64,000 nt of DNA from Leucobacter exalbidus (lineage in GTDB: Bacteria; Actinomycetota; Actinomycetes; Actinomycetales; Microbacteriaceae): NCBI RefSeq assembly GCF_017834145.1, contig NZ_JAFIDA010000001.1, positions 1,302,001-1,366,000 of the forward strand. The letters are read 5' to 3'. The notes under the pieces are model-generated. The model was not told the DNA's origin. It ran no database searches and saw only the letters and a program-made list of their open reading frames with translations. Shown here one piece after another: positions 1-64,000 of this stretch. A program made the position numbers and the translations under genes. Each line of letters opens with the position of its first letter. Positions within the stretch are counted from its first letter, which is position 1.

Positions 1-121
1 TGACGCGCACTTCGTCGCGGTCAATCAGCTCGGCGGCCTGTGTGCGTGAGCGGGCGAGGCCCGCCTCAGCGAGCACACGGTCTAACCTGGTGGGCTCCCC
101 GGCCCAGGTTGACTCACGCAT
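1..121 (-). CDS. tlyA: TlyA-type rRNA 2'-O-methyltransferase / hemolysin, N-terminal fragment
   Basis: Only the first 40 codons lie in the window and the gene runs off the left edge. Reading the minus strand from the ATG at 119-121 gives a protein starting MREST, followed by RLDRVLAEAGLARSR and QAAELI. This is the characteristic start of the S4 RNA-binding domain of TlyA, which methylates ribose in 16S and 23S rRNA in actinobacteria. It overlaps the end of the small upstream ORF by 8 bp, and the order HAD phosphatase, small protein, TlyA matches Rv1692-Rv1693-Rv1694 of M. tuberculosis. The methyltransferase domain cannot be checked here. Confidence 0.85.
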   Translation of the reverse strand, partial: MRESTWAGEPTRLDRVLAEAGLARSRTQAAELIDRDEVRV

Positions 122-317
122 GCGGTCCACCTGATTTCGTGGCGTCTGCGGGCTGCTGGTCGCTTCGTTCAAGCTCGGTCACCAGTTCGTCGTGCAGCTG
201 GAGAAACCCGCTCGCCCGCTGGGCGAGGCTCAGTGCGCCGATGAGCTCGATGCGGTTGGTGAGCTCACTCGGGGTGAGCTCACCAACCTGCGGTGTCGCG
301 TCATCAAGATCTGTCAT
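114..317 (-). CDS. Small hypothetical protein between HAD phosphatase and TlyA
   Basis: A 67-residue ORF starting MTDLDDATPQVGEL, with no membrane segment or recognisable catalytic motif. The middle (roughly residues 20-52) is predicted by eye to be alpha-helical and amphipathic; the C-terminus is polar. Its stop overlaps the tlyA start, and it follows the HAD gene by 45 bp, so all are probably co-transcribed. A similarly small gene of unknown role (Rv1693) sits at this place in mycobacteria. Position and translational coupling are the main reasons to accept it; function is unknown. Confidence 0.65.
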   Translation of the reverse strand: MTDLDDATPQVGELTPSELTNRIELIGALSLAQRASGFLQLHDELVTELERSDQQPADATKSGGPHA

Positions 318-362
318 TCTCTTAGCCTAACGAGCACCACCGTCACGACGCGCGAACGCCGC

Positions 363-1403
363 TCAGCTCCAGTGATCCTTGTACAGAATCTCAGGAACTT
401 TCAGACCGTAAATTGCCAACCCTGAGCACCAAATCGCGGCGCAGCCGGCGCGCAGCAGGTTGATGGCGGAGTCGCCCTCGGCGACCACGTGTGCCACGTG
501 CCCATCCATGCGTACCTTCGCCGTGCCGACCTGCGCGGTGCCGTCTTTCAAAATCACCGTCTGCGGGTACGGCTCGTGCATCTTGTCGAGGGTCTCGACA
601 ATGAAGTCGGGCTGCATGTCTTTTGATGCGGCCACGAGCTGCTTGGGTCGGTCGACGCCGGTGAGCACGTGCAGCGAGGCAATGCCCGCGGCGCGCGCGC
701 CCTTGGTGTCGGTGTCGAGCCGATCGCCCAGCATGAGCGCGTTGCGGGTGCCGAAGCGTGCGAAGGCGGCCTCATAAATGGGGGTCTCGGGCTTGCCCGC
801 GAATACGGGAAGCCGCTGCACCGCCGTGTGCACCGCTGAGACGAGGGTGCCATTACCGGGGGCAAGCCCACGGTCGGTCGGAATCGTCCAGTCGGTGTTC
901 GTAGCGATCCAGGGCAGCTGGCTACCGTCCTCACGCTCAGCGAGCGCGTAGGTGGCCTCGGCAAGATCCGTCCACCCAATATCGGGCGAGAATCCCTGCA
1001 ACACGGCCACGGGCGCGTCGTCAGCGCTGCGGGTCACCTCGTACCCGGCTTTGCCGAGTTCGTCGACGAGACCGTCGCCGCCGATCACGAGCACGCGTGC
1101 GCCCGGAGCGACCGTCTCAGCGAGCATCGCGACGGCCGCCTGCGGCGAGGTCACGATATCTGCTGCGGTGACGGGCAACCCGAAGCCCTGCAACTGCACA
1201 GCGACCGTCTGGTCGGTGCGCGAAGCATTGTTGGTGAGGTACGCCACCCGTGCCGACGATGCGGCGCGGGTGAGCGACTCCACGGCGCCCGCGATGGGGT
1301 TGGGGCCGCGGTACACGACCCCATCGAGATCGCTCAAGATGAGCTCGCGCCCGGCGACGGGTGCGTCGCCGAGCGGAGTGGGCTTGGGCCCGAACAGCCT
1401 CAC
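363..1403 (-). CDS. HAD-IIA family sugar/glycerol phosphatase (NagD/Rv1692-like)
   Basis: 346 residues with a GTG start; its GTGA overlaps the stop of the upstream TPR gene by 4 bp. HAD motif I is [11 protein letters not shown] near residue 25, followed by the NagD-type cap region, and motif IV is [11 protein letters not shown] near residue 225. The last ~70 residues form an extra C-terminal domain, as in actinobacterial members. The M. tuberculosis gene in the same syntenic place, Rv1692, is a glycerol-3-phosphate phosphatase, so dephosphorylation of a small phosphorylated metabolite is likely. Substrate assignment is by analogy only. Confidence 0.85.
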
Positions 1404-3772
1404 TGTGCTGCTCCTTCGCCTGCTGCTTCCTCAGTTGAATCGTCGATACCGGCGTCTGCGAGAATCTCGGCAACCTCGTCCTCGACGGACACGGCGGCGG
1501 GAGCCTCTTCAGCAGCAGCTTCTTCAGCAGGAGCTTCTTCAGCGGCAACTACCGCTGCGGGAGCTTCCTCAACAGGAGCTTCCTCAGCAGCTGCGGCCTC
1601 GGGGGCCTCGCTGTCGGCGGCTGCTGCGGGAGCTGAATCCTGATCCGGATCCTGCGTCGCCTCAGCAGCTACAGCCTCATCAGCACCGTCGACATCTTCG
1701 AGCTCAATGTCATCGAGCTCAACGCCCTCGGTCAGAACCTCGTTCATGTACTCGTCTTCGCGAACCTCGAATACCTCGAGTTCGTCGAAGCCGCCCTGGG
1801 CGGCCTGCAGCGCGCCTTCGGCCTGGTCAGCGCGAGCGAACCAGCGAGCTGCTTCGTCTTCGCGGCCCAGATCCTCGAGCACCGCGGCGTATGCACCGAA
1901 CAGGCTCGGGCTCCACAAGAAAGCCTTCTTGGGGTTCAACTCAGGGATCTCGAGCTCGAACAGTGCCTGCTGGGTCTGGCCCAGGTCGAGGCGGGCGCCA
2001 GAAACTGCGATCGCGAGGAGCACGCGCTCTTCGGTTTCGAGCTTGCTGGTGTCGGCTGCCTGAGCGGTTTCGATCGCCTTTTCGGGGCGGCCGAGGCCAC
2101 GCTCACAGTCCACCATCAGCGCGAGGTGGCCGTCGAGGCCGCTCAGCCGGCGGTAGGTGCGCAGTTCGCGCAGCGCCAGAGCGAAGTCGCCCGTGCGGTA
2201 TGCGGTGATCGCGAGTGTTTCACGTGCCACGGGGATGCGGCCGGCGCGACGGCTTGCCGAAAGCGCGTGCTGGTGCGCGAGCTCGGGCTCTTCGTCGATC
2301 AGGTACGCCACCATGGCGAGGTGACGCGCAACGCTCTCTTGCGTCTCGGGCTGCAGGGTCTTCAGCTCATTGCGGGCTGAGGGGTGCAGATCCTTCGGCT
2401 CGATCTCGTCGGGCAGCACCGGATCCTTGTGCTCGCTGCGCACCGGGCGCAGCTCGTGCTGCAGGCGCTCGGCCTCGGTGAACTCGCGTGCAGCGCCACC
2501 ACGGTCGCTGCGGCCGCCACCGCGGGTGCCGCCACGGCCGAAGGACTGCTGTCCCCGGTCGTCACGGTCGTCGCGACGGGGCGCGCGATCGCGGTCGCCG
2601 AAGTCACGGCGGGGTGCGCGATCGTCGCTGCGCTGGTTGTAGCCACCCTCACGACGGGGGCCACGGTCATCGCTGCGCTGGTTGTAGCCACCTTCGCGAC
2701 GGGGAGCCGAGTCACCGTCGCGGCGGGGCTTGAAGTCGTTATCGCGGCGCGGGCCACGATCATCGCTGCGCTGGTTAAAGCCACCCTCGCGACGCGGCTT
2801 GAAGTCGCCGTCACGGCGGGGGCCGCGGTCGTCACGATCGTCGCGACGGGGCGCACGATCGCGGTCGCCGAAATCACGGCGAGGCGCACGGTCGTCGCTG
2901 CGCTGGTTGAAGCCGCCCTCACGACGGGAGCCACGATCGTCACTGCGCTGGTTGAAACCACCCTCACGACGAGGAGCTGAGTCACCGTCGCGGCGGGGCT
3001 TGAAGTCGTTATCGCGGCGCGGGCCACGATCATCGCTGCGCTGGTTGTAGCCACCCTCTCGACGAGGCTTGAAGTCGCCGTCACGGCGGGGGCCGCGGTC
3101 GTCACGATCGTCGCGACGGGGCGCACGATCGCGGTCGCCGAAATCACGGCGGGGTGCGCGATCGTCGCTGCGCTGGTTGTAGCCGCCTTCGCGACGGGGA
3201 GCTGAGTCGCCGTCACGACGAGGCTTGAACTCGCCCTCGCGGCGCGGGCCACGATCATCGCTGCGCTGGTTAAAGCCGCCTTCGCGACGAGGCTTGAAGT
3301 CGCCTTCGCGGCGCGGGCCACGATCGTCGCTGCGCTGGTTGAAACCACCTTCGCGACGCGGCTTGAATTCGCCGTCACGACGAGGTGCACGATCGCGCTC
3401 GCCGAAGTCACGGCGAGGCGCGCGGTCATCGCTGCGCTGGTTGTAGCCGCCCTCGCGACGGGGAGCTGAGTCGCCGTCACGGCGGGGCTTGAAGTCATTA
3501 TCGCGGCGGGGCTTGAACTCGCCCTCGCGGCGCGGCTTGAAGTCGTTATCGCGGCGCGGACCACGATCATCGCTACGCTGGTTGTAGCCGCCCTCGCGAC
3601 GGGGCTTGAACTCACCGTCACGGCGGGGTGCGCGGTCATCGCTGCGCGGGGCACTGCTGCCCTCGCGGCGAGGCCCGCGGTCGTCGCGACGCTGGTCGCC
3701 TTCGCCGCGCGGGTTCTGTGATTTCCGGGGGCCGCGATCTGCGTGGTCGCGCCGGTCTGGACGTTCATTCAT
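1400..3772 (-). CDS. TPR-like protein with long Arg/Asp/Gly-rich N-terminal repeat domain and acidic C-tail
   Basis: 790 residues; ATG preceded by GGAGG at 5-nt spacing. Three regions are visible. Residues ~1-430 are low complexity, built from short units such as [17 protein letters not shown] and [10 protein letters not shown], plus [12 protein letters not shown]. This is strongly charged and certainly disordered. Residues ~431-655 are helical with TPR-like spacing ([50 protein letters not shown]). Residues ~656-790 are acidic and Ala/Glu-rich. The TPR core matches the type of gene found beside the HAD/TlyA genes in actinobacteria (Rv1691 position). The N-terminal basic/Gly-rich tract suggests RNA or ribosome binding, which is inference. 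The repeat number could vary between strains. Confidence 0.8.
2550..3730. repeat. Coding minisatellite-like repeats within the TPR gene
   Basis: About 1.2 kb of imperfect, interleaved direct repeats encode the Arg/Asp/Gly-rich units. Recurring blocks include cgatcatcgctgcgctggtt, gaggcttgaagtcgcc and gtcgccgaagtcacggcg. The repeats keep the reading frame on the minus strand and leave long spurious frames open on the plus strand. Unit order is not regular enough for a single period. Confidence 0.8.
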
Positions 3773-3819
3773 GGGTGCCTCCCGAAAACACTGTTTAACT
3801 TTAAGTCTACAAAATAAAA

Positions 3820-3870
3820 AAGGAGCCGCAGAGCATCACACGATCATCGTGTAATACCCCACGACCCCTT
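3820..3870 (-). terminator. Rho-independent terminator of rRNA operon 1
   Basis: On the minus strand the two 24-nt arms (3847-3870 and 3820-3843) pair along their whole length with G-U wobbles, closing a 3-nt loop. A T-rich tract (TTTTTATTTTG) follows at 3809-3819. It lies 11 bp beyond the 5S gene, as expected for the end of the operon. Confidence 0.9.
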
Positions 3871-3880
3871 ATTAAAAGGT

Positions 3881-3999
3881 GTCCGGCGGTGACCTACTCT
3901 CCCACACCCTCCCGAGTGCAGTACCATCGGCGCAATCAGTCTTAGCTTCCGGGTTCGGAATGTAACCGGGCGTTTCCCTGATGCTATAACCACCGTAAC
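3881..3999 (-). rRNA. rrf: 5S ribosomal RNA, copy 1
   Basis: Minus strand, about 119 nt, starting GTTACGGTGGTTATAGCATC and ending near CACCGCCGGAC. It contains the conserved loop CATTCCGAACCCGGAAGCTAAG. It differs from copy 2 at 3964 (A in the plus strand here, G at 17347). Ends are estimated to within a few bases. Confidence 0.93.
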
Positions 4000-4145
4000 T
4001 CTATCAACATACAAACCACACCCAAACCCTGACACCAAAAAGTGACTTGTTTGGGGGTGTGGCCGTCCGTTGGGAACCACAAAGTAGACGCGAACAATCG
4101 TTACACAAAAATTAGGATCTTATGCCCAACACAATGTTGGGAAGA

Positions 4146-9198
<5,053 letters not shown>

Positions 9199-9541
9199 TA
9201 AAAAATTACATGCCCCACCAGAAAACGGAAAAAGCTTCCCAGCAGAACGAGTTCAACCTGACAAAAACGAACATCATTACTGACGTTCATATAATTTGTC
9301 CAAAACAACCCCACCAATCCGAAGATCGGGAAGGGTTTAAATAAATTGGCATTTGACAATTTAAGTGCACACTATTGAGTTCTCAAGGACCAGACACTCC
9401 CCGTACCAGCCAAAGGCCTTCCGAAGAGCAACCTGTCTAACTTACCACAACTTCAAGTAAGTATTTGCGCAAGCTAATGAGCCGGACTGTTGTTCCGGCC
9501 CGGCAGCGTTGCAGCGACAAGAGATAACAATACGCAGATGC
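9199..9541 (-). promoter_or_regulatory. Leader and promoter region of rRNA operon 1
   Basis: No gene. It is conserved with the copy upstream of the second operon up to about 9540, where similarity stops abruptly. It contains a CCTTGAGAACTC box on the minus strand (9365-9388), an element shared with the spacer. The promoter probably lies in the 9400-9540 part, but I could not settle on one -35/-10 pair. From 9542 to 9656 I see nothing recognisable. Confidence 0.6.
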
Positions 9542-9656
9542 CAAGGTCAGGGCAAGTCCTGCCCCTCCCCATGGCGTGTCGCCGCAGTATCCCCGCAATG
9601 TCGGCACGTTGTGATGCGCCGATGTGCGACGGCTTCAACGACCATATTCGTTACAG

Positions 9657-10727
9657 TCACTCAAGTGCAGTGGCACCTGCCGCCCTCAATCGCTGGCGCA
9701 CGATCGCAATGGGGATGCCGTGGGCTACCCGCCCTTCGGGCCCATATGCGGTTGATGCACGCAGCACCGAGTTGATGAGTGCTTCCTCTACCGCAAGCAT
9801 CGTGGCGTGAAACAGCGGGGAGAGGTCTGCGTCTGCCGGGTGTTCGCCAGCCCACCCACGTGCAGCTTCGGTGCCGTTGCCCGCTGTAGAGAACGCGATC
9901 GCATAGTCCCCACTTCCGTTCGCGAAGTCTGCCCCCACTCCCCGCATGCCGTAGATCGCTCGCCGCGCGAGACGATTGAGCTGGCGGCCATCAAATGGTG
10001 CGTCGATCGCAACGACGATCATGCACGAATTGCCCACGGTTTCGGCGGGTGGGTCGGGCAGCATATGGGCGGCCGGCATAGGTACGCCGGCGATCCGCAG
10101 GGTGCCGGTGAAGTTACTCTGCACGAGCACACCGACGGTGACGCTTCGGTCGTTCAGAGTGACGATTCGCGAGGCAGTACCGATGCCCCCTTTGAACCCA
10201 AGCGCGGTGGTGCCGGTGCCCGCGCCGACGTTGCCTTCGGCCACTGGACCAGATGCGGCTGCGGCGAGCGCGTGATGCACGTGATCGGCCGTGATTGGCC
10301 GTTGCCTGATGTGCGACAGGAAACCGTCATTGGTCTCCCCCACCACCGGGTTCAATGAAGTGGTGTCTGCATGCCAGGGTTGCGCGAGCACTTCGGTGAG
10401 GAGCGCGTCAGCCACTCGAAAGGCAGACAGTGTGCTGGTCAGCAGCACCGGGGTTTCGATCTCGCCCAGCTCGGTGATCTGCGTCGCGCCGACGAGTTTG
10501 CCGTATCCGTTGCCCACGGCGAGGCCGGCGGGCACTGACCGGCACCCCGCCGACAGCGCATCGGGAACGATCGCGGTCACCCCCGTATTGATTTCGGCGG
10601 CGGTGACCGTCGCGTGCCCGACCCGCACGCCGGCCACATCGGTGATCGCGTTGTGTTGCCCGCGCGGGTATGGGCCGGTCCCAATGCCCAGGTCAGCGAG
10701 TCTGGGCCGCGAAGTATCGTCCTGCAC
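9657..10727 (-). CDS. P1-family (DmpA-like) self-processing aminopeptidase
   Basis: 356 residues, GTG start, 3 bp after the ABC ATPase stop, so probably the last gene of the transporter operon. Family features: ITDVAGVRVGHATV near the N-terminus, GFKGGIGTASR around residue 178, and the autoproteolysis site VGNSCMIVVA. The Asn233-Ser234 bond would be cut to expose Ser234 as the nucleophile. Known relatives (DmpA, BapA) remove N-terminal D-, L- or beta-amino acids from short peptides and amides. No signal peptide, so cytoplasmic. Its linkage to an uptake system suggests it processes the imported substrate. Confidence 0.85.
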   Translation of the reverse strand: MQDDTSRPRLADLGIGTGPYPRGQHNAITDVAGVRVGHATVTAAEINTGVTAIVPDALSAGCRSVPAGLAVGNGYGKLVGATQITELGEIETPVLLTSTLSAFRVADALLTEVLAQPWHADTTSLNPVVGETNDGFLSHIRQRPITADHVHHALAAAASGPVAEGNVGAGTGTTALGFKGGIGTASRIVTLNDRSVTVGVLVQSNFTGTLRIAGVPMPAAHMLPDPPAETVGNSCMIVVAIDAPFDGRQLNRLARRAIYGMRGVGADFANGSGDYAIAFSTAGNGTEAARGWAGEHPADADLSPLFHATMLAVEEALINSVLRASTAYGPEGRVAHGIPIAIVRQRLRAAGATALE

Positions 10728-10730
10728 GTG

Positions 10731-11495
10731 TTACCGCACCCGGTCGAGGAAGCTGCGGGTGCGCACCGAGTTCGGGTCATCGATGACGGCCTGCGGGGTA
10801 CCCGATTCAATGACGCGCCCCTGATCGAAGAAGCTGAGGGTATCGGCCACCTCCTTGGCGAAGGCGATCTCGTGTGTCACGACGACCATGGTCATGCCGT
10901 CGCGTGCCAGCCCCCGCATCGTCTCGAGTACCTCGTCCACGAGTTCGGGGTCGAGCGCGCTGGTGGGTTCATCGAACAACATCAGCGCCGGATCCATCGC
11001 GAGCGCCCGCGCGATCGCGACGCGCTGTTGCTGACCACCCGACAGCTGGTGTGGTTGCTTGTGGGCATGCTCGGCCAGTCCCACCCGGTCAAGTTCTTCG
11101 AGGGCGCGGGCGTTGGCTTGGGTGACCGGCATCTTTTTCACGTGCAGCAGCGCTGCGGCCACGTTCTCTTGCGCATTGAGGTGCCCGTAGAGGTTGAAGC
11201 GCTGAAACACCATGCCGATGGCCGAGCGAAACTGAGCCATGCGCTGGTCATTCAACTGGTGGTAGCGGCCGTTGCGCAGGGAGTATCCCACCTGTTCACC
11301 GCGCACGATGAGGCTGCCAGCATCGATGGATTCAAGCGCGTTGATCGTGCGCAGAAAGGTTGACTTGCCCGAACCCGATGGCCCAATAATGCAGCTCACC
11401 TCGCCGCGCTGCACCTCGAAGTCGACGCCCTGCAGCACCTGGTTCGCACCAAAGGCTTTGCACACACCCCGCGCGTCAACAAGTAGCTCGCTCAT
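10731..11495 (-). CDS. Polar amino-acid-type ABC transporter, ATP-binding protein
   Basis: 254 residues. Walker [10 protein letters not shown] near residue 39, signature LSGGQQQR, Walker [14 protein letters not shown] and the switch HEIAFAKEV are all intact. The type matches GlnQ/HisP. Its ATG overlaps the permease stop (ATGA, 11492-11495), so the two are translationally coupled. It powers uptake through the permease and lipoprotein encoded upstream. The exact substrate is not readable, but the neighbouring peptidase and amidohydrolase remnant suggest an amide- or peptide-like compound. Confidence 0.9.
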
Positions 11496-12457
11496 CGTCG
11501 TGCCCCCTTCTTCTGGTCTGCGCCCGGCAGTTTGATGCTCTCGGTGGCCACACGAATCATTTTCTGCGCAAACCCTTCGCCCCGAATCACGCGCACGCGG
11601 TCTTGCCCAAACCGCTTCTCGAGCAGCGATTGCAGGTAGGTAGCGATGGCGGTCATCAGCATGTACCAGAGGCTCGCAACGATCAGCAGCTCAATGATGA
11701 GGTTGTTCTGCTTGTAGATACGGCTGGCGTTGGTCATCAGGTCGTTACCGGCCACGACCACAATGAGTGACGTGGTTTTCAGCATCGAGATGAATTCGTT
11801 GCCGGTGGGCGGAATGATGATGCGCAACGCCTGGGGCAGCACGATCAGCCGCATGGTCTGCGCATTGGTCATGCCGCCGGCGAGGGCGGCTTCTCGTTGC
11901 CCCTGGTCGACGGCTTGAATGCCGGCGCGCACCGTTTCTGCAAAATAGGCGGCAAGGTTGAGCCCTAAGCCCAGCAGCGCGGCGATCGATCCGCTGATCA
12001 GCACGTTGGTGTCCCACCGCATGCCGATGTTCGTGAACGGGATTTTCAGCGTGATGTAGGGCAGCAAAAATGCCAGGTTAAACCAGAAGATCAGTTGCAC
12101 AAGCACCGGGGTCCCCCGGAAGAACCAGATGTACCCCTCTGCGATCCACCGCAGCACCGGGTTCTGTGAGATTTTCATCACGGCGAGCAGCACGCCCGTG
12201 ATGAGTCCCAGCACGGTCGCAGCGAGGCTCACCCAGATAGTGACCCATACCCCCTCGAGAATGGTCGTCGAGAAGAGGTACTCCCACACCCGGTTCCAGC
12301 GAATATTGGGGTTGAGGATCAAGATTGACAGCGCCCACAGCACGACTGCGACCGCAATCACTCCCACGACCCACCGTCGCCAGTGGAGCGTGGGCGCGAT
12401 CGCAATGCGTTCGCCTGCCGGGCCCTCAAACGGGACCGCGCGGGTATGAGTTTTCAT
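11492..12457 (-). CDS. Polar amino-acid-type ABC transporter permease
   Basis: 321 residues with about five to six hydrophobic helices. It carries the HisM/GlnP-type EAA loop ([26 protein letters not shown]). It has ~25 hydrophilic residues at the N-terminus before the first helix and a long basic C-terminal tail after the last, both somewhat longer than usual. It lies between the binding-protein and ATPase genes in one operon. A single permease gene implies a homodimeric channel. Confidence 0.9.
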
Positions 12458-12502
12458 GTTGCTACCGTTCTGCGAGGGAGGCTAGGTGAACCTGGTGCGT
12501 CG

Positions 12503-13492
12503 TTAGTCACCGCCGTTGATCGTGACGGTTTCCACCGCCATTCCCTCAACGTTCCAAGCTGCGAGCAGCTCACCGTAAGTGCCGTCGTCAACGAGCTCTT
12601 GCAGCGCGGTCTGCACCGCGGTGGCGAGCTCGGTGTCTGCCTTATCGACTCCGATACCCCACAGGCTTTCGCCGCCGTCGATCGCGATCGCTTCCATCTT
12701 GTTGGCGGGGTCGGCCTCGCGGGCCTTCGCGACAGGGAAGTCGGTGATGGTCGCGACGGCGCGGCCGCTTTGTACGGCCAGGTTAGCCGGTGCGTCTCCG
12801 TCAAAACGCAGCACCTCGTAAGGTTCGCTGCCCGCTTCGGTGCAGATCTCAGAGAATTCGTCAGCCAGGATGGCCGATGATCCCGAGTCAACGACCGCAA
12901 CGATCTTGCCGCATAAATCAGCCGGCGCCGCAATGTTTTCGGGGTTTCCTGTGGACACGAGGAAGGCGTTACCAGCTGAGACGTAGTCCACAAACGTGGT
13001 GGTTTCGCGGCGCTCGGCATTATCGGTCATCGAGCTCATCAGTACGTCATAGCGGTTCGAAATCAAGCCCGGAATCATCGAGTTGAACTCTTGATCCTCG
13101 AGCGTCATCGTCACTCCGAGCTTGCGGGCGATGGCGTGTGCGATCGCCGGATCGACCCCGATGATGTCCTTCTTGTTGGTTCCCCACTCTTCCATCGGCG
13201 GGTAGCCCACTGAGGTCACGAACTTGATGCCGTCGGTGGCGTAGTTCGCGGGGAGTTCGGCGGCCGCCGTGGCCGAGGGTTCGATGCCCTCAATGATGGC
13301 TTTCGCTTTTTCTTCGTCGGGGACCGCCATAAATTCAACCTCGCCGGTTGATTCTGCGGGTTTCTCGGTGTCGGCGAGTGACTCGCCTCCGCAGGCGGTA
13401 AGCCCCGCCAGCAGCAGGCCAGCACCCGCGACGCCGGCCAGCGCGCGCACGAGGTTGCCGGGCCGGTTGATGCGTGTCATAACTGAATTCAT
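12503..13492 (-). CDS. ABC transporter substrate-binding lipoprotein
   Basis: Start set at the ATG at 13492 (MNSVMTRINRP), which has GAGGAG at 6-nt spacing; an upstream in-frame extension lacks one. This gives 329 residues. A lipoprotein signal peptide ends in the lipobox LTAC, with Cys34 as the lipidation site. The body is a type 3 (amino-acid) periplasmic binding fold (GVDPAIAHAIARKLGVTM; VDSGSSAILADEF). It is the first transporter gene of the operon and would deliver substrate to the permease. Confidence 0.9.
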   Translation of the reverse strand: MNSVMTRINRPGNLVRALAGVAGAGLLLAGLTACGGESLADTEKPAESTGEVEFMAVPDEEKAKAIIEGIEPSATAAAELPANYATDGIKFVTSVGYPPMEEWGTNKKDIIGVDPAIAHAIARKLGVTMTLEDQEFNSMIPGLISNRYDVLMSSMTDNAERRETTTFVDYVSAGNAFLVSTGNPENIAAPADLCGKIVAVVDSGSSAILADEFSEICTEAGSEPYEVLRFDGDAPANLAVQSGRAVATITDFPVAKAREADPANKMEAIAIDGGESLWGIGVDKADTELATAVQTALQELVDDGTYGELLAAWNVEGMAVETVTINGGD

Positions 13493-13530
13493 GGGGTGCT
13501 CCTCAGGCTTCGTTGTCTTAGGGGTGTGCA

Positions 13531-15129
13531 TTATGAACGGGTAAACACGATCTCGCCAGCGACCGCGGTCGCTGCGACGGTGATCTGCCAAATCGATGCC
13601 GGATCAATCGTGAAGGGGTCTTGGTCGAGTGCAATGAAGTCGGCAAAATAGCCGGGGGCGAGGCGTCCCGCGTGGTCACCCATGCCCGCTGCGACGGCGG
13701 GTTCTCTGGTGAATCCGCGGAGGGCTTCAGCCACGGTGACTCGCTGCTCGGGTTCACGCCCGCCCTCGGGGTCGCCGTCTCGTCGGGTGCGGGTGACGGC
13801 GGCGTGCACGCCAAAGAGTGGGTCAGCCGGTTCGACCGGAGCATCTGATCCGAACGCGACGGTGACCCCGGCGTCGATGAGCGCGCGCCACGGGTAGTGC
13901 CCAATATCGCGCTCCCCCAGCAGCTCGACGCTGAGCGGGTAGTCACTCGTGCAGTGGATCGGTTGCATCGAGGCCACGACCCCGAGCTGCGCGAAGCGGG
14001 TGACGTCTTCCCATTGTAGGTGCTGAGAATGCTCGATCCTCAGCTGCAATCCAGCGCGGTGAGCCTGTTCAGCAATCGGGGTATAGGCATTGAGCACGAG
14101 GGTGTTGGCCTGGTCGCCGATCGCGTGCGTGGCCACCGCGATACCGGCGTTCACCGCTTTCTCGACCAGCACCGTCAATTCGGCGAACGGGGTCACAGCT
14201 ATGCCCCGGTTGCCGGGATCGCCGGTGAAATCCTCGTGCAGATGCGCCGTATGCGAGCCCAGTGCACCGTCAGAGTACAGCTTCACGGGGCCCACGGTGA
14301 GACGATCGTCGCCGTCGCCGGTGCGCACGCCCTGGGCGATCGCCTCGTCAAGATCAAACACGTCGATGCCGATGTGCGCGCGCAACCGCAGCCGCCCCTC
14401 AGCGTGCAGCCGTGCGTAGGCGTCACGCACGTCAGCCCCTTCAAAATTGGTGACCTGGGTGATCCCCATCGCGAGGAGTTCTTCGTGGGCTAGCGCCAAC
14501 ATGTCGTGCAGTCGCGGCACGAGACTCAGTTCAGACGCCACCCGCAACGGCTCTTCGGCAGTTTCGAACACCATGCCCGATGGGATCTGCGTGCCAGCTT
14601 CGCGGGTGATACGGCCGCCCACCGGATCGGGAGTGTGCTCGGTGATGCCGGCGGCATTCAGCCCCGCAGTGTTTGCCCACGCCGAATGTCCGTCGATGCT
14701 GGGCAGCGAGACCGGCCGGTCGCCGAAGATCGCATCGAGGTGATGCCTGGTCGGCTCGGGCCGCCCTTCTCATGCATTGCGATCCCACCGCCCACCGAGC
14801 ACCCAATCGGTGCCGGGGTGCGAGGCTTCGTACGCACGCAACCGGTCGAGCGCTTCGTCGAGGGTGGCGCATCCGCGCAGATCTGGCGCATCGATCTCAC
14901 GCGCCAGGTTGCCAGTGTGGATGTGTGCGTCGTGAAACCCGGGGAGCACGATCTCACCCGGCAGCGTGACCTCAACGGTGCCCGTTGGGCTCTGCCCGCG
15001 CAGTTCATCGGGGGTGCCCAGCGCAACGATGATGCCGTCTGCCACCAGCATGGCACCGTGCACCTCACCCGCATCATTCGCGCCGTCGAGGGTACGAATA
15101 TTGGGGTGAAGGTAGAGCGTGTGGACCAT
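13531..15129 (-). pseudogene. YtcJ-type amidohydrolase interrupted by an in-frame TGA
   Basis: Both halves lie in one frame: codons from 15129 to 14773 encode the N-terminus (LPGFHDAHIHTGN metal motif), and 14769 to 13531 encode the rest. A single TGA at 14770-14772 follows GGRWDRNA, where family members commonly have a Trp, so a TGG-to-TGA change is the simplest explanation. The downstream part is well conserved by eye (ATHAIGDQANTLVLNAY; RIEHSQHLQ; FGSDAPVEPADPLFGVHAAVTR). Start chosen at 15129 because AAGGA lies 6 nt upstream. Without the stop it would be ~532 residues, normal for the family. Sequencing error remains possible. Confidence 0.75.
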
Positions 15130-15252
15130 TAGCATTCCTTACTTCGCTGTAAGTATCTCGGTCGTGCCGCCCTGTGAAGTGCGGCACTTGACCTCTAGAG
15201 TAGGGCAGTTTGGCCCGTTTGAATGTAAATTTGTTGTAAACGTGTCACCATT

Positions 15253-15265
15253 GCATTAGCAATGC
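15253..15265. promoter_or_regulatory. Short palindrome upstream of the LysR gene
   Basis: GCATT-AGC-AATGC lies in the divergent region between the amidohydrolase remnant and the LysR gene. Dyad sites of this kind often bind LysR regulators. Candidate autoregulatory site only. Confidence 0.35.
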
Positions 15266-15300
15266 TGTTGCTTAAAGGTGAGCAGCGGGAAGGAGCGGTT

Positions 15301-16284
15301 GTGCTGAACCCCTCGCATTTGCGCACGCTTCTCGTCGTACTTGAACAGGGCTCTTTCGCGGCCGCCGCCAATCGGCTCGGGTACACTCCCTCGGCGGTGT
15401 CCCAGCAAATTGCGGCGCTCGAACAGAGCGTGGGGGTCACGCTCTTCGATCGCGGTGCACGCAATGCCATCCCCACGCACGCCGCCCGGGTAATGGCGAC
15501 GCGAGCTCAGTCCGTACTTACCGAGCTCGACGCGATCGAGGAGGCGGTTCGACTGCCCTCAGAACTCGATGCTTCCCGCCTCCCTCCGCTACGAATCAGC
15601 GTCTACCCAAGCTTGGTGTCCCCGCTGGCCCCCTACCTCGCAACGCAGGGAAACAGGATGGGCGAGCCCGCACGGGTGAAGCTCAGCGTGCGCGACCCGT
15701 CACTCAGTGTGAAGGCGCTGGTCGATGGCGAAGACGTCGACGTCTCGGTCGTGTATCTCGTCGACGGCACTGAGCTGCACTGGCCGGCTGCGCTGCAGAG
15801 CGTGGCGATTGGCACCGATCCCTACCTGCTGGTCGTGCCGCGCGCGTGGGAAGTGCATCACCCGCTTCAGGGTGCGGGCGTACATTCGCTTGCCATGGGG
15901 CTAGCGTCACTGCAGAACCGCCCCTGGGTGATGCATCACCCAGGCTCGAGCGACAGCGAGGTGATCGAGCGACTGTTCACCGCGCACCGGTTACAGCCAC
16001 AGGTCGTCGCCCGCGCCGATGACTTCACGGTCTCGCTGCGGCTGGTGTCACTCGGCTTTGCTGGCGCATTTATCCCCCGCGTTGCACTCGGCCCGATTTC
16101 CGAGCTCTCCCCCGATGTTGTTGTGATTGACGTCCCCGAGCTGCAGCTATCGCGATCGGTGACGGCGCTCATCTCGCCCCGCGCGCCCGTCGAAGAGGTG
16201 GCAGATCTTGTGGCCGCGTTGCAGCAACTCCACAACCACGCGCCCTCGACTTCGATTCCGACCGCCACCCCGACAGGAGCCTAA
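15301..16284 (+). CDS. LysR-family transcriptional regulator
   Basis: Start set at GTG 15301, with AAGGAG 5 nt upstream, giving 327 residues. The N-terminal winged helix-turn-helix is typical: HLRTLLVVLEQGSFAAAANRLG, SAVSQQIAALEQSVGVTLFDR. A periplasmic-binding-like effector domain follows. It is divergent from the amidohydrolase/transporter cluster and overlaps the next gene by one base (TAATG), so it probably controls both the uptake cassette and the downstream serine hydrolase. The inducer is unknown. Confidence 0.88.
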   Translation: MLNPSHLRTLLVVLEQGSFAAAANRLGYTPSAVSQQIAALEQSVGVTLFDRGARNAIPTHAARVMATRAQSVLTELDAIEEAVRLPSELDASRLPPLRISVYPSLVSPLAPYLATQGNRMGEPARVKLSVRDPSLSVKALVDGEDVDVSVVYLVDGTELHWPAALQSVAIGTDPYLLVVPRAWEVHHPLQGAGVHSLAMGLASLQNRPWVMHHPGSSDSEVIERLFTAHRLQPQVVARADDFTVSLRLVSLGFAGAFIPRVALGPISELSPDVVVIDVPELQLSRSVTALISPRAPVEEVADLVAALQQLHNHAPSTSIPTATPTGA

Positions 16285-17081
16285 TGAACGTCCCACTCAC
16301 CACAAACTTGGGTACCCGGTGGTCGGTGCTGGTGACCGACATCGACTCGGGTGAGGTGCTGCTCGCGCATAGCCCCGAGCAGGTGGTCGATACCGCCAGC
16401 ATGGGCAAGATCTTTCTCCTCCATCGGCTGCTCGCTGAGGCCGACGCTGGTACTCGGTCGCTTGAAGATCGGGTCACGAGGCGACCGGTGGAGCACATGG
16501 ATGAGTCGGGGATCTGGCACCTCCTCCAGCAGGATTCGCTCACGCTGTACGACGTCGCTGCCCTGATTGGGGCATCCAGCGATAACGCCGCCACCAATAC
16601 GCTGTGCCGCGTCCTCGGCCTCCCCGCGGTGCAGGCGCATACGCGCGCGCTCGGGTACGAAGCTTCGGGTCTCGACGATGTAGTGCGCTGGCCCATTCCG
16701 ACCGGGGCATCGCCCACGCTGTCGCATGCGAACGCCGCCGAGCTCGTGCGATTTGTCACCCGCACCGCGCTGGGCACCGATTTATCGCAGGCGTCTGCAG
16801 ATACGTTGCAGCGCTGGCTCGGAGCCGGCACCGACCTGTCCATGGTGGCGTCGGCGTTCAACCTTGATCCGCTCGCGCATTACCAGTTCGATCGCGACGT
16901 TTGGCTCTGGAACAAGACGGGCACGATCTCGAGCGTGCGTGCCGATGCCGGGCTGGTGATGAGCAGCAAGCGCCGGATCGCCTACGCCGTGATCGCGAAC
17001 TGGCAACCGGGCGAAGACGGCCGCGATGAGGTGCTGAATCAGATGCGCGGCATCGGGTCGTTTATCGCTGAGTACTTATAG
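16284..17081 (+). CDS. Class A beta-lactamase-like serine hydrolase, cytoplasmic
   Basis: 265 residues. The penicillin-binding fold motifs are all present: S39-M-G-K42, S99-D-N101 and K211-T-G213. There is no signal peptide, unlike true secreted class A enzymes, and I see no clear omega-loop ExxLN motif with the general-base Glu. It is coupled to the LysR gene and linked to amide-processing genes. It is more likely an intracellular hydrolase of a small amide, lactam or ester than a resistance determinant, but this is inference. Confidence 0.7.
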   Translation: MNVPLTTNLGTRWSVLVTDIDSGEVLLAHSPEQVVDTASMGKIFLLHRLLAEADAGTRSLEDRVTRRPVEHMDESGIWHLLQQDSLTLYDVAALIGASSDNAATNTLCRVLGLPAVQAHTRALGYEASGLDDVVRWPIPTGASPTLSHANAAELVRFVTRTALGTDLSQASADTLQRWLGAGTDLSMVASAFNLDPLAHYQFDRDVWLWNKTGTISSVRADAGLVMSSKRRIAYAVIANWQPGEDGRDEVLNQMRGIGSFIAEYL

Positions 17082-17200
17082 CGACAGGTCGCGGTCGCGC
17101 TCGTGGAGCGGGTCCGGCTACACCGCACGTTGCACGCACCGTGAACCGAATCACCCACCCCGGGCTCTTGTACCATCTATGGTAGCGATAGGTAAAACAA

Positions 17201-17250
17201 AGGGGCCGTCAGGACACGCTCACTCAATCGTGAACATCCTAACGACCCCT
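17201..17250 (-). terminator. Rho-independent terminator of rRNA operon 2
   Basis: The minus strand has a 14-bp stem (AGGGGTCGTTAGGA with TCCTGACGGCCCCT, wobbles included) followed by TTTGTTTTACC. It lies 13 bp beyond the 5S gene. Its sequence is unrelated to the terminator of operon 1, so the operon duplication did not include the terminator. Confidence 0.9.
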
Positions 17251-17263
17251 TCATTGAAAAGGT

Positions 17264-17382
17264 GTCCGGCGGTGACCTACTCTCCCACACCCTCCCGAGT
17301 GCAGTACCATCGGCGCAATCAGTCTTAGCTTCCGGGTTCGGAATGTGACCGGGCGTTTCCCTGATGCTATAACCACCGTAAC
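17264..17382 (-). rRNA. rrf: 5S ribosomal RNA, copy 2
   Basis: Same length and sequence as copy 1 except for the base at 17347. The 5S-23S spacer after it differs from that of operon 1 over a short block (about 17413-17435). Confidence 0.93.
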
Positions 17383-17532
17383 TCTATCAACACACAAACC
17401 ACACCCAAACCCGAGAACACCATCGGTGTCCTTGATTTGGGGGTGTGGCCGTCCGTTGGGAACCACAAAGTAGACGCGAACAATCGTTACACAAAAATCA
17501 GATCTTATGCCCAACACAAAGTGTTAGGAAGA

Positions 17533-22581
<5,049 letters not shown>

Positions 22582-23115
22582 TAAAAAATTACATGCCCCA
22601 CCAGAAAACGGAAAAAGCTTCCCAGCAGAACGAGTTCAACCTGACAAAAACGAACATCATTACTGACGTTCATATAATTTGTCCAAAACAACCCCACCAA
22701 TCCGAAGATCGGGAAGGGTTTAAATAAATTGGCATTTGACAATTTAAGTGCACACTATTGAGTTCTCAAGGACCAGACACTCCCCGTACCAGCCAAAGGC
22801 CTTCCGAAGAGCAACCTGTCTAACTTACCACACTTTCTGGTAAGTATTTGCGCAAGCTAATGAGCCGGACTGTTGTTCCGGCCCGGCAGCGTTGCAGCGA
22901 CAAGAGATAACAATACGCAGATGCGGGGGTGAGGGCAACTCGCGCCACTATCGCGGGCGTGTCTGCCCGGTAAACCGCGGGTTTACGCCAAATGTCAGCT
23001 TTGAGGCCTGCTGCCTAGGCTCTACCGATCTGCCCAGACGCCAAGCCCGTTACCCGCCACATCTCGGAAATGCGCCCGGTGCAGCTGAGCGGTCACGCGG
23101 AGCGTGCCTGAGGCC
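22582..23115 (-). promoter_or_regulatory. Leader/promoter of rRNA operon 2 and non-coding gap
   Basis: Matches the operon 1 leader up to about 22922, including the TTGAGAACT box (22748-22771). One short block differs: cttaccacactttctggtaag forms a 7-bp dyad here that is weaker in copy 1. From 22923 to 23115 I see no gene or clear signal. Confidence 0.55.
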
Positions 23116-24570
23116 CTATTCCTTTTCGGGCATCGACGGGTGGCGTTCGGCGTACGGCTTGCGCGGAATGAAGGCCGCGAGGCCGAGGGCGATAATCGCG
23201 GCAAGAATACCGAGCAAGAACGACAGCTGATACCCACTGCCCGAGGGCATTCCAGAGGAGCTCGACGCGCTCGAAGCCGCAAGTACCGCACCCATGACAG
23301 CCGCCGCGGTGCTCGTGCCGAGCGACCGGAAGAGAGCGTTAAGACCGTTCGAAGCGCCGGTCTCGTGCTGCGGCACCGATCGCATGATGAGCATCGGCAT
23401 CGACGAATAGCCGAAGCCGATACCAACACCGATGAGCAGGTTTGCGATAAGCAGTTGCCAGACTGCACCGTGGAAGAAGATTGAGAAGCCGTAGGCGACG
23501 ATCAACGCGGTCGCACCCATCATCAATAGGGACTTCGGGCCGATGATGCCAGCAAGGCGTCCCGCGACGGGCGACAGTAGCAGCATGCAGATTCCTGAGG
23601 GCATGATGATGAGGCTCGCAATGAAAAGGGAGAGCCCGAATCCGACGCCATCACCGGCAGGCTGCTCGAGCATCTGCGGGTAGACAACGTTTGATGCGAA
23701 CAACGAGAAGCCGAGAGCGACAGAGGCGAGGTTCGTGAGCAACACCGGCCGGCGAGCGGCTACCCGCAAGTCAAGTAATGGATCCTTCGTGCGCAGCTGG
23801 TACCAGCCCCAGAGCACAGCAATGACTAAACCCCCCAGACCGGTGAGAATCGTGGTCGGGCTAAGCCATCCCCACGAGTCGCCGCGAGAGATAGCGAGGA
23901 GGAGACACAGGAGTGCGGCAGCCAAGCCGATTGCGCCCAGATAGTCGAACCGACCCGCTGTGCGCAGCACGCTCACTGGCACGATCCACAGCACGAGGCC
24001 AAAGGCCATGGCGCACAACACCGTCGTCATCCAAAATAGGGCGTGCCAGTCAGCGTATTCGGTGATCAGCGCGCTCACTGGGAGGCCAATGGCTGAACCA
24101 ACTCCGAGCGTCGAACTCATCGTTGCTACGGCGGAGTCCACCTTGTTTGCTGGCAAGATGTCGCGCATTACCGAGATCCCGAGAGGAATCACACCCGACA
24201 TCGCGCCTTGAAGCGCACGGCCCGCAATGACGATGACGACGTCCGAGCTCAATGCGATGATGAGCGAACCAACTAGCGTCACGAGCAATAGCGCAAGAAT
24301 CACGCGCCGCTTGCCGTACATGTCGCCGAGGCGCCCCGAAATAGGGGTGATGATCGCTGCCGCCAGCAGAGTCGCGGTGAGCACCCAAGCGGTGTCATCG
24401 CGGGTCGAGTCCAATAGCTCAGGAAGCCGCGACTGAATAGGCACGACAAGCGTAAAGAGGAACGATGCACACAAACCCATCGTCAACAGCACCACGATGA
24501 TGGCGCGGTGCGGGGATTCGCGGGCGAGTCGTCGCCTTATCGCATCATCATTTGCCATAGCTGCAACCAT
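23116..24570 (-). CDS. MFS drug:H+ antiporter, 14-TM DHA2 type
   Basis: Start set at ATG 24570 (MVAAMANDDAIRRRL), with 24558 as the alternative. The longer frame to 24693 would overlap the divergent gene. About 484 residues with roughly 14 hydrophobic segments, the MFS motif GRLGDMYGKRR after TM2, and GRALQGAMSGVIPLGISVMRD characteristic of DHA2 exporters. It probably exports hydrophobic compounds. It is divergent from a second MFS gene 75 bp away. Third-position GC looks lower than in the flanking genes, which may indicate acquisition, but I did not compute it. Confidence 0.85.
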   Translation of the reverse strand: MVAAMANDDAIRRRLARESPHRAIIVVLLTMGLCASFLFTLVVPIQSRLPELLDSTRDDTAWVLTATLLAAAIITPISGRLGDMYGKRRVILALLLVTLVGSLIIALSSDVVIVIAGRALQGAMSGVIPLGISVMRDILPANKVDSAVATMSSTLGVGSAIGLPVSALITEYADWHALFWMTTVLCAMAFGLVLWIVPVSVLRTAGRFDYLGAIGLAAALLCLLLAISRGDSWGWLSPTTILTGLGGLVIAVLWGWYQLRTKDPLLDLRVAARRPVLLTNLASVALGFSLFASNVVYPQMLEQPAGDGVGFGLSLFIASLIIMPSGICMLLLSPVAGRLAGIIGPKSLLMMGATALIVAYGFSIFFHGAVWQLLIANLLIGVGIGFGYSSMPMLIMRSVPQHETGASNGLNALFRSLGTSTAAAVMGAVLAASSASSSSGMPSGSGYQLSFLLGILAAIIALGLAAFIPRKPYAERHPSMPEKE

Positions 24571-24644
24571 AGCCCGGCGCTGTTCTTGAAACCGGGGATC
24601 CGGCCACAGATTAGACTCGCAAGCATGAACCCGGGACCGCACGA

Positions 24645-25853
24645 ATGAGCCGCGCGGCCGCGCGGCCTGGGTACCGCAAGCTTCTGATCGCACTGTTCTG
24701 CGCCGGGATCGCGACCTTCGCCCAGCTCTACGCCCCGCAAAGCGTGCTGCCCATCATCGCCAGGTCGGCCCAGGTCTCACCAGACACCGCTGCCCTGTGC
24801 ATTTCGGTGGCTACCGGGGCGCTGGCCCTCGGCGTACTCCCCTGGGCGGTGGTCGCGGCCCGCATCGGGCGGGCCCGCACCATCTCAATTGCGATTGCCG
24901 GATCAGCGTTGATCGGTTGCGCGATACCGTTTGCTCCCACGTTTGCGCTTTTCTTGACCGGCCGCGCGATCGAAGGGTTCTTGCTGGCTGCGGTGCCCGC
25001 GGTCGCCGTGGCGTACTTGGCTGAGCAGGTCGATGCGGCAGACACGGCCCCTGCCGCTGGTGTCTACGTAGCGGGCACCACGGTGGGTGGGCTGCTCGGC
25101 CGAGTGGTGTCGGGCCCCTTGTCTGAACTGTTTGGCTGGCGCACGGCTCTGCTTGTCGTTGCCCTCGGTGGGCTCACCGCGGCCGTCTTGTTCATCACGC
25201 TCGCTCCCCGCCGAACGCCTTCGACCAACGAACGGTCAATGCAGGGCTTCCTGTCACGGCTGGCGCGCACCTATCTCAGCGGGCCGTTGCTGCTGATGTA
25301 CCTGCAGCCGTTCTTGCTCATGGGCGTCTTTGTGGCGCTCTACAACTACCTCGGGTTTCGGCTTGAGGCTGCACCATTTGCATTCTCGGCGACCGCGGTC
25401 TCGCTCTTGTACTTCACATACCTTGCGGGCACCTTCGCTGCTGCGCGGGCGGGGTCGCTCGTGCAGCGTTTGGGGTTCAAACGCGCGACGATGCTTTCCC
25501 AGGCCGCCATGTTTGTGGGCCTGGCTCTCACGCTGTCCTCGAACGCGTCGGTGATCATCGCAGGCCTGGTGCTGCACACCGCCGGGTTCTTCGCCGCGCA
25601 TGCGGCGCTCACATCGTGGACTCCGCTGGTGGCGCGCGGCCTCGCCGCCGAGGCATCGGCCGGATACAGCCTGGCGTACTACCTGGGTTCGAGTCTCATC
25701 GGCTGGGCTGCCGGGCTGCTCCTGGCACAGCTGGGCTGGCAGCTGACGATCGCGGCACTCATGCTGATCGTGGTGGTCGCCGCGGTGCTCACCTTCAGCT
25801 CGCGCGAACCAGCAGCTGGCCCTGGGCGAAACGCATCGGGGCCCCGCAGCTGA
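24645..25853 (+). CDS. MFS transporter, YnfM-like
   Basis: 402 residues, about 12 hydrophobic segments. The first helix region, ALFCAGIATFAQLYAPQSVLP, is typical of the YnfM/arabinose-efflux-like group, and the A motif reads AARIGRARTISIAIAG. Divergent from the DHA2 exporter. No linked metabolic gene suggests a substrate. The stop codon lies inside a 15-bp terminator hairpin. Confidence 0.85.
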   Translation: MSRAAARPGYRKLLIALFCAGIATFAQLYAPQSVLPIIARSAQVSPDTAALCISVATGALALGVLPWAVVAARIGRARTISIAIAGSALIGCAIPFAPTFALFLTGRAIEGFLLAAVPAVAVAYLAEQVDAADTAPAAGVYVAGTTVGGLLGRVVSGPLSELFGWRTALLVVALGGLTAAVLFITLAPRRTPSTNERSMQGFLSRLARTYLSGPLLLMYLQPFLLMGVFVALYNYLGFRLEAAPFAFSATAVSLLYFTYLAGTFAAARAGSLVQRLGFKRATMLSQAAMFVGLALTLSSNASVIIAGLVLHTAGFFAAHAALTSWTPLVARGLAAEASAGYSLAYYLGSSLIGWAAGLLLAQLGWQLTIAALMLIVVVAAVLTFSSREPAAGPGRNASGPRS

Positions 25854-25871
25854 GATAGCTGCGGGGCCCCG
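25837..25871. terminator. GC-rich hairpin between convergent genes
   Basis: A perfect 15-bp inverted repeat (CGGGGCCCCGCAGCT and its complement) around a 5-nt loop spans the end of the MFS gene and faces the NCS1 permease gene. No T tract is evident, but it can act on both strands. Confidence 0.65.
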
Positions 25872-25905
25872 GGTACTAGTTAGCAAGCCAACACAAGCAG
25901 CGTGG

Positions 25906-27330
25906 CTAGCCGCCCACCCGCAGCGCGGCCGTGCTATCGGCGTCATCGAGCAAATGCCCGGTGGCGTCGGCGTCGCGGGCGTCGCGCAGGCCGAGGCGCT
26001 TCACTCCCCCGAGCGCAAACATCAGGCCGAGGTACAGCGCGAAGCTCACGATGAACGCCGGAATGTTTGCGCCGATCGGGCTGGGCACCACGTATGCCCA
26101 CAGGTACGACAGCGTCGCGCCCACGATCCACACGAAGATGGCGACCCAGTTCACTCCGGCGAGATACCAGTACCGGCTTTCGCGCCGCTCGTGCAGAATC
26201 ATGCGCGAGTACCCCCTGCGCTTCAGCAGGTAGTAGTCGGCGATCATGATCGCGAACACCGGCACGAAGAACGCGCTGATGATGAACAAGAAGTCGGTGA
26301 ACTGGTTCAAGAGCCCCAGGAAGGTCGAGCCGATGATCGAAATCACACCGAGCACGAGCGCGGTGGGCAAGAACTTGAGACGCAGCTTTGACTGCGCGTT
26401 CACGACCGAGGTGACCATGCCGAACACGACCATGGTGTTGGTGGCCATCACCGAGAGGAAGATCACAATGCCCAGCGGCCACCCAAACTGGCCCACGATC
26501 ACCGAGGGGTCGAAGGCGATGGCGTCGTTCCCCTCGAGGATCACGGCGCTGAAGGCGACGAGTCCCAGGAACATCGCGATGCAGGTGGAGAGCGTGTAAC
26601 CGATGCTCGATCCGACGATGCCGGCGGTGCTCGATTTGGCGTGCCGGTTCATGTCGGCCGAGAGCACGGTCCACGAGATTGCGGTGGCGATCACCATGTC
26701 GAGGGTAATGAACGCTGAGCCGCCCAGCTCGGGGTCGACGGGCAGATTCGCGAATTCGCTCGGGCTGAATGCCCCAAACGCGGCCGCAAACACGGTGCCC
26801 ATCACGACCAAAATCAGCAGCGCGAGCCACGGCTCAACGCGCGAGATGCCGGTGTGCCCGAAGATCGCGAGCACGACCACGATGCCCTGGCAGATCGCCG
26901 AGAACAGTGCCGGGTTCGAGTACCCGGTGGCGTCGTGCACGAGGAAGTTGACGGTGACGCCGGCGAGCATTGCCTGCACCCAGCTCCACCCCATCAAGAT
27001 GATGAGGTTGGCGGCCGCGGGCAAGAGGCTGCCGCGAATGCCAAATGATCCGCGGGTGAGGGCCATCGTGGGGAGCCCCGTGCGGGTGCCCATGTTGCCC
27101 ACGAGCACCAGCACGAGCACCCCGATGAGCGTGCCGGTGACGATCATGGCACTCGCGGTGCCAAACGATACGGCGGGCACAAACAGGGTGCCGGTGAGCA
27201 AAGTAGTGACCACGAGGTTGGCGGCGAGCCAGATCATGCCGATCCGGATCACTCCCTGCGAACCGCGTACCGGGCCCGCTGATTCATCGTGGCCGTCGAG
27301 GTTGACGGCCATCGTTGCTGGGCTGGTCAT
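25906..27330 (-). CDS. NCS1-family permease (purine/cytosine permease-like)
   Basis: 474 residues with about 12 membrane segments. NCS1 features include GNMGTRTGLPTMALTRGSFG early in the protein and MGWSWVQAMLAGVTVNF in TM3. The ATG overlaps the stop of the NTF2-like gene (ATGA) and GAGGTGA precedes it. NCS1 carriers import nucleobases, hydantoins, allantoin and related ureido or guanidino compounds. Linkage to an agmatinase-family enzyme suggests a substrate with a guanidino or ureido group. Confidence 0.85.
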   Translation of the reverse strand: MTSPATMAVNLDGHDESAGPVRGSQGVIRIGMIWLAANLVVTTLLTGTLFVPAVSFGTASAMIVTGTLIGVLVLVLVGNMGTRTGLPTMALTRGSFGIRGSLLPAAANLIILMGWSWVQAMLAGVTVNFLVHDATGYSNPALFSAICQGIVVVLAIFGHTGISRVEPWLALLILVVMGTVFAAAFGAFSPSEFANLPVDPELGGSAFITLDMVIATAISWTVLSADMNRHAKSSTAGIVGSSIGYTLSTCIAMFLGLVAFSAVILEGNDAIAFDPSVIVGQFGWPLGIVIFLSVMATNTMVVFGMVTSVVNAQSKLRLKFLPTALVLGVISIIGSTFLGLLNQFTDFLFIISAFFVPVFAIMIADYYLLKRRGYSRMILHERRESRYWYLAGVNWVAIFVWIVGATLSYLWAYVVPSPIGANIPAFIVSFALYLGLMFALGGVKRLGLRDARDADATGHLLDDADSTAALRVGG

Positions 27331-27791
27331 GAGCTCACCTCGGGAACGGTGGAGAGGTGCTCGTGGATCGCGATCAGCGCGCCGTCGGCAACTGCGCCGG
27401 CCTCGGTGCCCGCTGCCGCGCTCGCGACCGTGCTTGCGACCGCGTTTGCGACCGAGCGGAAGATGATACTTTCGCGCTCAACGTATGATTCGGGGCCGGC
27501 CGAGGTATCGACACTGGTGTGCACGGTGTGGCTGAACACCGCGCCCCCGGGGAAGACCTGCACGAGGCGGTCGGTCGAGGTGCACGCGGTGACGCGCCAG
27601 CCGTCGGCCAACCAGCTTGCCCACAGCGTCTCGTATTCGGCACGCGAGTTCAGGCGTGCGGTTTCGGGGTGAAACACGAAGCTTGCCTCGGGGGCAAAGC
27701 CTGCGAAGTAGGCGTCGGTGTCGGTGCGCGAAAACGCCGCAACGATCGCGTCGGCAGCGGTGAGGACTTGTGCCTCGGTGGGGGTCAACAC
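27327..27791 (-). CDS. NTF2/SnoaL-like protein (AtzH-like)
   Basis: Start set at GTG 27791, preceded by AAAGGAG at 8 nt. A longer frame to 27857 would run through the hairpin that ends the previous gene. 154 residues; one NTF2-like cone fold is suggested by ADAIVAAFSRTDTDAYFAGFAPEASFVFH, an N-terminal helix pair. Such proteins occur beside amidohydrolase and ureohydrolase genes, where their role is unclear. Co-transcribed with the permease. Confidence 0.7.
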   Translation of the reverse strand: MLTPTEAQVLTAADAIVAAFSRTDTDAYFAGFAPEASFVFHPETARLNSRAEYETLWASWLADGWRVTACTSTDRLVQVFPGGAVFSHTVHTSVDTSAGPESYVERESIIFRSVANAVASTVASAAAGTEAGAVADGALIAIHEHLSTVPEVSS

Positions 27792-27843
27792 AGGGGGTGC
27801 TCCTTTGGGGCTCGTGGGGCCGAGCCGTAGGTCAATACAACGA

Positions 27844-27882
27844 AACGGCGGCGGCAACCAAAATTCTGTTGCCGCCGCCGTT
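27844..27882 (-). terminator. Hairpin after the ureohydrolase gene
   Basis: A perfect 15-bp stem (AACGGCGGCGGCAAC with its complement) and a 9-nt loop lie 10 bp after the agmatinase-family stop. With no long T run it may be an attenuator lowering expression of the two downstream genes rather than a full stop. Confidence 0.6.
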
Positions 27883-27892
27883 GCAGGTGTGG

Positions 27893-28840
27893 TTAGTCGC
27901 GTGCCGACATGGCGCTCACGAGCTCGTACACGACGTGGCTTGCGGCCACGGCCGTGATCTGCGCGTGGTCGTAGGCCGGGGCAACCTCGACGACGTCGGC
28001 TCCCACGATGTTGAGATCGGCGAGGCCGCGAATGATGCGCAGCATCTCGCGGCTGGTGAGTCCGCCGGCCTCGGGGGTGCCGGTGCCGGGGGCGTGCGCC
28101 GGATCAAGCACATCGATGTCGATGGAAATGTAGAGCGGCTTGTCACCGACGCGGGCGCGAATCTTCTCGAGGGCGGCGGGGACGCCGTTCTCTTCGATGA
28201 ACTCGGTGGTGACGATTTCGAAGCCGAGGCGTGCGTCGTCTTCGAGGTCTTCCTTGCCGTAGAGGGGGCCGCGGGTGCCGCCGTGCATGCTGGCGGTGAG
28301 GTCGATGAGGCCCTCTTCTGAGGCGCGGCGGAACGGGGTGCCGTGCGTCATCGGTGCACCGAAGTAGGTGTCCCAGGTGTCGAGGTGTGCGTCAAAGTGG
28401 AGCACGGCGACGGGGCCGTGCTTCTTGTTGATGGCGCGCAGCAGCGGCAGTGCGATCGTGTGGTCGCCGCCGATGGTGACGATCTTGTCGACGGCTTCGC
28501 CCAGTTCGGTCGCCGCCGCATCGATCTGGTTGACCGCTTCTTCGAGGTTGAAGGGGTTGGCCACGATGTCGCCGGCGTCAACGACCTGCTTCAGCGCGAA
28601 CGGCGAAACATCTTGCGCCGGGTTGTACGGGCGCAGCAGGCGTGAGGCCTCGCGCACGTGCGAGGGGCCGAAGCGCGCACCGGGGCGAAAGCTGACGCCC
28701 GTGTCGAAGGGAATACCCACGACGGCAATGTCTGCGGCCGGCACGTCTTCGATGCGGGGCAGCTTCGCGAACGTGGCGATACCGGCGTAGCGAGGCGTGA
28801 GGCTCGCATCAATGGGGCCCTGAGGAGTGTGATCGGACAC
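27893..28840 (-). CDS. Agmatinase/ureohydrolase-family enzyme
   Basis: 315 residues, GTG start with GGGA upstream. The binuclear metal motifs are intact: [18 protein letters not shown] and [19 protein letters not shown]. The enzyme hydrolyses a guanidino group to urea plus an amine. Agmatine and guanidinobutyrate are the classical substrates, and some relatives hydrolyse guanidine itself. It heads an operon with an NTF2-like protein and an NCS1 permease and is divergent from an XRE-cupin regulator. The substrate is not settled by sequence. Confidence 0.88.
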
Positions 28841-28868
28841 GGTTCCCTACTTTCCAAGTTTTCTATTA

Positions 28869-28895
28869 GTAAACCGACTGGCACTGTCAGTTAAC
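28869..28895. promoter_or_regulatory. Imperfect 27-bp palindrome, candidate operator
   Basis: From GTAAACCGACTG to CTGTCAGTTAAC around a GCA centre, 9 of 12 outer positions pair. It lies between the ureohydrolase and XRE-cupin genes, 29 bp upstream of the ureohydrolase start, where a repressor would be effective. Confidence 0.5.
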
Positions 28896-28966
28896 TTTCA
28901 TCACACTATAGGCTGGTTCTATCGCCGCAGTCAACGCGGCACCACCAATCAGACGCGAGGAATCAG

Positions 28967-29548
28967 ATGCGACCGATACACCCCACCGCGGGCACCGATC
29001 CGGTGCGTATCGGAGCAAAGATTCGCGCCTCGCGCCTCGCACAGGGCCTCACCATTGAGCAGCTCGCGCAGGCCGCGGGGCTCACCAAGGGGTTTGTGAG
29101 TCGCCTTGAGCGCGACGACACGATGCCGAGCGTGCCCACGTTGGTGCAGCTGTGCCAGTCGTTGTCGCTGCCGATCGGGTCGCTGTTTGAAGAACCCGAT
29201 GTGCAGCTCATCAAGCTCGAGCATGCTCCGCAGATCAATATGGGTGGCACGGGGGCCGATGAACGCCTCATCACCCCGCGTTCTGAGCAGCGCGTGCAGG
29301 TGCTGCGGTCGTCGCTCGCACCGCGGGCGAGCGGCGGCACCAAGCTCTACACCGTGAACTGTGAGGTCGAGAGCATTCACATCATTTCGGGTGAGGTGGA
29401 TCTGTTGTTCACCGATCGCCGCACCACGCTCACGGTGGGCGATACCCTCACGTTTCCTGGCCGCACCCCGCACACGTGGGAGACGCGTGACCTGGGCGCC
29501 GAGGTGATGTGGATCCTCGCGCCCGCCGCCTGGAGCGGGTCAAACTAG
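28967..29548 (+). CDS. XRE-cupin transcriptional regulator
   Basis: 193 residues. The N-terminal XRE helix-turn-helix is clear (IGAKIRASRLAQGLTIEQLA, LTKGFVSRLERDDTMPSVPTL). A small cupin domain follows (IHIISGEVDLLF, LTVGDTLTFPGRTPHTWE). Proteins of this type (PuuR-like) often control amine, polyamine or amino-acid catabolism by sensing a small ligand in the cupin. The divergent ureohydrolase operon is the likely target. Confidence 0.88.
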   Translation: MRPIHPTAGTDPVRIGAKIRASRLAQGLTIEQLAQAAGLTKGFVSRLERDDTMPSVPTLVQLCQSLSLPIGSLFEEPDVQLIKLEHAPQINMGGTGADERLITPRSEQRVQVLRSSLAPRASGGTKLYTVNCEVESIHIISGEVDLLFTDRRTTLTVGDTLTFPGRTPHTWETRDLGAEVMWILAPAAWSGSN

Positions 29549-29564
29549 CCGCTGGCACAACGCA

Positions 29565-29596
29565 AAGGGGTGGTGCGCCGCAGCGCACCACCCCTT
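29565..29596. terminator. Bidirectional terminator between XRE-cupin gene and tyrS
   Basis: A 14-bp perfect stem (AAGGGGTGGTGCGC and its complement) closes a CGCA loop, in the 70-bp gap between convergent genes. Confidence 0.85.
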
Positions 29597-29618
29597 CACG
29601 GTCAAACGAATTACAAGA

Positions 29619-30911
29619 TTAGTCGGCCTTTGCCGTCACGCCCGCGAGCGTCTTCTTGCCGCGGCGCAGCACCGCGTACTTGCCGTGCAGCAGATCGGCC
29701 GCGACCAGCTCTTGGTCCTCAGCGGTCACCGCAACGTTGTTGATGTAGACGCCGCCCTGCTTGATCGCGCGGCGAGCTTCACCGAGGCTCGTCACGAGCT
29801 CGGCCTCCACCATCAGCTGCGCAATCTGTGCACCGGGGGTGCCCACGGCCTGCGGCAGCTCACTGGTCGCGCCCGCAAGCGTCAACTCGTCGAGCGTCGT
29901 CAGATCGCCCCGGCCAAACAGTGCACCCGAGGCGTCAATCGCACCCTGGGTGGCGACCGAACCGTGCACGAGGGTGGTGACCTCGAGCGCGAGGCGCTTC
30001 TGGGCTGCGCGCTTGAAGGGCTCGTCGGCAACCTGGGTCTCGTACTCGGCGATCTCGGCGCGCGACATGAAGGTGAACACCTTCAGGCGGTCGATCACGT
30101 CGGCGTCGGCCTGGTTGAGCCAGAACTGGTAGAACGCAAACGGCGAGCACATCTCGGGGTCAAGCCAGATGGCGTTGCCCTCGCTCTTGCCAAACTTCGT
30201 GCCGTCAGAGTTCGTGATCAGCGGGGTGCCGATCGCGTGCGCCGACTTGCCCTCAACCTTGCGAATGAGGTCGGTGCCGCTGATCAGGTTGCCCCACTGA
30301 TCGCTGCCGCCCGACTGCAGCACGCAGCCGTACTGGCGGTTGAGCTCGAGGAAGTCGTAGCCCTGCAGAATCTGGTAGCTGAACTCGGTGTAGCTGATGC
30401 CGGCTTCTGAGTTCAGGCGCGCGGCGACGGCGTCCTTCTTCAGCATCGTGCCGACGCGGAAGTGCTTGCCAATCTCGCGCAAGAAGTCGATGGCGCTCAG
30501 CGGTGCGGTCCAGTCGAGGTTGTTGACGAGGCGCATCGCGTTGTCGCCGTCGGCTGACAGGAAGCGTGACACCTGCGCCTGCAGGCGTGACACCCATTCT
30601 TCGACGGTGTCGCGGCTGTTCAGCGTGCGCTCGGCCGTGGGGCGCGGGTCGCCGATGAGACCGGTGGAGCCGCCGACGAGGCCGAGGGGCATGTGGCCCT
30701 TCAGCTGCAGGCGACGCAGCAGCAGCAGCTGCACCAGGTTGCCGAGGTGCAGACTGGGCGCGGTCGGATCGAAGCCACAGTAATACGTGAACGGGTCACC
30801 CTCGAGCAGCTCACTGAGCGCTCCAGGGTCGGTCGATACGTGTACCAGCCCGCGCCATTCAAGCTCATCCCACAGTGTGGGGAAGCTGTCATCGTTGCGC
30901 TGGGCGGTCAT
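29619..30911 (-). CDS. tyrS: Tyrosyl-tRNA synthetase
   Basis: Start placed at ATG 30911 (MTAQRNDDSF), giving 430 residues; an in-frame ATG at 30950 (MGSVSATNERH) is an equally possible start, as neither has a strong ribosome-binding site. Class I signatures: HLGN (HIGH equivalent, residues 55-58) and KFGKS (KMSKS equivalent). Tyr-specific context includes YYCGFDPTAPSLH and SGGSDQWGN. The C-terminal S4-like RNA-binding domain ends the protein (GEARRAIKQGGVYINN). Attaches tyrosine to tRNA-Tyr in the cytoplasm. Confidence 0.96.
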   Translation of the reverse strand: MTAQRNDDSFPTLWDELEWRGLVHVSTDPGALSELLEGDPFTYYCGFDPTAPSLHLGNLVQLLLLRRLQLKGHMPLGLVGGSTGLIGDPRPTAERTLNSRDTVEEWVSRLQAQVSRFLSADGDNAMRLVNNLDWTAPLSAIDFLREIGKHFRVGTMLKKDAVAARLNSEAGISYTEFSYQILQGYDFLELNRQYGCVLQSGGSDQWGNLISGTDLIRKVEGKSAHAIGTPLITNSDGTKFGKSEGNAIWLDPEMCSPFAFYQFWLNQADADVIDRLKVFTFMSRAEIAEYETQVADEPFKRAAQKRLALEVTTLVHGSVATQGAIDASGALFGRGDLTTLDELTLAGATSELPQAVGTPGAQIAQLMVEAELVTSLGEARRAIKQGGVYINNVAVTAEDQELVAADLLHGKYAVLRRGKKTLAGVTAKAD

Positions 30912-31064
30912 GATCTCGTGGCGTTCGTTGGTTGCAGACACGCTTCCCATCGTATCCCGTTGTTTCGTGTTTACTGCGCAATGACGCCGAGCTGTGGGGC
31001 GGGTGGCGATCCGGCACGAAATGGAACGGTGCTGGTGAACGGTTCCATGATCCGGATCACAGCC

Positions 31065-31096
31065 GCGCGAGGCGATCGTCCCCCGATCGCCCCGCG
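31065..31096. terminator. GC-rich stem-loop between MaoC gene and tyrS
   Basis: GCGCG/GGCGATCG pair with CGATCGCC/CGCGC (each arm interrupted by one unpaired base) just after the MaoC stop on the minus strand. No T tract. Likely terminates or protects the catabolic transcript before tyrS. Confidence 0.5.
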
Positions 31097-31105
31097 CGCT
31101 GCGGC

Positions 31106-31909
31106 CTATGAGAAGCTGACCGCTCCGCCCGAGATCACGGTGGTCTCGCCGTACACCGCGTCGAAGGCGCCGGTGTCGCTCACCCGAATGGTGAGTTGCT
31201 GCCCCGGCACAACCGGGCCGCTGAAGCGCCCCGACAGTGACCGCAGGTCTGCGGGGTGCGCGCCCAGTGCTTGCGCGAGCGGCAGGGTCGCCGCCGCGAG
31301 CGTGCACATGCCCTGCAAGATGGGCTTGGGCTGGCCGATTGCCGCTGAGGCCGCCGGATCAATGTGGATGTGGTGGCGGTCACCCGTCAACCGGTAGAGC
31401 GCGGCCTGGGTCGCGAAGGTGGGGAATGCCACCTCGGTGATGGTGGGCGTTGCTGCGGCTTTCGCTGCTGCGGCGTCGGGCTGCGCGACGCTCGGGCCAC
31501 GCTCCCCGCCGAAGCCGCCGTGGCCCGGGCAGAAGATCGACCAGGTTGCGGTGAAGTAGTCGCTGTCGATCACCACCTCGCAAATCGCGGCAGAGCCCTT
31601 ATCCCAAATATTGCCCACGCGGGCGGTGAGGGTGATTTCACCCGAGCGCGGCAACGACTTATGTACTTCGAGCGTTTGCGAGCCGTGCATCGAGCGGTGA
31701 TCGAAGACGCCCTCGACCGCGAGGGCGTCGGGGGCCCACTGTGCGAGCGTCAGAGCGAAGGTGGGCAGCACCCGCAGCTGATCCTCGAACACGAGATCCA
31801 GCTGTTCTTCGCTTGCGCCGATCGCGAGCGCATACAAAATGGCGTCGCTCTCGTCGTAGCTCACGGTGCGCGTGCCGAGTGAGCGCCCGGCCCATTCGTG
31901 CAGGCTCAT
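31106..31909 (-). CDS. MaoC-like (R)-specific enoyl-CoA hydratase (ChsH3/hydratase-2 type)
   Basis: 267 residues of double hotdog build. The hydratase-2 motif lies in the C-terminal half: YRLTGDRHHIHIDPAAS followed by GQPKPILQGMCT, with the catalytic Asp and His in place. Its ATG overlaps the stop of the SDR (ATGA). In M. tuberculosis a related enzyme, Rv3538 (ChsH3), serves sterol degradation. It would hydrate a 2-enoyl-CoA intermediate made by the FadE dehydrogenases nearby. Confidence 0.8.
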   Translation of the reverse strand: MSLHEWAGRSLGTRTVSYDESDAILYALAIGASEEQLDLVFEDQLRVLPTFALTLAQWAPDALAVEGVFDHRSMHGSQTLEVHKSLPRSGEITLTARVGNIWDKGSAAICEVVIDSDYFTATWSIFCPGHGGFGGERGPSVAQPDAAAAKAAATPTITEVAFPTFATQAALYRLTGDRHHIHIDPAASAAIGQPKPILQGMCTLAAATLPLAQALGAHPADLRSLSGRFSGPVVPGQQLTIRVSDTGAFDAVYGETTVISGGAVSFS

Positions 31910-32808
31910 GCGCCGTACACCGGCTCGGGGGCGACTGACTGCTCAAGCAGCTGGCGAATGTGCGGGCCAGCCTCGGCCGCATCCCAGCGGTGCCCGAGGT
32001 CGAGCGACGGGCCGTGGTTCCAGCCCTCTTCGATGCACACGCGGCCGCCCTCAATTTCAAAGACGCGACCGCTCACCGTCGCCTCGGCGCTTGCAAGCCA
32101 CGCGACGATCGGCGACACATTTCCCGGGTGCATGTGGTCGAAGCCGTCTTCGCGCACGGCCATGGCCTCGGCGAACGGGCCCTCGGTCATGCGCGTGCGC
32201 GCCGACGGGGCGATTGCGTTGACGGTGACGCCGTAGCGGCCCAGCTCTTGTGCGGCCACGAGCGTGAGCGATGCGATGCCGCCCTTGGCTGCCGAGTAGG
32301 CGGCCTGGCCGACGCTGCCTTGCAGGCCCGCACCCGATGAGGTGTTGATCACGCGGGCGACCGGGGTGCGCCCCTCTTTGGCTTCCTGTCGCCAGTAGGC
32401 GGCGGCGTGACGCATGGGCGCGAAGTGCCCGTTGAGGTGCACGCGCAGCACGGCGTTCCACTCGTCTTCTTCGGCGTTGACCAGCATGCGGTCGCGCACG
32501 AAACCGGCGTTGTTCACCAAGATGTCGAGGCGGCCGTAGGTGCTGATGGCTTGGTCGACGAGTTCTTTGGCCTGCGCAAAGTCGGCGATGTCGGCGCCGT
32601 TGGCGGTCGCGGTGCCCCCGGCGGCGACGATTTCGTTCACTACGTCTTGTGCGGGGCCCTCAGAGAGTCCGTCGCCGTTGAGTGAGGTGCCGAGATCGTT
32701 GACGACCACGAACGCACCCTGTCGTGCGAGTTCGAGCGCGTGTTCGCGCCCCAGGCCGCGACCTGCGCCGGTCACGATTGCTACGCGACCTTCGAGAATT
32801 CCTGCCAC
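31906..32808 (-). CDS. Short-chain dehydrogenase, Rv3548c-like
   Basis: 300 residues, GTG start with GAGGA upstream. NAD-binding TGAGRGLGREHAL, NNAG at the end of beta-4, and catalytic Ser/Tyr/Lys in INTSSGAGLQGSVGQAAYSAAKG. The long variant with the RTRMTEGPFAEAMAV segment resembles the M. tuberculosis KstR2-regulon protein Rv3548c and the dehydrogenase part of 17-beta-HSD4. Coupled with a MaoC hydratase, it would oxidise a 3-hydroxyacyl-CoA. Divergent from echA20, as Rv3548c/Rv3549c are from Rv3550. Confidence 0.82.
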   Translation of the reverse strand: MAGILEGRVAIVTGAGRGLGREHALELARQGAFVVVNDLGTSLNGDGLSEGPAQDVVNEIVAAGGTATANGADIADFAQAKELVDQAISTYGRLDILVNNAGFVRDRMLVNAEEDEWNAVLRVHLNGHFAPMRHAAAYWRQEAKEGRTPVARVINTSSGAGLQGSVGQAAYSAAKGGIASLTLVAAQELGRYGVTVNAIAPSARTRMTEGPFAEAMAVREDGFDHMHPGNVSPIVAWLASAEATVSGRVFEIEGGRVCIEEGWNHGPSLDLGHRWDAAEAGPHIRQLLEQSVAPEPVYGA

Positions 32809-32854
32809 TTCGTCCTCTTCTCTGAGATGAATTCGCTTCAGTGCTTTTCAGACT

Positions 32855-32876
32855 ACCAAGCAACTGCTAGTTTGGC
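32855..32876. promoter_or_regulatory. Candidate operator between SDR and echA20
   Basis: CCAAGC and GTTTGG half-sites separated by 8 bp. The same half-sites occur 4 bp apart at 40194-40215. The dyad is weak in the middle, so binding is uncertain. Confidence 0.4.
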
Positions 32877-32932
32877 TATCAAGTGATTCATCCGCGGTAC
32901 ATCAAATGGCAGTTCAAGTGAAAGAGGGCAAC

Positions 32933-33700
32933 GTGACGATTCGCAGCGAAATCGTAGAACCGGGCATTCGTACGATCACCATGGCGTACCCGCCGGTGAA
33001 CGCACTGCCGACGGCCGGCTGGTTCGGGGTCGCAGACGCCATGCGCGAGGCCAGCACCGATCCTGACACCCGCGTCGTGATCTTGCGCGCCGAAGGCCGC
33101 GGCTTCAACGCCGGGGTCGATATCAAAGAGATGCAGCGCACCTCGGGGCATGATGCCCTCATCGCTGCCAACCGCGGCTGCTTCGAATCGTTTAAGGCGA
33201 TCTACGAGTGCGCCGTGCCCGTAATCTCATCGGTGCAGGGTTTCTGCCTCGGCGGCGGCGTCGGTTTCGTCGGCAACAGCGATGTCATTATCGCTTCAGA
33301 CGACGCCTACTTCGGTCTTCCCGAGGTTGACCGCGGCGCGCTTGGTGCCGCCACCCACCTCGCCAGGCTCGTGCCCACGCACAAGCTGCGCGCCCTGTAC
33401 TACACAAGCCAGAACATCACGGCCCAAGAGCTGCACTCGTACGGCAGCGTGCATCAGGTGGTGCCGCGCGCAGAACTCGACGAAGCCACGCTCGTCTTCG
33501 CGCGCGAGATCGCGGCGAAAGACACCCGTGTCATTCGTGCCGCCAAGGAGGCGCTCAACGGTATTGACCCCGTGGACGTGAACCGCAGCTACCGCTTTGA
33601 GCAGGGCTTCACGTTCGAGCTCAACCTCGCCGGCGTTGCCGACGAGCACCGCGACGCGTTCGTCACCACCGGCGAAGTTCTCGAGACCCGATCGGCATGA
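32933..33700 (+). CDS. echA20: EchA20-type crotonase (ring-cleaving hydrolase of steroid C/D degradation)
   Basis: Start set at GTG 32933, with GAGGG 4 nt upstream; 255 residues. Crotonase fold with oxyanion-hole loops RAEGRGFNAGVDIKEM and GFCLGGGVGFVGNSD. LPEVDRGALGAATHLARLVP and the C-terminal FEQGFTFELNLAGVADEHRDAF match M. tuberculosis EchA20 (Rv3550) closely by recollection. EchA20 hydrolytically opens ring D of the last bicyclic CoA intermediate in cholesterol breakdown. First gene of echA20-ipdA-ipdB-ipdC, each overlapping the next by 4 bp. Confidence 0.88.
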   Translation: MTIRSEIVEPGIRTITMAYPPVNALPTAGWFGVADAMREASTDPDTRVVILRAEGRGFNAGVDIKEMQRTSGHDALIAANRGCFESFKAIYECAVPVISSVQGFCLGGGVGFVGNSDVIIASDDAYFGLPEVDRGALGAATHLARLVPTHKLRALYYTSQNITAQELHSYGSVHQVVPRAELDEATLVFAREIAAKDTRVIRAAKEALNGIDPVDVNRSYRFEQGFTFELNLAGVADEHRDAFVTTGEVLETRSA

Positions 33701-34518
33701 AACAGCTGACTCTCGATGGCGTCGTCTCACAGTTGAGCGACGGCATGACCATCGGCATCGGCGGCTGGGGCTCGAGGCGTAAGCCGATGGCCCTACTGTC
33801 GGCCGTGGTGCGCTCGGGCGTGCGCGACCTCACCGTGGTGAGCTTTGGCGGCCCCGACGTTGGGGTGCTGTGCGCCACTGGCCAGGCCACGAAGGTGGTG
33901 CACGCCTTTGTCAGCCTCGACACGATCGCGGTCGACCCCCACTTTGCCGCCGCTCGTGAACAGCAGCGCGTCGACACCGAAGAGCTTGATGAAGCGATGC
34001 TCGTCGCGGGGCTGCGCGCCGCCGGCCGCAACCTGCCGTTCGAGGCCACCCGCGCCGGCCTTGATTCTGACGCGGTGACCCGCAACCCGAGGCTGCGCAC
34101 CATCACCTCGCCGTATGACGACGGTGATGTGCTGCTCGCGATGCCCGCGATTCACCTCGATCTTGCCCTGCTGCATCTGCACCGCGCCGATGCGCGCGGT
34201 AACGCGCAGCTGCTGGGGCTCTCCCCCTACTTCGATGACCTGCTCGCGCGCGCAGCGAAGCGCGTCATCGTCAGCGCCGAAGAGATCGTGCCGACGGCCG
34301 AGCTCACCCGTGATAAGCCCGTGCAGTCGCTGCTGCTCAACCGCACCGAGGTGACCTACGTCGTCGAGGCACCGGGTGGCGCTGGCTTCACGAGCTGCGA
34401 GCCCAGCTACCCCCGCGACGAGGCTCGGCAGCGCGACTACGTCGCCGCGGCAACCTCACCCGAGGCGTTTAACACCTGGCAGCGCACCAACTGGCACGAA
34501 GCGGGAGCACGCTCATGA
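33697..34518 (+). CDS. ipdA: IpdA, alpha subunit of the steroid ring C hydrolase
   Basis: 273 residues of the CoA-transferase family I alpha type (GIGGWGSRRKPMALL near residue 20; SFGGPDVGVL). Ends SPEAFNTWQRTNWHEAG. IpdA pairs with IpdB; despite the CoA-transferase fold the complex hydrolyses a C-C bond, opening steroid ring C of COCHEA-CoA. ATGA overlap with echA20 and with ipdB, the same order as Rv3550-Rv3551-Rv3552. Confidence 0.9.
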   Translation: MKQLTLDGVVSQLSDGMTIGIGGWGSRRKPMALLSAVVRSGVRDLTVVSFGGPDVGVLCATGQATKVVHAFVSLDTIAVDPHFAAAREQQRVDTEELDEAMLVAGLRAAGRNLPFEATRAGLDSDAVTRNPRLRTITSPYDDGDVLLAMPAIHLDLALLHLHRADARGNAQLLGLSPYFDDLLARAAKRVIVSAEEIVPTAELTRDKPVQSLLLNRTEVTYVVEAPGGAGFTSCEPSYPRDEARQRDYVAAATSPEAFNTWQRTNWHEAGARS

Positions 34519-35324
34519 CCGATCACGCAAGCAACACGAGCACCGCCGACAACACGAGCACCGCCGACAACACGAGCACCGCACCCGCCACCCGCGCCGA
34601 GGTCGCCGCAGCCGCCATCAGTGACCTGTTTCGCGGCAGCGGTGAGATCCTGGCGAGCCCCATCGGGCTGATCCCCTCGCTCGGGGCCCGGCTCGCACGC
34701 CTCACCCATACCCCCGAACTGCTGCTCAGCGACGGCGAATCAACGCTGTTCGCCGACACCCCCGCCATCGACGAGCCGTTTACCGAGCCCGAGGGCTACC
34801 TGCCCTACCACGCCCTGTTCGAGCTGATGATGGGCGGCAAGCGGCACGTGGTGATGGGGGCGGCCCAGATCGATCGGCTCGGCAACCAGAATCTGTCGGC
34901 CATCGGCCCGCGTGACCACCCCGTGAAGCAGCTGCTCGGCGCCCGCGCCGCCGCCACCAACACGGTGACGCACGCCGTCAGCTACTGGGTGCCCCGTCAT
35001 CTGCGCCGCACCTTCGTGGAGCGGGTCGACATCATCACCGGTGTCGGCCAGCCCCAAACCTCCGGCGGCGAGCGCTTTCACGATCTCAGGCGCATCGTGT
35101 CGAATCTGGGGGTGTTCGATTTCTCGGGCCCCGGTGGCACGGTCGCCCTCGTCAGTCTGCACCCGGGGGTCTCCCTCGCAGAGGTGCAGCAGCAGACGTC
35201 TTTTGCCCTGCATCTACCCGAGCGCATCGAGACGACGCGCTCACCAGATGCCACTGAACTCACCCTGATTCGGGATCGACTCGACCCGAGAAACCTGCGC
35301 GAACGAGAGGTGCCAACACCATGA
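34515..35324 (+). CDS. ipdB: IpdB, beta subunit of the steroid ring C hydrolase
   Basis: 269 residues. CoA-transferase beta-type fold with MMGGKRHVVMGAAQIDRLGNQNLSAIG and a FDFSGPGGTVALVSLHPGVS segment. The N-terminus carries an unusual Asn/Thr/Ser stretch made by an 18-bp direct repeat (34533-34583) ahead of the conserved AAAAISDLFRGSGE, so the first ~25 residues are probably disordered. It overlaps ipdA and ipdC by 4 bp each. Confidence 0.88.
   Translation: MTDHASNTSTADNTSTADNTSTAPATRAEVAAAAISDLFRGSGEILASPIGLIPSLGARLARLTHTPELLLSDGESTLFADTPAIDEPFTEPEGYLPYHALFELMMGGKRHVVMGAAQIDRLGNQNLSAIGPRDHPVKQLLGARAAATNTVTHAVSYWVPRHLRRTFVERVDIITGVGQPQTSGGERFHDLRRIVSNLGVFDFSGPGGTVALVSLHPGVSLAEVQQQTSFALHLPERIETTRSPDATELTLIRDRLDPRNLREREVPTP
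34533..34583 (+). repeat. 18-bp direct repeat in the 5' end of ipdB
   Basis: Two exact copies of aacacgagcaccgccgac (34533-34550, 34551-34568) and a partial third encode NTSTAD units. In-frame, so copy number could vary without breaking the gene. Confidence 0.85.
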
Positions 35325-36415
35325 GCACTCCCCCACTGATTTCTACGGCACTCACCCGGCTGACGGGCGTCGACCACCCCGTTGTGCAGACGGGTATGGG
35401 CTGGGTCTCTGGCCCCCGGCTGGTGTCGGCCACCGCCGAGGCTGGCGGGCTCGGGTTCTTGGCGTCGGCGACGATGACCATTCAGGAGCTTGAGCAGGCG
35501 ATCATTACGGTGAAGTCGCGCACCGATCGCCCCTTCGGCGTGAACATGCGCGCCGATGCTGGCGACGCGAGCGATCGAGTGAAGCTGCTCGTGAAGTACG
35601 GGGTGCCGGTGGCGGGTTTCGCGCTCGCCCCCAAGCGCGAGCTCATTGACCAGCTGAAGGAAGCCGGCATTGTGGTGATTCCGTCAATCGGAGCGGTGCG
35701 CCACGCCGAGAAACTGCAGGCGTGGGGCGTCGATGCCGTGATCATTCAGGGCGGCGAGGGCGGCGGCCACACGGGCGCTGTTCCCACGAGCCTGCTGATC
35801 CCCTCGGTGGTTGCGGCGGTCGATCTGCCGGTGATCGCGGCGGGCGGTTTCTACGATGGTCGCGGGCTCGCGGCGGCGCTCGCGTACGGCGCGGTGGGCA
35901 TCGGCATGGGCACCCGTTTCTTGCTCACCAGCGACAGCAGCGTGCCCGATGTGATTAAGCAGCGCTACCTTGAGGCGGGGCTTGACGGCACGGTCGTCAC
36001 CACGAAGGCCGACGGCATGCCGCACCGGCTGCTGCGCACCGAGTACATCGAGGGCCTCGAGAGCACGAGCGCGGTGACGCGGCTCGCGGGGTCGATGCGC
36101 CGAGGCCTCGAGTTCAAGCGTATGAGCGGCATGAACTGGGTGCAGTTCGCGAAAGACGCGGTGTCGATGAAGCGGGCCTCGGGCCGGTCGATGTCCCAGA
36201 TGGTGCAGGCCGGCAATACGCCGATTCTGCTGAAAGCCGGAGTCGTTGACGGCGATCTGAGCGCGGGCATGCTGGCCTCGGGCCAAGTAGCGGGCCTGAT
36301 CTCTGATCTGCCCAGCTGCGACGAGCTCATCTCGCGCATCGTGCGCGAGGCGGCCGAGCGGCTGCGTGAGGCCGCCGCGACCGTGGTCACTGAGGCTGCG
36401 GAACCCAGCAACTAG
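35321..36415 (+). CDS. ipdC: IpdC, nitronate-monooxygenase-family flavoprotein
   Basis: 364 residues of TIM-barrel nitronate monooxygenase/IpdC type (HPVVQTGMGWVSGPRLVSATAEAGGLGFL; IIQGGEGGGHTG; VIAAGGFYDGRGLAAAL; GAVGIGMGTRFLLT). IpdC is required after ring B removal in mycobacterial and rhodococcal steroid degradation and is thought to reduce an intermediate of the 5-OH-HIP branch. Last gene of the echA20 operon; its TAG stop abuts a 21-bp tandem repeat, and a terminator follows at 36692. Confidence 0.88.
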   Translation: MSTPPLISTALTRLTGVDHPVVQTGMGWVSGPRLVSATAEAGGLGFLASATMTIQELEQAIITVKSRTDRPFGVNMRADAGDASDRVKLLVKYGVPVAGFALAPKRELIDQLKEAGIVVIPSIGAVRHAEKLQAWGVDAVIIQGGEGGGHTGAVPTSLLIPSVVAAVDLPVIAAGGFYDGRGLAAALAYGAVGIGMGTRFLLTSDSSVPDVIKQRYLEAGLDGTVVTTKADGMPHRLLRTEYIEGLESTSAVTRLAGSMRRGLEFKRMSGMNWVQFAKDAVSMKRASGRSMSQMVQAGNTPILLKAGVVDGDLSAGMLASGQVAGLISDLPSCDELISRIVREAAERLREAAATVVTEAAEPSN

Positions 36416-36533
36416 GTTCCGGATCAAACCAGGTAGGTTCCGGATCAAACCAGATAGGTTCCGGATCAAACCAGATAGGTTCCGGATCAAACCAGATAGG
36501 TTCCAGATCAAACCAGATAGGTTCCGGATCAAA
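36415..36533. repeat. 21-bp tandem repeat, 5.7 copies
   Basis: The unit ggttccggatcaaaccagata is repeated head to tail from 36415, with one variant base in copy 1 and one in copy 5; the sixth copy is partial. The period is a multiple of three, so several frames stay open on both strands, but none has a plausible start or composition. Confidence 0.95.
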
Positions 36534-36534
36534 G

Positions 36535-36618
36535 TTGGCCCCGATCAGAGATTCACCGTCGCGCAGACCGAATCGGCGACAAGTCTCTGATCGGGGCCAA
36601 ATCTCTGATCGGGGCCAA
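36535..36618. repeat. 17-bp inverted repeat with an extra direct copy
   Basis: TTGGCCCCGATCAGAGA (36535-36551) is perfectly inverted at 36584-36600 and again at 36602-36618, so either right arm can pair with the left. A further 18-bp direct duplication (ccgaaaccctggccgagg) follows at 36651-36686. Confidence 0.9.
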
Positions 36619-36691
36619 AACCCAGCCCGGGGCCGGATCCCTGTGCGAGACCGAAACCCTGGCCGAGGCCGAAACCCTGGCCGAGGAGTGC

Positions 36692-36735
36692 AAGAAGGCT
36701 GGCCCCCATCGCGTGCGATGCGGGTCAGCCTTCTT
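36692..36735 (+). terminator. Rho-independent terminator after ipdC
   Basis: AAGAAGGCTG pairs with CAGCCTTCTT, with further pairing inside (CATCGC/GCGATG), and TGTCTTTT follows. It ends the echA20-ipdABC transcript about 280 bp after ipdC. The following 36745-36845 holds only GGGCCC-rich dyads. Confidence 0.85.
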
Positions 36736-36845
36736 GTCTTTTCAGGGTTTGGTCGGTGTCGCTGTGCAGCAGGCCTGGGCCTAATACCGCGGGCCCCGGG
36801 CTGAACGCCGCGGGCCCGGGCCAAAAGCCTCGGGCCCGCAACCAG

Positions 36846-37997
36846 TTAGAGGCGCTCGATGATGGTGACGTTGGCGAGCCCGCCACCCTCACACATCGTC
36901 TGCAGGCCGTAGCGGCCGCCGCGACGCTCGAGCTCGTTCAGCAGGGTCGTCATGAGCCGGGTACCGGTGGCCCCGATGGGGTGACCGAGCGCAATACCGC
37001 CGCCGTTGACGTTCACCTTGCTGTGATCGGCGCCCGTCTCCTTCATCCAGGCGAGTACGACCGACGCAAATGCCTCGTTCACCTCGAACAGGTCGATGTC
37101 GTCGATCGTGAGGCCGGCCTTTTCGAGGGCGTACTTCGTGGCGGGGATCGGGGCGGTGAGCATCCAGGCGGGGTCGGCGCCGCGCACCGAGATGTGGTGA
37201 ATGCGGGCGCGCGACTTCAAGCCGTACTTCTGCACCGCCGCTTCAGAGGCAACGAGCACGGCGCTCGAGGCGTCTGAGATCTGTGAGGCAACGGCCGCGG
37301 TGATGCGGCCACCCGGGTTGAGGGTCTGCAGGTTGGCCATGCGCTCGAGGCTCGTGTCGGGGCGCGGGCCCTCGTCGCGTGCCAGACCGTTGAACGGGGC
37401 GATTTCGTTGTCGAAGTAGCCGGCGTCTGCCGCGGCGATGGCGCGGTGGTGGCTTTCGAGGGCGAACGCCTCCATCTCTTCGCGCGTCACATCCCAGTGC
37501 TCGGCGATCATTTCTGAGGCGCGAAACTGCGAGATCTCTTGGTCGCCGAAGCGTTCGTTCCACCCGGGTGACTCGGCGAACGGGGTGGTGAACCCAAACT
37601 GTTCGCCCACCGCCATCGCCGAGGATATGGGAATCGCCGACATGTTCTGCACGCCGCCCGCGATCACGAGGTCGTTGGTGCCCGACATCACGGCCTGTGC
37701 CGCAAAGTGCACCGCCTGCTGGCTCGACCCGCACTGCCGGTCAATGGTGACGCCGGGCACGTGCTCGGGGAACCCGGCCACGAGCAGCGCCGAGCGGGCG
37801 ATGTTGCCCGCCTGCGATCCGATCGTGTCGGTGCAGCCAAAGATCACGTCGTCAATGTTGGCGGGGTCGACGCCGGTGCGCTCGATCAGGGCGCGCAGCA
37901 CGTGGGCGCCGAGGTCGGCCGAGTGTACCCCCGAGAGGGATCCGCCGCGTTTGCCCACGGGGCTGCGAACGGCATCAATCAGGTATGCGGTGGTCAT
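36846..37997 (-). CDS. fadA6: FadA6-type acetyl-CoA acyltransferase (thiolase)
   Basis: 383 residues, ATG with AAGGAG 4 nt upstream. Thiolase motifs: acylation Cys89 in DRQCGSSQQA, GHPIGATG near the C-terminus and the final catalytic Cys in MCEGGGLANV. It would cleave a beta-ketoacyl-CoA to shorten the ring-derived acid. FadA6 (Rv3556c) holds the same position in the KstR2 regulon, after IpdF and FadE30 on the same strand. Confidence 0.88.
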   Translation of the reverse strand: MTTAYLIDAVRSPVGKRGGSLSGVHSADLGAHVLRALIERTGVDPANIDDVIFGCTDTIGSQAGNIARSALLVAGFPEHVPGVTIDRQCGSSQQAVHFAAQAVMSGTNDLVIAGGVQNMSAIPISSAMAVGEQFGFTTPFAESPGWNERFGDQEISQFRASEMIAEHWDVTREEMEAFALESHHRAIAAADAGYFDNEIAPFNGLARDEGPRPDTSLERMANLQTLNPGGRITAAVASQISDASSAVLVASEAAVQKYGLKSRARIHHISVRGADPAWMLTAPIPATKYALEKAGLTIDDIDLFEVNEAFASVVLAWMKETGADHSKVNVNGGGIALGHPIGATGTRLMTTLLNELERRGGRYGLQTMCEGGGLANVTIIERL

Positions 37998-38174
37998 GAG
38001 ACTCCTTCGGTGGCAGTTCGATGGCGGCGTTCAGCGGCAAGGTGAGCGGCGAACGCCCGCGCGGCAGGTGGCGCGCAAGCTGGTGAAAACGGGTGTGGCT
38101 GTGAAAACGGGTGCGCACGGCGGCGCAAACGGTGGCGCGAACAGCGGCGCCAACGGGACCGGCAGTGCAAACAG

Positions 38175-38966
38175 TTAGGCGTGCTGGCTCGACACCGACA
38201 CGACCTCGCCCGTCATATAGGAGGAGTAGTCGCTCGCGAGAAACACCATCACATTGGCGATCTCCCACGGCTCGGCCCCGCGCCCAAACATTTCGCGCGC
38301 CTTCAACTGTTCGAGCAGCTCGGCCGAGGTAACCTTCTCGAGGAACGGGTGCATGGCGAGGCTCGGCGACACCGCGTTCACGCGAATACCGTGCTCGGCG
38401 AGATCGGCGGCGGCAGACCTGGTGAGCGCCATCACGCCGGCCTTCGCCGCGGCGTAGTGGGCCTGCCCCTCTTGGGCACGCCACCCAATCACCGAGGCGT
38501 TGTTGATGATGGTGCCGGCGGTGCCGCTTGCGCGCATGCGGCGGCCCGCGGCGCGCACGCACCGAAAGGTGCCCGTGAGGGTGACGTCGAGCACGAGCTG
38601 CCACTGATCATCGGTCATCTCGAGGATCGGGGCGGTGCCGCCGAGCCCCGCGTTGTTGATCATCAGGTCGATGGGGCCCACGGTTTCGGCGTGCTCCATC
38701 AGCGCCTCAACGTCGTCCTCGCGGGTGACGTTGCAGACGGCAGACAAGACGCGATCCGGGCCAAAACGCTCGGCGAGATCGGCGTGCGCCGCAGCCAGCC
38801 GGCCCTCGTGGGTGTCGCTGATGACGACCGACGCCGCGCCTTCCTCGAGGCAGCGGGTCGCGGCGGCGAGGCCAATGCCCGCGCCAGCCGAGGCGGTAAT
38901 CACCGCGCGGCGGCCGGTGAGCAGCTGGTGGCCAGAAACGTACTCGGGGGTGGGGCGGGGAATCAT
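38175..38966 (-). CDS. ipdF: IpdF-type short-chain dehydrogenase
   Basis: 263 residues. Rossmann motif ITASAGAGIGLAAA, NNAG, and catalytic residues in NNASVIGWRAQEGQAHYAAAKAG. The C-terminus HPFLEKVTSAELLEQLKAREMFGRGAEPWEIANVMVFLASDYSSYMTGE matches IpdF (Rv3559c), a 5-OH-HIP-CoA dehydrogenase. Overlaps fadE30 by 4 bp. The 177 bp between it and fadA6 has no gene, only short direct repeats such as gtgaaaacgggtg (38083 and 38101). Confidence 0.88.
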   Translation of the reverse strand: MIPRPTPEYVSGHQLLTGRRAVITASAGAGIGLAAATRCLEEGAASVVISDTHEGRLAAAHADLAERFGPDRVLSAVCNVTREDDVEALMEHAETVGPIDLMINNAGLGGTAPILEMTDDQWQLVLDVTLTGTFRCVRAAGRRMRASGTAGTIINNASVIGWRAQEGQAHYAAAKAGVMALTRSAAADLAEHGIRVNAVSPSLAMHPFLEKVTSAELLEQLKAREMFGRGAEPWEIANVMVFLASDYSSYMTGEVVSVSSQHA

Positions 38967-40129
38967 GCGCGTGCCTCTCGGGGAAGTCCGAGCACCCGCT
39001 CGGAGATAACGTTCTTTTGAATCTCGTCAGAGCCACCATAGATGGTGTCTGACCGGCTAAATAGGTACAGCGCCTGGCTGTGCGACAGGGCGTAATCGTC
39101 GCCGACGTACAGGCCTGCGGGGCCCGCGACCGCCATGGCGAGCTCGCCCAGCGCGCGATGCCACTGACCCCACAGCAGTTTCGTCGTCGACATGTCGAGG
39201 CCCTGGGCGCCGCCAAGCGTGCGCAGGGCGTGCAGGCGAATGGTTTCGAGCTCCATCTCGGCACGCACAATGCGATCCCGGATCACCGGATCATGCACGG
39301 CGCCCGTGAGCTTGGCTTCCTCGATGACCGCGTCAAGCTCCTTGCGAAACCCGATCTGCTGAGCGAGCGTTGAGACGCCGCGCTCGTAGCCGAGGGTCGC
39401 CATCGCGACCTTCCAGCCTTGGCCCACCTCGCCGACCACGAGATCGGCGTCGGTGCGGGCGTTGTCGAAGAACACCTCGTTGAACTCGCTCGTGCCGGTG
39501 AGCTGGTTAATGGGGCGCACGTCGACGCCCGGCTGGTGCATCGGCACCAGAAGATAGGAGAGGCCGTCGTGTTTACGCGCCTCGGTGCTCGTGCGGGCGA
39601 TGACGAAGCACCAGTCGGCCTGCTGCGCGAGCGAGGTCCATACCTTCTGCCCGTTCACGACCCACGCGTCGCCGTCGAGTTCGGCGCGGGTGCTCACGGC
39701 CGCGAGGTCTGACCCCGCGCCGGGCTCTGAATAGCCCTGGCACCACAGCTCGGTGGCCGCGACGATGCCGGGCAGAAACCGCGCCTGCTGCTCGGGGGTA
39801 CCCAGCTCGATCAGGGTCGGGCCGAGCAGCTCTTCACCGAGGTGATTGACGCGGGCCGGGGCGCCCGATCGTGCGTATTCCTCATGAAAGATGACCTGCT
39901 GCTCGAGCGACAGCCCGCGCCCGCCAAACTCCTTCGGCCAGGCCACGCAGCTCCAGCCTTCCTTCGCCATGTGCTGGTTCCATTCGAGGCGTTCTTCGAA
40001 TGCCTCGTGCTCGCGGCCCGAGCCGCCGAGCCCACGCAGGTGCGCAAACTTGCCGGTCAGATTCTGCTCGAGCCAACCGCGGATCTCTGCGCGGAGCTGT
40101 TCGTCCGCGACGTCGCTAGTCAAGTCCAC
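38963..40129 (-). CDS. fadE30: FadE30-type acyl-CoA dehydrogenase
   Basis: 388 residues, GTG start with AAGGAG 8 nt upstream. Full acyl-CoA dehydrogenase fold: LWCQGYSEPGAGSDLAAVSTRAE and WVVNGQKVWTSLAQQADW flavin-binding segments, and IYGGSDEIQKNVISERVLGLPR at the C-terminus. FadE30 (Rv3560c) desaturates the propionyl side chain of 5-OH-HIP-CoA. First gene of fadE30-ipdF-fadA6 and divergent from the enoyl-CoA hydratase operon. Confidence 0.87.
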   Translation of the reverse strand: MDLTSDVADEQLRAEIRGWLEQNLTGKFAHLRGLGGSGREHEAFEERLEWNQHMAKEGWSCVAWPKEFGGRGLSLEQQVIFHEEYARSGAPARVNHLGEELLGPTLIELGTPEQQARFLPGIVAATELWCQGYSEPGAGSDLAAVSTRAELDGDAWVVNGQKVWTSLAQQADWCFVIARTSTEARKHDGLSYLLVPMHQPGVDVRPINQLTGTSEFNEVFFDNARTDADLVVGEVGQGWKVAMATLGYERGVSTLAQQIGFRKELDAVIEEAKLTGAVHDPVIRDRIVRAEMELETIRLHALRTLGGAQGLDMSTTKLLWGQWHRALGELAMAVAGPAGLYVGDDYALSHSQALYLFSRSDTIYGGSDEIQKNVISERVLGLPREARA

Positions 40130-40193
40130 GCCATCGTCTCCTTGTTTGTTTACCGGTGGTCTTCAACCGGCTTTTCAGGTTATAGTAGCAACT

Positions 40194-40215
40194 AAACCAA
40201 GCGATTGTTTGGTTT
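40194..40215. promoter_or_regulatory. 22-bp palindrome, candidate KstR2-like operator
   Basis: AAACCAAGC and its partner TTGTTTGGTTT form a near-perfect dyad (9 of 11 pairs) in the 122-bp divergent promoter between fadE30 and the enoyl-CoA hydratase. A TetR-type site here would control both operons. It shares a CAAG core with the published KstR2 motif but is not an exact match. Confidence 0.6.
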
Positions 40216-40251
40216 TCTGAGAATCATAGTCCGTTCAGAGAGGAGCGCACC

Positions 40252-41157
40252 GTGACCAGCACGGCAGAACACCCCGCAGAATCGGTGGTGACCTACGAAA
40301 CGCGCGACGCCATCGCCTATATACGGTTGAACCGCCCTCGCTACGGCAACGCCCAAAACTCGGCGGTCACGTACGCACTCGACGCCGCATTCACGCAGGC
40401 CACCAATGACGACAGCGTGCGCGCCATCGTGCTCGCGGGCAACGGCAAGCACTTCTGCGCGGGCCACGACATTGGCACCCCCGAACGCGACGCCGACCAA
40501 AGCTTCGAGCGCAAGGCTGTCATTTGGTGGGATCACGTCGGCGCACAGGGCGTCGACTCGCGTCTCGCCCGCGAATCAGAGGTCTACCTTGGCATGTGCC
40601 GCCGCTGGCGCGAGATTCCCAAGCCCATGATCGCCATGGTGCAGGGCGCCTGCATCGCCGGCGGCCTGATGCTCGCCTGGAGCTGCGACTTCATTGTCGC
40701 GTCTGACGACGCGTTCTTCCAGGATCCGGTGGTGCAGATGGGCATTCCCGGCGTCGAGTACTTCGCACACCCGTGGGTCACGAACCCGCGCGCCGCGAAA
40801 GAGATGCTCTACACGGGCGACCGCATGAGCGCGGCCCGCGCCTACGAACTCGGCATGGTGAACCACGTCGTGCCCCGCGAGGATCTTGAAACCCGCGCCC
40901 ACGAGATCGCCACCCGCGTGGCCCGCATGCCACGCCTCGGCCTCGCCCTCACGAAGAAGGCCGTCAACCAGGCCGAAGATTTGATGGGCTTGCGCACCGG
41001 CATGGATTCGGTGTTTGGCCTGCACCACGCCGCCCACGCCCACAACGCCGAGGTGCAGGGCGACTCACTCGGCGGGGTCGACGCACGCTCCATTCGCGAC
41101 GACGCCAAGCGCGCCGCCGCAGCACCCACGCACTCCGACGCCGCCAAGGGAGAATGA
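40252..41157 (+). CDS. Enoyl-CoA hydratase/isomerase family protein
   Basis: 301 residues, GTG start with GAGAGGAG upstream. Crotonase loops KHFCAGHDIGTP and QGACIAGGLMLAWSCD form the oxyanion hole. It belongs to a long subtype with an insert (VIWWDHVGAQGVDSRLARESEVYLGMCRRWREIPKP). It takes the place of fadD3 between fadE30 and fadE31 relative to M. tuberculosis. It overlaps the next dehydrogenase, so hydration of that enzyme's product is likely. A second gene of the same subtype lies at 51980. Confidence 0.85.
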   Translation: MTSTAEHPAESVVTYETRDAIAYIRLNRPRYGNAQNSAVTYALDAAFTQATNDDSVRAIVLAGNGKHFCAGHDIGTPERDADQSFERKAVIWWDHVGAQGVDSRLARESEVYLGMCRRWREIPKPMIAMVQGACIAGGLMLAWSCDFIVASDDAFFQDPVVQMGIPGVEYFAHPWVTNPRAAKEMLYTGDRMSAARAYELGMVNHVVPREDLETRAHEIATRVARMPRLGLALTKKAVNQAEDLMGLRTGMDSVFGLHHAAHAHNAEVQGDSLGGVDARSIRDDAKRAAAAPTHSDAAKGE

Positions 41158-41159
41158 CC

Positions 41160-42335
41160 ATGAAACTGGAATACACCGCCGAGCAGCTGGCGTTTGCCGC
41201 CGAGGCGCGCAGCTGGCTCGAGGCCAACGTGCCCAAGGACCGGCTGCCCTCGATGGACACCGAGGCCGGGTTTGCCGCCCACCGCGAGTGGGAGCAGCAG
41301 CTCTCAGATGGCCGCTGGTCGGTCGTGTCGTGGCCCGCAGAGTTTGGCGGCCGCGACGTTGGCCTCGTCGAGTGGGTGCTCTTTGAAGAGGAGTACTACC
41401 GGGCGGGCGCCCCCACCCGGGTGGCGCAGAACGGCATCTCGCTGCTCGCCCCCATCATCTTCGGTCACGGCACCCCCGAGCAACAGCAGCGCTGGCTGCC
41501 CGGCCTCACCGACGGCTCCATTATTTGGGCACAGGCCTGGTCAGAGCCCGGCGCTGGCTCAGACCTCGCGGCCATTCGCAGCACCGCCACCCGCGATGAT
41601 TCGCGCGGCGGCTGGGTGCTCAACGGCCAAAAGATCTGGAGCTCGCGCGCGGTATGGGCTGATCGCGGCTTTGGGCTCTTCCGCTCAGACCCCGCGGCCC
41701 AGCGCCACCACGGCCTCACCTATTACACCTTTCCGCTCGATGCCCCCGGCATCACGGTGCGCGCGATTGAGCAGCTCGACGGCGGCACCGGCTTCGCCGA
41801 GATCTTCTTCGACGACGTCTTCGTGCCCGACGCCGATGTGCTCGGCGGCATCGGTGATGGCTGGCGGGTCGCGATGAGCACGGCGGGCAACGAGCGCGGG
41901 CTGTCGCTGCGCGCCCCCGGCCGCTTCCTCGCCGCGGCCGATAACCTCGTCGCGCTCGCCAACACGAGCGCCGCAGCTGGGGCCGATATCAGCGCCGCCA
42001 CCCGTGAGCGCGTCGCCGAGGCCTGGATCGACGCCGAGGCATATCGCCTCTTCACCTGGCACACCGTGAGCCGCGCGCTCGTCGGCGAAGAGGTGGGCAG
42101 CGAGGGCAGCATCAACAAGGTGTTCTGGTCTGAGCTTGACCGCGACCTGCACGAAACCGCGCTCGAACTGCGCGGCGCCGAGGCCGAGGTCAAAACGGGC
42201 GACCACGGCAGCTGGGTCGACGACTACCTGTTCTCCGTTGCCGGCCCCATCTACGCGGGCACCAACGAAATTCAGCGCAATATCATCGCCGAGCGAATAC
42301 TCGGCCTACCCCGCGGTGATCGGAGGAAGAACTGA
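41160..42335 (+). CDS. FadE31-like acyl-CoA dehydrogenase
   Basis: Start taken as ATG 41160 (MKLEYTAEQ), with AGGGAG 7 nt upstream; ATG 41154 overlaps the preceding stop and is the alternative. 391 residues, complete fold: QAWSEPGAGSDLAAIRSTA, GWVLNGQKIWSSRAVWADRG, and C-terminal GPIYAGTNEIQRNIIAERILGLPR. In mycobacteria FadE31 pairs with FadE32 or FadE33 as a heterotetramer in degradation of the C/D-ring product; order and overlaps here match that set. Confidence 0.82.
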   Translation: MKLEYTAEQLAFAAEARSWLEANVPKDRLPSMDTEAGFAAHREWEQQLSDGRWSVVSWPAEFGGRDVGLVEWVLFEEEYYRAGAPTRVAQNGISLLAPIIFGHGTPEQQQRWLPGLTDGSIIWAQAWSEPGAGSDLAAIRSTATRDDSRGGWVLNGQKIWSSRAVWADRGFGLFRSDPAAQRHHGLTYYTFPLDAPGITVRAIEQLDGGTGFAEIFFDDVFVPDADVLGGIGDGWRVAMSTAGNERGLSLRAPGRFLAAADNLVALANTSAAAGADISAATRERVAEAWIDAEAYRLFTWHTVSRALVGEEVGSEGSINKVFWSELDRDLHETALELRGAEAEVKTGDHGSWVDDYLFSVAGPIYAGTNEIQRNIIAERILGLPRGDRRKN

Positions 42336-43315
42336 TGGAGTTCATGCACAGCGAGGAACAGCTCGCATTCGCAGACGCAATTGATGACATTGTGACCGAC
42401 CTGGGTGGCACGCAGCTCGCGCGCAGCTGGGCGGCGGGCGATACCGCCCCGGGCCTCGCGCTCTGGGCCCAGTTCGCCGAGCTCGGGCTCACCGGGCTGC
42501 GCATCGCCGAGGCCGACGGCGGCATGGGCGGCTCGCTCGCCGATCTCGCCGTCGTGTTTGAGCGCTTCGGCTACCACGCGGTGCCCGGCCCGTACGTCGA
42601 GTCACTGGCGCTGCTGCCCCAGCTCGTCAGCGACGCCGACCGCGCGGCCATCGCGGGCGGTGCGGTCGCAACCGCCGCGGTCGCAGGCACGCACCCGCAC
42701 CTGCTCGACGCTCACGTCGCCGCGCTGCAGTTCAGCGTCACCGCGGGCGCCCTCGCGACCGCGACCGCGGGCGAAGCGCTCGAATCGATCGCGTCATTTC
42801 GCAAGCTGTCGCGCGCGACGGCTGGAGCTGATGCGGCCGATGTTGATCCGGATCATGTCAATCGCGCCATCGATGAAGCCACGCTCGCCAATGCGGCCAT
42901 GCTCATCGGGGCCGGTGAGCGACTGCTGCACGAGGCCGTCGAGTACGCCAAGATGCGTGAGCAGTTTGGCAAGGCGATCGGTGAGTACCAGTCGCTCAAG
43001 CACCAGCTCGCCGATGTGCGCATCGCGCTGTCGTTCGCGCGGCCGCTCGTGTGGCAGGCGGCGCTCGCGCTCGAATCAGGCGCAGCGACGGCGGGGCGCG
43101 ATGTGTCGGCGGCCAAGGTGCGCGCCGCGGCCGCAGCTCAGCTTGCGGCCCGCGTTTCGCTGCAGGTGCACGGCGCGATCGGCTACACCGCCGAGCACGA
43201 CCTGAGCCTGTGGCTGACATGGGTGCCGGCGCTCGTGGGCGCCTGGGGCACTCCGGCGCAGCACCGCGCGCGCATCGCCGATTCGATCCTCGCGCCCGTG
43301 GGCGGTGCCGCATGA
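42335..43315 (+). CDS. FadE32-like acyl-CoA dehydrogenase, short partner subunit
   Basis: 326 residues, GGAGGA 8 nt upstream, start overlapping the previous stop (TGATG). The fold is recognisable (IADVRIALSFARPLVWQAA, VHGAIGYTAEHDLSLWLTW) but the flavin-binding middle is shortened, as in non-catalytic partner subunits of heteromeric steroid dehydrogenases. Probably dimerises with the FadE31-like protein. Confidence 0.78.
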   Translation: MEFMHSEEQLAFADAIDDIVTDLGGTQLARSWAAGDTAPGLALWAQFAELGLTGLRIAEADGGMGGSLADLAVVFERFGYHAVPGPYVESLALLPQLVSDADRAAIAGGAVATAAVAGTHPHLLDAHVAALQFSVTAGALATATAGEALESIASFRKLSRATAGADAADVDPDHVNRAIDEATLANAAMLIGAGERLLHEAVEYAKMREQFGKAIGEYQSLKHQLADVRIALSFARPLVWQAALALESGAATAGRDVSAAKVRAAAAAQLAARVSLQVHGAIGYTAEHDLSLWLTWVPALVGAWGTPAQHRARIADSILAPVGGAA

Positions 43316-44469
43316 AGTTCGATCTGACCGACGAGCAGCAAGAGCTCAGCTCGTTTCTGCGCAATCTGCTCGGGCAGCGCGCCCACAGTGCGCAGGCCCG
43401 CGCCACGATCGACAGCGAGGCGTCGTTTGATGTCGAGCTGTGGGGCGTGATGTGCGAGCAGATTGGGGTCGCGTCGCTCGCGATTCCTGAGGAGTATGGC
43501 GGGGCCGGGTTTACCACCCGCGAAACGCACCTCGTGCTCGAGGAGCTCGGGCGCACGTTCGCGCCCTCCCCCTTTCTGGGTTCGGTGGCGATCGCGGCGC
43601 AGGCCATTATCGAGAGCGGCAACGCCGAGGCTGCTGGCCGGTTGCTGCCCGAGATCGCGGCAGGCGAGGCCATCGCGACGCTCGCGTGGGCGGCGCCCGA
43701 CGGCCGCTGGGCCCCGGCACGCGTGGGCGTGACGGCTGAGCTTGCTGGGGCTGACGCTGCGGCGAGTGCGGCGAGTGCTGCGAGTGCTGCGGCAGCCTGG
43801 CGGCTCTCCGGCCAGGTGCCCTCGGTGCTTGACGGCATCGCCGCGCAGATCGTGCTCGCGATTGCGCAGACCCCCGCGGGGCCCGCACTGTTTGCGGTGG
43901 AGGATACGAGCGCCGCAAGCGTCACCCGCGAGCACACCCCCACGCTCGATCAGACGCTCGAACTCGCGACCCTCACGTTCACGGGCGCGACGGCAACGCT
44001 GCTGAGCGATGACGCCGAGGTGATCGAGCGGGTGCGATTGCACGCGCTCACCGCGATCACGGCGCTGCAGGTCGGCACTGCTGCCCGCGCGCTCGAAGAA
44101 ACCGTCGAATACTCCAAGCAGCGCACCCAGTTTGGCCGCCAGATCGGCTCGTTCCAGGCGCTGAAGCACCGCATGGCCGAGCTGCACGTGCTGCTCGAAA
44201 CCGCGCGCACCACATCTGCTGCGGCCGCGTGGGCCGAGGCCGAGCACGACGCACAGTGGGCACAGCTGGCCCCGCTCGCGAAGGTGACCGCGAGTGACGC
44301 GCTGACCCAGATCGCGAGCGAAATGATTCAGCTGCATGGTGGCATTGCGATCACGTGGGAGCACGACGCCCACCTCGTGTTTAAGCGCGCACACGCCACC
44401 GCGCAGCTCTTCGGCAGCCCCGCAGAGCTGCGTGCGCTGCGCGCCGTCGAGTTGGGGTTGGCCGTGTAA
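43312..44469 (+). CDS. FadE33-like acyl-CoA dehydrogenase, partner subunit
   Basis: Start at ATG 43312, overlapping the previous stop (ATGA); a longer upstream frame is an artefact. 385 residues with IPEEYGGAGFTTRETHLVLEELG, EYSKQRTQFGRQIGSFQALKHRMAEL and MIQLHGGIAITWEHDAHLVFKRA. An Ala/Ser-rich insert (AGADAAASAASAASAAAA) interrupts the middle domain. Completes the fadE31-32-33 set; a strong stem-loop follows. Confidence 0.8.
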   Translation: MKFDLTDEQQELSSFLRNLLGQRAHSAQARATIDSEASFDVELWGVMCEQIGVASLAIPEEYGGAGFTTRETHLVLEELGRTFAPSPFLGSVAIAAQAIIESGNAEAAGRLLPEIAAGEAIATLAWAAPDGRWAPARVGVTAELAGADAAASAASAASAAAAWRLSGQVPSVLDGIAAQIVLAIAQTPAGPALFAVEDTSAASVTREHTPTLDQTLELATLTFTGATATLLSDDAEVIERVRLHALTAITALQVGTAARALEETVEYSKQRTQFGRQIGSFQALKHRMAELHVLLETARTTSAAAAWAEAEHDAQWAQLAPLAKVTASDALTQIASEMIQLHGGIAITWEHDAHLVFKRAHATAQLFGSPAELRALRAVELGLAV

Positions 44470-44487
44470 GCCGCCGCCCGCTTGTAA

Positions 44488-44527
44488 GCGGCGGGGATCT
44501 GCCATCAATGATGGACATCCCCGCCGC
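44488..44527. terminator. Stem-loop after the fadE33-like gene
   Basis: GCGGCGGGGAT pairs with ATCCCCGCCGC (11 bp), with an inner CATCA/TGATG stem. The left arm can instead pair with CCGCCGC at 44471-44477, giving two exclusive hairpins. No T tract. Confidence 0.6.
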
Positions 44528-44536
44528 CACCTGCCA

Positions 44537-44565
44537 TAGTCGTATTTGTAGCCAATGGCTACGGT
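44537..44565 (+). promoter_or_regulatory. Promoter with operator GTAGCCAATGGCTAC upstream of the MHS transporter
   Basis: A perfect 15-bp palindrome at 44548-44562 lies between TAGTCG (44537-44542) and TACGGT (44560-44565), spacer 17 bp. The -35 is weaker than at the four sister sites. The minus strand carries TTGACG on the other side with a 16-bp spacer, so direction is less certain here. The leader to the transporter start is about 135 nt. Confidence 0.65.
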
Positions 44566-44707
44566 ACGTCAATGGAGCACGGCGTGACACCCGCCAGCTG
44601 ATCAACGCAGACCAGCGGTGCGGCGCAGCACCACATTGACAGGCTGCACGCAGCTCCAGTTTGACCCCCACACGCTTTAGAACGTCAGTGACAGAGAGGT
44701 CCCCGAC

Positions 44708-46096
44708 ATGACCACACAGCTAGCCCCAGCGCCATCCAACGCGTTAGTGCGAAAGGCGTCCATCGCGGGCGGCCTCGGCACCATCGTCGAGTCGTACGAC
44801 TTTTTCGTGTACACCTACCTCATCGTGTACACCGCTCCCCTCTTCTTCCCCGGCGAAGACCCGTTCGTCGCCATTCTGAGCTCCCTGCTCGTGCTCGGCA
44901 GCGGGTTTCTTGCCCGGCCGCTGGGCGGGCTGGTCTTTGGTCGCCTCGGCGACCGCAAGGGCCGCCGCTTCACGCTGATGCTCACCGTCATCAGCATGGG
45001 CGTTGTGACCTTCTGCATGGGCCTGTTGCCGACCTACGCCACGATTGGTATCGCGGCCCCGCTTGCGCTCGTGCTGCTGCGCCTCTTCCAGGGCTTCTCT
45101 GCGGGCGGTGAGCTCGCCGGATCGACCACCTTCGTGTCTGAGCACGCTGGCAAGGGCAACCACGGCTTCCTCAGTTCGATCACCCCGCTCGGCACCGCAT
45201 TCGGCGCCGCGCTGGCCCCCGGTGTCGTCGCACTGGTCACCCTGATTCTCTCTGAAGAGGTCATGCGCGAATGGGGTTGGCGCGTGCCGCTGCTGCTCTC
45301 GCTGCCACTCACCCTGGTCTGCCTGCTGCTACGCCTCGGGCTCGAAGATTCCCCCGAGTTTAAGCGTCTCGCCGCGGCCAAGACCGTCACCCGCTCCCCC
45401 GTGCGCGAGCTGCTCGTCGACTACTGGCGCCCGCTTTTGAAGGTCACCCTGCTGAGCGCAAGCGTGCTCATGATCGGCTACATCATCAACGCGTACGTGC
45501 CCCTCTTCTTGCAGCAGCAGGCCGGGTTCGAACCGGGCGCCACCGCCACCATGGCGTCGATCCAGGGTGTCTCGGCGATCGTGTTCACCATTGGCACCGC
45601 CCTCGTCATCGATAAGCTCGGCCGCCGCACCACGATGATCACGCTGATGGGCTGCATGGCACTCGCATTCTTGCCCGTGCTCATCATCATGAAGACCACC
45701 GATACGAACTTCTGGATCAGCGCGGCAGGCTTTGCACTGCTCGGCGGTCTCGGCGGCGCCATTGCCGCACCGGTGTACGCCTCACTCACCGCAGTGTTCC
45801 CTGCCCGGGTGCGTTACACCGGCGCAGCGCTCGGCTTCGGGCTCGGCGCGGCCATCGGTGGCGGCGCAGGCCCCGCTTTGGCAGCGCAGCTCACGCAGAG
45901 CTCGGGCAACCCCTACGCTGCGGCATACCTCGCGATCGCGGCCGCGCTGCTCGGCATCGTGTTTATGATCACGATTCCCAGCCGCGGCGTCGCCGATGAC
46001 GACGGCAAGATGGTCACGGGTGATGAGCCCGCTGCCGCCCAGCCCGCCGCAGATTCTCAGCAGACGCCGGTGCCCGTGGGGTCGCAGGCCCCGTAA
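44708..46096 (+). CDS. MHS-family metabolite:H+ symporter
   Basis: 462 residues, ~12 membrane segments. MHS features: GTIVESYDFFVYTYL in TM1, GRLGDRKGRRFTL after TM2, LLRLFQGFSAGGELAGSTTFVSEHA in TM4-5, and LGLEDSPEFKRL in the central loop. Such carriers import organic acids and related compounds. Its promoter carries the same operator as the Rieske/BVMO operons, so it is probably the importer for the compound they degrade. The C-terminal ~40 residues are hydrophilic. Confidence 0.88.
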   Translation: MTTQLAPAPSNALVRKASIAGGLGTIVESYDFFVYTYLIVYTAPLFFPGEDPFVAILSSLLVLGSGFLARPLGGLVFGRLGDRKGRRFTLMLTVISMGVVTFCMGLLPTYATIGIAAPLALVLLRLFQGFSAGGELAGSTTFVSEHAGKGNHGFLSSITPLGTAFGAALAPGVVALVTLILSEEVMREWGWRVPLLLSLPLTLVCLLLRLGLEDSPEFKRLAAAKTVTRSPVRELLVDYWRPLLKVTLLSASVLMIGYIINAYVPLFLQQQAGFEPGATATMASIQGVSAIVFTIGTALVIDKLGRRTTMITLMGCMALAFLPVLIIMKTTDTNFWISAAGFALLGGLGGAIAAPVYASLTAVFPARVRYTGAALGFGLGAAIGGGAGPALAAQLTQSSGNPYAAAYLAIAAALLGIVFMITIPSRGVADDDGKMVTGDEPAAAQPAADSQQTPVPVGSQAP

Positions 46097-46146
46097 CGGG
46101 CGCCGCTCCCCCGCTGGTCGTTCGCTGTTCGCTCGGAGTTCGCCCG

Positions 46147-46174
46147 TTGCACTCCACAATGAAAGTTGTATGGT
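46147..46174 (+). promoter_or_regulatory. Promoter of the TetR-like regulator, probably leaderless
   Basis: TTGCAC (46147-46152), 16-bp spacer, TATGGT (46169-46174). The expected transcription start falls at about 46181-46182, on the ATG itself. A short ACAA/TTGT dyad overlaps the spacer. Confidence 0.5.
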
Positions 46175-46181
46175 ATTGAAC

Positions 46182-47231
46182 ATGGTGCCCCCCGAATCTC
46201 GACCCGACCAGGCGACGCCCCTCCCGCAGAAAACTGCGGGAGGGGCGTCGTGGTCAACCCCAGAGGTCGTGGAATTTCTCGGTATCAGCCGGCAAGCGAT
46301 CAACCGGCGACTGCAGAACCGCAAGCTACTGGGGGCCCGCGCGCTCGGGGTCACCATGTTTCCGGTGTGGCAGTTCGATGCCGCGACGCACGAGGTGCGC
46401 CCCGAGCTCGCGCTGCTGCTCGCCGAAATCGATGACGGCGTCGATTTGGGCGCGGTGGCCACGTGGTCGACGACGTCAATCACCGGATCAGGCCGCACCC
46501 CAGGCGACCTCGTCGTCGACCCCGCGATGCAGTCGATCGCGCTGCAGCTCGCGCGTGACTTTGAACCGACGACCGGTGACGAAGACGCCGCCGACGCCGC
46601 ACAGCTTGAGGCGCAGGGCGCAGACCAGTTCACTGACCCGGCCGATGCCTCGGGCCCGCAGCGCGCCATCTTGCAGGCCGCCGCCGAGCTGTTTGTGTCG
46701 CGGGGACCTGGCAAGGTGACGCTGCGTGAAATCGCGGCCAAGGCCGACGTCACGTACGGCCTCATTCACCGGTTTTACGGCACCAAAGAGAACCTGCTCG
46801 TCGCGGTGATGCAGTCGCTCGTGAGCTCGGGTGGCGACCTACTCTCGGGTGAGCACGACATCTATAAGGCGCTCGATAACTCGTTTGGCGCCGACCTCGA
46901 TGCTGGCCAGTTCGGCCGCATGCTGGGCTGGGCTGTGTTCGAAGATACCCCGCCCGAGCGGCTGCTCGGCGGGGCCCGCTCAAGCGGGTACCGCAGCCAA
47001 ATTGACGCACTGTGGAATGATCCGGTGCCGCCGGAGGTGCCGGAGCAGTTCAGTTCGAACACCATGGCAGCCCTGATCGCGCTGATCGGTGCGGTGTGGA
47101 ACATTTACGAGCCGTACCTGAACGAGCTTGCCAAGCGCCCGGGCCACCCTGACCCGGTACCCAATCAGATGCGCCGCGAGGTCACCGACATGCTGAAGGT
47201 GCTGATCTACGCCACGCGCCCGAAGGAGTGA
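46182..47231 (+). CDS. TetR-like regulator with an extra N-terminal helix-turn-helix domain
   Basis: Start taken as ATG 46182 (MVPPESRPDQ), which matches a leaderless transcript; 46170 is the alternative. 349 residues. Residues ~25-90 hold a helix-turn-helix (STPEVVEFLGISRQAINRRL, LGVTMFPVWQFD) like that of MbcA/ParS-type antitoxin DNA-binding proteins. A linker follows, then a TetR DNA-binding domain (AILQAAAELFVSRGPGKVTLREIAAKADVTYGLIHRFYGTKENLL) and a TetR-type ligand domain. Downstream of the MHS transporter and adjacent to the cluster whose promoters share a palindrome; the likely regulator. Not a plain KstR2. Confidence 0.78.
   Translation: MVPPESRPDQATPLPQKTAGGASWSTPEVVEFLGISRQAINRRLQNRKLLGARALGVTMFPVWQFDAATHEVRPELALLLAEIDDGVDLGAVATWSTTSITGSGRTPGDLVVDPAMQSIALQLARDFEPTTGDEDAADAAQLEAQGADQFTDPADASGPQRAILQAAAELFVSRGPGKVTLREIAAKADVTYGLIHRFYGTKENLLVAVMQSLVSSGGDLLSGEHDIYKALDNSFGADLDAGQFGRMLGWAVFEDTPPERLLGGARSSGYRSQIDALWNDPVPPEVPEQFSSNTMAALIALIGAVWNIYEPYLNELAKRPGHPDPVPNQMRREVTDMLKVLIYATRPKE
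46213..46250 (+). other. Perfect 17-bp stem-loop within the 5' coding region of the regulator
   Basis: CGACGCCCCTCCCGCAG and its exact complement close an AAAA loop, 31-68 nt after the start codon. There is no T tract. It may repress translation or be a remnant terminator of the upstream transporter gene. Confidence 0.85.
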
Positions 47232-47256
47232 TCCGGGCGCAGCAACAGCCCCGGGT

Positions 47257-47303
47257 AACGAAATAATCCCTCGAGAGCGATACTCTCGAGGGATTATTTC
47301 GTT
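47257..47303. terminator. Bidirectional terminator, 21-bp perfect stem
   Basis: AACGAAATAATCCCTCGAGAG and its complement around CGATA, between the convergent regulator and alcohol dehydrogenase genes. A/T-rich outer stem gives T runs on both strands. Confidence 0.92.
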
Positions 47304-47331
47304 CGGGGTTCGTGCGGCCCGCAGGCCCGCG

Positions 47332-48405
47332 TTATGCGGCCGACATCACCAGCACCCCGCGATCGAGCCGGCCACCGAGGGCGTCGTCGACGAGGGTTTC
47401 GTAGTCGTCAAAGTCGTACTCCTTGGTAACGAGCTCATCAAGCAGCAGCTTGCCCGCCTGGTACAACTCGATGTATTTGAGCACGTCGACACCGGGGCGC
47501 GATGAGCCGTAGCGGCAGCCCAGCACCGAGCGATCCATGTAGAGCGCGCTCGCGAGCACCGACAGCTTCGTCTCGGGCCCGGCGACGCCCAGCATGATCA
47601 GCTGGCCGCCCCACGCCACCATTTCGATGGCCTGCGAGGTGATCGCTTCGCCGCCCACGCAGTCAAACACGTGGTTGGCGCCGTCCCCCGTGAGCTGCAG
47701 AATTGTCTCGACGGTGTTGCCCGCGAACGCGTCGACGAAGTGGGTCGCGCCGAACTCGCGCGCCTTCGCCTCTTTGTTCGTGTTCGTGTCGATCACGATG
47801 ATCTGCACCGCGCCGGCGATGCGGGCGGCCTGAATCACGTTCAGCCCGATCCCGCCAGCACCGATGACCACGACGGTCTCGCCCGCCTGCACCTTTGCGC
47901 GGTTAAACACGGCGCCCGCGCCGGTGAGCACCGCGCACCCAATCATGCACGCTGAAGTCAGCGGCACATCCTTGGGAATGGTGATCGCCTGCTGCGCACG
48001 CACCACCACCCGCTCGCTGAATGTGCCGAGCGTGGCGAAGTTATGAATCGCGGTGTCTTCGTGCTGAAACGGCGAACCGACCTTGCCGATTGATTCGCGG
48101 CACATCGTGGGATGCCCCGAGGCGCAGTGGCGGCAGTGCCCGCAGGTCGCGAGCGTGGCCAGCACGACGTGGTCGCCCACCGCAGGCGCGGTGACGCCCG
48201 GGCCGACCGCCTCGACGACGCCCGCGCCCTCGTGGCCGAGCACCACCGGGGTGGGGAACGGGATCTTGCCGTTCACGACGTTTAAATCGCTCTGGCACAC
48301 TCCGCTCGCGACGATGCGCACCAGCACATCGCCGGCACCGGGCTCACGCACGGTGACCCCGTCGACCAGCTTATTTTCGGCTCCGTCAAAAATGATCGCT
48401 TTCAA
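47332..48405 (-). CDS. Zinc-dependent alcohol dehydrogenase
   Basis: 357 residues, TTG start with GGGA 5 nt upstream. Catalytic zinc ligands Cys37 and His58-Glu59 (GHE), structural zinc cysteines Cys88, 91, 94 and 102, and NAD-binding VIGAGGIGLNVIQAA. Medium-chain class III/aryl-alcohol type. Last gene of the long minus-strand operon that begins with the Rieske oxygenase, so it may oxidise a hydroxyl to the ketone used by a Baeyer-Villiger enzyme, or an alcohol freed after lactone opening. Confidence 0.87.
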   Translation of the reverse strand: MKAIIFDGAENKLVDGVTVREPGAGDVLVRIVASGVCQSDLNVVNGKIPFPTPVVLGHEGAGVVEAVGPGVTAPAVGDHVVLATLATCGHCRHCASGHPTMCRESIGKVGSPFQHEDTAIHNFATLGTFSERVVVRAQQAITIPKDVPLTSACMIGCAVLTGAGAVFNRAKVQAGETVVVIGAGGIGLNVIQAARIAGAVQIIVIDTNTNKEAKAREFGATHFVDAFAGNTVETILQLTGDGANHVFDCVGGEAITSQAIEMVAWGGQLIMLGVAGPETKLSVLASALYMDRSVLGCRYGSSRPGVDVLKYIELYQAGKLLLDELVTKEYDFDDYETLVDDALGGRLDRGVLVMSAA

Positions 48406-48416
48406 GGCATTCCCTT

Positions 48417-50360
48417 TCAGTTGGAACCGACGCCGGCAAATTCAGCGCGTGCGGCCTCAGCCCGCGCGGTGAACTTGAAATCAGACTCTTGCAGTTTCTC
48501 GCACAGATCGAAGTATCGCTCGCCGCTCCACGGCGCGCCCATCTGCAATCGTCCAAATTCGTTCACGTAGTAGTTGCGCTTCATCGCTCCCACCTCTGAC
48601 AGGTAGATCAGCTTCTGAGCTTCTTCGTGCAGCTGATCGTTGTAGAGCGCAAACGCCTGCGGCGTGATCTCCATGGTGGCCTGATCGTTCTCGAGCATCG
48701 AGATGATGCCCTCGGCGATGTAGCGGCTCCAAATTTCGAACCACGACGGGAGCCCTGCGCCGCCCGTCACGGGCTGCGAGTTCGGGCCGTAAAGCATGAA
48801 CATATTGGGGAACCCGGGCACGGTCATGCCCAGGTGCGCCTGCGGCCCCTGCGCGGTCCACGCATCTTCGAGGCTGACCCCGCCTGCGCCGTAGAACTCG
48901 GTCGGCCAGACATACTTCTCGGTCTGAAAACCGACGGCCGCGATAATCAGGTCGACCTCACGCTCGGTGCCGTCAACGGTGGTCACGCCGTGCTGCGTGA
49001 TCTGCCCGATCTGGGTGGAGACGAGTTCAACGTTCTCGCGGGTGAGCGTGCCGTACCAGTTGTTATCAACGACGGGGCGGCGGGTCATCGGCGCGTAGTC
49101 GGGTACGAGCTGATCAATGAGATCTTGGCGTCCTCCCACCTGCTGCCCGATGTAGCCCACGAGTGACTTGCGCAGGGCGTCATTGCGTTTGCTGACCTGG
49201 CCGCCACCGGCGACCCAGTCTTGGTCGTGGAAAAGCACATTGCGCAGCTCGATCGAACCCATCGCGGCCGTGTACTTGTTCCAGTTCCAGTAGAACGGCA
49301 TCGTCTCGATGAGCCACTGCAGTTCTTCGGTTATCGGTTCACCGTAGTTCTCCCGCGGTGAGATCCACTGCGGGGTGCGCTGGTAGACCGTCACTGATTC
49401 GGCAGCCTCGGCCACCTTCGACAGCATCTGCACGCCCGTCGATCCGTTGCCGATCACGGCCACCTTCTTGCCGGCGAGTTCAACGCCGCCGTGCCACTGC
49501 GCGGTGTGCACAATCTCGCCGGTGAAGTTCTCGGCGCCCTCGAAGGGCAGGTCGCGCGGCTGCGCGAAGATGCCACTCGCCGGAACGACAACGTTCGCGT
49601 CAACCTCTGACACGGCGCCGCTGGCATCGCGCACCGTCAAATTCCACAACTGCGCCTCGTCGTTAAACCGGGCGACGGAGACGTTGCTGCCGAACTCGAT
49701 GTGTTCAAAGACGCCGTGCTTGCGCGCGACGTGCTCGACATAAGCGCGCACATCGGCCTGGCGGGCAAAGTATGCGGGCCACGGGTACTTCTTCTCAAAG
49801 CCGTACTCGTAGCTCGCGCTGAGCGTATCCACGCCAGCATCGGGGTACGTGTTGATGCTCCACACCCCGCCGACCTCTGCGCGGCGCTCAAAGATGGTGA
49901 AGGGAATGCCGAGGCGTGCCAGCTGCACGCCCATCGCGATGCCGCCGATACCGGCGCCAATGATGGCGACGCGGTATCCCTCTGGCACGGCAGACTCCCC
50001 CGACCATTCGGCCTGGAAAGGTACGCCCGAGAACGCGGGAATCGTGCGGCGCAGCGTCATCTGGCTGGGCGTAAATTCACGCGCCTCAAGCATGGCGACC
50101 AGCTCGTCAATTTCCTCACGGGTGGGCGTTTCAAGTTCTGCCTCGGGCGCGACACCCGCCGCCAAATATTCGACGGCCTTTGCACGAATGAGATCGGCGT
50201 CGACCTCTGAGATACTCACGGTGTCGGCGACGGGGCCGAACACGCGCTCGGGCGAAATCGCCCCAATCTCGGGGTCTCGAGTTGCCTGGAACAGCGCCAC
50301 TCGTAATGCGTTCAGATCGGCGCGCTGCACTGCGCGCTCGATAAAGCTTCGATCAGGCAT
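48417..50360 (-). CDS. Baeyer-Villiger monooxygenase, HAPMO-like with N-terminal extension
   Basis: Start set at ATG 50360, with GGAG 6 nt upstream; 647 residues. A ~125-residue helical N-terminal extension precedes the first Rossmann motif (GAGIGG, about residue 135). The fingerprint FTGEIVHTAQW and second Rossmann GNGSTG mark a type I FAD/NADPH Baeyer-Villiger enzyme. The extension and length resemble 4-hydroxyacetophenone monooxygenase. Inserts oxygen beside a carbonyl to give an ester or lactone. Follows the acyl-CoA ligase in the operon; the second such enzyme is at 61586. Confidence 0.87.
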   Translation of the reverse strand: MPDRSFIERAVQRADLNALRVALFQATRDPEIGAISPERVFGPVADTVSISEVDADLIRAKAVEYLAAGVAPEAELETPTREEIDELVAMLEAREFTPSQMTLRRTIPAFSGVPFQAEWSGESAVPEGYRVAIIGAGIGGIAMGVQLARLGIPFTIFERRAEVGGVWSINTYPDAGVDTLSASYEYGFEKKYPWPAYFARQADVRAYVEHVARKHGVFEHIEFGSNVSVARFNDEAQLWNLTVRDASGAVSEVDANVVVPASGIFAQPRDLPFEGAENFTGEIVHTAQWHGGVELAGKKVAVIGNGSTGVQMLSKVAEAAESVTVYQRTPQWISPRENYGEPITEELQWLIETMPFYWNWNKYTAAMGSIELRNVLFHDQDWVAGGGQVSKRNDALRKSLVGYIGQQVGGRQDLIDQLVPDYAPMTRRPVVDNNWYGTLTRENVELVSTQIGQITQHGVTTVDGTEREVDLIIAAVGFQTEKYVWPTEFYGAGGVSLEDAWTAQGPQAHLGMTVPGFPNMFMLYGPNSQPVTGGAGLPSWFEIWSRYIAEGIISMLENDQATMEITPQAFALYNDQLHEEAQKLIYLSEVGAMKRNYYVNEFGRLQMGAPWSGERYFDLCEKLQESDFKFTARAEAARAEFAGVGSN

Positions 50361-50375
50361 AGTGAGCTCCAATGC

Positions 50376-51983
50376 TTAATATGATGACATCTCGTGAACC
50401 GAGGTCGCGCTGTCTGCAGCGATCCGGTCGATGATTGATTGGCGCAGATGCTGCTTCCGAATTTTCATCGTCGGCGTCTTGGGCATCTCGGGCACAAACA
50501 CAATCTCTTGGGGGAACTTCGCCGGTGAAATTCCCGATTCCTTGCAGTAGTCGCGCATGTCTGAGACCTCAATCTCGGCAGCGTTTTCACCGAGCACGAC
50601 GACGGCGCAAATGCGTTCGCCTGCGCGCTCATCGGGCAGCCCAATCACAGCAACGTCGACGACGTCGGGGTGCGTCGCGATGACCTCTTCGATCTCGGCG
50701 GGGCTAATGGATTCGCCCTTTCGAATAATCAAGTCCTTCTCACGCCCCACGAGCACCAGGTACCCGTCGTCGCGCAGCTTGCCCAGGTCTCCCGTGAACA
50801 TCCATCCGCCCTCGTCGAAGGGGCGCACAATCTCGCCCTCCACCAGGTAGTGCTTGAATCGCATCGGACCGCGCAGCCACACCCGACCGACCTCGCCTGC
50901 GGCGAGCACCTCGTCTTCTTCCGAGCGAATCTGCACCTCGGCGCCCAGCACCGGGCCACCCGAGGTCGCGGCGAGCTGTTCGAGCGTGTCGCCCACGCGC
51001 GCCGCCGTAATCATCGGGCACTCGGTCATGCCGAACGCGTGCAGCACCGGCACACCAATCTCGGTGAGCACGTCGTTGAACAGCTGCTCAGACATCGGGG
51101 CACCGCCGCCGGCCAGCACACGCAGGGTGGGCACGACCGGGGTGTCAGGGTTCTTGCGCTGCATGTCGAGCAGCATCGAGTAGTGCGGGGTGGAGCCACC
51201 GGTGATGGTGACGCCGGTGCGATTCATCAGCTCGACCGCCGCATTGGGTTCGTACACCTCGAGGGTGACCAGCGGCATGCCGCTCGCAAATGATGCGATC
51301 AACATATCGGGGCCACCGATGTGCGCAAACGGGAACGCAATCGTGCCCACGTCTTTGGCGGTGGCCTCGAGTGACTCGGCGAGGGAAACCCCGCCCGCGA
51401 TCAGCGTGCCATCGGTGTGGCACACGCCCTTCGGCGCCGAGGTGGTGCCTGAGGTGGTGTAGATCCAGCGCACCGCATCGCGGTCACCGGGCACCACCGG
51501 CAGGGTGGCTACGTCGCCCTCGGGCAGGTCGCCCGCCAAGATCAGCAGTTCAAGTTTGTCGCCCAGCGACTCACGAATCTCGCGCGCCATCTCGGCGTGA
51601 TCGAAGCCACGAAACTCGGGGATCGTGATCAGCCACTGCGAACCGCACTGCTCAACCATTGAGGCCACTTCGCGCTTGCGGTACAGCGGAATGATCGGGT
51701 TTTGCACCGCGCCCAGGCGCGCCAGCGCCATGCTCAACACGATGGCGTCGATGCGGGTCGGCAGCTGCCAACTCACCACCGCGCCGGGGGTGATGCCGGC
51801 GCCATAGAGGCCAGCGGCAACGCGTTCAGATTTGGCGAGCAGCTCGGCAAAGGTGATGCTGGCGCCGTGTTCGTCGGTCACCGCGGCGGTGTCACCGGTG
51901 GCCTGCGCACGCAGCGTGAGCAGATCCCACAGTGACGTGGCGTCGTCGGAGTCGATATCCCAACCCAGTTCTACGGTCTTCAC
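50376..51983 (-). CDS. Acyl-CoA synthetase (AMP-forming)
   Basis: 535 residues, GTG start overlapping the previous stop (GTGA). AMP-binding motif YTTSGTTSAPKG, A5 motif FGMTECP, TGDLG and the C-terminal catalytic Lys region PKTPTMKIRKQHL. Resembles cyclohexanecarboxylate- and sterol-type ligases. It would activate a ring-derived acid for the two acyl-CoA dehydrogenases and hydratase in the same operon. It may also substitute for the FadD3 missing from the Ipd cluster; that is inference. Confidence 0.87.
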   Translation of the reverse strand: MKTVELGWDIDSDDATSLWDLLTLRAQATGDTAAVTDEHGASITFAELLAKSERVAAGLYGAGITPGAVVSWQLPTRIDAIVLSMALARLGAVQNPIIPLYRKREVASMVEQCGSQWLITIPEFRGFDHAEMAREIRESLGDKLELLILAGDLPEGDVATLPVVPGDRDAVRWIYTTSGTTSAPKGVCHTDGTLIAGGVSLAESLEATAKDVGTIAFPFAHIGGPDMLIASFASGMPLVTLEVYEPNAAVELMNRTGVTITGGSTPHYSMLLDMQRKNPDTPVVPTLRVLAGGGAPMSEQLFNDVLTEIGVPVLHAFGMTECPMITAARVGDTLEQLAATSGGPVLGAEVQIRSEEDEVLAAGEVGRVWLRGPMRFKHYLVEGEIVRPFDEGGWMFTGDLGKLRDDGYLVLVGREKDLIIRKGESISPAEIEEVIATHPDVVDVAVIGLPDERAGERICAVVVLGENAAEIEVSDMRDYCKESGISPAKFPQEIVFVPEMPKTPTMKIRKQHLRQSIIDRIAADSATSVHEMSSY

Positions 51984-52816
51984 GCTGAATCCTCCGATCT
52001 GGGCGTCACGCCGCGTGCCTCGCCAGCCTGCATCGGAGCCGCCCCGGGCACCAGCATCGGGTAGCCGGTGCGCAGCAGCGCATTGTTGTGACCGTGCCAG
52101 TGAATATCAAAGGCCGACTGCAGCGCAGCCTGCTGGCCCATGACGTCGAGGGTCTGGTTGACGGCGCGCTTGGCCATGGCGAGGCCCCACGCATCCATCT
52201 GCGAGATCTCGTGCGCGAGCTCCATGGTCTTTTCTTCGAGCTCGTCAACCGCCACCACGCGGTTCACCATGCCGGCGTCAAACGCCTCGGCCGCGCTGAA
52301 TGCGCGCGCCGTGAACAGCATCTCCTTAGCCCGGCGTGCACCAAGCTCCCACGTATGTGCGTGGTATTCGATGCCACCGACGCCGAACTTCACGACCGGA
52401 TCGCTGAACGAGGCGTTCTCGGCCGCCACAATGAGGTCGCACGGCCAGATCACATTAAGGGCGCCCGCGATGCACGCGCCCTGCACCGATGCGATCGACG
52501 GCTTGGGAATGTCACGCCAGCGGCGCGAGTACCCAAAGTAGTGCTCGGTCTCCCAGGCGTACGCGCTCTCGAGCGTGCTCTTGCCCTCTTTCAGGTAGCC
52601 CGATGCCGGCGTGTGCAGATCGTGGCCAGCTGAGAAGTGGTTGCCGTTGGCGCGCAGCACGATGACTTTGACGTCATCGTCGATCGCTGCCCGCTGCCAC
52701 GCGGCGTCGAGATCCTGCAGCATCGACTCGTCTTGAGCGTTGCGCTTCTCTGGCCGGTTCAACGAGATCACGGCGACGGCGCCGTCGACCTGGTAATCGA
52801 TGTAGCTCATAGTCAA
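51980..52816 (-). CDS. Enoyl-CoA hydratase/isomerase family protein
   Basis: 278 residues, overlapping both neighbours by 4 bp. Crotonase motifs NHFSAGHDLHTP and QGACIAGALNVIWPCD. Same long subtype as the protein at 40252 (GIEYHAHTWELGARRAKEMLF is the counterpart of GVEYFAHPWVTNPRAAKEMLY), so one probably arose from the other or both from a common ancestor. Hydrates the enoyl-CoA made by the adjacent dehydrogenases. Confidence 0.85.
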   Translation of the reverse strand: MTMSYIDYQVDGAVAVISLNRPEKRNAQDESMLQDLDAAWQRAAIDDDVKVIVLRANGNHFSAGHDLHTPASGYLKEGKSTLESAYAWETEHYFGYSRRWRDIPKPSIASVQGACIAGALNVIWPCDLIVAAENASFSDPVVKFGVGGIEYHAHTWELGARRAKEMLFTARAFSAAEAFDAGMVNRVVAVDELEEKTMELAHEISQMDAWGLAMAKRAVNQTLDVMGQQAALQSAFDIHWHGHNNALLRTGYPMLVPGAAPMQAGEARGVTPRSEDSA

Positions 52817-53907
52817 GCCCCCACGTAGATTCGGTCAAGAGCAGACACGATCTCGGCGTCGGTGTGCGCAGCCGATCCGAAGTCAAACTGCCAGCGTTTG
52901 GCAGCGTTAGTAAAGAGGTGCACGTTCGACTCGACCATGTACCCGATGCCCGCGTGCACCTCGTGCGCGCAGTGCACCATGTGGGTGGCGGTCTTGATGG
53001 CCTGCTTGTGCAGCAGCCCGAGGTGCGGCTGCGCATCGGCGCCCGCGTCGAGGGCCCCGGCCGCCGAGCGCACGTGCGCTGAGGTCAGATGCGCAGCGAC
53101 GGCGATGTCGGTGCACAGGTACTGCACCGCCTGGAAGCGACCGATCGGGCCACCAAACTGGTGACGCTGCTGCGCGTACAGCACCGTGATGTCGAGCAGT
53201 CGCAGCCCGGCACCGTAGACCTGGGCTGCGCGCAGCACCGAGCCGCGCTGCGAGGCCAGCTTGGCCGCGCGATCGGCGTCCGCCCCGCGGGCGAGCACGC
53301 TTTCGGCGGGCACGGCAACGTTTGCGAACGACAGCGCGAACACCTCGTGGTCGCCCATGTTCGACATGGGTTCCACGGTGACCGCGGCCCCGGCCTCGAC
53401 AACCGCCAGCACGTTCTCGGCACCGACCGCGTGCACGAGGAAGGCCTCTGCCTGGTCGGCGTAGCCGATGGCGAAGGCGGTGCCGTTCAGCACCCCGTTC
53501 TCGATCGTGAGACCGCCACCCCACTCTGATCCGGCAATCGCCGCATCAGGGAAGACGGGCAGCACGATCGCTTCGCCGTCACCGATGCGCTCGGCCAGTG
53601 CCGCCGCATGTTCAGAACCCGCGGCAAGCGCAGCATCGCGCGCCACGATCAGGTCGAGCAGCGGGGTGTCAGCGAGTGCGCGCCCCATCTCCACGAATAC
53701 CGCAGCGATTGTCGTCAGCGGCACGCCCTCATCGGCGGCCACGTTCGGGTCACTGAGCTGCAGCCAACCCAGCTCAGCGAACTGTGCGATCTGGTCTGCG
53801 AACGGAACGCTGTTGGTGCGTTCTTCCAACGGTGAGTAACGCACGAATGCCGACTTGCTGACGTCTACGAGGGCGTCAAAATCTTCACCCCAAGCCAATT
53901 CCATCAT
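52813..53907 (-). CDS. Acyl-CoA dehydrogenase-like, divergent partner subunit
   Basis: 364 residues, AAGGA 6 nt upstream. Fold recognisable from YAQQRHQFGGPIGRFQAVQYLCTDIAVA and HEVHAGIGYMVESNVHLF, but the central flavin-binding region is degenerate. It sits directly after a full-length dehydrogenase, the arrangement of heteromeric (alpha2beta2) steroid dehydrogenases. Likely the non-catalytic partner. Confidence 0.78.
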   Translation of the reverse strand: MMELAWGEDFDALVDVSKSAFVRYSPLEERTNSVPFADQIAQFAELGWLQLSDPNVAADEGVPLTTIAAVFVEMGRALADTPLLDLIVARDAALAAGSEHAAALAERIGDGEAIVLPVFPDAAIAGSEWGGGLTIENGVLNGTAFAIGYADQAEAFLVHAVGAENVLAVVEAGAAVTVEPMSNMGDHEVFALSFANVAVPAESVLARGADADRAAKLASQRGSVLRAAQVYGAGLRLLDITVLYAQQRHQFGGPIGRFQAVQYLCTDIAVAAHLTSAHVRSAAGALDAGADAQPHLGLLHKQAIKTATHMVHCAHEVHAGIGYMVESNVHLFTNAAKRWQFDFGSAAHTDAEIVSALDRIYVGA

Positions 53908-53916
53908 TATGATTCC

Positions 53917-55074
53917 TTATCTCGACAGACCGAGGCCTCGCGTAGCGAGCACCATTCGTTTGAGCTGTGACGTGCCGCCAGCGTGGTTGGCAAATGACTG
54001 CCGGTACCAGGCCTCGGGCTTGCCGCCCATGGGGGCCAGCTTGGAGTCCGAGCGCAACTGGCTCGTCGGGCCGAGCACGCGATCAAAGATCTGCGCAAAC
54101 AGCGGCTCGTATTCTTTCGCGGCAATCTGCTGCACGCCGCCGCCCCACGGGGTCTGGCGGCCTGCGGCGTTATCGCCAATGATTTCGTAGGCCATCAGTC
54201 GCTGCGACTGCACGATGCCCGCGAGTTCAGCGAGGTCGGCCTGCACGCGCGGATCCTCGAGCTTGCCGGGAATCTGCTTGCAGTATGCGACGAGCTCACG
54301 CAGGCGTGACTCTTGCATCGCGTAGATCGGCTCGACCGTTCCCGATGCGTAGAAAGCGCGCATGATGTACTTCCAGCCCATGCCGGCCTCGCCGATCAGC
54401 GAGCTGCTGGACACTCTGACGTGGTCAAGGTACGTCGTTGACTGCACACCGCCACCGTAGTTGCGCATGGGGTGCAGCGTGACGCCCTCGCTCTTGAGAT
54501 CCACGAGGAAGATGCTGATCGCATCGTTGCGGCCGTCTTCGGCGCCGGTGCGGGCGGCGACGTACAGCACATCAGACATCGGGCCCCAGGAGGTGAAGGC
54601 CTTCTGGCCGGTGATGATCCAGTCGTCACCGTCTTGCACGGCCTTGGTCTTGAGCGAACCAAGGTCTGATCCGGCTTCGGGTTCAGTGAGGCCCTCGGCC
54701 CACAGCGTGTTCATGCTCGCGATCTCGGGCAGCAGGCGCTGCTTCTGCTCTTCAGAGCCACCGACCAAAATCGTGCCGGCCGCGAGGAAGATGCCGACCG
54801 AGTTGATGATCGGCGCATCTGCGGCGTACATCTCTTCAAGGAAGATCTGATTCGCAACGGGGGTGAGCCCCTTGCCTCCATATTCCTTGGGCCAGGTCAG
54901 GCCGATCCAGCCCTTCGCGGCGACCTTCTTGCTGAATTCAACGGCGATCGCCCACTGCTCGGGGGCGTCATCAAACTCGGGGTTGAATGCGTGGTCTGCG
55001 GGCAGCTCGGCGTCAAGAAACGCTCGGATCTCTGCACGCCAGGCTTCGTTTTCTGTTCCCAGATCGGTGCGCAT
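53917..55074 (-). CDS. Acyl-CoA dehydrogenase, full length
   Basis: 385 residues; the ATG overlaps the Rieske gene stop (TAATG). Complete fold: WAEGLTEPEAGSDLGSLKTKAV, DDWIITGQKAFTSWGPMSDVLY, C-terminal SFANHAGGTSQLKRMVLATRGLGL. The last segment differs from the GGxxEIQ of the FadE30 and FadE31 types. Uses FAD to introduce an alpha,beta double bond into an acyl-CoA; probable partner is the gene at 52813. Confidence 0.85.
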   Translation of the reverse strand: MRTDLGTENEAWRAEIRAFLDAELPADHAFNPEFDDAPEQWAIAVEFSKKVAAKGWIGLTWPKEYGGKGLTPVANQIFLEEMYAADAPIINSVGIFLAAGTILVGGSEEQKQRLLPEIASMNTLWAEGLTEPEAGSDLGSLKTKAVQDGDDWIITGQKAFTSWGPMSDVLYVAARTGAEDGRNDAISIFLVDLKSEGVTLHPMRNYGGGVQSTTYLDHVRVSSSSLIGEAGMGWKYIMRAFYASGTVEPIYAMQESRLRELVAYCKQIPGKLEDPRVQADLAELAGIVQSQRLMAYEIIGDNAAGRQTPWGGGVQQIAAKEYEPLFAQIFDRVLGPTSQLRSDSKLAPMGGKPEAWYRQSFANHAGGTSQLKRMVLATRGLGLSR

Positions 55075-56120
55075 TATGCCCCCTGCTCAAGTAGCTCGTC
55101 GGTGCCTGCGGTCTGTTCTGCGGCGCCTGAGCCGTGGTGGCCCTCGGCGTAGAACCTGCGGGCCCACTGACGAATATCGCGGAAGCCTGCGGCCTCGGCG
55201 GTCGCGAGCCCGGGAGGCTCCGTGTAGCGCTGGTACTTCCAGATATCGAGGTCAGCGCGCAGCTGACCGATCGCGCTGCGCTGGCGCTTGGCGACGCGCA
55301 CGTCGTCTTCGCCTTCTTCGATAGAGGCCCACGCGGTGAAGCGCAGAATCGAGTTCTCGTCATCGATGGGAGTGACCGAGGTGATGCTGCAGATGCCGCC
55401 GGCACCGTAGGCGTACGAGAAGCCGAGGCCCAGGCCGAGCAGGTAGGCGTTGGTACGGCCGTCGACCGATTCGAGTTCGCCGTCAGCCTTACGTCGCTTG
55501 AACTCCAGCGCCAGCTCAGACTGGAACGTGTACTCGCCAAACTCGCGGCTGAGCACAGTCGGAATTTCGTCTGCGCGGTGCACGTACTTGAAGTGGGCGA
55601 AGTCGACGCCGTTCTCAGCCGCGTACTGCGGGTGGATCGGCAGGGGCTCGGCTTCGAAGCGGCCGCCCGTGGTCGCGGGGTCGTGGTACTGCTCGGGGCC
55701 GCCTGAGTCTTTGAACAGTTCGAAGACGCTGGGCACCTCGTAATGGGGCTTGCCGCCGTCGACGTTGTGCCACAGGTACATCAGGCCGTCGCGCTCGGCG
55801 ACGTGCCAGGTGCCGATGCGGCGCACGCGGTTCACGGTGGCCTGGTAGGGGATCTCGGTGTTGCGGCCGGCCGCGTTCCACTTCCATGCGTGGAAGGGGC
55901 ACTGGATGTCTTCGCCGCAGACCTTGCCGCCGTACGCCATGTTGGCGCCGAGGTGTTCGCAGTACGCATTCAAGACGACAAGTTTGCCGCTCTCGGTGCG
56001 AAACAGCACGAGATCACGACTGAACACATTAAGCGGCTTCACCGCACCGTTTTCCAGATCGCTTGACCAGCCGATTTGGAACCAGCCTGTCGGTTGCATT
56101 GAGAGCGCCATTGATGCCAA
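55074..56120 (-). CDS. KshA-like Rieske non-heme iron oxygenase
   Basis: 348 residues, TTG start with AGGAGG 6 nt upstream; ATG 56111 is the alternative. Rieske cluster ligands C54-x-H56 and C74-x2-H77 (CEHLGAN...CPFHAWKW). The mononuclear iron site includes NGVDFAHFKYVH (Asp173, His176, His181). The layout resembles KshA, the oxygenase of 3-ketosteroid 9-alpha-hydroxylase, though it is ~40 residues shorter than the mycobacterial protein. The KshB-like reductase at 58689 shares its operator and is the likely electron donor. First gene of a seven-gene operon to 47332. Substrate unproven. Confidence 0.82.
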   Translation of the reverse strand: MASMALSMQPTGWFQIGWSSDLENGAVKPLNVFSRDLVLFRTESGKLVVLNAYCEHLGANMAYGGKVCGEDIQCPFHAWKWNAAGRNTEIPYQATVNRVRRIGTWHVAERDGLMYLWHNVDGGKPHYEVPSVFELFKDSGGPEQYHDPATTGGRFEAEPLPIHPQYAAENGVDFAHFKYVHRADEIPTVLSREFGEYTFQSELALEFKRRKADGELESVDGRTNAYLLGLGLGFSYAYGAGGICSITSVTPIDDENSILRFTAWASIEEGEDDVRVAKRQRSAIGQLRADLDIWKYQRYTEPPGLATAEAAGFRDIRQWARRFYAEGHHGSGAAEQTAGTDELLEQGA

Positions 56121-56223
56121 CTTGATCCTCCTTTAGATCGAGCGGCCGGCGCGCACGCACGGCCGCTGACGGAATACGTGAGCACACCCCCGTTGGTGTA
56201 CCCGATATACCGTAACTAAGCCC

Positions 56224-56252
56224 AGTGTAGCCAGCGGCCACATCTGCGTCAA
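56224..56252 (-). promoter_or_regulatory. Promoter and operator of the Rieske operon
   Basis: Minus strand TTGACG (56247-56252), 17-bp spacer, TACACT (56224-56229). The operator GTGGCCGCTGGCTAC (56227-56241) fills the spacer and reaches into the -10. An 11-bp inverted repeat, CTGCGTCAACC/GGTTGACGCAG (56244-56271), overlaps the -35. Confidence 0.8.
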
Positions 56253-56325
56253 CCCCGCAAGGTTGACGCAGAAAAACTTTTCAGATCACACAATTGATCA
56301 GGGATTTACCTGATTTCATTTCCCA

Positions 56326-56354
56326 TTGACGCGGGTGTGGCCAGTGACTACACT
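56326..56354 (+). promoter_or_regulatory. Promoter and operator of the SDR-hydrolase operon
   Basis: TTGACG (56326-56331), 17-bp spacer, TACACT (56349-56354); operator GTGGCCAGTGACTAC at 56337-56351. The ATG at 56364 lies only ~9 nt after the -10, implying a leaderless mRNA. Confidence 0.8.
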
Positions 56355-56363
56355 ATGGAACCC

Positions 56364-57170
56364 ATGACCCAAATCAATCCAGACGCGATACCCGCGTACC
56401 CCCAGCTGCTCCGCCTCGACGGGCGCAACATTGTGGTGATCGGGGCCGGCCAAGGGATGGGGCGCCAAACCAGCCACGCCCTCGCGCAGTGCGGCGCGAC
56501 CGTCATCTGCGTCGATATCAACGATGAGCTCGCCCGCACCGTCGCGAACGAGGTGGGCGGCATCGCGTGGGTGGGTGACGTCACCCAGGCCGACGAAGTC
56601 GATCGCCTGATCAGCGAAACGGTCGCCCAGATCGGCGGGCCACTGAACGGTCTAGTCGATATTGTCGGCATGGCGGCATGGTCGCCGGCCATCGATCTTG
56701 AAGAGCACACCTGGGATGCGCAGTTCGATATCTGCCTGAAGCACGCCTACCTGCTGGGCTCGCGCGTCGGCCGCCACCTCGTCGATGCGGGCGCCGGCGG
56801 CAGCATGGTGTTCATCGCCTCGGTGCACGGCCTCACGGCCTCAGTGCGCCACGGTGCGTACGGCGCCGCGAAGGCCGGCCTGATTTCGTGGGTAAAAACC
56901 CTCGCCAACGAGCTGGGTGACGACGGCATCAGGGTGAACGCGGTCGCCCCCGGATCAATCCTCACCCCGCGCATTCTCGCCGCGGGCAGCGCCGAAATTC
57001 GCGAGCAGGCCGCCAACATCGCGCCGCTGCGCCGCAACGGCCTCCCCCAAGACGTGGCCTCAGCCCTCCTCTTCCTCACCAGCGATCTCTCCGCGTTCAT
57101 CACCGGCCAAACACTCGCCGTCGATGGCGGCGTCTCGATCGCCGACCCCTTTGAAAGGTTGCTCTTTTGA
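56364..57170 (+). CDS. Short-chain dehydrogenase/reductase
   Basis: Start set at ATG 56364 (MTQINPDAIP); the upstream codons lie inside the promoter. 268 residues. Cofactor motif IGAGQGMGRQTSHAL, acidic residue VDIND after beta-2 favouring NAD, catalytic Ser and Tyr-Lys in FIASVHGLTASVRHGAYGAAKAG. Probably oxidises a ring hydroxyl to the ketone needed for Baeyer-Villiger attack. Overlaps the hydrolase gene by 4 bp. Confidence 0.85.
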   Translation: MTQINPDAIPAYPQLLRLDGRNIVVIGAGQGMGRQTSHALAQCGATVICVDINDELARTVANEVGGIAWVGDVTQADEVDRLISETVAQIGGPLNGLVDIVGMAAWSPAIDLEEHTWDAQFDICLKHAYLLGSRVGRHLVDAGAGGSMVFIASVHGLTASVRHGAYGAAKAGLISWVKTLANELGDDGIRVNAVAPGSILTPRILAAGSAEIREQAANIAPLRRNGLPQDVASALLFLTSDLSAFITGQTLAVDGGVSIADPFERLLF

Positions 57171-58042
57171 CAAACACTCCCCCCACCACGCCGCAAAGCT
57201 CACTGCCCGCGCTGCGCCCAAGCGTGCTCGCGACGTCCCAAACGCTGCTGGATCGGCGGGCCCGGGTCGCGCTTGCCCCGGCTTTGGTTCCGGATCCACG
57301 CACGACCGTCGAAGAGCACCGCTTCGGCGGCGTGCGTTGCCTGTCGTTCGCCGCCCCCGAAGCCTCGGGCACCATCATCTATCTGCACGGCGGCGGCTAC
57401 CGGCTCGGGTCGCCCGAGTTGTTTGCTCCGTTCGCCGAACGGCTGGCGCACGCCACCGGGCAGCGCGTGATCGCCGTTGATTACCGCCTCGCCCCCGAGC
57501 ATCCGTTCCCGGCCGGGCTGCACGATGCCCTCGACGTCTACCGTGAGATTGCGCAGGCCACCGGCAGCGCGCCCGCGCTCATCGGCGATTCGGCCGGCGG
57601 CGGGCTCGCCGCCTCGCTCGCGCTCGCCTGCGCGCAGCAGCAGCTCCCCGCCCCGCGCGCGGTCGTGCTGTTGTCGGGCTGGGTCGATCTGAGCTGCACC
57701 GCAGAAAGTTACCAGTCGCGCGCCGACACCGATCAGCTGTTCTCGTACGCCGATGCGAGCGAGGCCGCGGCGCAGTATCTGCAGGGGTGGCCGGCCGCCG
57801 ACCCGTTCGCGTCGCCCGCGCTGGCCGATCTCACCGAGTTTCCGCCGACGCTGCTGTTTGGCAGCACCGACGAGGCCGTGCTCGACGACACCCTCGCCAT
57901 GACCCGGGCGCTGGCACGCGCGGGGCGCCCGGTGCAGGCGGAGCTGCGCCCGGGGCTGCCGCACGCCTGGCCCACCACTGATCCGGGCAACGCAGAAACA
58001 GCGGCCACCCTGGGCACGATCGCCGCGTTCCTCGCGGCGTAA
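57167..58042 (+). CDS. Alpha/beta hydrolase, HSL family
   Basis: 291 residues, TTG start with AAAGG 8 nt upstream. Oxyanion-hole motif HGGGYRLGS, nucleophile elbow GDSAGGG, a DEAVLDD segment with the catalytic Asp and GLPHAWPT with the His. Hormone-sensitive-lipase-like esterases hydrolyse esters and lactones, so opening of a Baeyer-Villiger lactone fits. Coupled to the SDR and controlled by the shared operator. Confidence 0.85.
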   Translation: MTNTPPTTPQSSLPALRPSVLATSQTLLDRRARVALAPALVPDPRTTVEEHRFGGVRCLSFAAPEASGTIIYLHGGGYRLGSPELFAPFAERLAHATGQRVIAVDYRLAPEHPFPAGLHDALDVYREIAQATGSAPALIGDSAGGGLAASLALACAQQQLPAPRAVVLLSGWVDLSCTAESYQSRADTDQLFSYADASEAAAQYLQGWPAADPFASPALADLTEFPPTLLFGSTDEAVLDDTLAMTRALARAGRPVQAELRPGLPHAWPTTDPGNAETAATLGTIAAFLAA

Positions 58043-58052
58043 TTCGCGCGGG

Positions 58053-58685
58053 CTACTCGGCCCCGCCCCACGCCGCCACGAGCTCTGCGGTCGTGGGGGT
58101 GGGGCCGAGCGGCCGCAGGGTGTGCTGCAGCACCTGTTCGCCGTACTCGGTGGGCACGCCGATGACGCCGTCGCGCACGACCGCGATCTTGTAGCCCAGG
58201 TTGATCGCTTCATTCGCGGTGCCCGGCACCCCGAGGTTCAGTGACACCCCGCCGATCACGACGGTGCGCACGCCGAGCGCACGCAGCGCCGCGTCAAGAT
58301 CGGTGCCAGTAAACGCCGACATTCCGTGCTGCCGCACCGAGACGATGTCTGCTGGCTGCGGGGTGAGCTGGGCGATCACTTCGGCCCCCGGGGTGCCCTC
58401 TACGATGCGGTTGGGATCGATTTTGCGGTGCACCGCGAAGGTCGGGTTATTGATCGGGGTCGTCGCCCAGTCGGCGCGAAAGCGCGCAACGGCGTGCACC
58501 ACGCGAATCCCCGATCGCCGCGCGGCATCGGCCAGCTCGGCCAAGCGCGATGCGATCTGGTGAGATTCCACCGCGGTCGTCAGCGGTGCGAGCATGGGGC
58601 CCGCGCAGTCGCCCACGACGCCGCGCTGCATCTCGATGATCACCACGGCCGTGTGCTCGGGGGCCGCCAGCTCGCCGAGTTCCAC
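58053..58685 (-). CDS. Isochorismatase-like protein lacking the usual catalytic triad
   Basis: 210 residues, GTG start, 3 bp after the reductase stop. Fold markers: TAVVIIEMQRGV, SAFTGTDLDAALRALGVRTVVIGGVSLNLGVPGTANEAINLGY. The Asp-Lys-Cys triad of cysteine hydrolases in this fold appears as Glu18, Gln119 and Gly152. The Gly matches true isochorismatases (EntB, PhzD), but Asp and Lys are also changed. It could hydrate or hydrolyse a vinyl ether or amide by another mechanism, or have lost activity. Confidence 0.75.
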   Translation of the reverse strand: MELGELAAPEHTAVVIIEMQRGVVGDCAGPMLAPLTTAVESHQIASRLAELADAARRSGIRVVHAVARFRADWATTPINNPTFAVHRKIDPNRIVEGTPGAEVIAQLTPQPADIVSVRQHGMSAFTGTDLDAALRALGVRTVVIGGVSLNLGVPGTANEAINLGYKIAVVRDGVIGVPTEYGEQVLQHTLRPLGPTPTTAELVAAWGGAE

Positions 58686-58688
58686 GGG

Positions 58689-59801
58689 TTAACCGAACGA
58701 GATTTCGACCTTGGTTGACCGGGGGCGCGACTGGCAGCCGAGCACGTAGCCGTCGTCGATGTCTTCTTGGTCGAGGGCTTCTGAGGGCGCCATGTTCACC
58801 TCGCCGCTCACGACGTGGCAGGCGCACGAACCGCACTCACCCGACTTGCACGAGTAGGGCACGTTGATGCCCTTGCTCAACAGCACGTCGACCAGGGTGC
58901 GCTCAGCGGGCCATTCGACCTCGTGGGTTTCGCCCTCGAGGTGGATGGTGGCCTGCGTGGCGGGCTGGTCGCTCGCGGCATCGGCATCAACTTCGGGCTC
59001 TTCGACAACTTCGAAGGGGTTGCCGGTGAGTGAGCTAAAGACCTCGCGGTGAATCTGCGCCGAGGTAAATCCTGCGGCTTTGAGACCCTCGACCACCGTG
59101 TTCATGAAGGGCGGTGGGCCACACAGGTAAGCGTCGGCGCCAGCGTGTGCGCCGGCGACCCCCACAATGCGTTCCACGTCAGCGAAGCCGTGCTCGCTGT
59201 CGTACCAGTGTTGCACCTCCACCCGCTCGGGGTGGCGCGCCTGCAGCTCGCTGAGCTCCTGGTCAAAAATCACCGAGGAGGCGTCGCGGTTGGCGTAGTA
59301 GAGCACGATCTTGCCGGTGCCCTCTTGCAGCGAAGTCTTCAGAATCGAGATCACCGGGGTGATGCCGCTGCCCGCGGCGAACAGCAGCAGGTCGGCGTTC
59401 GGGTTGCGCACCACGAAGGTGCCCGCCGGCGGCAGCACCGTGACGCGGTCGCCCGCGCGAACGTTGTCGCACACCCAGTTCGAGCCGTAGCCCTCGGGAA
59501 TGCGCTTCACCGTCACCTTGAGGTGGTTATCGATCACGGGAGAGCTTGAGAGCGAGTATGACCGGGCCACCGATCCCGTGAGATCGCTCGGAATGCGCAG
59601 CGTCAGAAACTGGCCTGAGCGGTAGCGGCAGCGGTCAGCGAGTTCGGCGGGAATCTCGAATACGATGGAGTGCGCCTCGGTGGTTTCCTCGATGACGTCA
59701 ATGACGTGCAGCTCGATGGGTCCCACCGCAACCGGCTCGGCGGGTGCCTGTGCATTGAGCTCGACGGATCCCCCGACGATCGGTTCGGACGTTAGCAGCA
59801 T
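58689..59801 (-). CDS. KshB-like oxygenase reductase (FAD/NAD and plant-type [2Fe-2S])
   Basis: 370 residues, AGAGGAG 5 nt before ATG. FAD site RSYSLSS, NAD site GSGITPVISILK and YLCGPPPFMNTVVEGL, then a C-terminal plant-type ferredoxin with CKSGECGSCAC and a distant CQSR. The sequence resembles M. tuberculosis KshB throughout (GQFLTLRIPSDLTGSVARSYS; YANRDASSVIF). An acidic linker (residues ~270-290) joins the two halves. Transfers electrons from NADH to the Rieske oxygenase at 55074. Confidence 0.88.
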   Translation of the reverse strand: MLLTSEPIVGGSVELNAQAPAEPVAVGPIELHVIDVIEETTEAHSIVFEIPAELADRCRYRSGQFLTLRIPSDLTGSVARSYSLSSSPVIDNHLKVTVKRIPEGYGSNWVCDNVRAGDRVTVLPPAGTFVVRNPNADLLLFAAGSGITPVISILKTSLQEGTGKIVLYYANRDASSVIFDQELSELQARHPERVEVQHWYDSEHGFADVERIVGVAGAHAGADAYLCGPPPFMNTVVEGLKAAGFTSAQIHREVFSSLTGNPFEVVEEPEVDADAASDQPATQATIHLEGETHEVEWPAERTLVDVLLSKGINVPYSCKSGECGSCACHVVSGEVNMAPSEALDQEDIDDGYVLGCQSRPRSTKVEISFG

Positions 59802-59892
59802 GGGGGCTCCTCTTCATTGGGGATTGCGTCACCGTAGCTCGGCCAAACACCTCAGTGTGCCCGAAAGCCGTCTGCGGTGGCTTACGAGCACT

Positions 59893-59921
59893 ACTGTAGC
59901 CAGTGGCCACTTTTGCGTCAA
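59893..59921 (-). promoter_or_regulatory. Promoter and operator of the kshB-like operon
   Basis: Minus strand TTGACG (59916-59921), 17-bp spacer, TACAGT (59893-59898); operator GTGGCCACTGGCTAC at 59896-59910. Confidence 0.8.
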
Positions 59922-59964
59922 CCCAAGAGTGAAAATCTACGGCGCGCCTCCCCAAAGAGAACTA

Positions 59965-59993
59965 TTGACGCAGACGTAGCCACTGGCTACAGT
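59965..59993 (+). promoter_or_regulatory. Promoter and operator of the cyclase-VOC-BVMO operon
   Basis: TTGACG (59965-59970), 17-bp spacer, TACAGT (59988-59993); the perfect palindrome GTAGCCACTGGCTAC spans 59976-59990. The leader to the TTG start at 60146 is about 145 nt. Confidence 0.82.
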
Positions 59994-60145
59994 TGGTGCA
60001 GTTCATCAATTTGATGCCCGAGTGCCCGGCAGAGACGCCGCGCACTCACCCGGCTCAAATGATGCGCACAACCGGGCGCACGAGTCGCCTGACTTGGGAT
60101 CTCAATTCGTTCGAGGTCCCATCTGTCTTCAATGAGGAGGAACGT

Positions 60146-61036
60146 TTGAGCACGCGCAAATCGAACTGGGGCCGCTGGGGCGAGTCTGATGAACGGGGCG
60201 CCCTGAACCACCTGACACCTGAGCGGGTGATCAATGCGCTCAAGATCCCCAAGACGGGCAAGACGTACGGCCTGAGTATTCCGATCCAGCGTTCTGGGGT
60301 GCCCAACATGGAGTACCGCGGGGCCCCGCAGCGCCTCACGCTGACCAACCACGAAGACGAAGCAATGGCACGCGCCAACGGCGGCGCCCCCGGCGTCGGC
60401 GCGAACGAAGACCAGCTCATCATCCCATCGCACACGTCGACCCACATGGATGCGCTGTGCCACGTCTACTCTGACAACAAGATTTACAACGGCTTCCCCG
60501 CCGAAGGCATGACCCCGTACAACGGTGCCGACAAGTGCAGCATCGACAAGGTGGGCGGCATCGCTGGCCGCGGCGTGCTCATCGACGTGGCGGCGGCCAA
60601 GGGCGTGGCAATGTTGCCCGCCGGCTATGTCATCACGGCGGCCGATCTGCAGCTCGCCCTCGATGCGCAGGGCACCGTGCTTGAGACCGGCGACCTCGTA
60701 CTGATTCGCACCGGCTGGCTCGAGGACTTCCTCGATAACCAGAGCGATCTTCTGCCGCAGCCCGGCATTGGTCTCGAAGCCGCCGCGTTCCTCGCAGACA
60801 AGGATGTCGCGATTGTCGGTTCCGATAACTCGGCAATCGAACCGATCCCCTTTGACCAGAACATCTACCTGGGTGGCCACATCATCTTGCTCGTCGAGAA
60901 CGGCATCCACCTGATCGAAAACTTGAACCTGCGCGAACTCGCAGCTGACAAATGCTACGAGTTCTTCCTCTCAATCGGCGCCCTCATGATCACCGGCGCC
61001 ACCGCAAGCCCGGTAACCCCGGTCGCAATTGGCTAA
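60146..61036 (+). CDS. Cyclase-family (kynurenine formamidase-like) metal hydrolase
   Basis: Start set at TTG 60146, which has GAGGAGG 5 nt upstream; the frame is open further 5' but runs into the promoter. 296 residues. The metal motif HTSTHMDALCH (residues 96-106) is the HxxTHxDxxxH signature of the cyclase family, whose members hydrolyse amides, esters or lactones. NWGRWGESDERGALNHLTP is a common N-terminus in catabolic members. Lactone or ester opening after Baeyer-Villiger oxidation is plausible. Confidence 0.85.
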   Translation: MSTRKSNWGRWGESDERGALNHLTPERVINALKIPKTGKTYGLSIPIQRSGVPNMEYRGAPQRLTLTNHEDEAMARANGGAPGVGANEDQLIIPSHTSTHMDALCHVYSDNKIYNGFPAEGMTPYNGADKCSIDKVGGIAGRGVLIDVAAAKGVAMLPAGYVITAADLQLALDAQGTVLETGDLVLIRTGWLEDFLDNQSDLLPQPGIGLEAAAFLADKDVAIVGSDNSAIEPIPFDQNIYLGGHIILLVENGIHLIENLNLRELAADKCYEFFLSIGALMITGATASPVTPVAIG

Positions 61037-61067
61037 CTCCATGTCTGAACCAACGAAGGATATCAAC

Positions 61068-61523
61068 ATGTCAAACACCCAGTTCAACTACCGTTCATCA
61101 CACGTCGGAATGTGCGTCCGCGACGTTGCGGCCACGCTGCGTTTCTACGTTGATGGCCTCGGCTTCAAGAAGATCACGGAGTACGTGGTCGACGAGCAGA
61201 TCCCCGAGGTCGATGCTCCTTGCAGCCTCACTGCCACGTTCATCGAGCGCGACGGCATGCGCTTTGAGCTGCTTGATTACCTCAAGCCCGGCGTCATCGG
61301 CGCACCCCCCACCCGCCGCAACCAGGTAGGCCTCACCCACATCTCGTTCTTCGCAGACGACATCGATGCGGCCGCACAGGCGCTCACCGAGTTCGGCGGC
61401 ACCATCATCGAGAACACCCGCGTTGGCGCCGAAGACCCGACCCTCGCGCAGTACATTTTCCTGGCTGACCCCGACGGCAACCGGGTCGAGCTCATGCACA
61501 TTCCGGCAGGTACCGCCTGGTAA
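61068..61523 (+). CDS. VOC (glyoxalase/bleomycin-resistance fold) protein
   Basis: Start set at ATG 61068, preceded by GAAGGA at 7 nt; 151 residues. Metal-binding positions His12 (SSHVGMCVRD), a second His in LTHISFFADD and Glu in NRVELMH suggest an intact site. VOC proteins include isomerases, epimerases and dioxygenases; methylmalonyl-CoA epimerase is one relative. It lies between the cyclase-type hydrolase and the second Baeyer-Villiger enzyme, role not deducible. Confidence 0.8.
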   Translation: MSNTQFNYRSSHVGMCVRDVAATLRFYVDGLGFKKITEYVVDEQIPEVDAPCSLTATFIERDGMRFELLDYLKPGVIGAPPTRRNQVGLTHISFFADDIDAAAQALTEFGGTIIENTRVGAEDPTLAQYIFLADPDGNRVELMHIPAGTAW

Positions 61524-61585
61524 TTCGGCTCAGCCGCAAGGCGCCGTTCACGCAACTGACCAACACACTTCACTGAAGGATTGCA

Positions 61586-63439
61586 ATGACTCCTACCGCC
61601 ACACTAACCACGCGTGACCCACACCTCTGGGTACCGCAGCGCACCGTCGAAGACCTCGAGGTCTTCCGCAAGAAGTACCTAGAGGAGCGCGACAAGCGCC
61701 TCCCCAACACCGGCGCCGACACGTACAACCCGATCGATTTCACCGGTGAACTCGCATCGTACGACGCCGACCCGCACGCCGAGGGCCCCCGCACCCTTGC
61801 CCCGCAGACCGCCGAACTCGATGTGCTCGTGATCGGTGCGGGCTTCATGGGCCTCACCGCGGGCATCGAACTCAACAAGCTCGGCATCGACAATTACAAG
61901 ATTCTTGACGTCGCCTCTGACTTCGGTGGCACCTGGTATTGGAACCGCTACCCGGGTGTGCGCTGCGACGTTGAAGCCTACGTCTACCTGCCGTATCTCG
62001 AAGAGACCGGCTACATTCCCACTGAGCGTTACGTGCGCGGCAGCGAAATCTTCGCGTACTGCAAGTCGCTCGCCGCACAGAATGACCTCTACGAGCACGC
62101 CATCTTCCAGACCCGCGTCACCGGCATGACCTGGGACGAAGAGACCGCGCGCTGGACCGTCACAACCGACGCCGGCGATGAGTTTCGCGCACGCTTTGTC
62201 GCGACCCAGAGTGGCTTGTTCACCCGCCCCCACCTCCCCGGCATCCCCGGCATCGAGAAGTTCAAGGGCCACAGCTTCCACACGAGCCGCTGGGATTTCG
62301 AGTACACCGGCGGCGACACCACGGGTGGCCTCGAGAACCTGCGCGACAAGCGCGTGGCCATCATTGGCACCGGCGCAACCGGCGTGCAGGCGATTCCGCA
62401 GCTCGCGAAGTACGCCGAGTCACTCGTCGTCTTCCAGCGCACCCCCTCGCAGATCGCCCCGCGCGAGAACGCTGAGACCGATGTCGAGTGGTTCAAGTCA
62501 CTGCCCAAGGGCTGGCACCAAGAGCGTCGCACCTCGTTCGATAAGTGTGCGATGGACCGCGCCACGATCGACTGCGACGTTGATGACGGCTGGGTGAAGT
62601 TCGCCAAGTATCAGCTGAACGCCATCTACGAAGCGGGCGGCGAATCGCCCTCGCTCGAGCAGTTCATGGATGCCCTCGAGCGCTCCGACTACTCCTGGAG
62701 CGAGATGCTGCGCGACCGCGTAGATTCTGTCGTCGAAGACCCGGCGAAGGCTGAGAAGCTGAAGTCGTACTACCGCACGATGTGCAAGCGCCCCGGCTTC
62801 AGCGATGAGTTCTTGCCCGCGTTTAACAATGAGTCGGTTGATATCGTCGACACGGCCGAAACCCCCATCGACCGCATCACTGAGACGGGCGTTGTGGTGG
62901 GTGACCATGAGTATGAGGTCGACCTCATCATCTACGCCACCGGTTTCCAGCACGGCCGCACCTGGACCGACAAGGCCGGGTACGACGTCGAGGGCCGCAA
63001 CGGCATCAAGCTGTCTGAGAAGTTCGCTGAAGGTTTGAGCACCTACCACGGCTTCCTCAGCGTCGACTTCCCCAACCTCTTCTTCTTGGGCTACACCCAG
63101 ACCGGTCAGGCGTCGAACATCGCACACCTCATCGATCAGCAGGCTAACCACATGGTCTACATCATTGACAAGTGCTTCAAGGATGGCATTCGTGCGATCG
63201 AGCCGACGCCCGAGGCAGAGGCGGGCTGGAACCAGACGCTGCTCGAGCAGTCCACGATGCGCAAGGACTGGCTGACCACGTGTACGCCCGGCCACTACAA
63301 CAACGAGGGGCGCATTCTTGATAAGCGCAACCCGCTCGTGGGTGGCGTTTACGGCCCCGGTTTCGAGTTCTTCGACATGCTCAAGGCTTGGCGTGCATCG
63401 GGTCAGCTCGAGGGCCTCTCGCCCACCTACTCGGCTTAA
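61586..63439 (+). CDS. Baeyer-Villiger monooxygenase, macrocyclic-ketone type
   Basis: 617 residues, GAAGGA 5 nt upstream. First Rossmann motif GAGFMG (about residue 84), GGTWYWNRYPGVRCDVEAYVY, fingerprint FKGHSFHTSRWDF and second Rossmann GTGATG. The ~80-residue N-terminal arm and overall layout resemble cyclopentadecanone/cyclododecanone-type enzymes acting on bulky ketones. Differs clearly from the enzyme at 48417, so the two probably act on different ring ketones. Third gene of the operon starting at 60146. Confidence 0.9.
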   Translation: MTPTATLTTRDPHLWVPQRTVEDLEVFRKKYLEERDKRLPNTGADTYNPIDFTGELASYDADPHAEGPRTLAPQTAELDVLVIGAGFMGLTAGIELNKLGIDNYKILDVASDFGGTWYWNRYPGVRCDVEAYVYLPYLEETGYIPTERYVRGSEIFAYCKSLAAQNDLYEHAIFQTRVTGMTWDEETARWTVTTDAGDEFRARFVATQSGLFTRPHLPGIPGIEKFKGHSFHTSRWDFEYTGGDTTGGLENLRDKRVAIIGTGATGVQAIPQLAKYAESLVVFQRTPSQIAPRENAETDVEWFKSLPKGWHQERRTSFDKCAMDRATIDCDVDDGWVKFAKYQLNAIYEAGGESPSLEQFMDALERSDYSWSEMLRDRVDSVVEDPAKAEKLKSYYRTMCKRPGFSDEFLPAFNNESVDIVDTAETPIDRITETGVVVGDHEYEVDLIIYATGFQHGRTWTDKAGYDVEGRNGIKLSEKFAEGLSTYHGFLSVDFPNLFFLGYTQTGQASNIAHLIDQQANHMVYIIDKCFKDGIRAIEPTPEAEAGWNQTLLEQSTMRKDWLTTCTPGHYNNEGRILDKRNPLVGGVYGPGFEFFDMLKAWRASGQLEGLSPTYSA

Positions 63440-63454
63440 GTTCAAGGAGTTTAC

Positions 63455-64000
63455 GTGTTGCAAGTGATGACAGAAGCCCCCGTCAAGGTCGGGCAGATGC
63501 TGTTCACCATGGTGGATCCGCACCGTGGCCACGAGGTGGCGTACAACCGCTGGTACGAGCGCGACCACCGCTACTCGGGCTGCATGGTGGGCCCCGGCTG
63601 GTTCGCCGGCCGCCGCTGGGTGGCGACGAAGCGCCTGAAGGATCTGCGCTTCCCCGCCACCGGCCCCGTGGCGACGTCAACCGATGACGGTTCGTACCTC
63701 GCCACCTATTGGGTGCACGAGCCCGAGATGGAAGAGGCGCAGGCCTGGGCTGAGACGCAGGTCGGCAAGCTGTACGCCGCCGGCCGCGGCTTCCCCGAGC
63801 GCGAGCACGTGCACACGGCCCAGTATCTGCCCGATTCGAGCATCTCGGCGTCAGAGGATGGGGTGCCGCTCACGCTCGCCCTTGACCACAACTACCGTGG
63901 CCTCGTCACCGTGATGATCGAACCCGCGGCGGGAGTCACGCGCGAGGACGCGCTCGCGCAGATCGAGCAGGGCCCGGCGCAAGAACTGTTGCAGTCGGGG
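63455..64000 (+). CDS. Hypothetical protein after the BVMO, partial
   Basis: GTG start with AAGGAG 6 nt upstream; 182 codons run off the right edge without a stop. I do not recognise the family for certain. QMLFTMVDPHRGHEVAYNRWYERDHRYSGC has the look of an EthD-like dimeric alpha/beta-barrel domain (NxWYxxDH), and a second similar region begins near RGLVTVMIEPA. It starts 15 bp after the monooxygenase stop, so it is co-transcribed and probably serves the same pathway. Confidence 0.65.
   Translation, partial: MLQVMTEAPVKVGQMLFTMVDPHRGHEVAYNRWYERDHRYSGCMVGPGWFAGRRWVATKRLKDLRFPATGPVATSTDDGSYLATYWVHEPEMEEAQAWAETQVGKLYAAGRGFPEREHVHTAQYLPDSSISASEDGVPLTLALDHNYRGLVTVMIEPAAGVTREDALAQIEQGPAQELLQSG

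Follow-up and report, generated by a model that had tools for sequence, protein, structure and literature searches.

KstR2 is a TetR-family repressor with a palindromic operator of 14 bp, AnCAAGnnCTTGnT; copies stand between divergently transcribed genes of a catabolic cluster, also in the repressor's own promoter region (PMC3068626). BkaR heads a local TetR regulon with repeated palindromes that are bound by a dimer, is autoregulatory, and acts on branched-chain keto-acid genes through the core GTTA(N)T(N4)A(N)TAAC (PMC3920632). Mce3R is a TetR-type repressor of genes tied to cholesterol metabolism that carries an additional DNA-binding unit in its single chain; this second unit is itself a TetR domain, and the protein acts on a nonpalindromic operator (PMC11667970).

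The locus described here lies in a window of 64,000 nt (the whole stretch that was analysed) of the 3.18-Mb genome of Leucobacter exalbidus. It is like KstR2 in having palindromes between divergent units of a catabolic cluster, like BkaR in its repeated palindromes and putative local TetR regulon, and like Mce3R in that its candidate repressor is a TetR-type protein with an additional part in the same chain. The 15-bp palindrome of the window, GTAGCCAnTGGCTAC, differs from AnCAAGnnCTTGnT, which here accompanies ipd and fadE genes rather than the Rieske/Baeyer-Villiger set; the core and target genes of BkaR are likewise unlike those of the window; and, unlike in Mce3R, the extra part of the candidate is a small N-terminal stretch. 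An earlier note on this DNA knew of no published regulator with this site, and none matching GTAGCCAnTGGCTAC appeared among the papers listed in the literature searches, which is not proof of absence.

Palindromes and promoter geometry

All five copies that had been claimed are present, with 0, 2, 2, 1 and 0 mismatches to GTAGCCAnTGGCTAC in coordinate order. The first, GTAGCCAATGGCTAC at 44548..44562, lies ahead of an MFS transporter gene. The other four are fixed within TTGACG-17-TACA[CG]T promoters arranged as two divergent pairs: the palindromes at 56227..56241 and 56337..56351 lie inside TTGACG-17-TACACT elements (56252-56224, minus strand, and 56326-56354, plus strand), and those at 59896..59910 and 59976..59990 inside TTGACG-17-TACAGT elements (59921-59893, minus strand, and 59965-59993, plus strand). 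The earlier note was right about these promoters and their pairing, but the sites do not fall exactly between the hexamers; the first three bases of each -10 hexamer come from the palindrome.

At up to 2 mismatches the window holds five matches against a simulated mean of 0.115, a count reached in none of 200 second-order Markov simulations; at up to 3 mismatches it holds seven, where shuffled sequence averages 1.73, and the additional two (53461 and 61022) both have 3 mismatches. A weight matrix scores the five sites at 19.7-25.3, as it must by construction, having been built from them; this does not apply to the gap to the runner-up, which scores 10.3 in the window and 10.2 in the next 20 kb. 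The genome-wide search at up to 2 mismatches that had been proposed gave a divided answer. The bare motif occurs at 13 places against 25 for a backwards-read control pattern; it is therefore not enriched genome-wide and was dropped as evidence. The full element TTGACG-N5-GTRGCCNNNGRCTAC, with no mismatch, occurs four times in the 3.18 Mb, all four in this cluster; a slightly different promoter-operator form also occurs four times in this genome and is absent from the 165 further genomes of its class that were scanned, and its reversed control gives no match in this genome. The frequency that the earlier note named as a refutation, equal abundance in unrelated promoters, does not apply to the motif in its promoter setting. 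Five of the 13 genome-wide places fall within 15.4 kb (simple Poisson probability about 1e-8). It is important to emphasize that the signal is one of clustering and promoter geometry, not of bare-motif frequency. Seven of the eight remaining places fall within mechanical open frames of at least 127 codons. The eighth (GTAGCCCATGGCTAC at 1773596) lies in a short gap separating two minus-strand frames; it was considered as a sixth site and is taken as chance, the adjoining TTGACT being the end of a reading frame.

The 29-bp promoter elements within each divergent pair are alike, with 83% complementarity in one pair and 90% in the other, as might be expected if the repeats were copies of one promoter cassette that had been spread by recombination and retained for its promoter strength, without any regulator. 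This origin is very improbable: by eye, the similarity ends at the promoter boundaries, promoter strength does not require a near-perfect dyad between the hexamers, the palindrome at 44548 has no TTGACG-17 promoter in the reading direction of the transporter gene, and the spacing at an Embleya locus described below differs. That first palindrome lies just downstream of a promoter-like TGGACA-17-CATAGT (44512..44540, plus strand), recognized purely by a consensus scan, whose predicted start is near the palindrome; on the minus strand it is also within TTGACG-16-TACAAA, as read from the sequence.

One palindrome is thus common to several promoters near a regulator gene, as in a local TetR-repressor regulon, and, judged by geometry alone, operator and promoter overlap as expected for repression. 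At the four promoters of the two divergent pairs, a dimer on GTAGCCAnTGGCTAC would mask the spacer together with the front half of the -10 hexamer, so that RNA polymerase could not bind; at 44548 it would sit where transcription from the transporter promoter is expected to start.

The units under putative control

The transporter (44708..46096, plus strand) is of a metabolite/H+ symporter-like kind (Pfam MFS_1, 7.6e-36; TIGR00883, 2.7e-103, below the cut-off of that model). Under palindrome 2 lie seven genes on the minus strand (47332..56120) that, from their open reading frames, would form one operon: a Rieske KshA-like oxygenase, two acyl-CoA dehydrogenases, an enoyl-CoA hydratase, a CoA ligase, a Baeyer-Villiger-type monooxygenase and a zinc alcohol dehydrogenase. 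The families of four of the seven come from searches, and the acyl-CoA dehydrogenases and hydratase were named by sequence only. Among solved structures, the Rieske protein, which has a KshA_C domain, is closest to KshA, the 3-ketosteroid 9alpha-hydroxylase (9.8e-31); the two are distant and the likeness is one of sequence. Palindrome 3 precedes an SDR and an alpha/beta hydrolase (56364..58042, plus strand), the former with a near-leaderless ATG at 56364 and a second in-frame ATG at 56355. A FAD/2Fe-2S reductase and an isochorismatase-like hydrolase (58053..59801, minus strand) lie under palindrome 4. Palindrome 5 heads a cyclase-family hydrolase, a VOC protein and a second Baeyer-Villiger-type monooxygenase (59993..63439, plus strand); the start of the first of these genes (59993) is uncertain, and the unit probably extends past 64000.

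Relatives of the Rieske protein occur in 27 other genomes of 394, at no more than 46% identity, and in 20 plasmid records; the one plasmid neighbourhood read, that of Rhodococcus DMU1, holds no core match at up to 2 mismatches. The substrate may be guessed, from the KshA-like and ipd-like genes, to be a steroid- or terpenoid-like compound.

The candidate repressor and its relatives

The only regulator gene recognized inside the controlled block, at 46182..47231 on the plus strand, encodes a TetR-family protein of 349 residues, with the TetR_N helix-turn-helix at residues 163-209 (Pfam 1.7e-14, 53.7 bits against a cut-off of 24) behind about 150 extra N-terminal residues; structure prediction without an alignment suggests helices where a ligand-binding C-terminal domain would lie, but at a mean pLDDT of 44 for the protein, too low for use. 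The palindrome at 44548 heads the transporter-tetR direction and none stands directly before tetR, which may have an additional promoter lacking the palindrome, a putative TTGCAC-16-TATGGT at 46147..46174 (plus strand) with the ATG 7 bases on. Homologues of the regulator were found in its own genome only, among 54 genomes of the genus and, with few candidates per genome scored, among 299 of the family and 396 of the phylum. Neither the regulator nor the Rieske gene was matched in the 53 other genus genomes, so that the two look jointly acquired.

The TetR half is 33-35% identical to a protein of an Embleya plasmid, which has 204 residues and is without the extra N-terminal part. The palindromes of that locus, TTAGCCAATGGCCAA and TTAGCCATTGGCTAA, are 80 bp apart, the same spacing as that of the sites at 59896 and 59976. 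Another genome (G1110), tested after Embleya, encodes a homologue of the Embleya protein at 71% identity and carries a perfect TTAGCCATTGGCTAA 3.2 kb upstream of its tetR gene, an event seen in none of 500 simulations; with up to 1 mismatch allowed, 0.6% of simulations reach its match count, and with up to 2 allowed 13% do. At both loci the core TAGCCAnTGGCTA adjoins TTGACT about 3 kb upstream of the locus's own tetR gene, and TTGACTT with GGATTAGCCATTGGCTAA is conserved between them while the surroundings have diverged. The three proteins have in common the recognition helix V[TN]YGLIH, with its YGLIH stretch, whereas all 10 remaining TetR matches have FGLVY or HGLV[YF] instead. The core at up to 1 mismatch was absent from all nine neighbourhoods fetched for these 10; one of the nine has two matches at 2 mismatches.

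The correspondence is not complete. The outermost bases of the Embleya and G1110 palindromes are T...A against G...C in the window, their TTGACT stands 9-10 bp from the palindrome against 5 bp, the window weight matrix gives them 12.3-14.2, below a chance site at 15.6 in a control neighbourhood, and the enzymes encoded there are other than those of the window cluster. The two loci are also mutually related and hence do not count as wholly independent. Relatives of the Embleya protein were found in none of 35 genomes in the family of G779, an empty result that does not establish absence, in one of 200 in the family of G321, and in one of three in the genus of G1110, namely G1110 itself.

The extra N-terminal part, which is HTH-like, could be what reads the palindrome in place of the TetR half. 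It gives a weak match to HTH_17 (0.029), and its only named relative, in a match that covers residues 15-74 alone, touches the Xre-MbcA-ParS middle-domain model PF23125 (0.0018); both are below cut-off, no Pfam model for an Xre/MbcA/ParS-type domain exceeds its cut-off in the regulator, and the part has no PDB sequence match at E up to 10. Searches of viral contigs bear on the same point, with three stretches holding the promoter-operator form, one of them with two copies at 1 and 2 mismatches, and 24 holding TGTAGCCAnTGGCTACA. Of the 24, a single one bears another copy, at up to 3 mismatches, no more than 150 bp away, and its two tandem palindromes stand beside a ParE-like toxin and HTH_3 gene pair, an Xre-type toxin-antitoxin locus. 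Given this locus, the operator word does not belong to this class of TetR proteins alone. Recognition by the N-terminal part is nonetheless improbable, since the Embleya relative lacks it and yet has the palindrome in its neighbourhood; the G1110 relative also appears to lack it: its frame does stay open upstream, but another gene overlaps that stretch. A doubtful variant would give both parts a role: the TetR half would bind GTAGCCAnTGGCTAC while an Xre/MbcA-like N-terminal head makes a further contact with DNA or protein, for instance to link the paired operators (80 and 110 bp apart) or to tie the regulon to a different signal, and the regulator would head a small, scattered TetR subgroup with the helix V[TN]YGLIH and the operator TAGCCAnTGGCTA.

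Neighbouring regulators and a probable local regulon

Other regulators are encoded nearby, and the palindromes might be read by one of them, or by a protein encoded elsewhere. Genes for a KstR2-like TetR protein and an IclR-like protein lie 4-11 kb past the window end (in stretch L078), and a LysR-type gene lies at 15262; the IclR and LysR names were given by eye. LysR boxes have the loose form T-N11-A, with which TAGCCAnTGGCTA is compatible. The KstR2-like protein (1.6e-44 to solved KstR2) has its own motif: AnCAAGnnCTTGnT is exact at L078:4899 beside its gene and recurs with 1-2 mismatches between the ipd/fadE genes, and none of its 24 matches at up to 2 mismatches falls in a promoter region that holds one of the five sites. 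The flanking ipd/fadE genes thus appear to be part of a separate KstR2-type regulon. Control of the five sites by another regulator is unlikely, in view of this separate motif and of the co-occurrence of the core with related TetR genes elsewhere, which favours the protein at 46182. A KstR regulon was also considered and set aside: its motif, TnnAACnnGTTnnA, gives 11 window matches at 1 mismatch against a chance mean of 8.6, none in the five promoters, the nearest (44735) being within the transporter frame.

That the TetR-family protein at 46182-47231 acts as a local repressor, with the five palindromes as its operators, is put at roughly three in four. The earlier proposal of a local regulon, repressor occlusion and this candidate is accordingly kept as the best prediction, favoured by the Embleya and G1110 cores near related tetR genes. 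With a substrate of the cluster or an intermediate in its ligand pocket, the TetR protein would free all five units jointly, and with them uptake, ring oxygenation, Baeyer-Villiger steps, hydrolases, CoA activation and beta-oxidation.

What emerges is a probable local repressor regulon, a familiar kind of gene switch with an operator in no paper searched, and a regulator paired with its probable operator from sequence alone, apparently across two actinobacterial families. The yield is five candidate sites, one candidate repressor and some 16 putative target genes. If the binding is true, the inducer would reveal the substrate of the cluster, and the repressor-promoter pairs could be used as a sensor. 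The arrangement further suggests that one catabolic region accommodates a KstR2-type regulon next to another, distinct TetR regulon.

Palindromes and promoters of the cluster

The five palindrome copies reported for the Rieske/BVMO/transport cluster were all recovered by pattern search of the window with GTAGCCAnTGGCTAC, at 44548, 56227, 56337, 59896 and 59976 (0, 2, 2, 1 and 0 mismatches, respectively); 53461 and 61022, which match only at three mismatches, are treated as chance matches. None of 200 Markov simulations of the window reached five matches at two or fewer mismatches (mean 0.115), and under a weight matrix built from the five sites themselves these score at least 19.7, while the runner-up in the window reaches 10.3. 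The earlier note had proposed a genome-wide search with two mismatches allowed. Across the single-contig 3.18-Mb genome, in which the window is 1302001-1366000, this gave 13 matches for the motif versus 25 for its reversed control, and the bare palindrome word is thus nothing special; it is the promoter form, TTGACG-N5-GTRGCCNNNGRCTAC, that is confined to the cluster, where all four of its matches without mismatch in the genome lie. The next-best match (1879546, one mismatch) is within a 362-codon frame. Five of the 13 bare matches fall within 15.4 kb (Poisson about 1e-8); seven of the eight outside the cluster are inside mechanical open frames of at least 127 codons, and the eighth is in the short interval separating two minus-strand frames, its TTGACT being the end of the upstream frame. 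When the promoter form was altered slightly and searched in 166 genomes of the class, it matched four times, always in the organism's own genome, where its reversed control gave no match.

Seven promoter-like places occur in 46050-60200, against a shuffle mean of 1.5. The promoter scan placed TTGACG-17-TACA[CG]T with a palindrome at 56252-56224 and 59921-59893 on the minus strand, and at 56326-56354 and 59965-59993 on the plus strand. These form two divergent pairs, as the earlier note had described, with dyad distances of 110 and 80 bp, but the dyads are not strictly between the hexamers: each starts 5 bp past the -35 and ends in the first three bases, TAC, of the -10. At 44512-44540 (plus strand) a promoter-like TGGACA-17-CATAGT is directed at the transporter gene, so that the dyad at 44548 would fall at the transporter start site; on the opposite strand the same dyad is within TTGACG-16-TACAAA, which would read away from that gene. 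Within the divergent region, 56243-56272 is an inverted repeat, TCTGCGTCAACC / GGTTGACGCAGA, whose 12-bp arms pair perfectly around a 6-nt loop and consist of two facing -35-like elements. Another inverted repeat, GCGGCGGGGAT / ATCCCCGCCGC (44488-44527), lies 3' of an acyl-CoA dehydrogenase-like gene and overlaps the putative transporter -35.

Transcription units, as judged from ORFs, comprise an MFS transporter followed by tetR; a unit of seven genes that starts at the Rieske oxygenase and extends to 47332; an SDR and a hydrolase; a reductase and an isochorismatase-like gene; and a cyclase, VOC and monooxygenase, probably with further genes beyond 64000. A fitting SDR start would be the ATG at 56364, which stands 9 bases past the -10, making for a nearly leaderless transcript. 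Upstream of tetR is TTGCAC-16-TATGGT, with the ATG after 7 further bases, and expression of the regulator may therefore have a second route that bypasses the operator.

The candidate regulator and its relatives

The protein encoded at 46182-47231 has its TetR HTH at residues 163-209, preceded by about 150 unusual residues. In a search of 53 other genomes of the genus neither it nor the Rieske gene had a match, which would be expected if the region was acquired. The earlier note knew of no published regulator with this site, and none with this operator was found among the papers listed by the literature searches.

In a plasmid record of Embleya sp. NBC_00888 there is a TetR-type protein that lacks the extra part and shares 33-35% identity with the TetR half. 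Its neighbourhood contains TTAGCCAATGGCCAA and TTAGCCATTGGCTAA, 80 bp apart and, from the ORFs, read as standing between divergent genes. The core common to the sites, TAGCCAnTGGCTA, served as a prediction for a closer homologue of the Embleya protein. One such homologue (71% identity) was found when 200 genomes from the family of G321, apparently Embleya's own, were searched. In the genome that encodes it, G1110, a perfect core lies 3.2 kb upstream of tetR; the core count there was reached in none of 500 simulations at zero mismatches, in 0.6% at one or fewer and in 13% at two or fewer. Alignment of the two loci shows TTGACTT and GGATTAGCCATTGGCTAA kept while the remainder diverges, and the second Embleya palindrome is not conserved in G1110. 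The recognition helices of all three proteins carry V[TN]YGLIH. Ten non-own TetR matches read FGLVY or HGLV[YF] there, and the core at one or fewer mismatches is absent from all nine fetched neighbourhoods of their genes (one short contig omitted); one of these, L055, has two core matches at two mismatches. At L055:9555-9594 two TAGTCA-based inverted repeats, 26 bp apart, lie near another TetR gene and are perhaps that regulator's own operators. Against the support from Embleya and G1110, the two loci are related to each other, the outermost palindrome bases and the distance to the -35 differ from those of the window, and their sites score 12.3-14.2 under the window's matrix, below a chance site (15.6) in L053, a control neighbourhood.

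Reading of the palindrome and proposed mode of repression

The same operator word occurs in an unrelated system: in a viral contig (L085:2015-2310), two tandem TGTAGCCAnTGGCTACA-like palindromes lie upstream of a ParE-like toxin and HTH_3 gene, and the palindrome alone therefore names no protein class. Two similar palindromes, 35 bp apart and at one and two mismatches, were seen in another viral contig (L086:10028-10077). The regulator's own extra part may take part in reading the palindrome; the HTH_3 locus speaks for it, as does the weak, below cut-off resemblance of this part to HTH_17 and Xre/MbcA-type domains. The Embleya protein is without the extra part, yet the palindrome is present, which makes the TetR half the likelier reader. 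A TetR dimer bound at the promoters is predicted to occlude them until released by a ligand of the cluster. The occlusion suggested in the earlier note fits the promoter-operator geometry, and occlusion with ligand release is the ordinary mode of such TetR repressors (PMC3920632).

A probable KstR2-type regulon next door

In L078, the 20-kb stretch that follows the window, a minus-strand TetR gene at 4262-4873 matches solved KstR2 at 1.6e-44. The KstR2 motif, AnCAAGnnCTTGnT, and regulon are taken from PMC3068626, and the ipd pathway from PMC5380842. This motif has six matches at one or fewer mismatches in L078, against a chance mean of 0.20, with exact matches at 4899, beside the KstR2-like gene, and at 16175. 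In the window it has 24 matches, no more than a modest excess over a chance mean of 16 (3 of 100 shuffles reached 24); they include, at one to two mismatches, 32855, 32878 and 40196 in ipd/fadE intergenic regions. For the CoA-transferase gene at 33697 there is a match at 5e-78 to the alpha subunit of a solved CoA-transferase, which we take to be IpdA.

By eye, a second pair of CoA-transferase-like genes adjoins the KstR2-type gene in L078, short direct repeats of GGTTCCGGATCAAACCAGATA (36400-36540) lie 3' of a nitronate monooxygenase-like gene, and a minus-strand ORF (1400-3772) encodes an Arg/Asp-rich, highly repetitive product. Two rRNA operons, 3881-9202 and 17264-22585, share one orientation about 13 kb apart.

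The possibility that the five palindromes are themselves KstR2 sites is rejected, since none of the window's 24 matches to the KstR2 motif falls at their promoters. L078:2537-16188, together with 32855, 32878 and 40196 of the window, probably constitutes a ring-degradation regulon of its own alongside the cluster and, with this KstR2-type gene and its motifs next door, the proposed five-palindrome regulon seems to be bounded by another regulon.
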